Assembly: GCA_963920765.1 (NCBI GenBank)
Contig: OY987248.1
Location: forward strand, 18,944,539 to 19,008,538
DNA from: Ulota crispa
Taxonomy: Eukaryota; Streptophyta; Bryopsida; Orthotrichales; Orthotrichaceae
Direction of reading: 5' to 3'
DNA length: 64,000 bases
The first letter of the stretch is position 1; every line of letters starts with the position of its first letter. Shown here piece after piece: positions 1-64,000 of the stretch. The notes below the pieces were generated by a model. It was not told the DNA's origin and ran no database searches. It was given only the letters and a program-made list of their open reading frames with translations. Both the position numbers and the translations under genes were made by a program.

Positions 1-561
1 ATGTTATGGTGTCGCCATGTGAACAATAGTTGTAGCTTTGAAGGCCTTTTCTGGTTTTCAATAATTTCGTAAAAAAGTGAGTACTCATAAGTGCTGAGCA
101 GTTGTACACACTGGAAATCTACTAGATATAATTTCACTCGTGTTCAACAAGATCTTCAATTAATTGTTCATATCTCCTTCAAATCTTGAATTTTTTCCAT
201 ATAAGTTAGTGACAGGTCTTACGTACAGTGGGGTTCTGAATGTATTTGCATGTATATGAAACACGTGCGCATATACAGCATGGAATAATAATATTTTGAT
301 GTTAGTTATGATTGGAAACATGGTTGTTTTTTCTTAAAGTTGGTATCCATTATACCAGGAATTGGGAAACCAACCATCCGAACATTTAATACTCGTTGCT
401 GTGCCATATTTTGTTAATGAAAACAGTAAAAAAAGGTTAATTTGAGAACGTCATCGTGGTATATGTGGACTTGTCACAACCATAATGTTTTGTTTTGAAC
501 TGTATAAAATTCTATTGAAAAGGGCATTCGGAAGTGGCAGTGGGGAGTCAATGAAAAACAT
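1..561. other. AT-rich intergenic DNA, no gene seen
   Basis: No splice-supported or long open frame and no terminal inverted repeat pair recognised. Confidence 0.5.
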
Positions 562-681
562 AATCCCCATATTCGATCAATATGGAGTTGACAGTTGAAT
601 ATGGAGTGTATCTGTACATTGCGTTGATTTAGATGTATTTCATATTTAATTGACAATTCCATATTGATTGAATATGGGGTT
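562..681. repeat. Small palindromic MITE-like hairpin
   Basis: A left arm starting AATCCCCATATTCGATCAAT is mirrored by a right arm ending GATTGAATATGGGGTT. The arms are about 30 bp and the whole element is 120 bp. The target duplication is not clear, so the superfamily is not assigned. Confidence 0.55.
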
Positions 682-862
682 ATAAGCAATATAGAAGCTG
701 TAATTTTTTAAATATTACAAACTCTTTATTGGTGTATAAAAATTCACTTTAGAATATATCACATTGGAATATTATGGAATTGATTAGTCACTAAGTATTG
801 TAGATTTGAAGTTTTGTTGTGTCTGTGGTTGTATTTACGAGTATTTGTCACATTTATATTAA

Positions 863-1971
863 CCTCTAAAGGACCATTGTCCTTACAAGGGACAAATGGG
901 ATTTTGGGCATGTACCTATAGTAAACTATTTTGTGTGATTTTTTGAAACTTTTATTGAAGATGTGGAATTCAAAAACCTACATGAGAATCTATTTTTTAT
1001 TTCAATCTGACATTTTATGAAGAAACTTTGCTAGATTGGGCAGTTCGGGCAACACCTTCCTAGTGTACTGAAGAGTTGACCACAAGTTTGGGCAACTTGC
1101 ATGGGCAGGAATTTTAGTTTCAGTGGGCAGATTTTGTACGGGCTCTATTTTAATCACTCGGCCTGACAGTATGATCCAAGTGGGAGGCGGGGTGGGTGGG
1201 AACTTTGGGTGCCGAGGGGTGGGAACTTTGGGCACACTTTTGGGAACGCTGGGAGTACGCGCATGAGAGCGCTGAGAGCATGGCCACATTTAGAAAATTT
1301 TGCAGCTGCAGACCCCTCCAGCTGAAATAGGGACCTTTGGAATATGGGAATTGTCAGAATCACAGGGAGGGGAGAATGGGCCCGTGACATGGATTCCAAA
1401 ACCCTACATTCCACTTGCCCCATGCGGAAAACTAGTGTTTCATTGTTTTTAGTGAACTATACAAGTTTTTTTTGTTTTTATTTTTTCTAGTGGTAATATA
1501 CTAATATCACTATGTTTTGACCAATGCGATTCGTGTGATTTATTTTTTTGAATTTTACACAATGCTTCTAGTTTCGTGTAGGGTATATGCAAATTTCATT
1601 ACTTTGTGGCATTGTAAGATTTTACAAAGTATGATGGACACCTTCAATTGCATTGAAAATTTGATCTTCTACATGAAAAAAATAAACCTCAACTTTGCAT
1701 AGAGCAAATTTTTTTATCAATGGTCAAAGGCTTTTTAAAATTTTGGGCAGTAAGGAAAAAAACTTATTTTTCCACTTTAGATGTCAATAACTTCCTCCTT
1801 TACATCCAAAAGGACTTGAAAAATTTCCCACAAGTACCTCTAGTAGTTTAGTGCAAGATCCTAGAGTTGGATTTTCAAGAAAATACAATTTTTATGCCTT
1901 TCTCCTCATTCCCTCAAAAGTGGCAGTTTTCAATAATTTTCACAAAAAAAAAAGGCTTGGTCCTTTAGGGG
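863..1971. mobile_element. TTAA-1: TTAA-flanked inverted-repeat element
   Basis: Flanked by TTAA at 859-862 and 1972-1975. It starts CCTCTAAAGGACCATTGTCC and ends TTGGTCCTTTAGGGG. The outer parts match TTAA-2 and TTAA-3 (for example the segment after the left end reading ACAAATGGGATTTTG). The middle, about 1033-1435, is much more GC-rich than the rest and is absent from the other copies, so it is probably an insertion or captured DNA. No transposase frame is present. Confidence 0.75.
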
Positions 1972-2330
1972 TTAATACTAGTATATAGGCACATGCTTTG
2001 CGCGAGGTGGAGATGTATGGGTAATACAACATTCAACTTTATATAGAATCAATATCTCACAAGCCAATTGGTCTAGAGTCATAGCTTGATGTACTTTGAA
2101 AATTTTAATATCTCACAATTGGTCTAGAATCTAAATTTGATGCACCATTATTTTGTTTCCTTGCTGAAACCGAATGTAGTAATCACCTTCATCACAATGC
2201 TATTCTTTAATACTTTGCTAACAGGTGCTGGGTATTTTGTTGGTTTTCTAAGGTAGGAGGCTTGAATTAGGAGCGGACACTTTGAATGGACCATGTATGG
2301 GTTACAAAAACACTACATAGAGGTTCTTAA

Positions 2331-2591
2331 CCCCTGAAGGACCATGGGGATGATCTTCGTCCCACTAGAAGAAACCCATGTTTTTAATAACGGATTTTTT
2401 TGAACATCCACTTGTTTTTATGTTATAACTAATGTTAAAACTAGCATCTTTATGTTATATTTAATGTCATTTTTAACATGAAAACAAGTGAACATCCAAA
2501 ACATCCGTTATAAAAAACACGGGTTTCTTCTAGTGTCCCTGCTGCATATACGGGGGTCGTGTATTCACGATGAAACCCTAGCTTTTAAGGG
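2331..2591. mobile_element. TTAA-6: short TTAA-flanked element
   Basis: TTAA at 2327-2330 and 2592-2595. Ends are CCCCTGAAGGACCATGG and TAGCTTTTAAGGG. Only 261 bp, of which 173 bp is a nested CACTA-type MITE. Confidence 0.65.
2363..2535. mobile_element. CACTA-type MITE nested in TTAA-6
   Basis: Begins CACTAGAAGAAACCC and ends GGGTTTCTTCTAGTG, with an exact 3-bp duplication TCC at 2360-2362 and 2536-2538. Almost the whole element is an inverted repeat (arms with AACGGAT and ATCCGTT). CACTA ends and a 3-bp duplication define the En/Spm superfamily. It is non-autonomous. Confidence 0.8.
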
Positions 2592-2948
2592 TTAAATGGG
2601 TCAGATTTTCTATGTTCATAAATTGTACTTGTGTATGCACTATTTTAGGAACTTAAGAGAGTGACATGAGCCACTATTGAGTGTACTTATTAGTCATAAT
2701 TGAGTTCAGATTTGTCTTTTACAAAATAGATATATGTAATACTAAAATAAATGAAAACTTGTTTTCAATCATGATTTGAGTATTAGGATATGGAATGGGT
2801 GCTTGCACGCTTTAAGGGCCTTATTGGAGCATTCTTGGCTTTGTAGTGGCTGCTTTTAGGACTCATGTGTTCCATTTTCAAGCCGCCTTTGCAGGCTTGA
2901 TTTACTCAAAATACGTCAATTTGGGCCCTGCCCCTGTCAGAGCTTTAA

Positions 2949-4197
2949 CCCCTAAAATTCTTTTGTGTTTAGAGGCCCAAAACCGCTTCAAAATACTAGT
3001 CCCCAAAGCAAGGTCGAAACCTTCATTGAAACTTACTTCTTAACAAACTCACCTCTAGGATCCTTTGGTTGACTTGCACAAGTACATTGTCCTAAAATTT
3101 CAGAACGAATATCCCCACCAATTGCAAGATCAATGTGTCTAAACTTCAAAAAGTAGGCTTTTCTAGTCCTTCCAAAAGGTGAAGTTTTGTTTTTCAAACT
3201 TTCTAGAGAAAAACACATATGTTGTATTTCTTGTGCAATTTTGGCAATATGTTGGAAAATGGATTGAAAGCCATTAGGAAAAATATGGGACCCCAATAAG
3301 GCCTTGAGTTTGGGGGGGGTCCTTAGCCATGGAAACCTAGTTCCCAGTAAAATCATGCACAGGTTGACGTGGCACTATTGATGCCCCGTCAACTTTTTTT
3401 GATTTTTAAAAAAATTTGTTTAAAAATCAAAAATCAAAAAAATCAAAAAAGTTTCTTATTTTTTTCTAGGACTTTTTTTGATTTTTTGGGATTTTTTTAA
3501 TTAATTTTTTTTGGCCATCTGCAAGGGCTCGTTCCCCACATTGGGAACCAAAAAAATGGAGGGCTAGAATTGTTTATAAAGGCCTTATTGACGCCCCTTA
3601 TTTTTCCTAATGATATACAAAAAAATTTAACCAAAAGAAAATGGAATCATTTTTACAAAAATTGTAAAGTCAAGGGTATTGATGAATGAAAGATATAACT
3701 AATATACTAATAAGTTTTGGAAGAATTTGAAAATTGTTAATCCCAATAGTGAGAATGCTCTAACAGACAATTAATAACTTTAATTTTCATTTTCCTTTGA
3801 AATTTTTCAAAATTGAGAGTAAAAGATGGCTTTATATGTTTTTTCTACCCTCTTCCTACCTTCATTGCGCGCAAAATAAAACTCCTTTTAACTCTTACCT
3901 CATTATTTGGAATTGAGTGATTCAATTTTTTTAGTAATAATCAATCTGTATAATTCTATAAATTAAAAATTAAAAATTTAGAATATATTTTATGTTGCCC
4001 GATTTGACATTGAAATTGAAAAAACCTTATAATTTTTGCATTACTTATCAGAATGACATGAAATAAAGCTTCACATGTAAATTATGATGAGTAGCACTTA
4101 TCCAAAAAATTTCATGAAAAATTTCCAAATTATGAAGTCAATAGAGCCTACCTGAGTTCTCATAAAGCCCAAAGTGGGCTCCTTGGTCCTTTAGGGG
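2949..4197. mobile_element. TTAA-7, inserted in the Mutator-like arm
   Basis: TTAA at 2945-2948 and 4198-4201. Ends CCCCTAAAATTC and TTGGTCCTTTAGGGG. It is homologous, in opposite orientation, to TTAA-8 (54246-55136). It is longer than TTAA-8 because it carries a 335-bp element at 3275-3609. The intact right arm of the host element shows the pre-insertion site. Confidence 0.85.
3275..3609. mobile_element. TAGGAAAAATA-ended MITE nested in TTAA-7
   Basis: Starts TAGGAAAAATATGGGACCCC and ends TTATTTTTCCTA. It is absent from the matching position of TTAA-8, which shows the empty site and implies a 2-bp AT duplication. A second copy, inverted, is at 53469-53781. T- and A-runs fill the middle. The superfamily is not assigned. 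Confidence 0.7.
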
Positions 4198-5669
4198 TTA
4201 AAAAACAGTGCTCTATGGCTGCCCCTGCCCAGGCCCTAGAGCACCCTAGAATGAAACTATCGTCTACCTTCATGGGCTCAGTTAATGTCATCCATGCGCG
4301 GGATTAATATCGCAAAACTTTTCAAGTTACTTGATATTGGTGTTGAGTTATATTGTATTGCAAACTTACAGTGATTATAGCTGCTAAAAAAAGCAATGAA
4401 AACATTACTTTGCACAAGTGAAAATGTTTTGTGCTAATTATTGCTTTTTTGGTATCCCAAAATTGGTGTGGCCAATTGTTCTATAGTGTTTTTTGAAAAA
4501 ACATAAAATAGTTAGCCAACTTTTGTACACAAGTTTGGAAATAGGAGCCCGGATTTCAGGGTTCCACTTGATGTCGCCTCATCCTACTAGTGCAATATTC
4601 CAATTTCCCACAAATGTATCATGAGACTTAACTTTGATGAAAGCTTGAAAGCATCCAACTTTACATTTGTAAAAAAAAGTAGCTATACTTGCTACTCAAC
4701 TATTTTCTGGTTAGAAAAAATGCTAAGGCCACTTCATCCAAAATATTTTCAATGCTTTGCACCTACATTCAAATGCAATAAGAATCTTCACAAAAAACAT
4801 TCTTTGTATAGTGATCTTAAAGGAAGTGTAAGTTCCAAATTACTAGGGATTTGATTTGCAAACTATAGATTAGGTCACAATCTTTGTCATTTTTTGTATA
4901 TTCAACCATGGTTTTCTTTTAGTGTCAAGACCTTTATGTTTTTTGCAAATCAAATCCCTAGTAATTTGGAACTTACACTTCCTTTAAGATCACTATACAA
5001 AGAATGTTTTTTGTGAAGATTCTTATTGCATTTGAATGTAGGTGCAAAGCATTGAAAATATTTTGGATGAAGTGGCCTTAGCATTTTTTCTAACCAGAAA
5101 ATAGTTGAGTAGCAAGTATAGCTACTTTTTTTTACAAATGTAAAGTTGGATGCTTTCAAGCTTTCATCAAAGTTAAGTCTCATGATACTTTTGTGGGAAA
5201 TTGGAATATTGCACTAGTAGGATGAGGCGACATCAAGTGGAACCCTGAAATCCGGGCTCCTATTTCCAAACTTGTGTACAAAAGTTGGCTAACTATTTTA
5301 TGTTTTTTCAAAAAACACTATAGAACAATTGGCCACACCAATTTTGGGATACCAAAAAAGCAATAATTAGCACAAAACATTTTCACTTGTGCAAAGTAAT
5401 GTTTTCATTGCTTTTTTTAGCAGCTATAATCACTGTAAGTTTGCAATACAATATAACTCAACACCAATATCAAGTAACTTGAAAAGTTTTGCAATATTAA
5501 TCCCGCGCATGGATGACATTAACTGAGCCCATGAAGGTAGACAATGGTTTCATTCTAGGGCGCTCTGGGACCTAGGCAGGGGCTGCTATAGAGCACTGTT
5601 ATTTAAAGCTCTAATAGGGGCGGGGCCCAAATCGACGTATGTGCAATAAACCAAGCCGCCTTTGCATCA

Positions 5670-8600
5670 TGAATGCTACCACCTATGATCAAGAGTAGCT
5701 ACCTATGCACCTTTTGCTTTGATAAATTGTAGTTAATTCATACTAGCTTAAAAAAATTCAAATTAAATGGCCCCACAACTGTCGCTTCTTTGGCTTTCTA
5801 CCAAAAATATTTCCATTTTACCAAGTTGCCCTAACTTTTCTACAAAGCACACTTTTGCTTAGATGGTCCATTTACAAGCCTCCTACCTTATCACATGGTT
5901 GGAAGGTGTTTGGCGTTCTATATCTAAAGCATCCTTTATTGCTTCAACTTCCACCTAAAGAGTTCTAGAAGGATTTGGAAAAGGGTGCAGAGTCAAAATC
6001 CTCCCATTTAGTAGTATAGAAAAAAACTAAAATTTGAAATGAAAATGATACCCAAGTGAGAGTATCTCATTTAAAAAATTTGTGCCAATATTAAAAAGAT
6101 CCAAAAATTCAATAAAGACAATTTCTGAACCAAAAGTCAACTTGTAAAATCTTGAAAATATTTCTACTTCCATGATTCTACTGAAGTGATTATTTAACAA
6201 CGTTGCATTCTTGTCATGTGTTGGACAATTACTTGGCCAAGGTTTTTCCAAAACTAATAATCTCAATAAAGGATGTTTTTTATTATGAAGAACTATGGTC
6301 AGAATTTATCCACCAATTCAATATAGGTTGATTTTTTTTATGAATTAATGAACCATACAAATAAAATGCAGCCACTAGTTTTTCTTTACCAATTATGAAG
6401 ATTCCTGGTGATTTAGACCTTGTTGCTTTGAAATTCCTTGAAATTTCTTTATGGTTGTGCAATCATTATATGTGATTGAATTGTATGAATACTTTTTATT
6501 TGTGGTTTTAATTATGCGTTTCTTCATCATTTCGTGCATGCACTTCATACTGATTGTTACAATTCAAATCTAATAATTAATTAAACAGATTTTCTACTAC
6601 TTTCTACGTAGTTCACGTTTGTGTCTTTTCATATTTATATCATCTTTTAACAAATTTAAGATTTGATTTTGATTATGAGGCAAGTCTCTACTTTGATATT
6701 GATGTAAACACAACATTCTCAATGCAAAGTATAAACTAAAGAGGCAGTGATCTAATATTAAGCCACATATGATGAAAGGAAATCAGTTTAAGAGAATCCA
6801 GAATCTTTGATACACTTTTTTCATTGGATTTGCTTTAATATATTTCTACATTGTAATGAAGAATTTGCTTTGCTATTGATAAATCTAACAAATCAATTAG
6901 TGGACCATAACCTTCTTGAACCTTTAGTTAGAAACCAATTTGAGAGATAATCAATTTCACACAAACTCTTAAATTTGAAGGTGGGTAATAATCATGTTTT
7001 AAATCCCTTTGATTCCTAAAAATTGAAGGACCTTTAAAATTGAACAACAAATTTGTTGAAGTTTTTATCTCAAAAGTCTATTATCACAATAATTTGGAAT
7101 TTTCAATATTTTTCGTGAACATTATCATTTTTTGTATTGGAATTTTGATACTTGTTCAATGTTTGGAATCACAACACGGCTTTAAGAAGACTGAAATAAA
7201 GCCTCAAGAAATATAAAATAACATTAAGAATGTTGGAAATAATTAACGACTTTTGGGTTTGCTTTAGCTTTGCATACTAGCAACTGAATGCAATTTGTCC
7301 AACTCTAAAGCATAACTTCACTCTACTTAAAACTACCATAAAAATTTCCAAATTTAGCTATTATATTATGTTTTCAAACGTTTGGATTGTAACACAGAAG
7401 ATTAAAATCAACAGTATGAAATTGAGCAACAACATAAAAATTAATATACCACGAGGAATTGCTTTGACGAACTCCATATTTTTCCAAATAAATAATGAAA
7501 AGTTCCATAATCACAATTTTTTTTTTGTAAACAAACAAATTGCAAAAAAACTGATAGCACAAACTACATAAGTTATAAAGGAAAAATTCCAAGGATGGGC
7601 AATAGTAATAGTGACAATAGTAATAATAAACTCAAATAAAGCTCATTTGAAGACTTCGAACAAAGAAATTGTTTAGAGATAAAACAAAAATGAAAATCAA
7701 ATGTACACCACCACTTGAATACAAATTTTTGTGGATTTTATTTAGGCACAGAATGAGTCCAAAATGTTGTGGGTTTTCACTTATGGTCCCAGTTGAACCC
7801 AAAATATTGTGGTTTTTTTGTTGGAAAACCCTAGTTAAGTCCAATAACTTGTGAATCTTTTTGTTGGAAGGTCCAATTAGGTATTTAATTGGACCTTGTA
7901 TGAGCTCTTTTCAATATTAGATACAAAAACTAGTATATATTTGGATTGCAAAAGTTGGTTACCATATTCATTAAGGATCACTTGTGGATGGACAACGTTG
8001 TTTTGCTAGCGTAAAATGGTGAGCCCATGAGCTGGGAGCCAAGATTTTTAGAGTGGGAACCAATTTTAAGATCAAAAGCAGTGATTTTTCTTAAAAATAA
8101 CAAGTTTTTAAGGGATGAAGATTTACATTGCACAATTATAGGGTCCCATGTACTATACACATTTGTAGGTGAAGTTTAATATTCTGATAAAAAAAATTAG
8201 GCTCACGGTTCACGGATTCTTCCTCACAGTTTAGCATTCCCCATGCTTCATACCTTTAAGTAGTAGAGTTATGTAAAGTGTGTAGAAGTACATTCATATC
8301 AGTGTAATGTAAGTTTTTGTTTTTGCTATACGTACATGTATGGACTTTTTCTTATTTGCAGGCATGTGGCTTATGGGATTCTATATCTTGGAGATGTAAA
8401 ATTGGTTTCACGTGTTGAATTACTTCTAACGCATTGCCTTTGATTTTTTTTATGCTTAGCTGTCCAAGCCATTGCGGCCATCAAAGATCATTTGATTCAG
8501 TTTTGTTGATTTTGATTATTAAATGAAATTCTACTCAATTTAACTTCTAATTCACGTTCTGATTCTCTTCATTTTCCATGATTAAAAACTAATTGCGATT

Positions 8601-8976
8601 CTAAATTAGTAAAAGTAGGTAAAAACTTCATATATGATTACATTTTAAGTTTAGGCATAACACTTATTGCAGTTAAGTCACTAAACATTACTTATAGAAT
8701 CAATACTTGACATGATAGTTTAAGATTTTTTATTATGTTTCTCAATCGATTCAAATATTGTTTCACTACTTCAACCTTTTAAATTTTACAATAGTTTTAG
8801 TCTTAAAATATATTTTTGTAAAAAAGCTAATACAAAAGAAACACAAGGCTTTAAAAAAAAATGTTAAATTTTTATAATAATAATAAAAACTTAAAAACTG
8901 AAAATTGAAAATTTCATTATATAATCAAGCACTTAAAATAGTATGTTGAAACTTCCAAATTAACTTTGACTCTTGC
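5670..8976. other. AT-rich intergenic DNA, no gene seen
   Basis: Only short open frames without splice support. A small palindrome of about 30 bp lies near 7868-7897 (GGTCCAATTAGG mirrored by AATTGGACC). Nothing else recognised. Confidence 0.5.
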
Positions 8977-8980
8977 TTAA

Positions 8981-9909
8981 CCCCTAAAGGCCCAAGCCCT
9001 TTTTTCTGTGAAAGTCACTCAAAACTACCACTTTTGGGGGAATGAGTAGAAAGGTAGGAAAACATGTTTTTTTGGGAAATTCAATTGTAGGATCTTGCCT
9101 TAGACTATGGCGGGTACTTGTGGAAAAAAATCAGCTCATTCTAAATGTAAATGAGAGATATTCACATTTGAAGTTAGAAAAAAAGTTTTTTCCCGGCTGC
9201 CCAAAAAATTCAGAAGCCTTCAACCTCTCCTATATCAAAAAATTTGCTTTACGCAAAGTTGAAGTTTATTTTTCCCATGTAGAAGACCAAGTTAGGTAAG
9301 TGTGGGAGAATTTTCAAATGAATTGGAGGTGTGATACATACTTTGTAAAATCTTGCAATGCCGGAAGGCCATGAAATTTGCATATAAACTAGGCAAACTT
9401 GGAGGATTTATGTAAAATTGAGAAATCTGAATTACTTTGATCCAAATGGCGAAAACCAAGGAATCTTAGTCTACTACAACTTGGAAAAAAAAAAACTTAA
9501 AAAGAACTCAAGGACCAAATTTTACAAGGGGCAAAAGGAATGGAGGTTTGGGAATTCCATACCTACCCAAAAACCAAAACTTCTCACTCATAAATTAGAA
9601 TTGAATGATTAAAAGCTTCCCACATTTGTAAAAATCTAAAGAATAAATTTCAGATTTTTAATTTTGAAAAATGAAAAATTTTAAGAAGTTTTTTGGGCTA
9701 CCTGGATTGCCTTCGCTCCCCAATTGTTTAAAAATTCATGCATAACTTCTTCAAAAAATGTCAAATTGAAGAAAAAATTAGATGTGCACATACATCTTTG
9801 AATTCCCCACAATCCTCAAAAGTTTCAAAATAATTATAAAAACTGGTTTAGTCACAAGAACATGCCCAAGGTCCATTTGTCCCCGAGGGGACACTTGGGC
9901 CTTTAGGGG
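8981..9909. mobile_element. TTAA-2: TTAA-flanked inverted-repeat element
   Basis: TTAA at 8977-8980 and 9910-9913. Ends CCCCTAAAGGCCCAAG and CTTGGGCCTTTAGGGG. The right part reads, in reverse, like the left part of TTAA-1 and TTAA-3. No transposase frame. Confidence 0.85.
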
Positions 9910-9913
9910 TTAA

Positions 9914-11267
9914 TTTCTATAGAATTCCAATCTCATTTTCAATTCTTTACATCTAGAACAAACAACTATACTATGATGGACTATATCATTGTTGCAAATT
10001 TTTACAAGTATAGAATGTTTTGTAGGATGGAGCTGCAGTTGTTTATAGCATCTTGACATAAAATTACATCTAAATTTGTTTCAAGAACTCAAGTACAATT
10101 GGAGTGCAAGACAATACAATGGGGACAGGTTTTTAGTGGTTAGCAAATTGCAAATGATTGTGTAAATTTGGGAGGCGTAATGAATTTGTTGCAATTTTTT
10201 GAGGTAGAAGCTGTAAAAGGCTCAAAGAGCAATAAAAATAACAATCTACAATGGTTATCTAAACTGTCTCAATGTTTGCTTAGATGCCAAGTTTTTTTCA
10301 ATATTTTCACTATATATAAGTGGCATTTTATCCTTGGAATTTTTGTGTGTGATCCTCGTGCAATCATGATCAAGCATATCAAATTGGCACCATATTTAGT
10401 AAGCATTTGGAATGACAAGGGGAATGCATTCATGAAATTCCCACAGAATGTTGTGCTAACTACACTAAATAGTGCATTTTGGTTTACCCACACTAATTTC
10501 TTGACATTCTACACTATATCAATATATGTGTATTAGTACTACAGTAATTCTCATCAATAATAGAGTCCTAGACATAAAGGAGTAGTCCTAGCTAAAACCC
10601 CTCCTATACACTCAATTTTTCATCAAATCTAAAAGTGATTACATATTTCTAAAGCTTGTTAAGGGGGTTAAAATGTATTAGAATTTGAAGAGTAGATTAT
10701 TCCTAATCCATGCTTTTTATTCATGTCAAATGTAATTTTGTACAAATGAGTATGCCATATTTATCAACTTTTATCAACATGATTGACATCTTTGTGGTTT
10801 TTAACCACCTTTTAGAACTTGAAATTGTCTCATAAATAGCAAGCATGTTGTACATTGAGAATAGATTGAGAACATATTGGTGATAAATGGTTGACAAACT
10901 TGTAGTGATTTTAAATGCATTTGAACCATGACTTGATGTTTTTTTCAAATGTTCTTTTTCTAACACTTCCTCTCATTAGATTTATGTCAAATTTTAATAC
11001 GATTTGCCCTTTTTTCTAAGCTTTTCAAATATGTCATTAGTTTTAGATTTGATTAATTATTGATTGCATGAGAGAATTTTTTAAAAAGGAGTGCCACTTT
11101 ATGTCTAGGACTCTAACTTTAATAAAAAAAATTAAAATGCTTAACAATAACAACAACAAAGTTGCAAAAAACAAACTAGCAATGTCCAAGTTGTAAACTT
11201 TGTAAATTTCTAATGTCTAGATAGTTGCGTGCGCCTCTAAGTGACTAAGTGATGAGTCATGACCTTA
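9914..11267. other. AT-rich intergenic DNA, dispersed repeat piece
   Basis: The stretch around 10455-10560 resembles 55410-55512 (both contain CACACTAATT followed by ACATT and ACACTATA), so it is part of a dispersed repeat. The 122-codon open frame at 10168-10536 has no recognisable motif and is not called. Confidence 0.4.
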
Positions 11268-11700
11268 GAGCATCTTCAATGCACCTGACAAGCATGCCAA
11301 TATATCATGTCTAGACTTTTAACAGACAATAAATTTTAATATGATTTTTGTACAATTTGAAGGGCATTGAAAACACTATTGTGAAAATGTATTAAAATTT
11401 GGGTTTGGACATTGAGTAATTCAAATACAACCGAACACATGTTAGTTAACTTCCAAAAAATCTAGAGGCCTTTTCATATCAAGCCTAAAAAAAGAAAATT
11501 CAGGCAAGATGACCATATTGGAATGTCATTGTACTGTTCTTTTGGCCGATTTTTTTTTTGAGCTTGATTTGGAGAAGCCTCACAACAATGTTTTCAATGC
11601 CCTTCAAATCATACAAAAATTATGTTAAAATTTATTATCTATTAAAAGTTTAGACATGATATATTGACATGCTTGCTAGGTGCATTTTAAATATTGATAC
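11268..11700. repeat. Foldback MITE, decayed
   Basis: The left part (GAGCATCTTCAATGCACC, then GCATGCCAATATATCATGTC) is mirrored near 11590-11695 (TTCAATGCCCTTCAAAT, then GACATGATATATTGACATGC). The GAGCATC start resembles the Tourist-like elements at 45408 and 45868. The ends are degraded and no target duplication can be read. Confidence 0.5.
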
Positions 11701-12200
11701 TTTTTAAAATAATGTCACAAACATGAATAGGTTAACCAGTGCTAGAAACATAGAAACTACTAGAAGGTTCTAGAGTGTGTTAGCAAACTCTAGAAAGTTC
11801 TAGAAGGTTAGAAGTTCCTAGAAGGTTCTAGAAGGTTGGAAACTTCTCAAAAAACTTCCTATCTAGTAGAAGCAGCTCAAACTTCGTCCAAATCGGAGGA
11901 AGTTTCTCAATCAATTTTCAAGCTTGAAGAAACTTCTCAAATAACTTCCAAAACTTGACGGATAAACTTTGATTGTCAAGTATATATTAGAGTAAAAACT
12001 AAGAAGTTCCTTAGTTTCAGCAACTCTTCTTGCCGCCTTAGTCTTTGGCCTTCAAGCTTTAACTTCATGTCTTAGTCTTGTCTTGTACTGCTACTACTTA
12101 GAATACATCTACAATCCTCAGTTCGAATACTTCCTCGTATTTTTGCATTGTTTCCTTGCTTCTTCTATCTTGTTCTTACTCTGAGTCTGTCCCCGATAAT
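11700..12200 (+). repeat. LTR-like promoter segment with heat-shock elements
   Basis: A heat-shock-element array (11760-11853) is followed by a TATA-like TATATATTA at 11981-11989 and then pyrimidine-rich DNA. This order resembles the promoter part of some plant Ty1/copia LTRs. I could not define TG/CA borders, a primer-binding site or a target duplication, so solo LTR is an inference. Confidence 0.35.
11760..11853. promoter_or_regulatory. Dense heat-shock-element-like array
   Basis: Repeated GAA and TTC blocks in 5-bp phase: AGAAGGTTCTAGAAGG occurs repeatedly, fitting the heat-shock-factor consensus nGAAnnTTCnnGAAn. At least three overlapping trimers are visible at 11798-11850. Binding is not shown. 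Confidence 0.6.
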
Positions 12201-13200
12201 AAGAGCATCTTTTGTAACCTTCCATTTATTGAAATCCCTTCCATTAAAAAATTTCCATTTAAGAGGGGATGGCCACTTGTATCCTTAATATTGCAAATAG
12301 CTAAATATACTACCAACCAATCACAAATCAAGAAATTTCCAAAATGAATAAGTAAGCTATAACAACTTGCTAATCCCAAGAAAAAACATAGCTTGTAGAG
12401 GGTTTAGTGATCACTTGGCTTATTTGAAGGAGGAAAGTAAAAGTAGAGGTTAATACACACTAGAATTGATTGCTTACCATCCAAAAATTAGAGGAGAAGG
12501 GACATTTGGAGGGTTGCAAGAGATGCGCAGGTAACCTAAATACACTCTTCAATATATAGTAGTAAAGACGCCATATGTAATACTCCCTTTATTTCACAAA
12601 AAAAAATTTATGTTTGATGTTTGAGAGTTTGTGAGAGATTTAGAAATACCAACAACAAATTATAATTGAAAGTTATTGGATAGTAGGTTTAAACTATTCC
12701 AAACACAATTTTATATATTTTTCAGAATTAAGGTTTTCTAAAAAGGAAAGGAAATAAGTGCCAAAGTTTGGATATTTCAAGTGTTTTATTATTATTGCAA
12801 ATAAATAGTAAAATGATTGATATGAAATGTGTTAATGCAATTGAAAGTAAAGAACAAGTTAGCCTAGTTGCCCAAGTTGTCCCATCTATCAAAAAAAACT
12901 AAATCTTATTATTGATATTATTGATGGTTCTAACTTAATGCTAGACACAAATTGCAAACAAAAATCACTAAATCAAGTTTGTAATGCTAACATTAGCCAA
13001 TGAACATAAATAGCCCAAAAAATATCATCAAGTAGTTAATTTTCATTTCAGAGATAAGCATAGGTTTTTTTTAAACAAAAATGAAGTCAACAGATAAACA
13101 AAGGTTTTTTTTTAAACAAAAAATAAGTCAAAATACGGGTTTTTTTCAGAAACAGAGGCAGCACAATATACCAGTATATCACACGGAGACAGATACGCAT
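12200..13200. other. Intergenic DNA upstream of FKBP20-1
   Basis: AT-rich; no gene or repeat pair recognised. Base composition changes sharply to GC-rich after about 13200. Confidence 0.5.
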
Positions 13201-13202
13201 AC

Positions 13203-14151
13203 GTATTTATACGTAGAGGGAGGGCGTTATCTGGAAACGGAGAATCCCGAATGCCGTTGTGGAACGGGACGAGCCCTTGCGCGGCGAGCTTGCTTTTTCG
13301 TTCTGTCGTTACCACCCCTCCCGATAACCATCGCCATCGCCACCATCATCTCCGACATCGCTCTCGCTCTCTCGCTCTCTCTCGCCATCAGAATCCCATC
13401 CAATCCCATCCTTCCATTACCCACCCACGCAATCTCTGCAGCATCAATCACCTCATTAGTCGTGGTTGTAGTTCCCCTCGTCCGTGTCACCTCTTGCGTC
13501 CAGCCAGGTGTGGAGCATATGCGCCTGCCGTTCCTTCATTTCCCGGGTGTCAAGTTTCCGCCTCTCGCTAATTCCGTGGCGCCCAATTTCCACTCCAGAG
13601 TTGTGAGAGAGAAAAGGGCGTCGTTTCTCTTTCTGGGGTTTCGGCGTGGAGTCCGAGGCGCGGCCAATTGTCGAGTTGTAGTGCAGGGTTTCCAGTACCA
13701 ATTATTCGAGTGAATCCATTTTCCTTCCCTTTCGTCGTCTGTGCAACTTTTATGTGAGGAAGTGGTTGAACAAATTTGGTAGTTTTCGGATTTGGAGAGT
13801 GAGAGATAGTGTTTTTTTTTGGGTTTTGTTGGAGTGTGTGTGTCGTAGTAGTTCAAATTGTGGGTGTCTTGGTTTTCTCGCCGCCGTCGTCGGTTTTTTT
13901 TTCTCTTCGAAGGGGTCCCCTGACCTAACTTCTGGGCATGGCCATTGAGATCACTCGTGACTTCAGAAACCAGACATCTGCTCATTCGCTTTGCTTCTTC
14001 AATCGGGCCTCCTTTCATCTTCCGACCAGTATCTTCAAACCTCGAAATCGTCAAGAACATTTGCAAGCTTTTTGAAAAGAAATTCGACGCCGATAACTTT
14101 TCAAAATCCGAAGTCGTTCGGTAGATTTCAATTTTCAAATCCCCCTCCACG
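13203..14151 (+). promoter_or_regulatory. FKBP20-1 promoter and 5' leader region
   Basis: A GC- and CpG-rich island. TATTTATA at about 13204-13211 could be a TATA box. A pyrimidine-rich CTCTCGCTCT tract lies at about 13360-13385. Many out-of-frame ATGs and stops precede the start codon, so the true leader may be shorter or spliced. The start of transcription cannot be fixed from sequence. Confidence 0.4.
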
Positions 14152-17100
14152 ATGTCTGATGTGTTGGATCTGACCGGTGATGGCGGTGTCACCAAGGTTA
14201 TCCTCCGGAAGGCCAAGCCTGGAGCGCTTCACCCGTCCGAGAATCTGCCCAACGTCGATGTCCAATACGAGGGCAAACTCGCTGACACAGGTATTCCCTA
14301 AAATCTACACCTTTGGTACATACCCTCAGTCAAACTCACGCTTTCTGTCTCCTCATCAACATTCCAACCCATAAGGTAGGATGCTCATGAATGGATCATC
14401 TAAGGGCTGAAACTGAATTTTGGGAGGTGAAACTTCTTGAAATATTTTTCAGTGAATTTTCCTTCAAAAGACAAGAGGAATTGGCATCTGACCCAAGTTG
14501 TATCATATTTTTTGGAGCTTTGTGGAATTAGTTATGAAATTTTGAAGTTGAAATGTCATAGGGCTCTAAAATGGATCACCTCCTCAAATGCTCCTCAATT
14601 GTACATTATCTGTATATTGCTGAAGCCTATGAAAGACAGCATGTATAACAATAGTACATTTGAGAAGGTGATCCATTTTAGAGCCTGAGCCGAATTAGAG
14701 CCTCCTACCTTACTCATCCTGCAGTCTCACTGCGTCCTTCAAACCGATATGAATATTCTTACAACTGCCTTTCATACGTCATATGCATTGACGGACTAGG
14801 TAAAAGAGAAAACATTGCATTGAGGTAGGAGGCTCATAAACCGACATTGCATTGAGGTAGGAGGCTCATAAACCGACCATCTAAGGGCTGAAACTGAATC
14901 TTTGGGGAAGGTGAAAATTCCTTGAAATGTTTTTCAGTAAATTTTCCTTGAAAGACAAGAAGAATTGGCATTAACTTAAAGGGTTTCATATTTTTTGGAG
15001 CTTTGTGGAATTAGTTACGAAATTTTGAAGTTGAAGTGGCAGAGGGCCCTAAAGCCGCCCACCTCCTCAAATGTACACTGCTTGTACATTGTTGAAGATT
15101 GTGAAAAACATGTACAAACATTGTACATTTGAGAAGGTGGGCGATATAGAGCCTGAGCGCTTTTAGGACCTCCTACCGTAGTATGAGAAACAACAGGTAC
15201 CATTGCTAGCCTTGGGAGTAGGGAGGGATGTCAGTTCCATACAAGGCTCTATTTTCAAATCGCCAGACATATCCTATTGAAGTTATAGAATTTACCGTTA
15301 CAACACGAATGTTGATCAATGTAGAAACGTACTTTTTATTTGGAGTGTATACCTGGAACAGGGCAATGTCCAGATACACTCCATATATGAAGTACGTTTC
15401 CACATTGATCAACATTCGTGTTTTACCCTCAATGGTTTAATCCTGTTGTTTGCTGCACTTTCACGTTACTGAGCAGTTGGGGCATTCCTTCAAAGGTTGA
15501 ATCTTGGTCAATGAAAAGGATACGATAACTCTGCAGGACAACATTGTGAGAGACAGCCATGCTTTATTGCTCTCCATATTCAATGCTGGATTTCCACTTT
15601 TACAAAAATCGGCAGAAATGGGCTCCACTGAGGTTATGCGAATGGGAGATACCCCTGAAGTTTGCATCATTTTCATAGATACCCCTGCTTTTTCAGAAAG
15701 ATCACAAATACCCTTGGACAGACCAAAAAATTTAGGCGTTTGTTTTGTTGTGCATGCCACTTCCCTTCTTCCTTTGTGCACACGCATAACATGAAAGAAG
15801 TAGTGTGCCCACAAAGGGAGGGAGAAGCAATTAACATGCATAACAAAACATACGCCTAAATGTTTTTGGTCCAAGCAAGGGTATTTGTGATATTTTTGGG
15901 CATCTATGAAAATATGGCAAACTTCAGGGGTATCCATGAAATTTTCCCTATGCAAATCACAAGTTAGATAACGTAGGAACACCCACAAGTGTGAAACTAA
16001 GGATTTTGGAGTAGGAGAAGCAGTTGATGAACTTTGAAAAAAATAGCGTTAAATAAGGAAGAGGAAATTAAAAATATTGGCCTCGATTTGAAAGTTCCAA
16101 TTGCAAGCATTTGTTCACAGATTTTTCAAAGTCCAAATTCACAGAAAATGTATAGTTGTGTGTAGGAAATGCTAAAGAAGACACTTAGTGAAGTCTTTCG
16201 TGTGTGGCTCATATGCTCATAATACTAACTTGAGGAGTTCTTAAATAGTGAGATGGGGCACTCAAAATTGTCATGCTAGTCACCCAAAACCAATACTTTG
16301 TCACCCATAACCAATTTTTTTTTAATTGTCAGTCACCAACATCGTTGACACAAGTAGGTAGGTATCGGGGATGGAGACACTCACGGAGAGGGGTATTCCT
16401 ACCTTATGGCAAGGGATGGCTTGTTTGTGTGCATGTGAAGATTTTTGTGTGTTTGTGAAGAGTTTTGTGTGTTTGCTATGAAATTTTCCCTATTCGAATT
16501 ACAAGTTAGGTATGTAAGAGATGGATTGTTTGTGTGCATGTAAAGATTTTTGTGTGTTTGTTATGAAATTTTCTCTATGCGACTGACAAGTTAGGTATGG
16601 CAAGGGATGGCTTTTTGTTTGTGTGGATTTGTGAAGATTTTTGTGCGTGTTTGTTATGAAATTTTCCCTATGCGAATGACAAGTTACGTATGCCAAGGGA
16701 TGGTTTGTTTGTTTGTGTGGATTTGTGAAGATATTTGCATGTGTGTATTAATTTTCGTGGTGCTTGATTTTTGTGTGTGTGTGTTTTTTTTTATTGTTGT
16801 TGCAGGAGAGGTGTTCGACTCAACAAAAGAGGACAACACGGTTTTCAGCTTCGAGGTAGGGAAAGGCAGTGTGATCAGAGCCTGGGACATTGCAATCAAG
16901 ACCATGCAAGTGGGTGAAGTGGCAACGGTGACGTGTCAGCCAGACTACGCGTATGGCCAGGCGGGGGCGCCACCGGAGATCCCCGCGGGAGCCACGCTGG
17001 TGTTCGAGATCGAGCTGCTGGGAGCGCGGCCCCCGCGGGGGTCCACGCTGGACAGCGTGGCCGCCGAGAAAGCCAAGCTGGAGGAGGTGCGCAAGGAGCG

Positions 17101-17236
17101 AGACCTGGCGGCCGTGAAAAAGGAGGAGGACAAGAAAAAGCGCGAGGAGGCCAAGGCCGCCGCAGCCGCGCGGATGCAGGCCAAGATGGACTCCAAGAAG
17201 GGCGGTGGCAAAGGCAACAACAAAGGCAAAAAGTAA
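14152..17236 (+). CDS. FKBP20-1: FKBP-type peptidyl-prolyl cis-trans isomerase FKBP20-1
   Basis: Two exons, 14152-14290 and 16806-17236, joined in phase 1 (CAG|GTATTC donor, TTGCAG|GA acceptor), give 189 residues, close to the plant FKBP20-1 length. Exon 1 starts [12 protein letters not shown], as expected for this subfamily. The FKBP domain runs from about residue 10 to 118. Residues aligning with the FKBP12 pocket are present: Y39, F50-D51, F62, V69-I70, W73, Y96. A Lys/Glu/Ala-rich helix (about 125-175) and a basic Gly-Lys tail follow; in this subfamily such tails carry nuclear localisation. The family catalyses proline isomerisation, and plant members are linked to nuclear and RNA-processing partners. 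Exon 2 has strongly GC-ending codons. The 2515-bp intron is full of transposons, but the frame is intact. Confidence 0.93.
14374..14710. mobile_element. AGGTAGG MITE, subfamily 1, copy A
   Basis: Ends AGGTAGGATGCTC and GAGCCTCCTACCT, flanked by TA at 14372-14373 and 14711-14712. The TA duplication and TIR indicate a Tc1/mariner (Stowaway-like) MITE. Copies B and C share the interior (AGGGCTGAAACTGAAT and a following AATTTTCCTT block). Confidence 0.8.
14823..15178. mobile_element. AGGTAGG MITE, subfamily 1, copy B
   Basis: Same family as copy A. Its first 32 bp, including AGGTAGGAGGCTCATAAACC, are tandemly duplicated at 14823 and 14855. The right end CCTCCTACCG is followed by TA, and its last base differs from the family. 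Confidence 0.75.
15303..15421. repeat. Hairpin repeat in FKBP20-1 intron
   Basis: ACACGAATGTTGATCAATGT at the left is mirrored by ACATTGATCAACATTCGTGT at the right, with further pairing inward to a short loop near 15350-15370. Total 119 bp. Its size and fold resemble both a tiny MITE and a small-RNA precursor. Confidence 0.6.
15644..15948. mobile_element. Foldback MITE (Mutator-like), copy F1
   Basis: Starts GGGAGATACCCCTGAAGTTT and ends in the mirror image ACTTCAGGGGTATCC, then ATGAAATTTTCCC. Flanking 9-mers TATGCGAAT and TATGCAAAT differ at one base, which suits a Mutator-type 9-bp duplication. Related copies are at 20413 and 28697. Confidence 0.65.
15971..16404. mobile_element. AGGTAGG MITE, subfamily 3, copy in minisatellite
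   Basis: Flanked by TA at 15969-15970 and 16405-16406. The ends (ACGTAGGAACACCC and TATTCCTACCT) are degraded relatives of AGGTAGGAGCACCC. The interior resembles 27394-27771 (AAGGATTTTGGAGTAGG). It split a minisatellite unit. Confidence 0.65.
16405..16745 (+). repeat. Intronic minisatellite, about 3.5 units
   Basis: Units of about 85-108 bp begin near 16410, 16518, 16602 and 16696. Each contains AAGGGATGG, a GT-rich TTTTTGTGTGTTTG part, ATGAAATTTTCCCTATGCG and ACAAGTTA. The last portion resembles the border of F1 plus its flank, so the array probably arose after F1 inserted. Confidence 0.7.
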
Positions 17237-18134
17237 GCAGCAACAAAGTGGCTGGCTCTCTTCCTTTTTCCAAGACTTTTTGACCACGGCCCTCTCTCTC
17301 TGTGTCTCTGTCTGTCTTTTAACCTGCCTCTGGTATGGACAATCCACAGCGGCAAATGCATTCGCTGCTTGTGTCTTGCCTTGCCCTCTGGAATGGAGAA
17401 ATCTTAAGCTGTAATGTATCTACTACTATTTTTGCAGAATTTTGGCCCTTTTAGGGGTCCTCAATATTTTACTCCTTTTTGTGTGGCATGCTGGGAAATC
17501 TCGGTTCTTATGGGATAAGAATCAGTGACGTTTATTATGCTTGCGGTTTGTATTGCTACTGTGAGGGACTGGTTTTTCGCTTTTTGGAGATCACATCTAA
17601 TTCTAAATCTGTCATGCAAACTTGTGATCATGTGTGTAAAAGTTTGTGTTTTTTTGTTTGGGTAATTCAAATATCCCTTCGGTAATAGGAGTTGAGCATC
17701 GTGACGATCATTTTTTGTTTGTGTGCGTTCAATTGAAGCATTCTCCCATTGGCCAAGCAACTGTTCTCCACTGATTGGGTATGTCTCTTAAGGATTTTTT
17801 CGGCTTCACCTGTCTCTTTTCCGTCACGTTAATATGAAGTATTCGTAGTCCTTAACTGCCATGGAAACATGTTTACTATGCATTGAAGGTATAGAGTACA
17901 GGCCTGCGGTATGTTGTAGGAAGACAACGTCTATTGAATGGTTGCAAACTGAAGAGAACACGCAGCTTTTAGCATTGGTGAGTTTGTGGAGAGGATTTCC
18001 TAGTGTGTCGAAGACAGCCTTGAGCAGGGAAGAATAAAAAAAACCCTGAGACTTTGTTTGACACCAGAGTAACTAGTCTGTAGCATGCATGCTTTTCAAA
18101 AGTAAGAACAAAAAACTAAGTCTTATATACAAAC
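17237..18134 (+). other. FKBP20-1 3' region and following DNA
   Basis: The first few hundred bases should hold the 3' untranslated region; no single polyadenylation signal stands out. An open plus-strand stretch around 17885-18030 looks mildly coding (it encodes TSIEWLQTEENTQLLAL) but has no recognised family. Confidence 0.35.
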
Positions 18135-18221
18135 CTGTGCATCTTCTTTAGAAATGATAACAGCCTTCTTTAGCAGTTGCAACAACTCACGGAACTCTCT
18201 CTCTTCATAGCAGATAGGAAC
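18135..18221 (-). pseudogene. Orphan exon-like segment
   Basis: On the minus strand a TTTTTTAG acceptor, 29 open codons and a CAG|GTTTGT donor follow each other. The product includes YEEREFRELLQLLKKAV, an amphipathic charged stretch. It cannot be joined in frame to the last exon of the gene at 22108-25379 without an extra exon. It may be a remnant of another gene. Family not recognised. Confidence 0.35.
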
Positions 18222-18787
18222 CTAAAAAACAACCCAAAAGTCTGATGTCCACTGGCCATGAGCATGCATGCTTGGTTCCAAGTAAGCATCGGCGCGTGAC
18301 CGCTCTGCTTGGTGCGTAGATGCGCCAACGCCGTATGCAAGCCAGGGCTTGCCTAACTGAAACTGAATCTCAAACACTGGATTCAGGGTTTGATGAATTG
18401 TTAGCATGCTCAAATTTAGGACAATAAAAACTTGTTCATTGATCAACATAAGAAGTCCGTGATTGAAGCCCAACACCCAACACCTGTCCTTTGTGATAAT
18501 TATGCTCTCAATACTTATTTGTATTTGCTTGAGGACAACGGTGGGATATTGGAGATTTGAACAAGTTTGTGATTGTGAATGTAACCTGGACACCTGCTTT
18601 TTAGTGCTGCAAGTTATGTGCAAGGGTGCGGATGCCCTAAATACCGACTATGTTTCTCCTTGTTGGAGCTTTTGATGCCTCCTAACTGAGACTATTTGTA
18701 GCTCAAGATGAGTTATAAGTGAGGTGTTTTTTTCCAAGGGTCCTAAAACAGCTCCTCCAAAACATCAAGTTAGGTCGGTTTCTATTA

Positions 18788-19101
18788 AGGTGGGAGCACC
18801 CATAAGTGACGCTGTCCCCATAATTGTTAGCTCTGAAATCTTGGAAAATTTTTGGAAGTAAATAGATGTAATGACAAGGATGTACAACATGTGAACATGA
18901 AATCTTATAATTGGTTATGGGTACAATGGCAGTTTGTTCTTTAAAAATTCACAACTTATTCTCACGGTATCCAAACAATACATTCAAGATTGCAAATTCA
19001 TTATTTTTTTGTTCCTAATAGGATCTTATAATTTGCTAGCTGATTACTAATTCTCAGCATGTTCAAAACCCTTAGATTGACGCTTATGGGTGCTCCTACC
19101 T
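18788..19101. mobile_element. AGGTAGG MITE, subfamily 2, copy 1
   Basis: Ends AGGTGGGAGCACCCATAAG and CTTATGGGTGCTCCTACCT, with TA at 18786-18787 and 19102-19103. Length 314 bp, identical to the copy at 34954-35267. Confidence 0.85.
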
Positions 19102-19282
19102 TAGGACCTCCAACCTCTAGCTTTGCAAAAGTTGAATAACATTCCTAGACCTTTTGGACCCTAGAACGGAGCTTGCTTTCAAAAATGTTGTCTCATTGGG
19201 ATTTCAAAGTTTTTTCTTTTCTTTGGTGTGGTCAACCTGGATGGGCCTCCAGTTTTGGTGGCCTATGGAAACCGGCCCTTAA

Positions 19283-19927
19283 CCCCTAAATGCCCAAGGC
19301 CTTTTTGAACTTCTTGGCATTTTTAGGAAAGTGAACAATCAACCAACCTTTTCATAAATCTCATCAAGTTTTTTTAGACTGTAACCGTATGAATTTAAAT
19401 TTGACATGTTAGAGATTAAATGGAAAAAGAAAACACAACAGTATCACTTATAGTTTGAAAGATTATAACGTTTGAACATGAGGGTGTTAAAACTGCAAAA
19501 GTGACTTGAAGTTTTTTAATCCTCATTTCACATGTCAAACCTAAAAGGTTGGTCATCAAAAACAATGAGGTTTAAGGTCATTACATGTTTAACTTTAGTC
19601 AATTTACAACTTCCAAATTCTACTCATGTACTTTTTTTTAAATGGATTGCTAATGCGGATTTTTCTCCAAGCTTTAGTGTATTTGAGGCTCATTTTCAAG
19701 ATCTTCCAACATTAGAAAACTCAAAATTGCAGTGGACACCCTTGTACAAAATCTTGAGTAGAAAAATCATCAATATTCATTTTTTAAATCAGATTTTTGA
19801 TATTGAAAATAGACTTCAAAACAAACTTGTGTTGAAAAGTAAATACCACAAATAGTGATTTGATAAGGTTTTATATGTCTACAAAGTTTTGCAAACACCC
19901 AAATTGGGTGCCTTGCGCATTTAGGGG
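19283..19927. mobile_element. TTAA-9: TTAA-flanked element, subfamily B
   Basis: TTAA at 19279-19282 and 19928-19931. Ends CCCCTAAATGCCCAAGGC and CGCATTTAGGGG. 645 bp, the same length as TTAA-10, with a shared interior (GCTCATTTTCAAGATCTTCC and relatives). Confidence 0.85.
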
Positions 19928-19931
19928 TTAA

Positions 19932-20407
19932 GCTTACTGAGAAATCGGCACATCTCCTGAAACTCGAAGGAATGGAATGGAACTACTGCACCAGAGATTG
20001 TACCAGTGAGTTCTCATCGTAATGAAAGCGTTCTGATAAGTGCGCTTAGGCAACATGAAACTGCCCCCACTGGAACTGCTCGTACTTGGCCATGATCTCC
20101 GTTGCATTGCATCAAACGGAGTTCTTTTATGGTATCGTTTTCCCAAACCCTTTGCACAAACCACACACCTTGTGGAGCTCAAGAGTTCCATTTCTCAAAC
20201 TTACCGGAACCAGAAAATCAACCAAGGTCTTGCACTGTTTCATGATACATTTGTATTCAAGTGCATTTACACTTTTGATCGATGGCTTGTATTCATCAGA
20301 GTTGCGTGCAACTGCAAGAGCAACCACCACGATAATGAGATTATTCCATGTCCATGCATACACGAAACTTGCTAAAAGATTTGCGACAGGTAACAAAACC
20401 CTAAAAA
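19932..20407 (-). pseudogene. Coding-like patch, unrecognised
   Basis: The minus strand has an open frame that includes a hydrophobic helix (NNLIIVVVALAVA) and ends near a GTAAG-type donor around 20203. A second frame nearby reads TEIMAKYEQFQWGQF up to a stop. Composition is less AT-rich than the surroundings. The pieces do not assemble into one intact frame, so I treat this as possible gene remains. Confidence 0.25.
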
Positions 20408-20412
20408 AATAA

Positions 20413-20733
20413 GGGAAATTTTTATGGATACCATTGAAGTTTGTCATATTTGTATGCATATCCCTGATTTTTCAAAAATTGCACAAATTCCCTTGGACCA
20501 AAAATTTCATGCATTTGTTTTGTTGTGCATGCCACTTCTTTCTCTCTTGTGTGCTTGCTGCTTCTTTTCCATTCTATTACACTCCTTGCTTTAACATTAG
20601 TTATGAAGGAAGTAGCGTGCATAACATAACAAAGGCTTGAAATTATGGTCCAAGGGTATTTGTGCAATTTCTGGAATATCAAGGGTATCTTTACAAATAT
20701 GGCAAACTTCAAGGGTATCTATAAAATTTTCCC
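20413..20733. mobile_element. Foldback MITE (Mutator-like), copy F2
   Basis: GGGAAATTTTTATGGATACC at the left is mirrored by GGGTATCTATAAAATTTTCCC at the right. Inner repeats (CCCTTGGACC and GGTCCAAGGG) pair as well. Related to F1 and F3. A clean target duplication is not visible. Confidence 0.65.
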
Positions 20734-22107
20734 GGCCTTGAAAAAATAACAGATATTTTTTGGAGCAATCAGTTTGGAAGGCTGCATTGGTTTTATTTTA
20801 AAAAAGAGCAAAACATCTCTATGGTAAAAGCACCAAGTATAAATTTTTATATGCAAAGACAAAAAAGAATAAAAAGTTCCAATTTTAAATTAGAAATTTA
20901 AGGTGATTAGTTTTGTGCAAGTTTAGACATTTATTGCAATAACACTCAAGGACAAGAAATGGACAAACCACACTTTGTGGTTCATGACTATTTGCATTAT
21001 GTATCTTTTATGAAGGTTATTCCTTGAGCTCCCCAAAGACAATATAATATCTCTGGGATTAGAAAACAAGGTCCTTAGACCTATTAGTATAATCATATTG
21101 GAACTAGGGTAGAGTGATACAAGGGTGGCAAGGAGTGGGGCACTAGGGTACGTACTTTAGTTGATTGGTCTCACATGGGGCATTTCTTCGTTGCATAAAC
21201 CAAACACTTGTGATGCAAGGAGATTTGCCTAAACTGAATTTTGAGTTGAGCGCTCAAGAATTAATGTCATGATGTTGGAGTAAGATGAGTTCATTGCCCA
21301 TAAAACTTGGTACTGTTACAAGTATCAATCTTTATGATTCACAAAAATGTGAATTTAATAACAAAGTACATTGCTTGAATTGTTTTGTTAAGAAGTGAAC
21401 TTGCTTATGTATTTCCAATAAATTATAATCACGCAATTAAGAGTTAATAATTCATTGTCAATCTTCTCAAAACTTGTTTGGGAGAAGGGTGGGGACCGTT
21501 ATATATATGATACAATAGACATACCATTCTTCTTGTTGTAATTTTAACTTGTACTAATCATGCATTGAATCCATATGATAATTTCATTACTTCAGATTGG
21601 TATGTATTAGAGTACTAAACTCATGACAATCATGTTGAGAGCTCATAAAAACCTGCTTGGTATAAAGATGAAATATCGTACTTAAGTCTAACAAACTGTC
21701 AAATTCCCTCACGTGTAGCCATTTTACTTGATACAACAAGCATATATTTGTATTGGATGTAATACTTGGTCTTATTCAAATGGTGAAGAGGTGGAGAAAT
21801 GCTTATGCCTATTTGACACATGAAAACAACAAGTATGCTACGCAATATATATCACCAACGAGCACATGCTTTAAAATTTGTAATACATCTTTGATATAAA
21901 ACCAAATTTCATTTGTTGGGGGTAACTAACTATATTCCTCGGGTTTTCAGCTATACCTATTATTGTAAAGTTTTGTCAAATGAACTATATCTCCAGGGAT
22001 CTCAACTCACTCGGTGATTTTGGCATATTTACACATCCATCAAAGTATGAGTTACAGAGATGAAATGTAGAAACAAGTAAAGGCATTCAGTACATGCAAA
22101 TAACTCA
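20734..22107. other. AT-rich intergenic DNA, no gene seen
   Basis: Probably includes the 3' untranslated region of the minus-strand gene ending at 22108. No repeat pair recognised. Confidence 0.45.
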
Positions 22108-25100
22108 TCACCTAAATTTGAGGATTTGAAGGACGTCAGCTTTGTGTATTGCAAGCTCTTGCCAAAGCCTCTCTTCCAGGCCCTTTGGACCCAAACGCTT
22201 CACCGTGCTTGTAGTTAGATCGTCAAATATTGCTGGAGAGCCACCTGAACTGCTTTCTCTTGATTCATTGCTGCATTCAAACAATATCCCTGCAAATTTA
22301 CAAAATAATACTGTCATTGACTCCCGTTGACTTCCAAGCAAATTCTCTGTGACAGCATAAAATCAAAAAGTACATTTAAAAATCGGAATAGAAACTATAG
22401 CCAAAGCATTTGCATCAGAGTAAATACGCAACGCAAGGAATTAATATCCTCCAAAGCGCCTCTAATTCTTGGTTACGAATCAAGCAAAATGTTGATAGTT
22501 TAAGTGTTGGAAAATGGTGGAAGGACTCAGGAATAATGACTTAATGGTAACTCCTAAATGCTTTAAATAGGTTTCTCAACTCACTAGAATCAAATTAGTC
22601 ACACAATGACAATTCTATTCAACCCACAAAATTGAGAATTCTACACCAAAAATTTGTCAATTCATTAAGCCGAGATCTCTAACAAAATTCTGTTGTTCGT
22701 CTATTGAAATTATTCAATCACGAAACCGAATGAAGCCAAATGAGACACAGCCTTTCAACAAGGTTGGACTGTTCATAAACTCAAGAGGTTTTGTTCAATT
22801 ACAATGGATTATTATTCAAAGTGTTCAAGTCTCATCTTTTCTACATATAATCCCAGTCAACAAGATACGGTTTTTTTATTCTAAAAGTTGAAAAGTAGCC
22901 ACGCTTGATTTACAGTAAAGTGATTCTTAAATGTCCATGTTTGAGACTTGAAACCCAATTTTACAGAGTATCTAAATAGAATACATTAAAATAAAAGTTT
23001 CTCCCAAATTGAAAGTTAGGTGGGAGGATGTTAACATAACGAAATCACACATTAGGTTATACAGTCTAAAAAACATAAAGTAAAAGGGAGAACAATAATC
23101 ATAAAGGTAATAAAAATCTAAAAAAATAGTCCAAAATTTCAGAAAATGAAAATGAAGTACCTTTTCTTTCTTCCAAGGAGTGTTTCCAAACTAAAACAAT
23201 ATTTTGTACCAAAGTTGCAACATACGTAGTTTGTGGGCAATCAAATCTACTACGGTGTATGTCTTTCTTACCACATAAAGATCTAATCCTAGCCATTTAA
23301 AATCAAAGAATCCAAATATAAATCTTAATTTGAACATGCTGATATCCTGTTTTTCAAGCACTAACAAAAATTTGATATTCAGGTCAAACAACAAAACGTT
23401 GAAAATGACCCTCACGAAATGAGAGAAATGCATGAGAATTTTACCTGAAGTCCTGAAAGGGCTAGACATGGCAGGAGTGGGTGGAACATCGTCAATTTCA
23501 GTTGGAACTGTCTCTCCCGGGTTGCAAGTTCTAGGAGGCGAGACACCGAACACGGGAGTTTGCAGGAAAAACAAGCCATCGCCTCCTTTGGAAACATGCG
23601 CCGGAGGAGTCTCAAACACCAAGCGACTCTGACAGATTGAAAAATCTGGAGTCACAGGACCTCCAGATTTCGGTGTCTGCGGTCCATCACCATCTCCACC
23701 ATCTCCAGAAACAAGAGGTGATGGACTCTCGCTGATTGTAGACAGGACTCTGGTTGAACGAGGTGGTGAGAGCAAGCAAGGAGTTGGAGGCAGTGGACTG
23801 AAAGATGTGCTTGTGTGTGTGCCAGGGGTCCCGTCTCCTGGAGGAGTGAATCCGAGGGATTCACTATCACAGCCACTCTCAGAATCTATCACATCAGTGG
23901 CAACCAGTGGAGAATAGCTGATGGCACCAAACCCTAAATCAGGGATACATGGACTGACACTGCTACCCTTGTCTCCACGAGGCGGTGTTGCTTCAAGACT
24001 TCCTGTGGTGGACGGCTCTTCATCAAAGCTGCCAAGTAACGAAGTCGATTGCTCAGCAGCTGCTCTGAGGAAGGTATTTAGTTCCTGAAATAGAATATTC
24101 CACACTTCAAATCACCACTAGGGAACTGTTGAGCGGTTACATACAAAACACATTCTATTAACGTCGAAAGGACCAAGGATTTTTATGATCTAAAAAATGC
24201 AAAAAAATGCGTTTACCTGTTGTGAAAATAATATAATTGAGATGAGGCTCACTATCATATCACCAGAATCATGTGACCTACTCCCTCTGTCCCTCTGAAA
24301 ATGTCCAAAAAGCTTCCTTGCAAAGAATTCACTGTATTTTTAGTCTTTGTGCTAGTGACACATGCATTCTAGAATCAATGTACCACCTACCAAATGTCTG
24401 CAAAATCTCCAGTTTTATGCTGCCATTTAGGCACCCAAATTCCATGCAAGAAGTATCATAGTTGTGCATAGTTTGTGAATGTTGCCAACTCCTCATTATT
24501 TCAATCTTTGTGTTGGTGAAGCATGCATTCTAGAATGAATATACCATCTACCAAATGTATGCAAAATCTCCAGCTTTGATGTTGCTGTTTGGGCACCCAA
24601 AGCACTATATTTGTGCATGTTGTCAGCTCCCCATTATTGATGACTTAAAGATTAGTAGCAACAATGGTTCCTCATATGAGCAAGGCCGAGCTTGGTAGGA
24701 GAGGAATGCTCCCTAATCTCTTAACTCGCCCCCATGAGATCATTGAACATGACAAACGCTTTCTCAGCATTTGAAATCAGGAAAAGGGAGCTTTTAAGTG
24801 GTACAAGAAATGTGTCTGATTTGGACATTTTTAGAGGAACAGAGGGAGTACTAAATATTGGTTGAAAGGCATGAACAACGTAAAAGCGCATTGATTGCAG
24901 CTCTTACACTGAGATGATTTAGAGAGAGATGCTGACCTGGAGGTTAGCATCCATGTTGGCCAAAGCATCAGTAAAAACCTGAACCTCGGCATCAGCGACA
25001 TGATTCGATGATGCAAGCTTGTGAATGTTTAACACCGTTGCGTCGATCTACATACAACAGATGTACAATATCAGAAACAAATGACTAGAGCTAGGATTAC

Positions 25101-25379
25101 CTGACGGCAACGCAATATTTAAAGAAATTCAAAAAAATCTTTAAAGAAGGGACGAAGAGATACCTGGTGTAGAGTTTGGGTAACTTGGGTATGAACATCA
25201 AGAAACTTCTGAAGAGAACTCCCGGTTTGATTGAGTATTGCTGGACAGGGTTCATCATGCTGTACTTGAAGAGAGTGACTGTGTTCTTCGTTTGAGAACC
25301 TCCTTCCTTTGGGATGAGGAGTCCCATTGCCCCTCGTTGCCTTCATTTTCGCTTCCGACATGCTACCCCCTGGTGACAT
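22108..25379 (-). CDS. Unrecognised Ser/Thr-Pro-rich protein, four exons
   Basis: Exons on the minus strand: 25164-25379, 24937-25047, 23445-24084 and 22108-22289. All junctions are GT-AG and phases agree (0, 0, 1), giving 382 residues. Residues about 35-125 look helical (SSLQKFLDVHTQVTQTLHQ, then a Val/Leu/Asp-rich stretch). Residues about 125-320 are low complexity with more than a dozen SP or TP sites (QTPKS, VTPDF, SPPRT, PTPAMSSP), typical of proteins phosphorylated by proline-directed kinases. The C-terminus is a short charged helix (LEERLWQELAIHKADVLQIL). I chose the first in-frame ATG (25379); the ATG at 25361 (MSEAKMKA) is an alternative. The stop at 22108 lies next to a possible donor, so further exons are possible. 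Architecture recalls SKA3-like kinetochore proteins, but no motif proves it. Confidence 0.7.
24281..24848. mobile_element. Canonical Stowaway MITE in intron
   Basis: Starts CTCCCTCTGTCCCTCTGAAA and ends AGAGGAACAGAGGGAG, with TA on both sides (24279-24280, 24849-24850). This is the classic plant Stowaway end. It lies in intron 2 of the gene at 22108-25379. At 568 bp it is long for the family; an internal partial duplication (GCATTCTAGAAT twice) explains part of that. Confidence 0.9.
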
Positions 25380-27380
25380 ATTTAAGCACTGCTCCAAAAG
25401 CGTATCCTGGCTCCTATACAAGTGGTGTATGCATGATGTGGCGCTGAATATCTTTGTTTACCAATCGCTACCTGAAAAATGAAAAATTCATACGTAATGA
25501 TAAAACAATTTGATCTCAGCAGATTTGATTCTTATATCCAAAGATCTCTCCACATCTGGATACACCTCCCAGATACCGCACTCTCTACATGTATTACGAT
25601 GCTTGAATAGAGTACTCTACCATACCGTATCATTCTAGAAAAGCATATGCCTGGCCAAAGAATTAGACACAAACACAAGAGTATTAACAACAAAAACCAA
25701 AACTTAAAAAAATTTAATTCTTCTGCTACAGGTTACTCTTTTGAGGTAGAGATATTTGAAGGGTAAGAGAGCTCGAGGAACAACGACTAATTTATGTCCA
25801 GGATTGGTAGATAAAGCTTACCCTTTCAGTGATGTACTGTACACGTTTACAAGCTAGTCTTGAAGGCTCTCAAGGTTAGTGGTTGCCTCCTAGCCTTCAT
25901 ACACTAGCAAAATACAAGCTTCACAGGCGCTTTTAATTGGACGAAACAATGTCAGATTGTACCAGTTACATATGATCTGGTAACAACTAGGCCAATAAAA
26001 CTAAGAATTGTATCGCCAGATGAACTCTCAATTCTGATGAAGTATTGTACCGAAACTGCCAAACTTCAGTGAAAACGGTATAATATAAAGATGAAGTACC
26101 AATTTCTGTCTACAAAATGCATGAATGTACAAAATACATGGCTTCTCCTCTTTCTCCTTCACAACTAACACCAGAAGACTGTAACCGGATCTCAATTTTG
26201 TAAAAAATACCGAGACTCTCGATCAAAACCCTAACTCCACAATGCGTTTTCCTTCAAATACCATATTATCACTTCCGTTCCTACAGATTGTCCTCGTTGA
26301 GATAACGCTAGGAATTTCAGATTTGGAGCCTAGTTGTGGATAAACACAGCCTTCATAACTCAGCATATTCTATTACTACAAACAGATTTTAGTTTCCAAT
26401 GTATAGTACAGAATAAGGTAGGAGGAGGCTCATAAATGGAGCATCTCAGGGCTGAAACTAAATTTTGGGTAGGTGAAACTTCTTGAAATATTTTTCAGTA
26501 AATTTTCCTTGAAAGACAAGAAGAATTGGCATCTAACCCAAGTTGTTTCATATTTTTTGAAACTTTGTAGAATTAGTTATGAAATTTTGAAGTGGAAAGG
26601 TTATAGGGCTCTAAAATAGAGCACCTCCTCAAATGTACATCACATGTACATTGTTAAAGGACTGTAAAAAAAACAACAAGTAGAAGATGAGTAAATTTGA
26701 GGAGGTGCTCCATTTTAGAGCCTGCTCCGAATTAGAGCCTCCTAACTTAGGGCATGTCATAGCTCGAGAATTCTGGTCCTTTCATTGTTCCTTTTCATCC
26801 AGGGTTTCGCACAATGCTGAGCCCCGGAATCTCTAACTAGAAATATTACTCCATAATAGAGTTTTCAAATCCTGTCTTAGAATCACTAATTACAATGGAA
26901 CAGCAAGCTCACAATCTGACACCCCTCTCTCCCCACTTTCAGCCTCCAGGACGACCAAGAGAAAAAACTCATCAAACCGAATTCATTTCAGCAACAATAG
27001 AAACTGACAAAACCCTTGGCAAGTTGCAAAGCTCACCTCTTACAAGAGAAAAGGGATTCTCTGTTTCTTTGCCTTTCAGCTCCTCGGGTTTCCTGATCTC
27101 TCCATCGCCGCGCTCGTTTCTGTGACCGTATGCGAGATCGCTGCAAACAAACGTGATGGCAGAAAGGAATTCAGCATTCCTCGCAGGAGTACGAATTCGG
27201 AGCTGTTGAAACCATTGCAGCGGAGAGGTCCAGGCAATGTCAATTTGAATTGGAAAGGGCGGGAAAGAAGGAACGGATGGGTCGCAATATGGATGACATT
27301 CTGGCGGCTTTTTCATTCATTTGAATCAGGTCGTCTATCCGAGGACCCGTCCTGTTTCAGGTCTCGTTTTCATGTCTACG
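25380..27380 (-). promoter_or_regulatory. Leader intron and promoter of the 22108-25379 gene
   Basis: A TTTTTCAG acceptor at 25472-25474 precedes exon 1; an in-frame TAA follows it, so the upstream part is noncoding. On the minus strand CAAGAG|GTGAGC at 27037 is a good donor. This suggests an untranslated exon in the GC-richer block 27037 to about 27350 and an intron 25472-27036. The intron contains one MITE (26416-26747). The start of transcription is not determined. Confidence 0.45.
26416..26747. mobile_element. AGGTAGG MITE, subfamily 1, copy C
   Basis: Ends AGGTAGGAGGAGGCTCATAA and GAGCCTCCTAACT, with TA at 26414-26415 and 26748-26749. The interior matches copies A and B in the FKBP20-1 intron. 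Confidence 0.85.
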
Positions 27381-27393
27381 ACTCTACGTTATA

Positions 27394-27771
27394 AGGTAGG
27401 CGCACCCATAAGCGTGGAAATAAGGATTTTGGAGTAGGTAAAACAATTGACTAATTTTGAAAAAATATTGCAAGTTAGGAAGTGGAAATCAAAAATATTG
27501 GCATCAATTTTAAGGTTTCAATTGCAAGTATTTGTTCACAAATATTTTTTAAAGTCCAAAATCATTGAAATTGTAAAATCCATGTGTAAAAGATGCTGAA
27601 AATAAGGCTTGTTGTTTCTTAAATAGTGAGATGGGTACTCAAAACCGTCATGCCAATCACCCACAACCATCACTTTGTCACCCATAACTATCACTTAAAT
27701 ACCCATAACCATTTGCTTTTCTATTAAAATGTTTTTGACTTTGTCAGAGACGCCCATGGGTGCTCCTACCT
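27394..27771. mobile_element. AGGTAGG MITE, subfamily 3, copy 2
   Basis: Ends AGGTAGGCGCACCCATAAGC and GCCCATGGGTGCTCCTACCT, with TA at 27392-27393 and 27772-27773. The right TA is also the centre of the TTAA that flanks TTAA-4. Confidence 0.85.
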
Positions 27772-27774
27772 TAA

Positions 27775-28687
27775 TTCCTAAAGGATCAAGCAAATTTTTC
27801 ACCAAAAACTCTTCAAAACTGTCATTTTTAGAGCATCAACCAAATTTGAAAACAAAAACATTTTTATGCATATGTGGCCATAGGATCTTGTAGAAGAATG
27901 GTTTTAGAAGATGTGGAAAAAATTTCAGAGTTTTCCGCCGTGTGGATTGGAAGTTAGAATAGTTTGAATATTAAAAAACGTCTTGTGAAAAACTGGGTAG
28001 CTACCTTTTAGAAGGTGAAATTCCTAAGGAAAAAAGGCCATGTGGGTGGCGCTTCTCTAAATTCCTTATTCTACCTAAGTAAAGTATATGTCAAAAAAGT
28101 TTCAAATCATTTGGATTTGTATAAGATATGGAAAAAAATTAGTAAGTAAAAAGAAGTAGACAATGATTTAAAACACTAAATTGTTAAGATTATAATTATG
28201 GAAATGAAAAATGCCAATCCCAATGGTTGTAATGTTGTCATAAACAATATTCATCCTTTGGTTTTGTTATTTTTCCAAAATAATAAAAATTGAGTAAAAT
28301 AAAGGACTTCAAAGTTTATTTTGGAGTAGAGAATCCATAACTGCCCGCAAACAAAAAATCCTCATAACTTTCATCCTTTGATCCAAACGGAATGATTCAA
28401 AGCTTCCTACATTCACATAAATCTCCTAAACCAATTTAAGATTTTTGTTTTTGAAAAAAATGATTTTAAAAAATTTGCCTAGGCTGCCTAACTAACATAA
28501 AAAACAACATATTAGGCCAGAACTTTTTACTCATAATTCCAAATGTCATGAAATTTAGTGCATATGAAAGATAAACCTTGTCCCCACATGCTATTAAAAT
28601 TTCAACGTAAAATATGAAAAGCTCCAATCACAAGTACTTGGCTGAAATCGCTATGTTTCTTAAAAAGGAGGTATGGTCCTTTAGGGG
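27775..28687. mobile_element. TTAA-4: TTAA-flanked inverted-repeat element
   Basis: TTAA at 27771-27774 and 28688-28691. Ends TTCCTAAAGGATCAAG and ATGGTCCTTTAGGGG. Closely related to TTAA-5 along its length (GGCCATG then GGGTGG blocks). No transposase frame. Confidence 0.8.
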
Positions 28688-28696
28688 TTAATGAAA

Positions 28697-30869
28697 GGAA
28701 AACTTCATGGATACCCTTAAAATTTGCAATATTTTCACAAATATCCTTAATTTTTCAGTAATTTCACAAACACTCTTTGACCAAGCAACTTCTTTTCTTG
28801 GTGGTTTCTTTCTTGTTATTTTTGAAGCGGCTTCTTTCCCATGAATCCTAAAACGGCACTTTCCAATTAATCTCAAGAGTTCTTGAACGCGAGACAATGC
28901 AAACAATCCAAACTACTGCTCATTCCCTCGTTGCCGCTTTGAGGTTGTGCTCACCATCACTAGGCACGCTTGTCAGACTTTATCTACAATTGCATTGCCA
29001 CCATTTTTGCTATCACAAACTCTATTACAAGAACCCAACAATTTTCAAAAAAACTAAAATGAGAATCAGTAAAGAAGGAAACGGAATTAACACATTTTGG
29101 CATCTTCTCAGACTCACTCACCGTGCATGGCTCTTGCATTTTAGTGTAAAATTCAGGGAAATTTTTATACCCATATTCTAGCAAAAGGGACCCTTTGCTT
29201 CCCTGTTTCATCTTTACATCTGGAAGGGTCAGGCAAGTGTCCTATAAATTGCCTTATAGGCAGTTCAGTTTACAAGGATACAAAAGAACCAGGGAATTGG
29301 AGTGGCGAATGATATGATTCATGAGCAAATGAAAATCCCAAGCTGCAATTAAACGATCCCTCAGAGGTTAGGGTGGATGGGAATTAGACTAGAGCTGGCT
29401 TACTTGCCCAGTGACAATGATATTACCTTGGGTACGAGAACAACTCCGGATATTGAACATAGGGACGAAAGAAGGCTACAAAGTTTGCTGCAGCAACGCA
29501 AGGGTTGGAGATTCGCAAAAAGGAAGACAACTAGAGGTTTAAGGGGTCAAAAAGATGTGAAGAAGAGGAGGGATTGTTACAGGAAGGAGAATATGTGGGT
29601 TCCCGTAATAGAGTTTGTGATAGCAAAAATGGTGGCAATGTAGCCGTAGACAAGGTCTGACAAGTGCGCCTGGTGATGGTGAGCAATATCTCATAGCAAC
29701 AACATGGGGATGAGCAGCAACGTAGATTGTTCACATGTTGTGTGGAGCAAAAGAGCGTTTGTATAATCTCGTGTTGAAGAACTCTTGAGATTAACGTGAA
29801 AGTGCTCTTTTTAGGATTCACGAGAAAGAAGCCGCTTCAAAAATATTAACCCCCTAAAGGACCAAAGTCCCCTCGGGGACAAATGGGATTTTGAGCATGT
29901 ACCTATGGCTAATTTACTTTTTGTGATTTTCTGAAACTTTTATTGAAGGTGGGAAATTCAAAGATCTACGTGGGCATCTAATTTTTTCTTCATTTGATGA
30001 AGAAGTTATGCGTGAATTCATGAAAAATGGTGTTTGAGGGGTAGCCAAAAACTTCTTTAAAAATTTCATTTTTTTCAAATAAAATTGTGAAATAGGTTCT
30101 TTAGACTTATATAGACGTGGGGAGTTTTGAATCATTCAATTTTGATAAATGAGATGAAAGTTATGAGGAGTTTTTGTTTGCGGGCAGTTCTAGATTCTCT
30201 ACTCTAAAATAAACTTGGAAGTCCTTTATTTTACTCAATTTTCAATATTTTGAAAAAAAAACAAAACCAAAGGATGTAGACTATTTATCACAACACTATA
30301 ACCGTTGGGGTTTGCATTTTTCATTTTTATAATTAAATTCTTAACAATTTAGTGTTTTGACTCATTCTCTCCTTCTTTTTACTTACTATTTTTTCCCATG
30401 TGTTGTATAGTTCCAACTGATTTGAAAATTCTCCCACACATACCTAACTTGGTCTCCTATATGGGAAAAATAGACCTCAACTTTGTGTAGAGTAATTTTT
30501 TTGATCTCAGAGTGGTCAAAGCCTTCTAAAATTTCTGGGCAGCAGCAAAAAAAAAACTCATTTTTGCAATTCAAATGTAATTATCTCACTCATTTTTGCG
30601 TAGATTGAGCTATGTTTTTTTCCACATGTACCTCTTGTAGTCTACTGTAAGATCTTATGGTTGAATTCTTGTATAAAACTTTTTTTCTTACCATTGTACT
30701 TGCTTCCCCAAAAGTGGCAGTTTTTTGTGTTTTTCATAGACAAAATGGCTTGGTCCTGCAGGGGTTAAGAAAGAAGTTGCTTGGTCAAAGGGTATTTGTG
30801 AAATTACTGAAAAATTAGAGGTATTTGTGAAAATATTGCAAACTTCATGGGTATCCATGAAATTTTCCC
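28697..30869. mobile_element. Large foldback element F3 with TTAA-3 inside
   Basis: The left end GGAAAACTTCATGGATACCC is mirrored at 30827-30869 (CATGGGTATCCATG, AAATTTTCCC). A second pair of arms lies at about 28770-29035 and 29596-29849 (for example CTTGGTCAAAGG against GACCAAGCAACTTC, and shared AAAAATGGTGGCAAT). The core between is less AT-rich than F1 and F2 and may be captured DNA; the open frames at 28897-29181 and 29377-29643 lie in it and have no recognised motif. TTAA-3 splits the right arm. Confidence 0.65.
29850..30764. mobile_element. TTAA-3: TTAA-flanked element nested in F3
   Basis: TTAA at 29846-29849 and 30765-30768. Ends CCCCCTAAAGGACCAAAG and TTGGTCCTGCAGGGG. The left third matches TTAA-1 and TTAA-2 closely. 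Confidence 0.85.
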
Positions 30870-31038
30870 TATAATAAATACAGCATTTGGAAGGTCTACT
30901 ATTTTGGCTTTTAAGTAAGGAAAATGAGGATTTGCATTGCAAAAGAGCTTCATTTACATCATGTTATGTAAGGAAATTCAAACTAACCTCAAATTGAAGA
31001 ATAAGCAAACTGCTATAATTTTATTACCTACTTGAAAC

Positions 31039-31310
31039 CTCATATTCAGTAAAATGGGAGTTTTCCATTGAAATGAGAGGTAATGTAAAGGAAAGTCAAT
31101 GAAAGGTTTTATGTCAATTCAACTAGATTTGAGCTGAATTGACATAAAACCTTTTAGATTTTACCTAAAATTAGAAGGTTTTACTACAATTTAGGTCAAC
31201 TCAACCTAAATTGCAATAAAACCTTTCAAAACTAACATGAAATTGAAAAGTTTTATGTCTCCTTTGATTATTTTGGGAGGTGCCCAATCTCCCATTTTAT
31301 TGAATATGAG
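31039..31310. mobile_element. Foldback MITE with CTCATATTCAG ends
   Basis: CTCATATTCAGTAAAATGGG is mirrored by CCCATTTTATTGAATATGAG. Inner arms (AAGGTTTTATGTCAATTCAA and its mirror) pair too. The interior resembles 59425-59654. The target duplication is unclear. Confidence 0.65.
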
Positions 31311-33563
31311 ATTTTGACAAAAATACCAAAAGTAGAGAGTATTTTGCTAGAAAGCATATCTTATTTCTATAATAGTCTTATTTCTATTAGTTGGGTAGTT
31401 GGGTAGTTGGGTAGTTGTGTGTCTATGTTCCAAGAAGATTAAATGGCAGTTATGGTAGGCCTCAAGGATGGGGAATACACGGGGATAGGGGGTGGCCGCG
31501 GGAAAAGGAGGCAAACCACTTAAACTTTCTTGCATGATAGCCTTCCGCCGGAACGGCGGGTGCACAAATCCACTAGTTTGGAAATATTACATTGTTCATC
31601 ATTAATTGACTTTGACTCTTCTTTCATGTTTTTAATATATTAGGCTACTTTCATTCAAAACTTACAAATATGAAGGTTCTTGTAGTATTGTTTTTACAAT
31701 ATTTCTATTTTTGGCAAACTATTTCTAACTTGATACAATACTTGCATCCATATCTCACCTAATTTTTCTCTCTTTGTCATGGAATTATGTTAGTGAAACT
31801 ATGTTAGTGAAACTATGTGATTGGTCAATGATGCTAGCATGCAAGCCTCAAGCGGCGAGCTTGTAAGCCTCGAGCGTGAAGTCATGAGCATGGAGCCTTA
31901 CTCAAGAACATTTTCAAAAAGAAAAGATGCTTTCATTTATTAATAAAAACTAAAATGTTAAATAGATATTACTATTTATAGTAAATTTTGAGACCTAGTA
32001 TGACCATAATTTGTGCTTGCTCCTATAACCGTGAAAATCCAATTTTTTTGGATTAGGAAATTTAATGATGATTTCATAGACAAAACAATTTCAAAGTTTT
32101 CAAATGAGTTATGAATGTCATGTACAATTCTTACACTAGTTTTGATCAAAATAGATACTACCATTGCATTTTGTCATTAATTAAAAATAGACATTCCATT
32201 GTGATGCTGAGGACAAGCTGTTACAAAGTCAATGACGATAAGCTCGGGTAACAAGTATACTCACAAGTATAAGTAGAGCATTATTATCTTTGAGCAAATG
32301 CAATGAGTGTTGCAATTAGAACTTTATTCAAGTCCAAAATCAAGTTAAAATGTTTTGTGTTTATATTATTTCTTGAAAGAGATCAAAACACAACTCTATT
32401 TTGTTCTCCTATGCAAAGACATTTATGTAGTCTAGAATGAGACAAAAGAAACTCACATCAAAGATTTTGGCAAACTGTTATAGTGTTCAGAAAGTCCTAT
32501 CTTTTGAAAATTCCAATAGTGGAAGAGAGACTGATGCAGAATATGCAACCACAGAGATATCATTGTCAGAAGATATCTTAGTGAGACATCCACCAAGTGC
32601 CAACGGAAGTTAGATTGCTAAACCAAATAAACATATACCGTAGGTTGAGAGGAGAATCGGCATGAAATAATTCCCCAAAATTTTGCCCAATTATTTCATA
32701 AATTATTCTTCAAAAATGCCTAATGTCAAACAAATCAAAAAATTGAAACGCCAAATATTTTAAAAGACATTAAGCTTAATTGACAATGGAAGGTCAAAGT
32801 TGATTTCAAGAGGGCTCAATCTACTTCAAATTTTATACCAAAAGCTAATTTTAGAAAGTGGAAGATGCTTAGAAAAGGCTTATGTCTACTAGAAAATTTG
32901 GTTGCATACCAAATAACAACAACTTTTTTTGAAAGTGCCTAATCTTGTTTAATTATAAAATCGGATGCCAAGTTGGTTTTTTCTATAAAAAAATAATTGA
33001 TTTGGATCAGACATGTTGAATCTACTCTCAACCTACAGTATCCAGCATACAACTTACATTTTTTCTTTAGAAATTGCATGATAAGAGTTTTGTTTTAAAA
33101 GAGTATATGCTATTCACATTGGCTGACTAGTTTTGTGAATACAAAGAAGACCTTTCCTCTTTCAAAGAATGATATGCTCAATATTGTAAAGTATTATTTA
33201 GTCCAACATACAGTATGTATTCATTAACTCATCGGTATTAAACCTGGTTTAGTACACTACACATTTTAATGAAAGAAAATGTATAAAAAACTAATGACTT
33301 TATTAATTTGTAGCATATTTTAAATCTGTTCACAGATTGCAATTTTTAGGAAGAATGCTATAGTATCAGCTGTTTACGTAATATGCACAAAGAATTAATA
33401 AGGATGTATTAACTTGATGTAAGGGTAGATGTTCACAACACACAAGATCAAAAGAATGGGTCAATCCAGGGTCTTATTAGTGAAAATATGGTTTATTCCG
33501 AGTGACAAAAAGGTTAGTATTGACGAAGCTCAACTTTATGGATACAAAATTTAAAAACTCTCA
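31311..33563. other. AT-rich intergenic DNA with short tandem repeats
   Basis: GTTGGGTA is repeated four times at about 31390-31418, and GTTAGTGAAACTAT twice near 31788-31817. No gene recognised. Confidence 0.45.
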
Positions 33564-33567
33564 TTAA

Positions 33568-34492
33568 ACCCTAAAGGACCAAGTTGCATTTTCACCCATA
33601 ACTCTCCAAAGTTGTCATTTTTAGAACATCAATTAGATTTGAAAAAAAAAAAAATGCATATACAATTATAGGATTTTATCTTATCTCTATAATAGAAGAG
33701 TTTTAGAAGATTTAAAAAAATCAGAATTTCCACCACCTGGATTGGAAGATGGAACGGTTTAAACATTTAGAAACGTTTTTTTGGATATTGTAGAAAACTG
33801 GGCATTTATCATTCAAAAGGTGAACTTCACAAAGAAAAAAGGCCATGCGGGTGGTGCATCTCAAGATTCCTTATTCCACCTAAGTAGGGCACATGTGAAA
33901 AATGTTTCAAGTCATTTGGAATTGTAAAACACATGGAAATAAAAAAAGAAATAAACAGAAATAGAAAATGATTTAAAAACACTAAATTGATGAGAATTTA
34001 ATTATGGAGTTGAAAAATGCCAATCCCAATGGCTATAATGTTGGAATAAACAATTTACACCCTCTTCTTTATTTCATTTCCAAAATATTAGAAATTGAGT
34101 AAAATAAATGACTTCAAAGATTATTTTAGAGTATAAAGAATCTAGAACTACCCGCAAACAAAAATTCCTCATAACTTTCATCTCATTGATCATAATGGAA
34201 AGATTCAAAGCTTCCACATACACATGAATCTCCTAATCCAATTTTATATTTTACTTTTGAAAAAGGTGATTTTCTTAAAATTGCATGAATTGACTACCAA
34301 GTGGAAAAAACAACATATTAGGCCATAACTTTTTACTCATAATTCCAAATATCATGAGGTTTAGTGCACATGAAAGATATTTCTTGTCCCCACCTTCCAT
34401 TAAAATTTCAGCCAAAGATATGGAAATCTCCAATCTCAAGTACTTGCCCAAACTTGCCGTGTTGCCAAAAAAAATGCTTGGTCATTTAAGGG
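33568..34492. mobile_element. TTAA-5: TTAA-flanked inverted-repeat element
   Basis: TTAA at 33564-33567 and 34493-34496. Ends ACCCTAAAGGACCAAG and CTTGGTCATTTAAGG. 925 bp, close relative of TTAA-4. Confidence 0.8.
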
Positions 34493-34953
34493 TTAATGTA
34501 AATAAAAAATCAGATTTCAAGAGCAGTTTAGGTGATTCAGTACCAAGGTTTTTTCAGCATCATGGGATTTTTTTTGTAGGCAAAAAATATTCATTGACAT
34601 TTTTTTGAAAATTTCTAAATAACCATTGGCATTACTTAATTATTGCATGGAATTGGATTAGACAATACCTCAAATAATTTTAAAGTGATGGTATCAATTT
34701 TCAATTTAAATAAGAATTTTATGAAAGCCTAGGCTACAACACAATTTTCATTATTGCAATTTGGCATTTTTTGAAAAAAATCCCCCCTTTTCTTTCTATA
34801 GGCTTGAAGCTCACCCTTTATTTTGAGGCAATTGGGCCTTAAATTGCCCAAAAAGAAAACACTGTTCAATACCTTATCTCTTGCGACCACCAACGCTAGA
34901 AGTTGCATTTCACCAACTTATGTGAATCAATATCAAAATGCAAGTTAACCCTA

Positions 34954-35267
34954 AGGTAGGAGCACCCATAAGCACCGTTGTCCCCATAACCGTCAGCTTT
35001 GAAATCTTGGAAAATCTTTGGAAGTAAATAGATGTAATGACAAGGATGTACAACATGTGAACATGAAATCTTGAAAGTGATTATGGGTACGATGGCAGTT
35101 TGCTCTTTAGAAATTCACAACTTATTCCCACAATATCCAAATAATATACTCCAAATTGCAAACTCATTTCTTTTCTGTTCCTAATAAGATCTTATAATTT
35201 GCTAGCTGTTTATTAATACTCATCATGTTCAAAACCCTTAGATTGACGCTTATGGGTGCTCCTACAT
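34954..35267. mobile_element. AGGTAGG MITE, subfamily 2, copy 2
   Basis: Ends AGGTAGGAGCACCCATAAGC and GCTTATGGGTGCTCCTACAT, with TA at 34952-34953 and 35268-35269. Same 314-bp length as copy 1 and nearly the same interior, so the two are young. Confidence 0.9.
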
Positions 35268-35979
35268 TATACAATCAAATGCTTGAACTTCTGTCCCTTA
35301 TTTCCCGCTTATCACCCTAAACCGGCTATTTGTTCGTTGTGCACTGCCAGCTAGCTCTTTGCATCCGCTGCTCACCGCGCTAGCAATTCTGGCATGTGCT
35401 GCTCATCGCGCGCCATCTGCAGCGGCTTGTATCTCATTCTTGATTCTTGCTGGTTCGCTCCACTTTGCTGCTGTAATACTTTTGTGCTCTCAAGGGTAAG
35501 TTCTTGATGAACGAGATATCTTGGTTACAAAGTGTTTGAACCGGACTGATACCGCAACTCTTGTGTTGCGAGACTTGTGCTCAGCGCAAGATTTTGGCCG
35601 ATATGTTTAGGCTTTCATTGATTTGTTTTTATTTGAATCACTACCACTTATGATACCGGTATACTCTGAATTTTTTTCCTTCTCGGGTTCAAAGAAGCGA
35701 GATCAGATGTCGCTGGCGCGGTGTACGCTAAGAAAGCCAAATGCAGGTTGAAGGAGATGCATCCTTGGAGGAAAACGCTAATGCACCGCTTGCAACAATC
35801 GAGGTGCAGGTATTTCATTCATGATTATGATCTTCTTTGCCTTGTAGAGGCATACTTAATATTTGCACCGCACACCATGAATAACCACGTGCAATTATTC
35901 CGCATAATTGGGGGTAATTGCGCCCACTTCACAAACGAAAACAACAGGAAACAACATAAGAAAAAGAAGCATGCTCAAT

Positions 35980-36670
35980 GGAGATGGTTGCAGCCACTCC
36001 CATTGAGCCACAAAAGTTGAGCTTTTTACATCTTGTTATTTCTTCTTGAGATTTGGGGATGAAGGCAGCCTCATTCTTTGAGAACAACAATTCAAAGTTA
36101 TTGAACATGTTTATGCATGTTTGTGGAGTTCTGGGGTGGCTGCGCCTACCTCGGAAGCTTAGTCGCACACGACTTGACTTCTGGGGGTAGGAGCAGCCAC
36201 TCTCATTGAGCACAAAAGAGATGTTTCTTCTGTTCAAGCTTTTGGTGTGAACAGAAGGGGTGGCTGCGCCCACCCCTACTTAGCATACAGATTTTAGTTG
36301 CATTCCTCTAATCATGCTATCTATTTCATTAGTAAAGGTGGCTGCGTTCACATCTTTGGGAGCTTAGTCGTGTGTGACTAAGCTCTTGAAGGTGGGCGTA
36401 GCCACTGTCATGGTTGACATTGACATTCAAACTTTGTCTGTAATTGTACAACTACTGCTGCTAAAAGGAGGTAGTTGTGCCCAACCTTGGGTGCTTAGTC
36501 TTGCACGACTAAGCTCTTGAGGATGCACGCAGCCACCCCCACATCGCAATGTGACTTGAGAATAAAAATTTTAAATTTGCATACTGATTCACTATGGTGG
36601 TGGCTGTGCCCACCCCTGGAGCTTAGTCATGCACGACTAGGCTCCCAAGGTTGGGCACAACCACTCCCAA
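35980..36670. repeat. Cluster of palindromic GGTGGCTGCGCCCACC units
   Basis: Full units at about 36133-36203, 36337-36406, 36468-36540 and 36596-36668, with half units near 35985 and 36257. In each full unit an outer arm like GTGGCTGCGCCCACC pairs with GGTGGGCGCAGCCAC. The middle is itself a palindrome, AGCTTAGTCGTGCACGACTA and continuation. GC content is far above the surroundings. Such clusters can be subterminal repeats of a CACTA-type element, but no CACTA ends were found near. Confidence 0.7.
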
Positions 36671-37382
36671 GTGATCAAACACATTGTATATATTTGTGGA
36701 GGTCAGCTTCTCTATTTGTTTTGAATTTGCTTTTAGCTTAGTTCTTCTTATTTAAATGTGCTTTCATGTAAAAAAAAATTGGTTCACGGACAATGGTATT
36801 TGATCTGATTCCTTTTGTGTAAATTTTGGTATAGTTCTTATTAATTTGTGATAAATTGGAATGTAGCAAATGTCTAGCTAGAGATTTAATTTTAAATTAG
36901 CCCATTCTCCATCTTATCGCTAGGAATCAAACAATAGGAGTTCAGATGAAATTTCACGTGGGGCTTTTGCTCGTTGAGTCAATTTTTCTGTGGAAGTGCT
37001 TCTTTATCAGCCTTGTATGTAGTCAATGTTCCATAATCAAAGGCCTTATTCACTTTGTGAAGGCGGAGGTACCCTATATGTCAATCCTTGCATTGTCCGA
37101 TACAATTGCTAAATATGAAGTCAATAAAGAGCTTGTTTGAGGTAGTTATAACTATATTCTCTTTCTCATGTGTTTTCTGAATATTGCACAGCCAACCATG
37201 CTCACGCTTGCGACTGCTACTTTGGGTGAGACGACTGTTGTGGTCAACCTTGCGTGTAGTGTGCAGAATCTCCTGGTGACTTCATCAGCTCACAGTCTTC
37301 TAGCTACTTAAACCTTGTTGGAAGCAGATGACTTGAATATCACAAATAGGGTATGTTTGCGTATTAGTTTGGACGCCATTAA

Positions 37383-37625
37383 CCCCTGAGCGCCCCCACA
37401 GCCCCAAATATCGCTTTTCACAATTGAAAAAGTTCTATGTTTGATTGTTATAATCTTTTCATCAATATAGACAAATCATGTGTCCTTTTTTCCTGTACTT
37501 CTGTGTCTATGTCCCCTACCAATCAATACAGCTAGATTTTATGGATTTCATTTGTCACAACAAATTAGTTGGATTGAGTGTGACTAGGTCTGCATTTTGG
37601 TGAATATGGCATGGGCGCTCAGGGG
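37383..37625. mobile_element. TTAA-12: short TTAA-flanked element
   Basis: TTAA at 37379-37382 and 37626-37629. Ends CCCCTGAGCGCCCCC and ATGGGCGCTCAGGGG, a 13-bp perfect terminal repeat. 243 bp. Confidence 0.85.
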
Positions 37626-39115
37626 TTAACAAGGCTTGGTACTACATCAAAGCCAACTACTTAGGCTTTGTGTATAACCCAAAGAAGCTATAACATACAT
37701 CATTTGCCATTTGTGTTGGTAGCGTTAGCATAGACTTTGCAATAATTCAAGAGTCTGTCTATTGATACATGTATTCAATCTCGAAAAGGTCTGGACTACA
37801 AACACAAGATTGTTTCTCTAGGAACAACATCTACTAGTATGTATTTAAGTAAAATCTCTATTTGTATGTAGCATTCTCGTAAGGATATTGAAATAAGTTA
37901 TTATTGTATTCATTGGATCAGTCACATGTATGTATATAGCTTTTTGGTCCTTTCCATTATTGGCTTCATTCACTCATGAGCATATTGGTAACTCCAAGAT
38001 AAAGTTAATTTTGTGACAGTTTTTTATTTCCTCGGAGGAGTCCCCAATGAGATTGAGCCTGAATAAAGTAGAAATTGAGCCCAAATGAAGTAGCTATTTA
38101 TACTTTAGAGAGAGATTGGAGTGCACAGCTTGAGTTTGGCAAGGATGACGAGGAAGAAATAAAGGTTCATAATGACATCAATGTAAAGGAGTCAAACTTT
38201 TTAGAGAATAAGCTCAGCCAATTTGAAGAAATGGATTCCGTTGCAACTATTGTGCCTTTGCAAAGGAAGTTGGACCATCTTTTTTGGCTTTGGATTCCAC
38301 TTTGTAGGCTTGTTCTTATGCCCACAGTGAATACCACCTTATTTTGTGATCCGGTGAATTTGAAGTAGAAACTTGTCCATGGATATCGTAAAAGTTCAAC
38401 AATATTTCACATTTCAACCACAAATGAGGCGGGGGCAAAATAGTAAAGTTCATTGTGTGGGAAATGGCAAGTTGAGGCTCACTATGGTCTAGTAAGAATG
38501 ATAGCTTCCTTTAGTTTATTGAAGGCAATCCACGGCTTGCATTCTTGAAGAATTTGAAGTTCTTTGTATGCAATGGGAACCACAAGAGATTGGCTTTAAT
38601 TAACCACATTTCAAAATTTCATCTTTTAAATTGGTTCTAACATTCTTCAATCAATGTCATTGTTTGAGACTGAGGGGTGCATCAAAATTGTTATGCAAGT
38701 AATGCATGACATCAATAAGTAAGTACCTATTATATTACTTGCTATTTTAGACGCTGAGTAGATATAATATTTTTATTTATTCCACATTCTATTAGAGTTT
38801 TGAGTATTTTTGTTTGAATTTTTCCTAAATATGTTTGATTTGTTCAAACATACATTTTCAATTGATGGCAAGGATGGACAACTAAGATGATTGAAGACAC
38901 TTGGATTAGCCTAGATAAAACTTTTGCTCTACTGTTATATGCAAAGCAAATGATTTTTGCATATGAAAATTATGGATCTTCTAAAGCAAAAACTTGTTGT
39001 GGCTCTTATGTTTTGAACATCCTTGAGTTCATAAATGATATGACTTATGATGGAGAAAAATCTTCAGCAACACCTAGTATTAATGACTCCTCCAATAAGT
39101 CCAATATAACTTAGA

Positions 39116-40160
39116 TCCGTGACACCAACGTATTTTGTGACGAGGTCCATTATGTATTGGTTTCTTATTATTTATAAGTTTTTGTGTATAATAGCTATAT
39201 TTTTACTAATTGCAGTTATTTGATTATCCAATTACCATAAGATTCATTTAGGTTTAGAGATACTTTGGAAAATGAATAAAAGGATTTCAGTATGTTTCTA
39301 GTATATCCTCTAAATTCTCCTCCAATATGACCAATTCATTTATTCATATTTGTGATATGAGTTCCATGGTCATAGGTACTTCAATGCTAATTATATGTAA
39401 AATAGTTTCCCACTTGTAAGCTTACAAGCTCACAAGCTCACAAGCTCATGCTCACATGCTAGTCTCCTAGCAACCTTGCATTGCAAGTAATAGAAAAGAA
39501 AAGGTCATGCATCTTTTTTCTTTATATAAAACATGAACTCTTTAATTTGACATGCAAGAACTTGTATGATTCACAAGAATATAATATAACTCCATGTTGT
39601 TCATCTACAAACAAGTGGCGTTTTTGTTTAAAAAGGCAATATGAATACAATATCAAATTTCTAAGAGAATGTGATGGGAATTGTTGAATGCGCATGAGAA
39701 TTTCCAATCTTCAAAAATTGACATTTTATAAATGTATATTGCACTCTATAAAAATTTGTACTTCAACCGTGTCAAAAATATACCTTAATTTTTAACAATT
39801 TGCTCTTTATCAAAATGCCCAATATTCTAAGTGTAAATATTGAGAATCATAGTCATACTATGCATGCTTACAAACTCTTAGGTCTAGAATAATGTACTAA
39901 AATATGATCACTGCAAATTAGAAAATCTTTATTGCCTCAAAATTCATTTGACAAAGATATGTTTTTTTTTCTTTTCAAATTTGACTATACAAACATTCTT
40001 AAAAATCATGCTAAAAACCCTTTTTCTTAGCAAAGAGTACTTCATAAACATAGAAGAAGTCACAAATCAAAGCACACTAAGTTTTGTCCAAAAATTCCTC
40101 AAGTTGTTTCGGTAATAACAAGCAAAGTGTCTAATTTCCCTTCTGAGTGCAGTTATAAGT
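39116..40160. other. AT-rich intergenic DNA
   Basis: Contains ACAAGCTC repeated about three times near 39420-39450. No gene recognised. Confidence 0.45.
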
Positions 40161-40162
40161 TA

Positions 40163-41758
40163 CACTGACTCACAAAACCGAGTCAGTGTTTACTGATACT
40201 TAATATAATTTGTCTTATCAATTGCGTTAATAAGTGTTTTCAAGTGTCACAAAGAGTAGATTAAAGGTACCCAAGTACTTATTCATACATGGAGATCTTA
40301 ATAGAAAATTTGCAAGGGTGATTGAGATATTTCATTTCAAAAGAGAGTCACTCACTGACTCAGTTTTGGTCTTGCATGTCTATATCTCCATCTCCTCCTT
40401 ATATTAACAATATATTATAGAATTTAAATTTAATTGTGAATGTTATAAGTAAGAAAGAGTGTTTCTACTCCTCTAATAGTATATTGCACTTTTCATTATT
40501 CCACAATATTATAAGGACATTGTTTTAAAAAAAAAGCAAGATAGTGTAATATCATTGCTACAAAATGGGGGAATCACAAAAAATGTAGCCATATAGTTTG
40601 GTGTTAGTTAATCTAATATTGACAAAATCCAAAAGAAACATCTTTTTTATACTAGACTATTTATAGAAGGAAAATCAACTAAAATTTTAAACCATGTAGG
40701 GAGGGCATGGATAAGAGCAATGACAAATAGAAGATTTATTATTGCTACAATAGCATTCAAATTAGTTAGGCAACAATTTGACAATGAAATGAGTGTCTAG
40801 ACAATGCAATGTGCATTGAATTTGCAAGTTTAAAGGCCTGTGTGAAAAAGAAAAAACTTTTTTTTTCAAAAAATAATATTTAGGTTTGTTTAAGTTTTAC
40901 CAAATCTCTTGAAAATTATATTATTGCAAATTGTAAGCAAGTGATTATTTGAGATGAGACTTCAATTGATCATTTTTGCTTAGACAGTTGTTACTAATGT
41001 TGGGATTGGGATGGAGAGGGTCTTATAGATTGAACAATGAAGAAACTTGTGAAACATGGAAAAGGTTTTGCAACAATTTGGGGTTGAATAAGTGCAATTA
41101 GACTTGGTTTGATTTGCAAGATAGAAGGTACAATAAATCAGTATGTTTATTGTGAAGTATTAGAGACCAATCTCCCTATGTTGTTTTTTTGAAGTATGGC
41201 AAAATTGCATTTACAGTTATTTTTCAACATGACAAAAATCCTAAACATATAGCAAAAACAACATAAAAGTTTTATTTGAACAATTTTTCAATGTTTTAAA
41301 GTGACATGCTCAATCACCCAACCTAAACCCTATAAATAACCTATGGGCAAGACTAAAACAGAAGCTCAATTGTTAATCAACTCGTCCAAAGGGTCTTTTA
41401 GAATTGTGAGAGCATGGATTTGAGATTTTCCATTCTTTCACCTCCACGGAGTATGAGAACCTTCATGAAAACATGCCACAAAAAATGAGGGTGATTAGTT
41501 ATACAAAGGGCAAATAAATTGATTTTTGAGTGTGTATAGACACACAAGTCCAAAACTGAGTCACTGAGGGGTTTGATTTCAGAATTTTAATGCTCCCATG
41601 TGTTATATGTATTTTATTTTCAATTTTTGTGTGAATAATCAATAAAGCTTCTACTTTCTAAAACAATTTTTTTACCTGTTGGATTGTACTCTCCATGTGC
41701 TAATATTTCTTATTTATTGAAAAATGTCCAAACACTGACTCGGTTTTGTGAGTCACTG
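40163..41758 (+). mobile_element. Decayed Tc1-like transposon with IR/DR ends
   Basis: TA at 40161-40162 and 41759-41760. Outer ends begin CACTGACTCACAAAACCG and mirror it at the right (CGGTTTTGTGAGTCACTG). Inner copies of the same motif stand at 40353-40369 and 41550-41567, giving the IR/DR arrangement of some Tc1 transposons. Length 1596 bp is normal for Tc1. Confidence 0.88.
40540..41440 (+). pseudogene. Tc1-like DDE transposase remnant (DD34E)
   Basis: Broken by several stops and frameshifts. Still readable: a helix-turn-helix piece (GGITKNVA, then FGVS), a first Asp in DETS (codon 40953-40955), KHGKGFATIWG, a second Asp in FQHDKNPKH (41231-41233) and SPNLNPINNLWARLKQKL. In that last block the catalytic Glu of NPIENLW is Asn (41335-41337). 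The spacing from the second Asp to that site is 34 residues once one missing base is allowed for, the Tc1 value. Not active. Confidence 0.85.
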
Positions 41759-41760
41759 TA

Positions 41761-43327
41761 CTTACAGAAAATGCATGAAAATCATTTCAGAAAATGCATG
41801 AAAATCATTTTATTTTTTAGAGGAGATTGTGTCACCTAAACATTGATAAAATTAATCAAGACCGGATTTGTGCACAACACCCTATCATTTGCTTCAGTCA
41901 GCAACTCAATCAGTACATTGCGTTGAGAAAGATGCCAGCTCTTACCAATTCTGGACATCTCAAAATTCAAAAGCATAATATTATTAGAAGAGCAGAGAGA
42001 TATTGGAAGTTTTTGCCCAAGTTTAGGTCCAATAAACTACAGGGAGGAGAGATCTGTCAACAGGAACGAGTGCATTTTTGGAGAGTTCAGTTCTAGAGGA
42101 GTCTTCTTGAGCCATACTGGGTCATATACAATACAAATTTGCCTTCAGAAATTTCAAATTTAGTCAAATGAAGCAAAAAGACCACACGCAACAACCAAGG
42201 ACTGTTGTATTCTGCTATCATGCTCACCGTATGTCCAACGTATGCATTGATTCAGCAAAGCGCACTCTCAAACACTCAAATATATTCAATGTTTACCAGG
42301 CTCAGTTTACAGTGCAAATCAACAGCAAAGATCAACCAACATAACTGGAATGAAGCCTTTTTCTGCAGACAGTGGCAAGTGGCAAATGGCAGGTGGCAGG
42401 TGACAAGTGGCAATATACCAATAACATGGCGATATCTTTAAAACAGACACAATTTGACAGAGCAGGATTGAATCCGATCTAACCATGTCTAGCAAAGTGA
42501 AAGTACAGTCACTCTCCTTTTGTAAAACTACATCTCACTCTTCACTCTTTCATCTCAACATGCTGCAATTTCTAGTAACACGCCTCAATCTCTGCTTTCA
42601 TAGTACCCACTCTAAAAATCTGCAACCTCCACCTCTTCCATAAAACAATACGATCACAATCATAACCAACCATCCAAACCTTCGAATGCAACAAAGAACT
42701 CTGCAGAAACATCAATTCTGCTGCAATGCAACCTAAACAGATCATTCACAACATCTGAAACTCTTACGCTCACCTCAGCACGCAACTACAAGTCATTCAA
42801 AGGCAACCAAAGACGTTACTTTTTACTTCCAGAATGCCAACAAACTCATTTCATAATCTTGTGAGCATCAATGCTCTAATGTACGTAACAAACAAAAATG
42901 TAATGGGATGCCGGAGCTTTACGCTTGCCAGTACAATCTACTGCAAACAACTCTCAAAGATGTCCTCAATTAATAAGTCCGTCGTGATCGATCTCAGTAC
43001 CCTCCTGGCCAACAACTTCGGGATGCATCATCAGCCATGGCACCCAACCATAGCTCCCGGGAAGATCATTCTGTTCCCGGGTTTCTATGGTTTTGATGCA
43101 AATGGGATCGTTCATGCCCTACGGGACTACTGTCGGTGCTACTGCTCGCTCTCAACATGCACAGGATGCGCTCTGAATATGCACAGGATGCTTTGGCACC
43201 GAAGTGGAGGGCATAAAATTGTGGTGAGACTGCAGATTGAAGGCAGGTGTGTGCCAAGGAGGTGAGAGATTGAGATGGGAAAGGGGTGGGCATGGATGGA
43301 TGTGTGGATGGATGGATGGATGGGGGG
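41761..43327 (-). other. Region downstream of dCTPP1
   Basis: Should include the 3' untranslated region of dCTPP1. Holds a GATG/ATGG microsatellite (about 43290-43325) and degenerate GGCAAGTGGCAA-type repeats near 42372-42415. The open frame at 42834-43265 shows no family. Confidence 0.4.
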
Positions 43328-44220
43328 CTAGAAACTGCCGCGGTAGACGAGGGTTTCGGTGTTGTGGAGGTTGCGGCGGACGCTGTTCTTGGTGGCGAGC
43401 TCGCGGTACTTCTTGCTGTTGCCCTTGCAGAGCTCGACAGGGTACTTGTCGGCGTTCTTCTGGAGCTTGTCGAGGGCGGACACGCCCAGGTCCACGTTGC
43501 ACACGTCCGCCAGGCGCACCAGATACAGCAGCACGTCCGACAGCTCCTCGCCCAGGTGCTCCTTCTCCGCCTCGTTCCAGTCCGACAGCCCCCGCGGCAC
43601 CTCGCCCTTCCACTGGAAGATCTCCGACAGCTCCCCCACCTCCCCTACCTGCAGCATACATCTCATTCTCAGTGATATATGCAACGCATAATTCTCAGCC
43701 CTTTCCCATCTCTCTCTGGTTGTAGTGTGGCTAATATCCGAGTTGTACTGCCGTGCAAATTGCTGACACGGAGTGAAAGGACAAGATCGTCACTCAAACT
43801 GGCATTGTACCAAATTTGCACAGTTACAATGTCTTCCTCACTAGATCGTTCACGTAATGCAAAACTGGTATCTATCACTGTCCACTAAGTTGGTGCACGT
43901 GTTACGCCACCAGACTGTTGGCGCTACGTACCCCACACCGCTCAGCATTCTGGAGATATAATACCGTTGTTGTAGAGAGTGGCGACATGAACGACCGTTT
44001 TTCTGACAAAAGTGCGAGAGGAGAAAAATGAGTGACGTACGAGAGCGAGGAGGAGATTGCGAGGGCTGTGGAACTGGTCCCACTCGCGATCGGCGGCGAA
44101 GCCTGCCATGTTGTGGGCGAGGTCCTTCAACGTCACCTCTTTCTCGGCCGGGGCCATCTTGAAACTGGCCTTCTTCTCGTGCATCTCCGCCACCCGAACC
44201 TCTTGCGTTCGCCCCGTCAT
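43328..44220 (-). CDS. DCTPP1: dCTP pyrophosphatase 1 (MazG-type NTP-PPase)
   Basis: Two exons, 44041-44220 and 43328-43648, joined in phase 0 across a 392-bp intron, give 166 residues. The enzyme hydrolyses dCTP and modified dCTP to the monophosphate plus pyrophosphate and so protects the nucleotide pool. The all-alpha NTP-PPase fold is clear: REWDQFHSPRNLLLAL (residues 45-60), then VGEVGELSEIFQWKGEV and HLGEELSDVLLYLVRL. The metal-binding quartet E63, E66, E95 and D98 is complete, as is W47 of the nucleotide pocket region. The C-terminal tail after KYPVELCKGNSKKYRE is family-like and then diverges. The start (MTGRTQEV) has A at -3; an upstream GTG is not needed. Codons are GC-rich, unlike the flanks. 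Confidence 0.93.
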
Positions 44221-44509
44221 GCTCACAAGGCGATTCTCTCACTCACAAGTACTATGTATCAATCTTGAGCAAGCGCCTGCACAACCGTCGTAACCGCCAG
44301 TGAGCACTTCGACACTGCCTCAATTCTCGGCCACGACAGCAAATTCGGCACGCCCTTGCAGAAGAAGCGCACATTCGCATGTGAGCACGAGAGAGAGAGA
44401 GAGGGTGAGAGAGAGAGAGGGAGGAAGATGGGGGAGAGAGGGGGTGGGGGGGAGAGCCAAATGAATGCAAGAGGGGTGAATTGCAGAGATTCCAGGTGTC
44501 GACCTGGAC

Positions 44510-44516
44510 TTATATA
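44510..44516 (-). promoter_or_regulatory. TATA box of dCTPP1
   Basis: TATATAA on the minus strand, 290 bases upstream of the start codon. It would place transcription start near 44480 and leave a leader of about 260 nt. That leader is pyrimidine-rich because of a GAGA/CTCT tract at about 44388-44450. Confidence 0.6.
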
Positions 44517-44994
44517 CAGTAAATCGTTAGACTGATCGAGTAGTGACACTTTGCCCGCCCCAGTAGTGGCAGGCACTCAGGCCAGGCAGGGCAGGGCAGG
44601 GCAGGGGCTTCCTTTCTGCGATCGGTGGGTGCAGCAGACTTGCAGAGTTGCAGGCTCGCAATTTGGAACTGAAATTCCGCGACGACGACGACCCCAAGAT
44701 CTGGTCTGCGCTGCGCTGCTCTGGTCCTCCGTCGTCACGAGTCTCGAGCACCGTGTGGTAGCGTGGTAGTAGAGGTAGTAGAGTGGTTGTAGTGTGGTGT
44801 TGGTAGGCGCTAGCTAAGCTTAGGCTGCGCGCGATACTGCCGATGCCTCCGACTCCGAGCCGCCATTTCTGTTCCGGGGAGTGTGAAAGGATCCACGAAT
44901 CTCGGCCTCTTCGCTTTCTGGGAGGCTATTAACTTACTCGACCTTTTTCCTTGCTCTGAATTGGTAAATGGGTCAGTGTCACACCATAACACTA

Positions 44995-45404
44995 AGGTAG
45001 AAGCACCTAAATGTGACACTTTTGTTACTTCAATTCACCGGGAGTGTGCATCGAGATTTTGAGATTATAGAATGTTTGAGATTATAGAATGTTAGGACAC
45101 CAACATAGTGTGCTGAAAATTTGTTTTTGGAATTTTCTGAGATCGTATGAATAAACTACGAATTGTTGAAAGTAACTCCCTAGACACACTTATTGTGGAC
45201 ACTAGACCCTCATTGAATTGCTTGTATTGAAATGCAATACAACATCAAAAAGACCATGCCACATGTTGCCTCTTACACAATTTTTGTTCCAATACTCAAT
45301 TATGGTGACAATTAAATGTCTGATTTGGGTACCTGATGGTTTCGATACACGTTCATTTATAGGTGTCTGAAAACAAATAGTGTCATATTATGGTGCTTCT
45401 ACCT
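44995..45404. mobile_element. AGGTAGAAGCACC MITE upstream of dCTPP1
   Basis: Ends AGGTAGAAGCACC and GGTGCTTCTACCT, with TA at 44993-44994 and 45405-45406. A further member of the AGGTAGG family by its ends, with a different interior. Confidence 0.85.
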
Positions 45405-45407
45405 TAA

Positions 45408-45733
45408 GAGCATCTCTTGCAGCATTGGAAACAAGCCTCGGAGCTCAAACTCGTAACGGCTGCCACGGTAATATTCTCCAACTGCACTGCACTCATCCCC
45501 GCAAAGGCGCCGGGCCTATAGGCCAATCCCAAATTCCCGTCAAATTTCAGCATTCTATAGTGTTTCGTTACAGCCCCTGCCTCTGACATAACTATAAGCA
45601 AATCAAATCCGCGTAGGGTTGCAGGTCAAGCGGGGATGCAAGAGAATTTTCCTCTCTGCTCCGCTACTTCCTAGAATAGCTCCTGCAAACCTGATTTGCA
45701 GGTGCTTCCTTTCTAGTACTGCAGGAGATGCTC
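45408..45733. mobile_element. Tourist-like MITE (PIF/Harbinger), GAGCATCTC ends
   Basis: Ends GAGCATCTCTTGCAG and CTGCAGGAGATGCTC, flanked by TAA at 45405-45407 and 45734-45736. The 3-bp TAA duplication fits PIF/Harbinger. It abuts the MITE at 44995-45404. Confidence 0.85.
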
Positions 45734-45744
45734 TAAGGTAGCCC

Positions 45745-45852
45745 TCCCCTATATCCAGCCCTTTCCCAATTTCAACCCCTATGTACCTAGGGTGTTCATT
45801 TCAGTTCTAAAATTAACGCCCATGTACATAGGGGTTGGGTATGGGAAGGGTA
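45745..45852. repeat. Short hairpin repeat
   Basis: CCTTTCCCAATTTCAACCCC is mirrored by GGGGTTGGGTATGGGAAGGG, and CTATGTACC pairs with ATGTACATAG. About 100 bp. Class not assigned. Confidence 0.5.
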
Positions 45853-45867
45853 ACCTTACTGTAGTTA

Positions 45868-46203
45868 GAGCATCAGATTCTCCACCGATAACTCCAACAC
45901 TCTCAAGGTGGATGAAAAGTGATGCTGGCCCTCTCAAAAGCCTCTCTTGACATTGTGTCTTATGGTTTCTAAATTCTAACAAGTTTCTAGCAAGGGCCTT
46001 CAAGCCATTGTTCACTATTCATCTTAAGTTTAGTGAACTTTATCCTCTACTTTCCTTGATAAGTGGTCAAATGATTATTTATGGGGCGTGTTGGAGGGCA
46101 AGGCCACACTTTTGAAGTCAGAGCATGGATAGAGATCAAGAAGCCCGAGGACCGCTCAAAACATATGGAGTACTTTGAAGAGCCTAGACTGGTGGAGATG
46201 CTC
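45868..46203. mobile_element. Tourist-like MITE, GAGCATCAG ends
   Basis: Ends GAGCATCAGATTCTCCACC and GGTGGAGATGCTC. Flanks are TTA (45865-45867) and TAA (46204-46206), so the 3-bp duplication differs at its middle base. Confidence 0.65.
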
Positions 46204-46589
46204 TAATGGGCATTTTTCTTTTTTGTTTTTGTTAAGGTAAAGCGACTTGCATCCAAGGATGCATGCAAGTAAGGAAAATTTTAGTATAATTAGAATGAAT
46301 GAACAACTTGTGCACGTTCATCCAATAAGGTTACTAATATAAGCTACTTTTATCCAAAAGTTGGTAAATCTAGTGTGTTTGCGTAAGCAAAGGGAGTTGA
46401 CAATTTCATCACTTTTTCACCCAAATTTCTTATTGTAATATTTGCCATTACAAATTCCAGGTAAGATTTAGGCAAAATTTGCCAAAAATAATAATCGCTG
46501 GACTCATGGCCTTTTCAACTATTTCTGGGCAGACCAAAGTCCAGAAATGAAAACGGCATGCCACAAGGCAGGGTCCCCACGTGTTGGCA

Positions 46590-47020
46590 TTCCAAGATCA
46601 TCACTTCCATGCTTGGAAAGCTTATGATGGTTTTACATTACAAGTCAAGGCCATGAAATCTTGGAGCCATTCCAACCAACACTCAAGTCCAAATGGTTTC
46701 ACTAACGGCCCCAAGCGCCCATTATAATATGAGTATGATGGTGGCTAACCCTCTTGTGTGTAAAGGCTTTGAGGTTAAAAAGTGGAGGCCATGAGAGCAA
46801 TTTCTAAAAATTTGAAGAAAAAAGGGTTTAAAAAAAAAGAAATCAAGGAGAGAGAGCTGTTAATATTTTTACTCCATCCTACAATATTGAGTATCTCAAA
46901 AGAATGCTTTTTTTTCAAATAATCATATTTGAATATTAAAAAATGTAATGGCCCTAGGGTCAAGAATTGGCTTCACATTTTTGGAAGACCCAATTTTTAA
47001 GGCTTGGCCCATGTCAAAAC
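46590..47020 (+). repeat. Dispersed repeat R3, copy 1
   Basis: Shares ordered blocks with 59051-59395 and 63084-63520: CTTGTGTGTAAA, TTTTTACTCCATCCTA, GAGTATCTCAA, and a final GCCCATGTCAAAAC-type end. TTAA-10 follows directly. Confidence 0.65.
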
Positions 47021-47031
47021 CGGTCTCTTAG

Positions 47032-47676
47032 CTCCTAAATGCCCAAGGCACTTTTGAGCTTTTAGGAATTTGTTCTAAGTTGAACAAAAAGCCAACATTT
47101 TGATAAGTTGCATTAGTTTTTTTTAAAATCGTAGTCATACAAAATCAAACTACATATGTTAAAGATCACATAGGAAAAGCAAATACAACAATATCATTTA
47201 TGAATTGAAAGGTTATAATGTTTGATCAGGAGGATGTTAAAATTGTGAGAATAAATTGAAGTCTTTCAATCCTCTTTTCACATATCTAATCTAAAAAATA
47301 GTCACATGAAAAATACGGGGTTAAAAGACATAAAATATGTAACTCCAATTAATTTACAGCTTTTCAAAATCTCCTCTACAATTTTTTTTAAACAAATTTA
47401 TAGTGTAAATCTTTCTCCAAGGTCTAGTGTATTTGAGGCTCATTTCCAAGAGCTCTCAACACTACAAAAGTCAAGATTGCAATGGACACCCTTGCACAAA
47501 ATGTTGAATAGAAAAATTGTAATCAATCATTTACAAAACCAAATTTTTGATGCTAAAACTAGACTGCATAATATCAATTAAAATTTTAATCTACTAAAAA
47601 TTGCAACCTAGTTGGGTTTTCATAGAAGTTCAAAGTATTATCAACACTGTAATGTGGTGCCTTAGGCATTTAGGGG
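47032..47676. mobile_element. TTAA-10: TTAA-flanked element, subfamily B
   Basis: Right flank TTAA (47677-47680), left flank TTAG (47028-47031, one change). Ends CTCCTAAATGCCCAAGGCA and TTAGGCATTTAGGGG. 645 bp, same as TTAA-9. Confidence 0.8.
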
Positions 47677-47680
47677 TTAA

Positions 47681-50455
47681 GGCCATTGAGTAAGCTTGAA
47701 TGTGGTTCCCAACATTGACCACCTTCCATTTAATTTGAATAATATTTTTTATTATATGTCACAAAACTCCATATCAATTATAAATTTAAGAGCGAAAATA
47801 TTAAGATTTTATAGAAGTAGCTAAGGTGTATGAAGAATAAATAATCTACTAACATGCATATATTAGAAAACATAATAAGGTAATTTGTAACCTATAGTGT
47901 TGTGCAACTTGTAAGTTGTAATACATATTCAATGCACAATTCCAGCTATTAAAAGAAAAAATGGAAATTTAAAAGAAAATGAGACTCATATTTTTATCAT
48001 TAATTGAACTCAAACAGAATAAAAATTATTTGGAGGTAATTGTTATTGATTCATCACTTGCAATTGCAAGTGACCTTAAAGGCTAAATATTAAGCACCCC
48101 ATATTTAGTTTTAAGTTAAAGGTTTTTGCCCTTTAGACTTGAATCAAAACCTCCCTCCTTGTCGATCTAGGTATGAGATCAAGCATCACCTAGTAGATAG
48201 ACTTGTTAAGCTCGGCATTTGCTCATATCTAGACTCTAACCCAACACTCCTATTGAGACGATGAATCGATTTAAAATGTTGATTGCCCTCAAATTTAAAA
48301 AATCACTACCTTAATAAATCTTTGTTAATATTTGATTAGATTGATTGTTAAATCTTAGCAAAGCCAATATATGTTTTGCATCTCTATTACAGAAAACTCT
48401 ACATTCAAACTTGTCAATGTTTGAATCTATCCAAACTCCAATTTTCCATTGGAAGGTACTACCATGCTTTCAAGCATAGAGATTCATAACCAAACTAGTG
48501 CCAATTTTTCATAATTATGTGTCTCCCATTTATAATCACTTAGGTGAAAGCCTTTTGAAAGCAAACCTTGAAATTTCTTTGCCAATTGCAGTTGATCAAC
48601 TCTTTTGTTGTTGTCATTTTGATCAAAGCAATCCATTTCCATAATACTCCACTAGAAGAAAAATACTCGCATTGTCCACATGATGGTTTTTAGTCAATAC
48701 AAATGCACTTGTCCTAAATTAGATGAAGTTTCATCCAAATTCAAATAAACTCCATAAATCAATGATCAGATCTTTACCAGATGGTTTTTCCCAATGCATA
48801 ATTTGTAAACCAGCTAGTAGCATTAGTGTATGTGCATTCATAAAATTATTTAGGATTGTAACTAGTTTCTAAGATAATAATTCCTCAACAAAGGAGAATG
48901 CTTAGGAGTAACATCATAAGGGAATAAGGGATGGAGTTAAAAGAAAGCGTAGGAAAGGAAGTTATACTATTCACAACATAATATGAAGGAAAGCAACTAA
49001 AAGCATTTTACTCTTGAATTTATTTGTTGATTTTTTTTTCCAGTAATATTCAAGTAGTTTATGAAAACACACCACCAGCTACTAAACTAGTTATAAGGTA
49101 CATGCTCTTCATAAGACATTTTGCTGAAAGCTTAGTTAAGTATCTAAAAATCTGGTGAATAATCCAAAATTAAAGTATTATAATCTTACAATCGATTTAT
49201 AACTTTGAAGCTTTTAGTAGGACATGTTTCAAATCTATTGCAAAATTATGCTACATCTAGATCAAAATAATGTTTTGAAAACCCAAAGAATTTTGGCCTT
49301 TCCCATCTACTTTTATCTTTCCAATAAAGCACATTTTTACCTTATGTTTCTATAATTGCAGTCAAATTGCACACAAAATAGTGCATTGGAAAGTTGGTAG
49401 TAATACACACATCCATTATAATCCCTTGCTACGTGCAAATTTTGAGTGATTAATGAATGTAAACAAAGTCGTTGCCTACAAAAACTGAATTTTTTATCCA
49501 TTCACGTGTTACAAGATACTTGTTTAGTTCTTTAGCAATTTTAGTGTGTAGATCTTGAATTCGTTTGTTTATAATTTTTCGAATTTTCAAAAAGTACATG
49601 TTTGTTTCACCTTACAAACTACATTTTCTATTTTAAGCAAAAACCCTTCAAAACAATTTCAAATGAAATTATGATGGATAGTTTTATTTAATAGCAACAT
49701 TCTAAAGTTAGCCTGATGAATTTAAAGGAACCTCAATCTTGTGTGAAGATCATTATATATTGTCCCATAATACATCATAAAAGGAAACTTGAATTATATC
49801 TTTCAAATTTTATTGATAAATGTCGGTGAGTGGAATGGTAGATCTAACCATATGAATATGATTTATGGATCATGGTTTATAATTCTTATTTGAAAATCAT
49901 GGTTCAGTTATTCATTTAGACTGCACTTTTTGAATCTAGAATATCCCTTGGTCTTTAAAGGTTTAAAAACAATCATGCAATTTCTATGTGCCAAGTTGTG
50001 AACGCGTATATCTAGAGACCTCTTTGTCCCCCCCATGGCATAGAATAGATGTTTTAAATATTCTGATTAAACCAAGTGAAAATATATATAGAGTTTGTAA
50101 ATAAAGGACCTCAATTCCCAGATATTCCTGGGGAGTTCCCAAAATTTTCTGGACCGCAATTCTCAAATATTTTAGGGTCAGACGACCTGCTCAGCTTCCC
50201 AGCAGCCAAGTTACATTTTTGTCTTTTGCTTGTGTTAAACTTTCTCTTATGAACAACATGCTCACTTTTATCAAAGAAAAGAAACAAGTGTTCTAACTAA
50301 AAGAGATTTATACATTATTATCATTAATAATTCAACCATCATAAGCTAACAAGATACATTTGTGTTCTAGAATTTGTGCAATACACAATAGTGGAGTTTA
50401 GTGCTAGGGGTAATGGGTTTAAGCATTTCAAAAATTATATGTTTAAACCTCAACC
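47681..50455. other. AT-rich intergenic DNA, no gene seen
   Basis: A lone right-end-like TTGGTCTTTAAAGGTTTAA near 49950 may be the stump of an old TTAA-type element. Otherwise nothing recognised. Confidence 0.45.
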
Positions 50456-50459
50456 TTAA

Positions 50460-51079
50460 CCCCTAAATGCCCAAGCAATCAGATTTGGGTTTCAACAAAA
50501 CTTTGAAGATGAATAAAACCTTATCAAATCACTTTTTTCAGTATTTCTTTTTCAATATAAGTTTATCTGAAGTCTATTTTCAACATTAAAAATCTGATTT
50601 TGACAATGAAAGTTGATGATTTTCAACTCAAGATTTTGTACAAGGGTATCCATTGCAATCTTGAGTTTTCTAGTGTTGGAAGATTTTGAAAATGAGCCTC
50701 AAATATACTAAAGTTTGGAGAAAATATCACATTAGAAATCCGTTTAAAAAATATATAGGAGTAGATTTTGAAAACCGTAAATTGATTAAAATTAAACATG
50801 TAATGACCTTAAACCTCATATTTTTTTGGTAACCAACTTTTTAGATTTGGCATGTGAATGAGGATTAAAAAACTTCAAGTCACTTTTGCAGTTTTAACAC
50901 CCTCACGTTCAAACATTATAATTTTTTAAACTATAAGTGATGTTGTTGTGTTTTCTTTTCCCATGTAATCTCTAACATGTTCAGTTTAAATTTGCACACA
51001 AAATTTATGAAAAGATTGATTGATTTTTCTGTTTCATGGAAATTCCAAGACGCTCAGATGGAGCTTGGGCATTTAGGGG
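50460..51079. mobile_element. TTAA-11: TTAA-flanked element, subfamily B
   Basis: TTAA at 50456-50459 and 51080-51083. Ends CCCCTAAATGCCCAAGC and GCTTGGGCATTTAGGGG. Reverse orientation relative to TTAA-9, with matching interior blocks. Confidence 0.85.
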
Positions 51080-51367
51080 TTAAACTGTCAGAAAGGTTTG
51101 AGGATTTCATCCATATTTTGGCAGAAGGGTTTGAGAATTTCATTCAAATATTCTCCATTTTCTTTAGTGTTACGGTAGCCAGTGTCATATTGAAGTAAGA
51201 TTTATACAATTTTTTTACCAAAAAATAATTCTGCTTGTGAAGCATGACTATCAGGATTACTTCAGGAGACTAAAGGTAATCTAGAGAAAGCTTGTCCCCA
51301 TCCTATGTCTATCATTTAAAATTAGAAACTGTTCCATGGCCATCTTTGGCCATCGGCCATGTTAGGA

Positions 51368-51690
51368 GGCCCGGTTCAGACTAGCGTCCGGCCAAGATAG
51401 GAAAATCGTCACCCTGTTAGGTGTTTTTGCCAATAGAAATTTTTTCATGTAATCGCGTGTCATCGAAGAGTGTGTTTCTGCCGGACAAGTTTGGTACCAC
51501 CTTTGGAGCAGGCCCCAAATCTCCACTATCTTGGCCGTTGATGTGGCTATTTAGGGTGGTCCCCACGGTGATGAAGATGGATATAAAAGTGCCGGACAAA
51601 CTCGCAGTCTAAACCCAACAATGGAGAAAAACCAAATTTCAACCAATCATGTTTGAGAAATTTTCGGCTGACGCTAGTCTGAACCGGGCC
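51368..51690. mobile_element. GGCCCGGTTCAGAC-ended MITE
   Basis: A 21-bp terminal repeat (starting GGCCCGGTTCAGACTAGCGT) is perfect at both ends, and the 323-bp element is less AT-rich than its flanks. No convincing target duplication; superfamily open (hAT or Harbinger possible). Confidence 0.75.
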
Positions 51691-52071
51691 TGGACACAAA
51701 GATTATTCACTTCTCATTTGGTCTTGTGCGTATAATGTGTGAAGGCATGCAATTGTCTGCTGCCTTATTATAATTTGTATTCATGTTGTGGATGGTAAAT
51801 GAATCCATTGACATTACCCAAATCATTGCTACACGATCTTCAGGCATCTTTTATGTCCAAATATGTTTCTATAGGTTTTACATGCTTGAATTGAAGAGAC
51901 GTATTTTCATTTTTATTATGGTAGGAGGGCAATATAAATCACCCATGTTATTTGCGGTGGGATTTATCTTTTTGTTTAATGTAAGGGAGTGCTATGTGCT
52001 AACCAGAATGGATGATATTTATTTTGTCATAACCCTACAAATGGTGACAGATGGACGTATTTTCTAGTTAA

Positions 52072-53030
52072 CCTTTTAAAGACCACACACATTTTCTCAA
52101 AATAGACTAGAAACAGAGGTGGTGAATTTAGATGTGCATTTCATTGAAATCTGGACTCACTTTCAACTATCTAACCATATGAAATGGAAGAACACATTAT
52201 TCATTGTAAAGTGTCAAGATTTCAACTAGATCTACCGTTGGAGGTCAAAGATTATAATGATTGAGTAAGCCGTATTTGGAAAATCTTCAATTTTTCATGC
52301 TTGTGTGGTTTTGGATACTACCGCTCCATGTGAGCTTTGCTTGAGAAGAGCCTTATATTTTTAGAAAGCTTGCTTCCACACCTTTCCAATGAGACTAGTT
52401 TCACACAAAATGGATAAAAATAGCAATCACAAGGTGTAGCTAAGTGGAAAAAAAGGGTCAAAAATCCTACTTTATTTACCACCAAATACTGCTTTAAATT
52501 CTTTTTCATAAATCTCATGAAAAATTTGATTGGTGAGAACAACTAGAAATTAGCTCAAAATGTAAGATAACAATTTTTAAAGATGAAATGGTAACACCAT
52601 TTTCATAGATCTTCAATTATACTATCTATCTAGAGAGAAACAACATGGCAGTTTTCCTTACACAGTAAAGAATTCTAACGGATTTTGCAGGATTCTGCAA
52701 TGGACGTGTGGCATTCTTTCTACATGTTTGCTTATTTCTTTTTAATGTACCCTGCCTTGGGCGCTCAATTTGTGAATGCTCAGTGTATTGTACTATTGCT
52801 ATGCTGCATCTTTAACCAAAAATGTATACATATTTTGAAACCAGATTATATAAATTCTATTATTTATCAACTCACATGCCCAATTTCATTGTTGTTTTTT
52901 GGGTTGGATGCAAAATTCTAGTGATCACAACCGTTCTTCAAGATCAATTTCCAAATTGTTGAGCAATTTTTCTATATAAACCAAAAACCACTCTCCCAAA
53001 CCAAAATATGGTTTGGTAGTCTCTAAAGGA
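52072..53030. mobile_element. TTAA-15: divergent TTAA-flanked element
   Basis: TTAA at 52068-52071 and 53031-53034. Ends CCTTTTAAAGACCACAC and GGTAGTCTCTAAAGG are inverted relatives of the family ends with several changes. It is probably an old member. Confidence 0.5.
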
Positions 53031-53468
53031 TTAATATATAGGGGACACCCCATGAGCAAAGATGAGTAGGGTAAAAAAATCCCTCCTTTGGGGGCTTTCA
53101 TAAGGCAACAAAAGAAACCAAAAACAACAAGATAATTTGCACTAATGCGAGTTGAACCCAGAGTTCATAGATGATATTGTATTTAGTAAGATAGAAGTAA
53201 CTTATACCCACTTTTTACATCCAATTCTTGGATTACGCACTCCATTTTATACAATCTAAAACAAGTAAATGAGTTCAACTAAAACCTGAAAAAACTACTC
53301 TAATCAAATTAATATTTTAACCTAGTTTTCAAGTCTCAATTTCTTAGATGTCACCTTCTTAGAATTTGCCATCATACAGGCATTTCAAATGAATTTGGAC
53401 TTGGGACTTAGTAGGAAACCCTCTTGCTTCAAGACTTTTGTCAAAAAGAAAAAAAAAAAAGGTTGCAT

Positions 53469-53781
53469 TAGGAAAAATATGGGATCCATAAGGCCTTTAT
53501 AAATGAACTTGGCCCTTCATGTGTTTTGTTCCCGATGTGGGGAACCAACCCCTGCAAAAGGTCAAAAAAATTTAATTAAAAAAATCCAAAAAATCCATTT
53601 AAAAAAAAAAGCCTTAGAAAAAATAAGAAACTTTTTTGATTTTTTTAAAATTAAAAAACTTTGAAAAAGCTAAGGTGGCATCAATGATGCCACCTTAGCT
53701 TGTGTATGATTTTATTAGGAACTGGGTTCCCATGGCTAGGGACCCCCAAACTCATGACCTTATTGGGAACCCATATTTTTA
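53469..53781. mobile_element. TAGGAAAAATA-ended MITE, copy 2
   Basis: Reverse-oriented relative of 3275-3609 with ends TAGGAAAAATATGGGATCC and CCCATATTTTTA. It carries an inner perfect palindrome near 53672-53702 (GCTAAGGTGGCATC mirrored by GATGCCACCTTAGC). Confidence 0.65.
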
Positions 53782-54245
53782 ATATAAGTTATATTTCTTC
53801 CAGAACACAAGATAATCTTCTTGGCCTAAATAATATCAAAGGTGTTTTTGGAATGCGTTTGTAGAACATCAATACATATGAGATCAAAGAGTGGCATGCA
53901 TAAAATTCCATTTCCAGAGAGTTATAGACATGACAATTTATTTTGTCAAACTTCAATTTTGATCTTTGGTAAATTAGGCCACTCTTGAAATTATGGAGTT
54001 CCAATGTGAATAAGTTTCCTCATAAAATTTCATGTAAGAATATATGCAATGTAGTCTAAAAATTTCTATAAAAGTTGTAATCTTTTCACGAAGACTATAT
54101 TGGAGAAAACACAAATGCATGAATTGAAATAGATAATTGTTCTATCGAAGTGGTTTGCATTTGATTTGTATGTTGATTAGTATTGTGACACATAAGTTAT
54201 GAGAGGAGGTCTAACTTGTGAATTCTCTTCCCACCTCCGTTTTAA

Positions 54246-55136
54246 CCCCTAAAGGACCACGAAGCCCACTTTGGGCTTTATGAGAACTTGGGTAGGCTCT
54301 ACTGATTTCATAATTTGGAAATTTTTCATGAATTTTTTAAGATGAATGTTACCCATCATAATTTACATGTGAAGCTTTATTTCATGTCATTTCAATGAGT
54401 AATGCAAAAATTAGAAGGTTTTTTCAATTTTGATGTCAAATCGGGCAGCAAAAATTATATTCTAAATTTTTATTTATTTGATTATAGAATTATATAGATT
54501 GATACCTACTCAAAAAAATCACTCGGTTCTAAATAATGAGGTAAGAGTTAAATGGATTTTATTTTGCGTGCAATGAAGGCAGGAAGAGTGTAGAAAAAAC
54601 ATATAAGTTATCTTTTACTCTCAATTTTGAAAATCTTCTAATGAAAATGAAAATGAAAGTTACTAATTGTCTGTTAGAGCATTCTCACCATTGGGATTAA
54701 CAATTTTCAAATTCTTCCAAAACTCATTAGCATATTAGTTCTATATGTCATTCATCAATACCTTTCACTTTACAACTAAAAATGAATCCAAAATTTTTTT
54801 GGTTAAGTTTTTTTATACATGCTTTCAACCCATTTTCCAACATATTGCCAAAATTGCACAAGAAATACAACATACGGATTTTTCTCTAAAAACTTTGAAA
54901 AACAAAACTTCACCTTCTGGAAAGACTAGAAGAGCTTATATTTTGAAATTTAGGCACATTGATCTTGCAAGTGGTGGGGATATTCATTCTAAAATTTTGG
55001 GACAATGTACTTGTGCAAGGCAACCAAAAGATCCTAAAATTGGATTTGTTATAAAGTAACTTTCAATAAAAATTTTGAACTTGCTTTTGGGATTAATATT
55101 TTGAAGCAGTTTTGGACCTCTAAAAAATTTTAGGGG
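54246..55136. mobile_element. TTAA-8: TTAA-flanked inverted-repeat element
   Basis: TTAA at 54242-54245 and 55137-55140. Ends CCCCTAAAGGACCACG and AAAATTTTAGGGG. Reverse-oriented relative of TTAA-7 over its whole length, but without the inserted MITE. Confidence 0.85.
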
Positions 55137-55299
55137 TTAACTGCCGTTAAGCTTATTGCAGCCAGTCATTCATTGTAGCGTACTTTTCCAAAAACCTTGT
55201 GCAATCATGTATTCATGTGCCGGAATGATAGAATAAAATACTTCTCCCACACTTTCCTAGTCCTACAACTCTCACCACTGCAAGAATCAATGTCCAGAA

Positions 55300-55436
55300 G
55301 AACAAGAAATGCTTATAAATATGCTCCGTGGAATTGCGGCGGTGGACTTGGACCCATCGACTTGGAGTCTTGGACCCTTGGTGGCAGAATTGTGTCAGTT
55401 TTTGGCATGTACATTAAATACTGTATTCAGGTTACT
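55300..55436 (+). pseudogene. ARM-repeat-like exon fragment
   Basis: An open stretch encodes LRGIAAVDLDPSTWSLGPLV followed by AELCQFL and ends at CAG|GTTACT, a possible donor. The wording weakly recalls the CAND1 repeat (xELxxFLxxxxxxxR). It is alone, and its 3' part belongs to a dispersed repeat also seen at 10455-10560, so it is probably a captured or dead fragment. Confidence 0.25.
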
Positions 55437-55559
55437 CCACACTAATTCCTCAACATTTTACACTATACCGCATAAATTCTTTCTGATACTACAATAATTT
55501 TTGTCAATAATTACTGCTGTGAACAATTTTACAGGGCCCGGCAACAACAACGCTCATAA

Positions 55560-55979
55560 GGGCATCCCCAATGCAGCCGTAATAAAGGCAGGCAAAAGCT
55601 TGTGCAGTGGTTTAAATCAGACTTGAGCAAAAACATGGGCTCCAATGCAACAGGTAAACCATATTGCATTTTTCAAGTCTCCCCACATAAGAGCCCCTCC
55701 CTTGCAAATTTTCACTATTTGGAAAGTCCTACATACCGCTCTAGCTTTGACACTGACGCAATTTTAGAGAATTTCAGATACTTCTGACATGAATCAGCCA
55801 CATATAAGCACTCAAAAAAGACATAAACTATTAAAAACTCATCTTTAGTGAGTGTCAAAGCTGGTGTGCATTGGGGCTACTGCACTGGGGAAATGCCCGT
55901 GCTTTGTACCTGAATCCAAGTCAGGCACAGGGCTGACACATTTTCCAAAGCTCAAATGCCGGCTGGATTAGGGATGCCC
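55560..55979. mobile_element. Tourist-like MITE, GGGCATCCCC ends, copy 1
   Basis: Ends GGGCATCCCCAATGCAGCC and GGATTAGGGATGCCC, with TAA at 55557-55559 and 55980-55982. PIF/Harbinger-type. Confidence 0.8.
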
Positions 55980-55982
55980 TAA

Positions 55983-57126
55983 GGGCATCCCCAATGCAGC
56001 CGTAAGAGAGGCAGGCAAAGGCTTGTGCGGGGCTTTAAATCGGACTTGAGCAAAAACATGGGCTCTAATGCATCAGGTAAACCATATTGCATTTTTCAGG
56101 GCTCCCCACATAAGAGCCCCTTCCTTGCAAATTTTCACTATTTGGAGAGTCTTGCATACCACTCCAACTTTGACTCTAACGCAATTTCAAAGAATTTTAG
56201 ATACTTCTGACATGAATCAACCACATATAAGCACTTAAAAAAGACATAAACTAATAAAAAATTGTGGTTAGTGAATGTCATAATGTATGTGCATTGGGTT
56301 TGAGCATTCCAATCTAGCCGGGATTTGAGCTCCGGAAAGTGTGTCAAACCGTGCCTGATGCAAGCTCTCTTACAAAACAAGGCCTTTTCCTAATCCACCA
56401 CCTCCCAATGCACATACATTATGACATTCACTAACCACAATTTTTTATTAGTTTATGTCTTTTTTAAGTGCTTATGTGTGGCTGATTCATGTCAGAAGTA
56501 TCTGAAATTCTTTGAAATTGCGTCAGAGTCAAAGCTGGAGTGGTATGCAAGACTCTTCAAATAGTGAAAATTTGCAGGGGAGGGGCTCTTATGTGGGGAG
56601 CCCTGAAAAATGCAGTACGGTTTACCTGCTGCATTGGAGCCCATGTTTTTGCTCAAGTTTGGTTTATAGCACTGCACAAGCTTTTGCGTGCCTCTCTTAC
56701 GATTGCATTGGGGATGCCCTCAATCCAGCCGATCTCAGGCTCTGGAAGGGGACTTTACAGGCCCTCTAGCAAAATGTTGGCCCCAATGCAGCCGGCTTAG
56801 GCCCTTGGAAGTTCCAGGCCTCGCCATGCAAGAGCCTCGCCATTGCATTTTTTGGCAATTTGGTGAGTCTAGGAGAGCACTTTGGAGCTGGCTGACATGA
56901 TCAGAGCATGGATTCATGGATTTCTGACATGTTTAGCTCTAACCAAGGCTTTTTTCCCATTTCCATCTAGTGCAAGTAGGTAAGAAAAATATAGAGACAA
57001 GAAAAGAACCGACCTGCATTGGAGGCATGCAGGTTGGCACAAGGCCCAAGCCTCCCCTTGCCCTAGAGTCAGGCTTGGCCTAACACCATACATGGATTAA
57101 ATTAAGCGGTTGCATTGGGGATGCTC
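55983..57126. mobile_element. Tourist-like composite, head-to-head copies
   Basis: Begins GGGCATCCCCAATGCAGCC directly after the TAA shared with copy 1. A left arm (55983 to about 56290) is mirrored by 56405-56718, which ends GCATTGGGGATGCCC. A further, diverged unit runs to 57126, ending GCATTGGGGATGCTC before TAA. The hydrophilic open frames at 56025-56210 (+) and 56492-56677 (-) are the two arms. Confidence 0.7.
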
Positions 57127-58269
57127 TAAAAATAAACTAGTTTTGTCTAAACCATAAATCATAAGAATTTCAAGTATTTAGAGAGTTGCATGCACTTTGA
57201 AGTGGCCAAGCAATGAGCCAGAAAGTAACTTTAGGTTAAGGCAACCTAGTTGTTAAGGTAACCTAAATTCACTATTTAGTGTAAAAGATTGAGGGTTGCT
57301 TTACACTAGGAGCAAGGCCATGAATACTTGGGGTCATTTTAACCCCTAAAGGCCAAAGGGTATTTTGGAAGAAAAGATGTCCAAAAGTGCCACTTTTTGA
57401 TGACTTTTTCAAAATCCAAAATCAAAACTTTTTTAATATAGTCCAAGTGTAATGGATAAATAAGAAAATGTGTGAAAAACATTTCAGCCCATTTGACCAT
57501 GTGCATCAAAAGATTATAACATCCATAATTCCAATAAAAGTTTTTTTTGGCCTTGCCCAAAAAGGGCCAATAGACTTTGAGCCCCCTTAGTTGAAATTTC
57601 TTGTTCTACTTATACTCAAGAAATTGGGCCAGTCATAAGTATATGATGTTAGGTTCAATCATGCAAAATTCCCCATGCAACCAAGATGTATAACTTATCT
57701 AAATGAGCTTGCACTACAAGGTGGTCAAAGAAAACAACTATATATTTGCCAATATGTAGATTTTTTTTGTGTATTCAAATTTTATTTTATTACAAATCCA
57801 AATGGTGAAATGATGTAACCCCTATCTTCAATAAGTATGATTTTCTTTTAAAAGTTACTAAAGATTTCAAAGTTATGCTAATTCAAGTTTTGCAACTATC
57901 CATAATCTCCAAATCTCTTTTATAAGTAGAGCAAGATATAAAGGAAGACTGACTTCCTAAAAGCCATCTTGTTCAATAAAGAAAAAGACCTTGTATTAGT
58001 CCCATGCTTCCACCATAAACTACCAAATTAATTTAATTCAGTGATCTAGACAAATTGCTAGTTGCTAAAAAATCATATTACAAATTTCCCTCTCAAGTTC
58101 TTCCCTCCCAAAATTCCCTCTTAAGACTCTTTCTAAGCTTCCCTCTCAAGACCCCGTCTTGAATCTCCCTTCTTGAAACACCTTTTCTTCAAATTGTCAA
58201 GACCTACACTCTCAAGACTCCTCCAACCAAAACATTTTTCAATAGATAGTACTCCTACCTCCACCTCCA

Positions 58270-58690
58270 ATTCACCCAAAAATAAAAAAAATAAAAAAAT
58301 AAAAAAATAAAAAATATAAAAATATAAAAATATAAAAATATAAAAATATAAAAATATAAAAATATAAAAATATAAAAATATAAAAATATAAAAATATAAA
58401 AATATAAAAATATAAAAATATAAAAATATAAAAATATAAAAATATAAAAATATAAAAATATAAAAATATAAAAATATAAAAATATAAAAATATAAAAATA
58501 TAAAAATATAAAAATATAAAAATATAAAAATATAAAAATATAAAAATATAAAAATATAAAAATATAAAAATATAAAAATATAAAAATATAAAAATATAAA
58601 AAAATAAAAATAAAAAATAAAAAATAAAAAAATAAAAATAAAAAATAAAAAATAAAATAATAAAATAATAAAAAATAATAAAAAATAAAA
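58270..58690. repeat. TATAAAAA microsatellite
   Basis: About 36 copies of an 8-bp TATAAAAA unit (about 58311-58603), bordered by looser A-run plus T repeats. The long minus-strand open frames of Phe, Ile, Tyr and Leu are by-products of this repeat. Confidence 0.95.
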
Positions 58691-58717
58691 ACACACTATG
58701 CCAAGTCTCTTGTCAAG

Positions 58718-58772
58718 ATCCTTGCCAAAACCCTTACCAAAACCCTTGCCAAAACCCTTGCCAAGACCCTCA
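58718..58772. repeat. 12-bp tandem repeat CCTTGCCAAAAC
   Basis: Roughly four copies with small changes, just after the AT microsatellite. Confidence 0.7.
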
Positions 58773-59050
58773 CCTAAATCCCACCAAGACTACTATTGAA
58801 GCTAATTTTGCGCTGACTTCTTTCTTCACTATTCTCTATTTGCACTATGCTGCCCAAGCAATCTACACTATTTCAAGAATCATGACTTTTTACTTGGTCA
58901 TCCAATCAAAGGTTTTTTTTTCACACAAAGAAATTCATTGTATGCACATTATCTCCAAATTTTAGAAACATCCATCTAAAATTGACTTCATAGGAACCTA
59001 CCCAAAATTTCTATTTCCTATTCAAGGGACAATTGTCCTTCAAGGGTTAA

Positions 59051-59395
59051 CCAAAATTAAAACCCAAATGACCTCAAGAACAACCCCAAGCACCCATTGT
59101 AACATAAGTACAACAAAAGCTAGTTTTCTTGTGTGTAAATGTCTAAAGGCCAAAAAGTTGAGGCAGCTAGAGCAAGCTTCAAAAATTTCAAGAGAATAGG
59201 GATAAAAACGAACACTAAGGAGAGCCGTTGATGTTTTTACTCCATCCTATGGTGTTGAGTATCTCAAGATAATGTTTCTCTTCAAGTCATTATATTTAAT
59301 CAAATCTGACAATGGCCCCAAAGCCATGAATTGGCTTCTTATTTTTGAAAAAATCCAATTCTTAAAATTAGAGCCATGTCAAATCTTGTTTTTTA
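59051..59395 (+). repeat. Dispersed repeat R3, copy 2
   Basis: Same block order as copy 1 (46590-47020), starting just after the right TTAA of TTAA-13. Confidence 0.65.
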
Positions 59396-59424
59396 AGTAT
59401 TAATATATATATTTAGAAGAATTA

Positions 59425-59654
59425 GCTAACACCATGTTTGTTATAATGAGAGAATGGGGACCTCTCAAAATAAACATGTTGATCTTGACCAAAATCACCA
59501 ATTTTCATTAAAATGAAAGTTTTCAGCTCAAATCAAGCTAAATTGACATAACTCTTTAGATTTGACCTATTTGTTTTTGAAATTTGGGTAAATTACCTCT
59601 CGTTTACCTCTCATTTCATTGAAAAACTCTCATTATAACAAATATGGTGTTAGC
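59425..59654. mobile_element. Foldback MITE with AACACCATG ends
   Basis: GCTAACACCATGTTTGTTAT is mirrored by ATAACAAATATGGTGTTAGC; an AGCT duplication beside AACACC is possible. The interior is related to 31039-31310. Confidence 0.7.
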
Positions 59655-60343
59655 TGTGACTTCTAACGTAAGGGCCTTGAAGATATGTTTAGAAAATTAA
59701 ATAATGAAATGCAACATTTGAAGTGTTACACGCATAGTGGCAAGCTTGATCTGGCTGTGTTATAAAATAAATATCCATTAAAGTACTCTTATGTAGACAA
59801 GGAAGAACAAAGGTCATCTTCTAAATGAAGTGTGAGTTTGGAAATGGTTCAACTATTTATATGCCTTATGAACTTAGAATGGCAAATTCTATCTTTGATG
59901 CCTCTATTAAGAGGTAGAACCTATAAACTACTAACATGTTCTTTCCCCTGAGAAATTTTAAAGTTCCCATTTGATAACAAGATCATTTGACCTCCCATCT
60001 TTATAAGACCCTTGCTAAGGTCCAAGTTTTAACTCACGACCACCTCATTGGTGTGTCAAGACCAAAGGCACTAAACCATAGCCAAAAGTGCCCACTTTTA
60101 TGTAGACATCCAATCTATTGAAATAAGTGGCTTTGTGGTATTGTTTCATCTCAGTATTGCAAAAAAATAAGTAAGATTTAGCATAAAATTGATTTGATGA
60201 TAGTAGTAGGGACCAAAAGATTGTGGAATTCTTGTAAGGAAGTAAATACTCAAAAGCATGGAAGGAAATTTTTATCTTCTATTTTTGTTTGGATCATGAG
60301 AAAGTATGCCCTGAAACTCTTTGCATGTCTAGAAAAGCTCACG

Positions 60344-60631
60344 CACTACAAGAAAAAAGGTCATTTTTTACTAAGGATTTTGACTATCAAAACACTAAGA
60401 CGATTGCACTTTTGTGACTAGTATTTATGACCACTCGTAGTCATAAATAATTTAATTTATGACTACGTGTAGTCATAAAATTAATTTTTATGACTAAATG
60501 AAATTATTCAATCATAAATTAAATTATTTATGACTACATGTGGTCATAAATACTAGTCTTGAAAGTGCAGTCGTCTTAGTCTTTTTTGTAATCAAAATCC
60601 TTAGTCAAATATGACCATTTTTCTTGTAGTG
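60344..60631. mobile_element. CACTA-type MITE
   Basis: Starts CACTACAAGAAAAAAGGTCA and ends TGACCATTTTTCTTGTAGTG, the common plant CACTA end. Flanking triplets ACG and AGG differ at one base. The middle is palindromic, with repeated TTTATGACTAC and GTAGTCATAAA motifs acting as subterminal repeats. Confidence 0.85.
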
Positions 60632-60814
60632 AGGACTTTTGATAATGGTAGATGCATGCAAAATTGGTACAAAACTGTGTCTCTAAACATATGCCTAGAT
60701 TTAAAATCCAAATCAACAATAAAATATTAGAAAAAACGGAGTTTTGGATGGCATCTTGGTTTATAGATAAAATAAAAGATAAGTATATTATTTAGTGCAT
60801 TTTGTATGTCTTAA

Positions 60815-61072
60815 CCCCTAAAGGATGTTGTTGTTTTGTATACGGACTCCCAAGTTGTATACGGACTCTCAAGTTGTATACGGATGGGGTATTTGGATAG
60901 CACATGAACCCCATTGGAGTTGTAATTTTTAACCCAAGTCATAGACATACTACTTGTCAACTAGGATTTTTTGGGGAATTTTTAACATTTGTCATATAGT
61001 AATTTCTTTAAGTACTAAATGGTTCTTGTACAAATACAAACAATACTTTGGGTAGGCAACATCCTTTAGGGG
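60815..61072. mobile_element. TTAA-14: short TTAA-flanked element
   Basis: TTAA at 60811-60814 and 61073-61076. Ends CCCCTAAAGGATGTTG and CAACATCCTTTAGGGG, a perfect 16-bp terminal repeat. Contains three tandem TTGTATACGGACTC units at about 60835-60885. Confidence 0.88.
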
Positions 61073-61076
61073 TTAA

Positions 61077-63083
61077 GTACCAGCATTTTTAGAAGCTTGC
61101 TTGTATACTTGCTTAAGATCTAAAAGCATTGGATAGGCAAAATCAAAACAATCAACCCCCAACACTAAAAAAATTTCTAAAAAGAAGTCAAAAGGACAAC
61201 TTGATGTATATTAATAATTAGTTTTAGAATGTGCCAACAAAGGGCTAAACATGCCTAAATGATTGTGGTGTTGTGGTTCAAAATTCCAATGTAAAAATCC
61301 TTGTTATAACAAATTTTCTATAATCCTCAAGACAAGGAGTTTAAAGTTTTGACTATTTCTACATTTTTAGATTAGGTTAAATAGGCACAAATGTTGGTTA
61401 TCATTCATTTTAATTGGATTTAGTCCAACCAAAATGAGGAAAGGGTCATTTTTGTTGTTATGTATTTTATTGCATTTTTTTTGACAAAAGCAAATTCAAA
61501 TTTAGGATCCTGCACAATATCATTGCATAAAGGGATCCCATTTAGTTTATGAAACACAAAGAATAGGATTTTAGTGGAGAGCCCACCAACCACTTGTAGA
61601 AAGCAAATTTTAGTTGAAGTTCCCAAAGAAAATGAAATCTAACACAATCCGTTCCTTACATACCACGCTTAGAAAAAAAGTCAATCAATGTCAAAATTTA
61701 TTTAATTATGTCCTAATTCCAAGGAGATGCCCTTATTTTGAGACATGTGAATTAGTTGGCCAAAAAACAAGAACATTAGCTTTTTCATGTTCAAGCATTT
61801 TCCATATGCCATAAACATAGAATCATATTGATGCCTATGTTAGAACTAGCTATAAAAATTTGTAAGCTTTAGTTATAACAATCATAAACACCTATAATAT
61901 ATTATTGTCCTTTCCTATTGTGGAGGTTTTGTCAAAGTTCAAAAAACATAATTTGGTTAAAACTTAACATCTACTTACTAATGATAGAAAATAAAATTAT
62001 AAAATTTTCAATTGTAGATGTGTGACTTGAATCATATTTTAGAATGAGTATTGGAGTAGGGATCTCATGTTGTCAAAGAGAAAATGTATGATGTAATGTA
62101 TATGGATAGAACCCGTAAAGGTTTTCTTTAAACAAAAATGAAGAATACTACCACAATTAAGAAGATGATAATCCAAGCTTATTGTTGTCAATGGTCCTCA
62201 TCATACATACCTTATTTTGACTTGACAATTATCAACTTAGACAAGGTGTCAAATTATGGCCCTAAATTTAAAACCAATACATGCTTAGTTAGAAGAAGTT
62301 GCCAATTGTGTAACAAATGCATATATCTTGAGAAATGCCATGTGGTAGCAACATGACATCTAAACCCCTAAATTCCTTCATAATGTGTAATTGATGTAAA
62401 AATTAAAGGTATTGCTACTCCTCATTGATAAATGGAAGAGCACTAGTAGTAGTACATGTCCCAAATGATTATTCCACAATGATTATAAATGTTCAGATTG
62501 ACTATAATTGAGTCATTTAATATTTGTTGTGGGTATTTGCAATTGTTATGGAGTAGTTGTTTCTCTTCCACTAGATGGAGGATTTACTAATTCTTCAAAG
62601 TCACCCATTATCCTTTCAAGTGGTCAATGAAAACACTGTTGATAGAGTACATCATATGACTTTTTTGCATGTTTTGGTTGACATTCTTATACACAACTAT
62701 TATACACCTCAATTTCATGATATTGGGCATCCAAAAAGGTTGACTTTTGTAAGACTCAACCCCGCATTATATGAATAAGAAATTCTTTGAACAAAACTTT
62801 ATTATGAAGCACAAACATTACTAGTAGAAAATGTGGTCCTAGGGCACCAAGCTACAACGTCAAAACTTGGTATCACATGCCCATACTTTGAATTTTCTAC
62901 TATCATATAGGTTCTCAAGCGCTTTGGATGATGATTGATTCTAGCCAAAAAAATTTTTTAAAAAAAATCCATGCTCTAAAGGCTGCTTTATAGTTTACAC
63001 TACAAGTCAAGATTAATTTTAGGCCTCTAACACTTTTTATTTTGGTTATTGATTGGTTAATATTTTGAAAAAAACCTCAAGGC
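61077..63083. other. AT-rich intergenic DNA, no gene seen
   Basis: Only short open frames without family motifs. A lone AAACCCCTAAATTCC near 62361 may be a stray TTAA-family end. Confidence 0.45.
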
Positions 63084-63520
63084 CTTTATACTAAGAGTCA
63101 AGGCTAATTTTTCAAAAGATGTTTTAATTTAAAAAAACAAGTTTTGACATGGCTCTAATTTCAAAAATTGAGTTTTTTCAAAAATCAGAAACCAATTCTT
63201 GGCCTTGGGGCCTTTGTTAGATTTGATTAAAATATAATTATTTGAATAGAAAAAAATATTTTGAGATACTTAAGACCGTAGGATTGAGTAAAAACATTAA
63301 CGACTCTCCTTGATGTTTGTTTTTATCCCTTTTTTCTTGAGAATTCAAAGTTTGATCTAATGGCCTTAACTTTTTAGCCTCTATAAGAATCTGAATTTGC
63401 CCCTGTCATACTTATGTTATACTGGGCGTTTAGGGTTGTTCTTGAGACCATTTATACTGAAATTTAGGTTGAAATAGCCCCAAGTTATCATGGCCTAAAC
63501 TCTTAGTGTGAAGCGGCTCT
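63084..63520 (-). repeat. Dispersed repeat R3, copy 3
   Basis: Reverse-oriented relative of 46590-47020 and 59051-59395. ACTAAGAGTCAAGGC near 63091 is mirrored by GGCCTAAACTCTTAGT near 63493, so R3 probably has terminal inverted repeats. Confidence 0.6.
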
Positions 63521-64000
63521 AAGTGGATTCAGTGAGCAGTAGCAACAGCTAACTTATCTGAACTGACCCAAGCTGAGTGCACTCATGTGAGGGAAGGCAG
63601 ACTCCAATCCCTAGTCCTCAATCCCCGTAAAGGGAATAGTTTATTTGTAATACTGCTGCTACTCAAATAGAGATCTTGAGCAAGTCAGATTTCAAATAAT
63701 ATTTATCACCATGCTGTTGATGAATCCTTTTGGATACCTGTCTGTCATGATATCTATTTAGTATTGGTTCCATTCTGCAACTGAGCATTGTGCATGCCAA
63801 GGATTGTTTTAGCATGCCAAGGATTAATTGACATGTTTGGTGTTTTAACAGATTTGCTGCACCAGCCCTAATCAGCAGCAGCTGCGCCAATCATAGCATT
63901 TCATTAGTAGTAACAGAATGCCACTGCCAGCATTACCGAATTACATTGACTCTACATCACAAACACTTTCATAGTACACTCTCTAGCACATGCAAACCAT
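63521..64000. other. Intergenic DNA at window end
   Basis: Less AT-rich than the preceding kilobases, but no supported gene or repeat pair. Confidence 0.4.

Follow-up and report, generated by a model that had tools for sequence, protein, structure and literature searches.

The window, a 64,000-nucleotide stretch of contig OY987248.1 of the moss Ulota crispa analyzed here as a whole, contains 14 paired TTAA elements (hereafter, mini-elements) that together span 11,419 bp, or 17.8% of its length, and 19.5% once further element-library matches are added. The initial annotation had described a TTAA-flanked family of about fifteen elements making up about a fifth of the window; the family and its share are borne out, while pairing of ends sets the count at 14. 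When ends were searched for as TTAA plus a 10-bp core with at most two mismatches, 11 left and 13 right ends were found, compared to a mean of 0.25 ends (left and right together) and a maximum of 1 in 20 first-order Markov sequences. Element lengths, which include the TTAA of both sides, fall into classes of 899–937 bp (n = 5), 628–653 bp (n = 3), and 251–269 bp (n = 3), matching the classes of about 0.9 kb, 620–645 bp, and about 250 bp proposed earlier; three longer elements measure 1,117, 1,257, and 1,712 bp. The elements, none of which has an assigned strand, are listed below by window coordinates, with the basis of each call in parentheses.

859..1975, TTAA element of the 0.9-kb class but longer, 1,117 bp (ends; homology to 8977-9913 and L004)
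2327..2595, TTAA element, 269 bp, with a nested CACTA-like element at ~2363-2535 (ends; sequence; unfilled-site relative)
2945..4201, TTAA element of the 0.9-kb class, a relative of L005, split by a 341-bp insertion (ends; homology)
8977..9913, TTAA element of the 0.9-kb class, 937 bp (20-bp perfect inverted ends; genome copies)
19279..19931, TTAA element of the 0.65-kb class, 653 bp, end CCCCTAAATGCCCAAG (genome copies)
27771..28691, TTAA element of the 0.9-kb class, 921 bp, left end decayed (full-length 90% identity to L007)
29846..30768, TTAA element of the 0.9-kb class, 923 bp, left end with one extra C (ends; homology)
33564..34496, TTAA element of the 0.9-kb class, 933 bp, left end altered (ends; homology)
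37379..37629, TTAA element of the 0.25-kb class, 251 bp, end CCCCTGAGCGCCC (genome copies; right-end match to a piggyBac copy)
47028..47680, TTAA element of the 0.65-kb class, 653 bp, left flank decayed (ends; pairing)
50456..51083, TTAA element of the 0.63-kb class, 628 bp (82% identity to 19279-19931; 21-bp perfect inverted ends)
54242..55140, TTAA element of the 0.9-kb class, 899 bp (86% identity to L005)
57339..59050, TTAA element, 1,712 bp, whose interior holds a tandem array of ~56-bp units (ends; homology)
60811..61076, TTAA element of the 0.25-kb class, 266 bp (20-bp perfect inverted ends; genome copies)

Structure and copies of the mini-elements

Exact TTAA is present at both flanks of 13 of the 14 window elements, so that the earlier description of TTAA on both sides applies to all except the element at 47028, and TTAACC is present at both ends of 11. 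The left starts that deviate from TTAACC are those at 47028 (TTAG), 27771 (TTAATT), and 33564 (TTAAAC). The inverted ends begin with CCC or CCY. Coding capacity is minimal: 30 of 31 elements have no stop-to-stop frame longer than 113 aa, and the 218-aa frame of the remaining one corresponds to a tandem repeat. The elements are thus short, non-coding, bounded by inverted ends, present in high copy number, and uniform in length, as is characteristic of MITEs. Open frames of the window were considered as a source of transposase and rejected, as the open-frame list, inspected by eye, shows no such protein; likewise, none of the 120 listed genomic matches to the piggyBac profile PF13843 lies inside the window, in agreement with the initial annotation. 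Neither the Rfam scan nor the tRNA scan returned any match in the window. A scan for long inverted repeats returned nine pairs, several of which join neighboring elements or flanks.

Searches with individual elements recovered numerous copies elsewhere in the genome. The element at 8977..9913 has 43 matches on C1–C11, the long ones being 88–92% identical (40 scored of 9,347 first-look candidates). For the element at 19279..19931, all 40 scored matches (self included; 4,192 first-look candidates) are at least 91% identical, with 35 covering positions 1–653 and the other five nearly so. The two elements at 37379..37629 and 60811..61076 have 41 matches (40 scored of 617 first-look candidates) and 44 matches (40 scored of 1,265), respectively.

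Target duplication and genome-wide abundance

The TTAA at the element flanks is a target duplication, since unfilled-site relatives with gap-free junctions exist for 7 of the 28 elements tested, four of them with an exact single TTAA. For 2945..4201, the relative lies within the window itself (5503-5657, 88% identity, exact single TTAA), and for 2327..2595 it lies in L024 (83%, exact single TTAA); in both cases, the two flanks align with no gap at the junction. As TTAA is its own reverse complement, its presence at both ends could instead belong to a longer inverted end without any target duplication, in which case TTAA would not fix the superfamily. In three of the seven cases the relative holds near-TTAA only, including the paralogous site at 28688-29060 for 29846..30768 and the sites at 63409-63514 and 46632-46764 for 57339..59050. 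Nonetheless, the four exact unfilled sites, together with the absence of inverted agreement at bases outside TTAA (0.18–0.39 per position across 28 elements), make a longer inverted end extremely improbable.

Beyond the window, TTAACCCCTAAAGG with at most two mismatches occurs 69,740 times in the genome, compared to 3,339 occurrences of the reversed control. Exact longer ends are preceded by TTAA in 4,495 of 5,336 cases genome-wide, compared to none for reversed controls; flanks other than TTAA, which the initial annotation had named as evidence against its reading, are therefore the minority. In twenty 10-kb stretches sampled at round coordinates outside the window, the element library covers 15,788 of 200,000 bases (7.9%), and the window, at 19.5% with the same library, is richer in elements than the sampled genome.

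piggyBac transposases and their ends

The PF13843 profile yielded 120 listed matches in the U. crispa genome (best E-value, 1.3e-73) and none in any of 14 control genomes; 116 copies were scored among 527 first-look candidates. Stop codons interrupt 110 of the 120 listed matches, as counted by eye. Three moss transposase pieces match Pfam with E-values from 6e-61 to 3e-44, and their only matches among solved structures are piggyBac (6x67) and piggyBat (9c0f). The candidate partner transposases carry a DDE_Tnp_1_7 domain with catalytic Asp residues: D268 and D346 are invariant across the nine sequences of alignment A1, and the third Asp is present in L031 and in all five aligned relatives and is replaced by Asn in L030. 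The L029 piece stops short of this position, and its next open piece reads EVDLIDQ. Because A1 includes Trichoplusia ni piggyBac, the A1 profile search was left out of the evidence. Four transposase copies traced on both sides are 5.1–5.6 kb in length and TTAA-bounded, with CCC/CCY ends.

The readable ends of piggyBac copies follow the pattern TTAA-CCC[C/T]T.A..G.CC, which is the mini-element end with few substitutions. Visual inspection identified right ends at L030 and in 16 of the 25 downstream flanks, and left ends in four of five upstream stretches; in nine of the 25 downstream flanks, as well as at L029 and L031, the copy's own end was not assignable by eye, and some boundaries, including the L030 right end, were fixed by aligning other copies. 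Across 21 piggyBac-element ends, C predominates at positions 1–3 (partly set by end picking), as do T at 5, A at 7, G at 10, and C at 12. In a scripted test, 43,168 unmasked bases downstream of 25 transposases were searched for TTAA sites that agree with the mini-element end at 10 or more of 16 positions. Eleven such sites, spread over 10 of the 25 flanks, have the expected orientation and none has the opposite one, compared to 8 and 12 sites in 182,578 bases of control stretches; one of the eleven (L044, +2091) lies beyond the fixed end of L044 and is not its own. The nearest transposase ends (L044, L076, and L040) match the mini-element end at 13 of 16 positions, and the right end of 37379..37629 is identical over 18 of 18 bp, TTAA included, to the by-eye right end of the piggyBac copy at C6:21758576.

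TTAA duplication by itself cannot tell piggyBac, Sola3, and Kolobok apart. The mini-elements might accordingly derive from Sola3 or Kolobok, with the piggyBac elements being unrelated TTAA-using neighbors, and a Kolobok paper also mentions TTAA. This origin is improbable given that the resemblance of piggyBac-element ends to the mini-element end extends past the TTAA (with the above qualification for positions 1–3), that end-like sites are enriched in one orientation only, and that the element at 37379 shares its right end with a piggyBac copy. Within the scope of the PF13843 search, the only end-sharing transposase found belongs to piggyBac, and an autonomous relative from another superfamily, which the initial annotation had named as counter-evidence, was not seen.

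Long piggyBac copies share the end type of the mini-elements; the exact CCCCTAAAGG was not found as a transposase copy's own end in the 28 of 116 scored copies viewed, most of them on one side, nor at the three 5-kb transposase loci L029–L031, where only the L030 right end was fixable. Exact CCCCTAAAGG cores in the flanks of L040, L051, and L076 were rejected as transposase ends because body homology assigns them to mini-elements, and an exact end near L063 is that of a nested mini-element. In a possible but less likely reading, the mini-elements are piggyBac but were mobilized by a lineage now lost or outside the sample, with the surviving transposases serving other families, e.g., CCCCTGAGCG. 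Besides the absence of an exact CCCCTAAAGG copy among the 28 viewed, the broken state of most transposase copies and the finding of an exact partner end for the 37379 class only are consistent with such a loss. On the other hand, the viewed copies are a fraction of those scored, and full-length mini-element copies 7–9% diverged from the window copy exist (among the best 40 of thousands, which does not date the whole family).

Origin and significance

The mini-elements of this land plant are very probably miniature piggyBac transposons of the non-autonomous kind, because PF13843 elements carry ends of the same type and end-like sites downstream of 25 transposases show an orientation bias of 11 to 0. 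The piggyBac assignment considered in the initial annotation is thereby supported by TTAA duplication, CCC/CCY ends, and PF13843 elements with the same end type. Long stretches of body homology between mini-elements and transposase elements were seen only where mini-elements were nested or neighboring, so the mini-elements are not called deletion derivatives of these elements. In the proposed mechanism, transposases of one or more piggyBac lineages would bind the short mini-element ends, excise the mini-element at its TTAA, and reinsert it at a different TTAA in a piggyBac-like manner. Tens of thousands of copies could have arisen in this way from elements that kept their ends and lost, or never had, the gene, and the CCCCTAAAGGACC classes would be driven by one or more of these lineages.

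Here, a transposon type known and used above all in animals appears to have undergone a massive spread in a plant. The superfamily as such is not new; what is new is how abundant it is in a land plant. T. ni piggyBac (PDB 6x67) has the same TTAA target duplication, CCC/CCY ends, and PF13843 transposase with D268 and D346; in contrast, the window elements are non-coding and their host is a land plant, and the four measured moss transposase elements exceed the reported 2,472 bp of T. ni piggyBac. Passages on coral CMITE families (PMC2872659) describe small elements that are flanked by TTAA and whose ends include CCCCTCAGTGTCCG and CCCTTTAAGCCCTA, with one of the families tied to a piggyBac-like transposon; the coral elements are ~100 bp with ~1,600 copies, as opposed to 0.25–0.95 kb and tens of thousands of ends in the moss. 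In the passages drawn from plant literature (PMC10004981 / PMC6890710), PiggyBac is one of seven angiosperm MITE superfamilies in a review, and a repeat table for the fern Ceratopteris gives 1,230 PiggyBac copies, or 0.00% of the genome, under the same superfamily label; in the moss, the element library covers 7.9% of the sampled stretches. These passages agree with the earlier remark that such families are not usually dominant in plant genomes (PMC10004981, PMC6890710). Review passages further state that piggyBac-like elements do exist in plants and that piggyBac use in plants is limited relative to animals.

We lean toward the broader view that piggyBac is a dominant superfamily of DNA transposons in the moss genome, where several divergent endogenous lineages coexist, one possibly still mobile, and drove ~33,000 non-autonomous copies. 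These would amount to roughly 8–10% of the genome and represent the largest amplification of this type among land plants. If true, such a plant genome, with its many endogenous piggyBac transposases and its non-autonomous copies numbering tens of thousands, would indicate that this superfamily can become abundant in plants. It would be a natural source from which to obtain piggyBac enzymes and ends adapted to plants, as well as a study case for the spread of a TTAA-specific transposon through an AT-rich genome, and moss repeat annotations may conceal such elements within unclassified repeats.

TTAA-flanked mini-elements in the window and across the genome

The family of TTAA-flanked elements described in the initial annotation is real: it had counted about fifteen with CCCCTAAAGG ends, of which 14 were mapped, together spanning 11,419 bp (17.8% of the window). 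TTAA-bearing ends (10-bp core, up to two mismatches) number 11 left and 13 right, while 20 first-order Markov sequences averaged 0.25 with both types pooled and never exceeded 1. Exact TTAA flanks both sides of 13 of the 14 elements, and TTAACC is present on both sides in 11. Their size classes are 899-937 bp (n = 5), 628-653 bp (n = 3), and 251-269 bp (n = 3); three longer copies measure 1,117, 1,257, and 1,712 bp, one being a 0.9-kb element split by a 341-bp insertion and another carrying an internal tandem array. When 17 elements from elsewhere in the genome were added to form a 31-element library, the longest stop-to-stop frame was at most 113 aa in 30 elements, and the 218-aa frame of the remaining one proved to be a tandem repeat:

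58278-58691, within element 57339-59050: tandem array whose open frame, with FLYFYIFI repeats, reaches 218 aa

This repetitive frame is not a gene.

The window (contig C7, 18,944,539-19,008,538) belongs to an assembly of 274.8 Mb in 157 contigs, in which TTAACCCCTAAAGG has 34,796 forward and 34,944 reverse occurrences with up to two mismatches, versus 1,638 and 1,701 for its reversed control, leaving approximately 33,000 left ends and as many right ends. The genome-wide search with a consensus of the ends proposed in the initial annotation bore out the association with TTAA, which directly precedes 4,495 (84%) of the 5,336 occurrences of the exact 15-mer CCCCTAAAGGACCAA (controls, 0). Across twenty 10-kb samples taken at round coordinates, library matches account for 15,788 of 200,000 bases (7.9%), or 14,399 bases without its members' own loci; by estimate, some 33,000 copies of an assumed 0.8 kb would make up about 10% of the genome. 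Each class examined exists in multiple copies. Because the copies scored were the best-scoring ones, class identities do not represent the family at large: 43 matches were among those listed for the 937-bp element (long ones 88-92%; 40 scored of 9,347 first-look candidates), all 40 scored matches of the 653-bp element reached at least 91% (4,192 candidates), and 41 and 44 matches were among those listed for the 251-bp and 266-bp elements (617 and 1,265 candidates).

Other inverted-end elements in the window are as follows:

2363-2535: CACTAGAAGAAACC...GGTTTCTTCTAGTG element, ~173 bp, palindromic, TCC on both sides, nested in TTAA element 2327-2595
3272-3612 and 53466-53780: inverted-repeat family of ~0.34 kb, starting near ATTAGGAAAAATATGGGA, distinct from the TTAA family
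24279-24850: TACTCCCTCTGTCC and GAACAGAGGGAGTA as inverted ends, separated by 572 bp
15652-15930: element of 279 bp, ends CCCCTGAAGTTTGCATCA mismatched at 3 of 25 positions, without TTAA flanks

The first has the look of a CACTA-type MITE, and the ends at 24279-24850 resemble those of plant Stowaway MITEs. One copy of the ~0.34-kb family interrupts TTAA element 2945-4201. The element at 15652-15930 belongs to a different family, its start being only superficially similar and TTAA flanks absent. Elsewhere in the genome, several direct and inverted copies of a ~0.2-kb sequence lie within L018:3530-6182, clustered around a 435-bp TTAA element (L018:5388-5822). Among the best 120 of 2,524 matches, the dCTP-pyrophosphatase-like protein of the window is 86% identical to a Ceratodon purpureus protein, 74-87% to three Sphagnum proteins, up to 92% to metagenome proteins, and 67% to a Chenopodium quinoa-labelled protein, the latter with an E-value slightly better than that for Ceratodon. 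Judged by this single gene, the host is probably a moss.

TTAA as the target duplication

As a self-complementary sequence, TTAA could occur at both ends because it belongs to the inverted repeat. For 28 of the 31 elements (the other three having one flank that is not TTAA), both flanks were joined around a single TTAA and searched against the sequences examined. Relatives spanning the junction were found for seven elements, and none for the other 21 in these sequences.

Unfilled-site relatives (L-numbers denote stretches fetched from elsewhere in the genome)
2945-4201: window 5503-5657, 88%, no gaps, exact single TTAA
2327-2595: L024, 83%, no gaps, exact single TTAA
L010_6170: L015 and L002, exact single TTAA; L018, TTGA
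L018_5388: exact single TTAA
L002 element: near-TTAA only, CCAA
29846-30768: near-TTAA only, ACAA on the strand shown
57339-59050: near-TTAA only, TCAA and CCAA

No inverted agreement was found beyond TTAA (0.18-0.39 per position). TTAA is the target duplication.

piggyBac transposases and their ends

The genome yielded 120 listed matches to PF13843, the piggyBac DDE family (527 first-look candidates, 116 scored; best E 1.3e-73), and 14 control genomes of unstated kind yielded none. Stop codons, counted by eye, occur in 110 of the 120; a stop-free match (C4:3591922-3593028) lies within a 476-aa frame. Three transposase loci, L029, L030, and L031 (Pfam E-values 6e-61, 8e-60, and 3e-44), share no DNA similarity at E 1e-3, and divergent piggyBac lineages therefore coexist in this genome. 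Among solved structures, piggyBac and piggyBat are the only sequence matches of L030 and L031. All nine sequences compared (T. ni piggyBac, the pieces from the three moss loci, and five retrieved relatives) carry D268 and D346; the third catalytic Asp is conserved in L031 and all five relatives and replaced by Asn in L030, and the L029 piece ends before it. Judging from this substitution, the 476-aa, stop-free L030 transposase (L030:1727-3154; C4:3591727-3593154) may be inactive or have been adopted by the host. Its DNA matches (65-76% identity) are dispersed across the genome. In a search that reaches only relatives sharing short exact words, its protein had 16 relatives among 5.8 billion, none from ncbi, nr, or uniref sources, and the L029 piece had 32, the three with an organism name all being animals.

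Downstream flanks of 25 transposase domains were examined (1.5 kb for 20, extended by 0.7 kb for 15 of these, and 0.9 kb for five more). Inspection by eye placed a TTAA-CC or TTAA-TC end ~1.45-2.2 kb from the domain in 16 flanks and found none in nine. Counting TTAA, a left end matched at 12, 14, 15, and 16 of 20 positions in four of five upstream 3-kb stretches, delimiting elements of 5,431, 5,288, 5,556, and 5,102 bp, respectively. To avoid choice by eye, all TTAA sites were scored by script against CCCCTAAAGGACCAAG after masking mini-element bodies. At a threshold of at least 10 of 16 positions, 43,168 bases held 11 matching sites oriented as expected, spread over 10 of the 25 flanks, and none facing the opposite way, versus 8 and 12 sites in 182,578 bases of control stretches; at 9 or more, the counts were 14 versus 1, with 17 and 22 in controls. 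One of the 11 sites (L044, +2091) lies beyond the fixed end of its element and is likely the stray end of a mini-element.

Other copies confirm the transposase-element boundaries: the flanks of C1:30795509 and C2:24508776 share 91% identity that stops at TTAACCCCTTGAGG, three other copies terminate at 4834, the right end of L030, and L047 and L051 each align to L076 as far as its end at 162. The commonest letters of 21 transposase-element ends are CCC[T/C]T[T/A]A[A/G][C/T/G]G[C/A]CCA, and those of the window elements CCCCTAAAGG[A/C]CCAAG. The 251-bp element at 37379 is identical over 18 of 18 bp to a piggyBac right end at C6:21758576, a boundary read by eye in one copy. The initial annotation had looked to long copies with a transposase and the same terminal repeat: PF13843 elements do carry the same type of end, but none of 28 copies, most viewed on one side, had exact CCCCTAAAGG as its own end, the closest (L044, L076, and L040) matching at 13 of 16 positions. 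Exact cores in the L040, L051, and L076 flanks were rejected as transposase ends, being mini-elements by homology.

Mini-elements also lie inside or abut piggyBac transposase elements at L040/L063, L045/L065, and L051/L071; in the flanks of L045 and L051, the TTAA closing the transposase element is approximately where the mini-element starts.

Placement among known piggyBac-type elements

The likeness of their ends to those of PF13843 elements, together with TTAA duplication, upholds the proposed piggyBac-type reading. By analogy with piggyBac biology, the mini-elements would move by TTAA cut and paste, mobilised in trans by a piggyBac transposase. In the available portions of the literature compared, plants are stated to have piggyBac-like elements (PMC8086355), angiosperm MITEs include PiggyBac among seven superfamilies (PMC10004981), Ceratopteris has 1,230 PiggyBac copies amounting to 0.00% of its genome (PMC6890710), and the coral CMITEs (PMC2872659) are the nearest described small relatives. 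Titles and abstracts, from a search largely outside subscription journals, held no description of moss piggyBac elements; the string 'piggybac' occurs twice in the genome paper on the moss Niphotrichum, and the occurrence examined is 'piggybacking' (PMC10619864). The elements are piggyBac-type mini-elements of a kind already known; their distinctive feature is the mass they reach in a land plant that also has several native lineages of piggyBac transposase.
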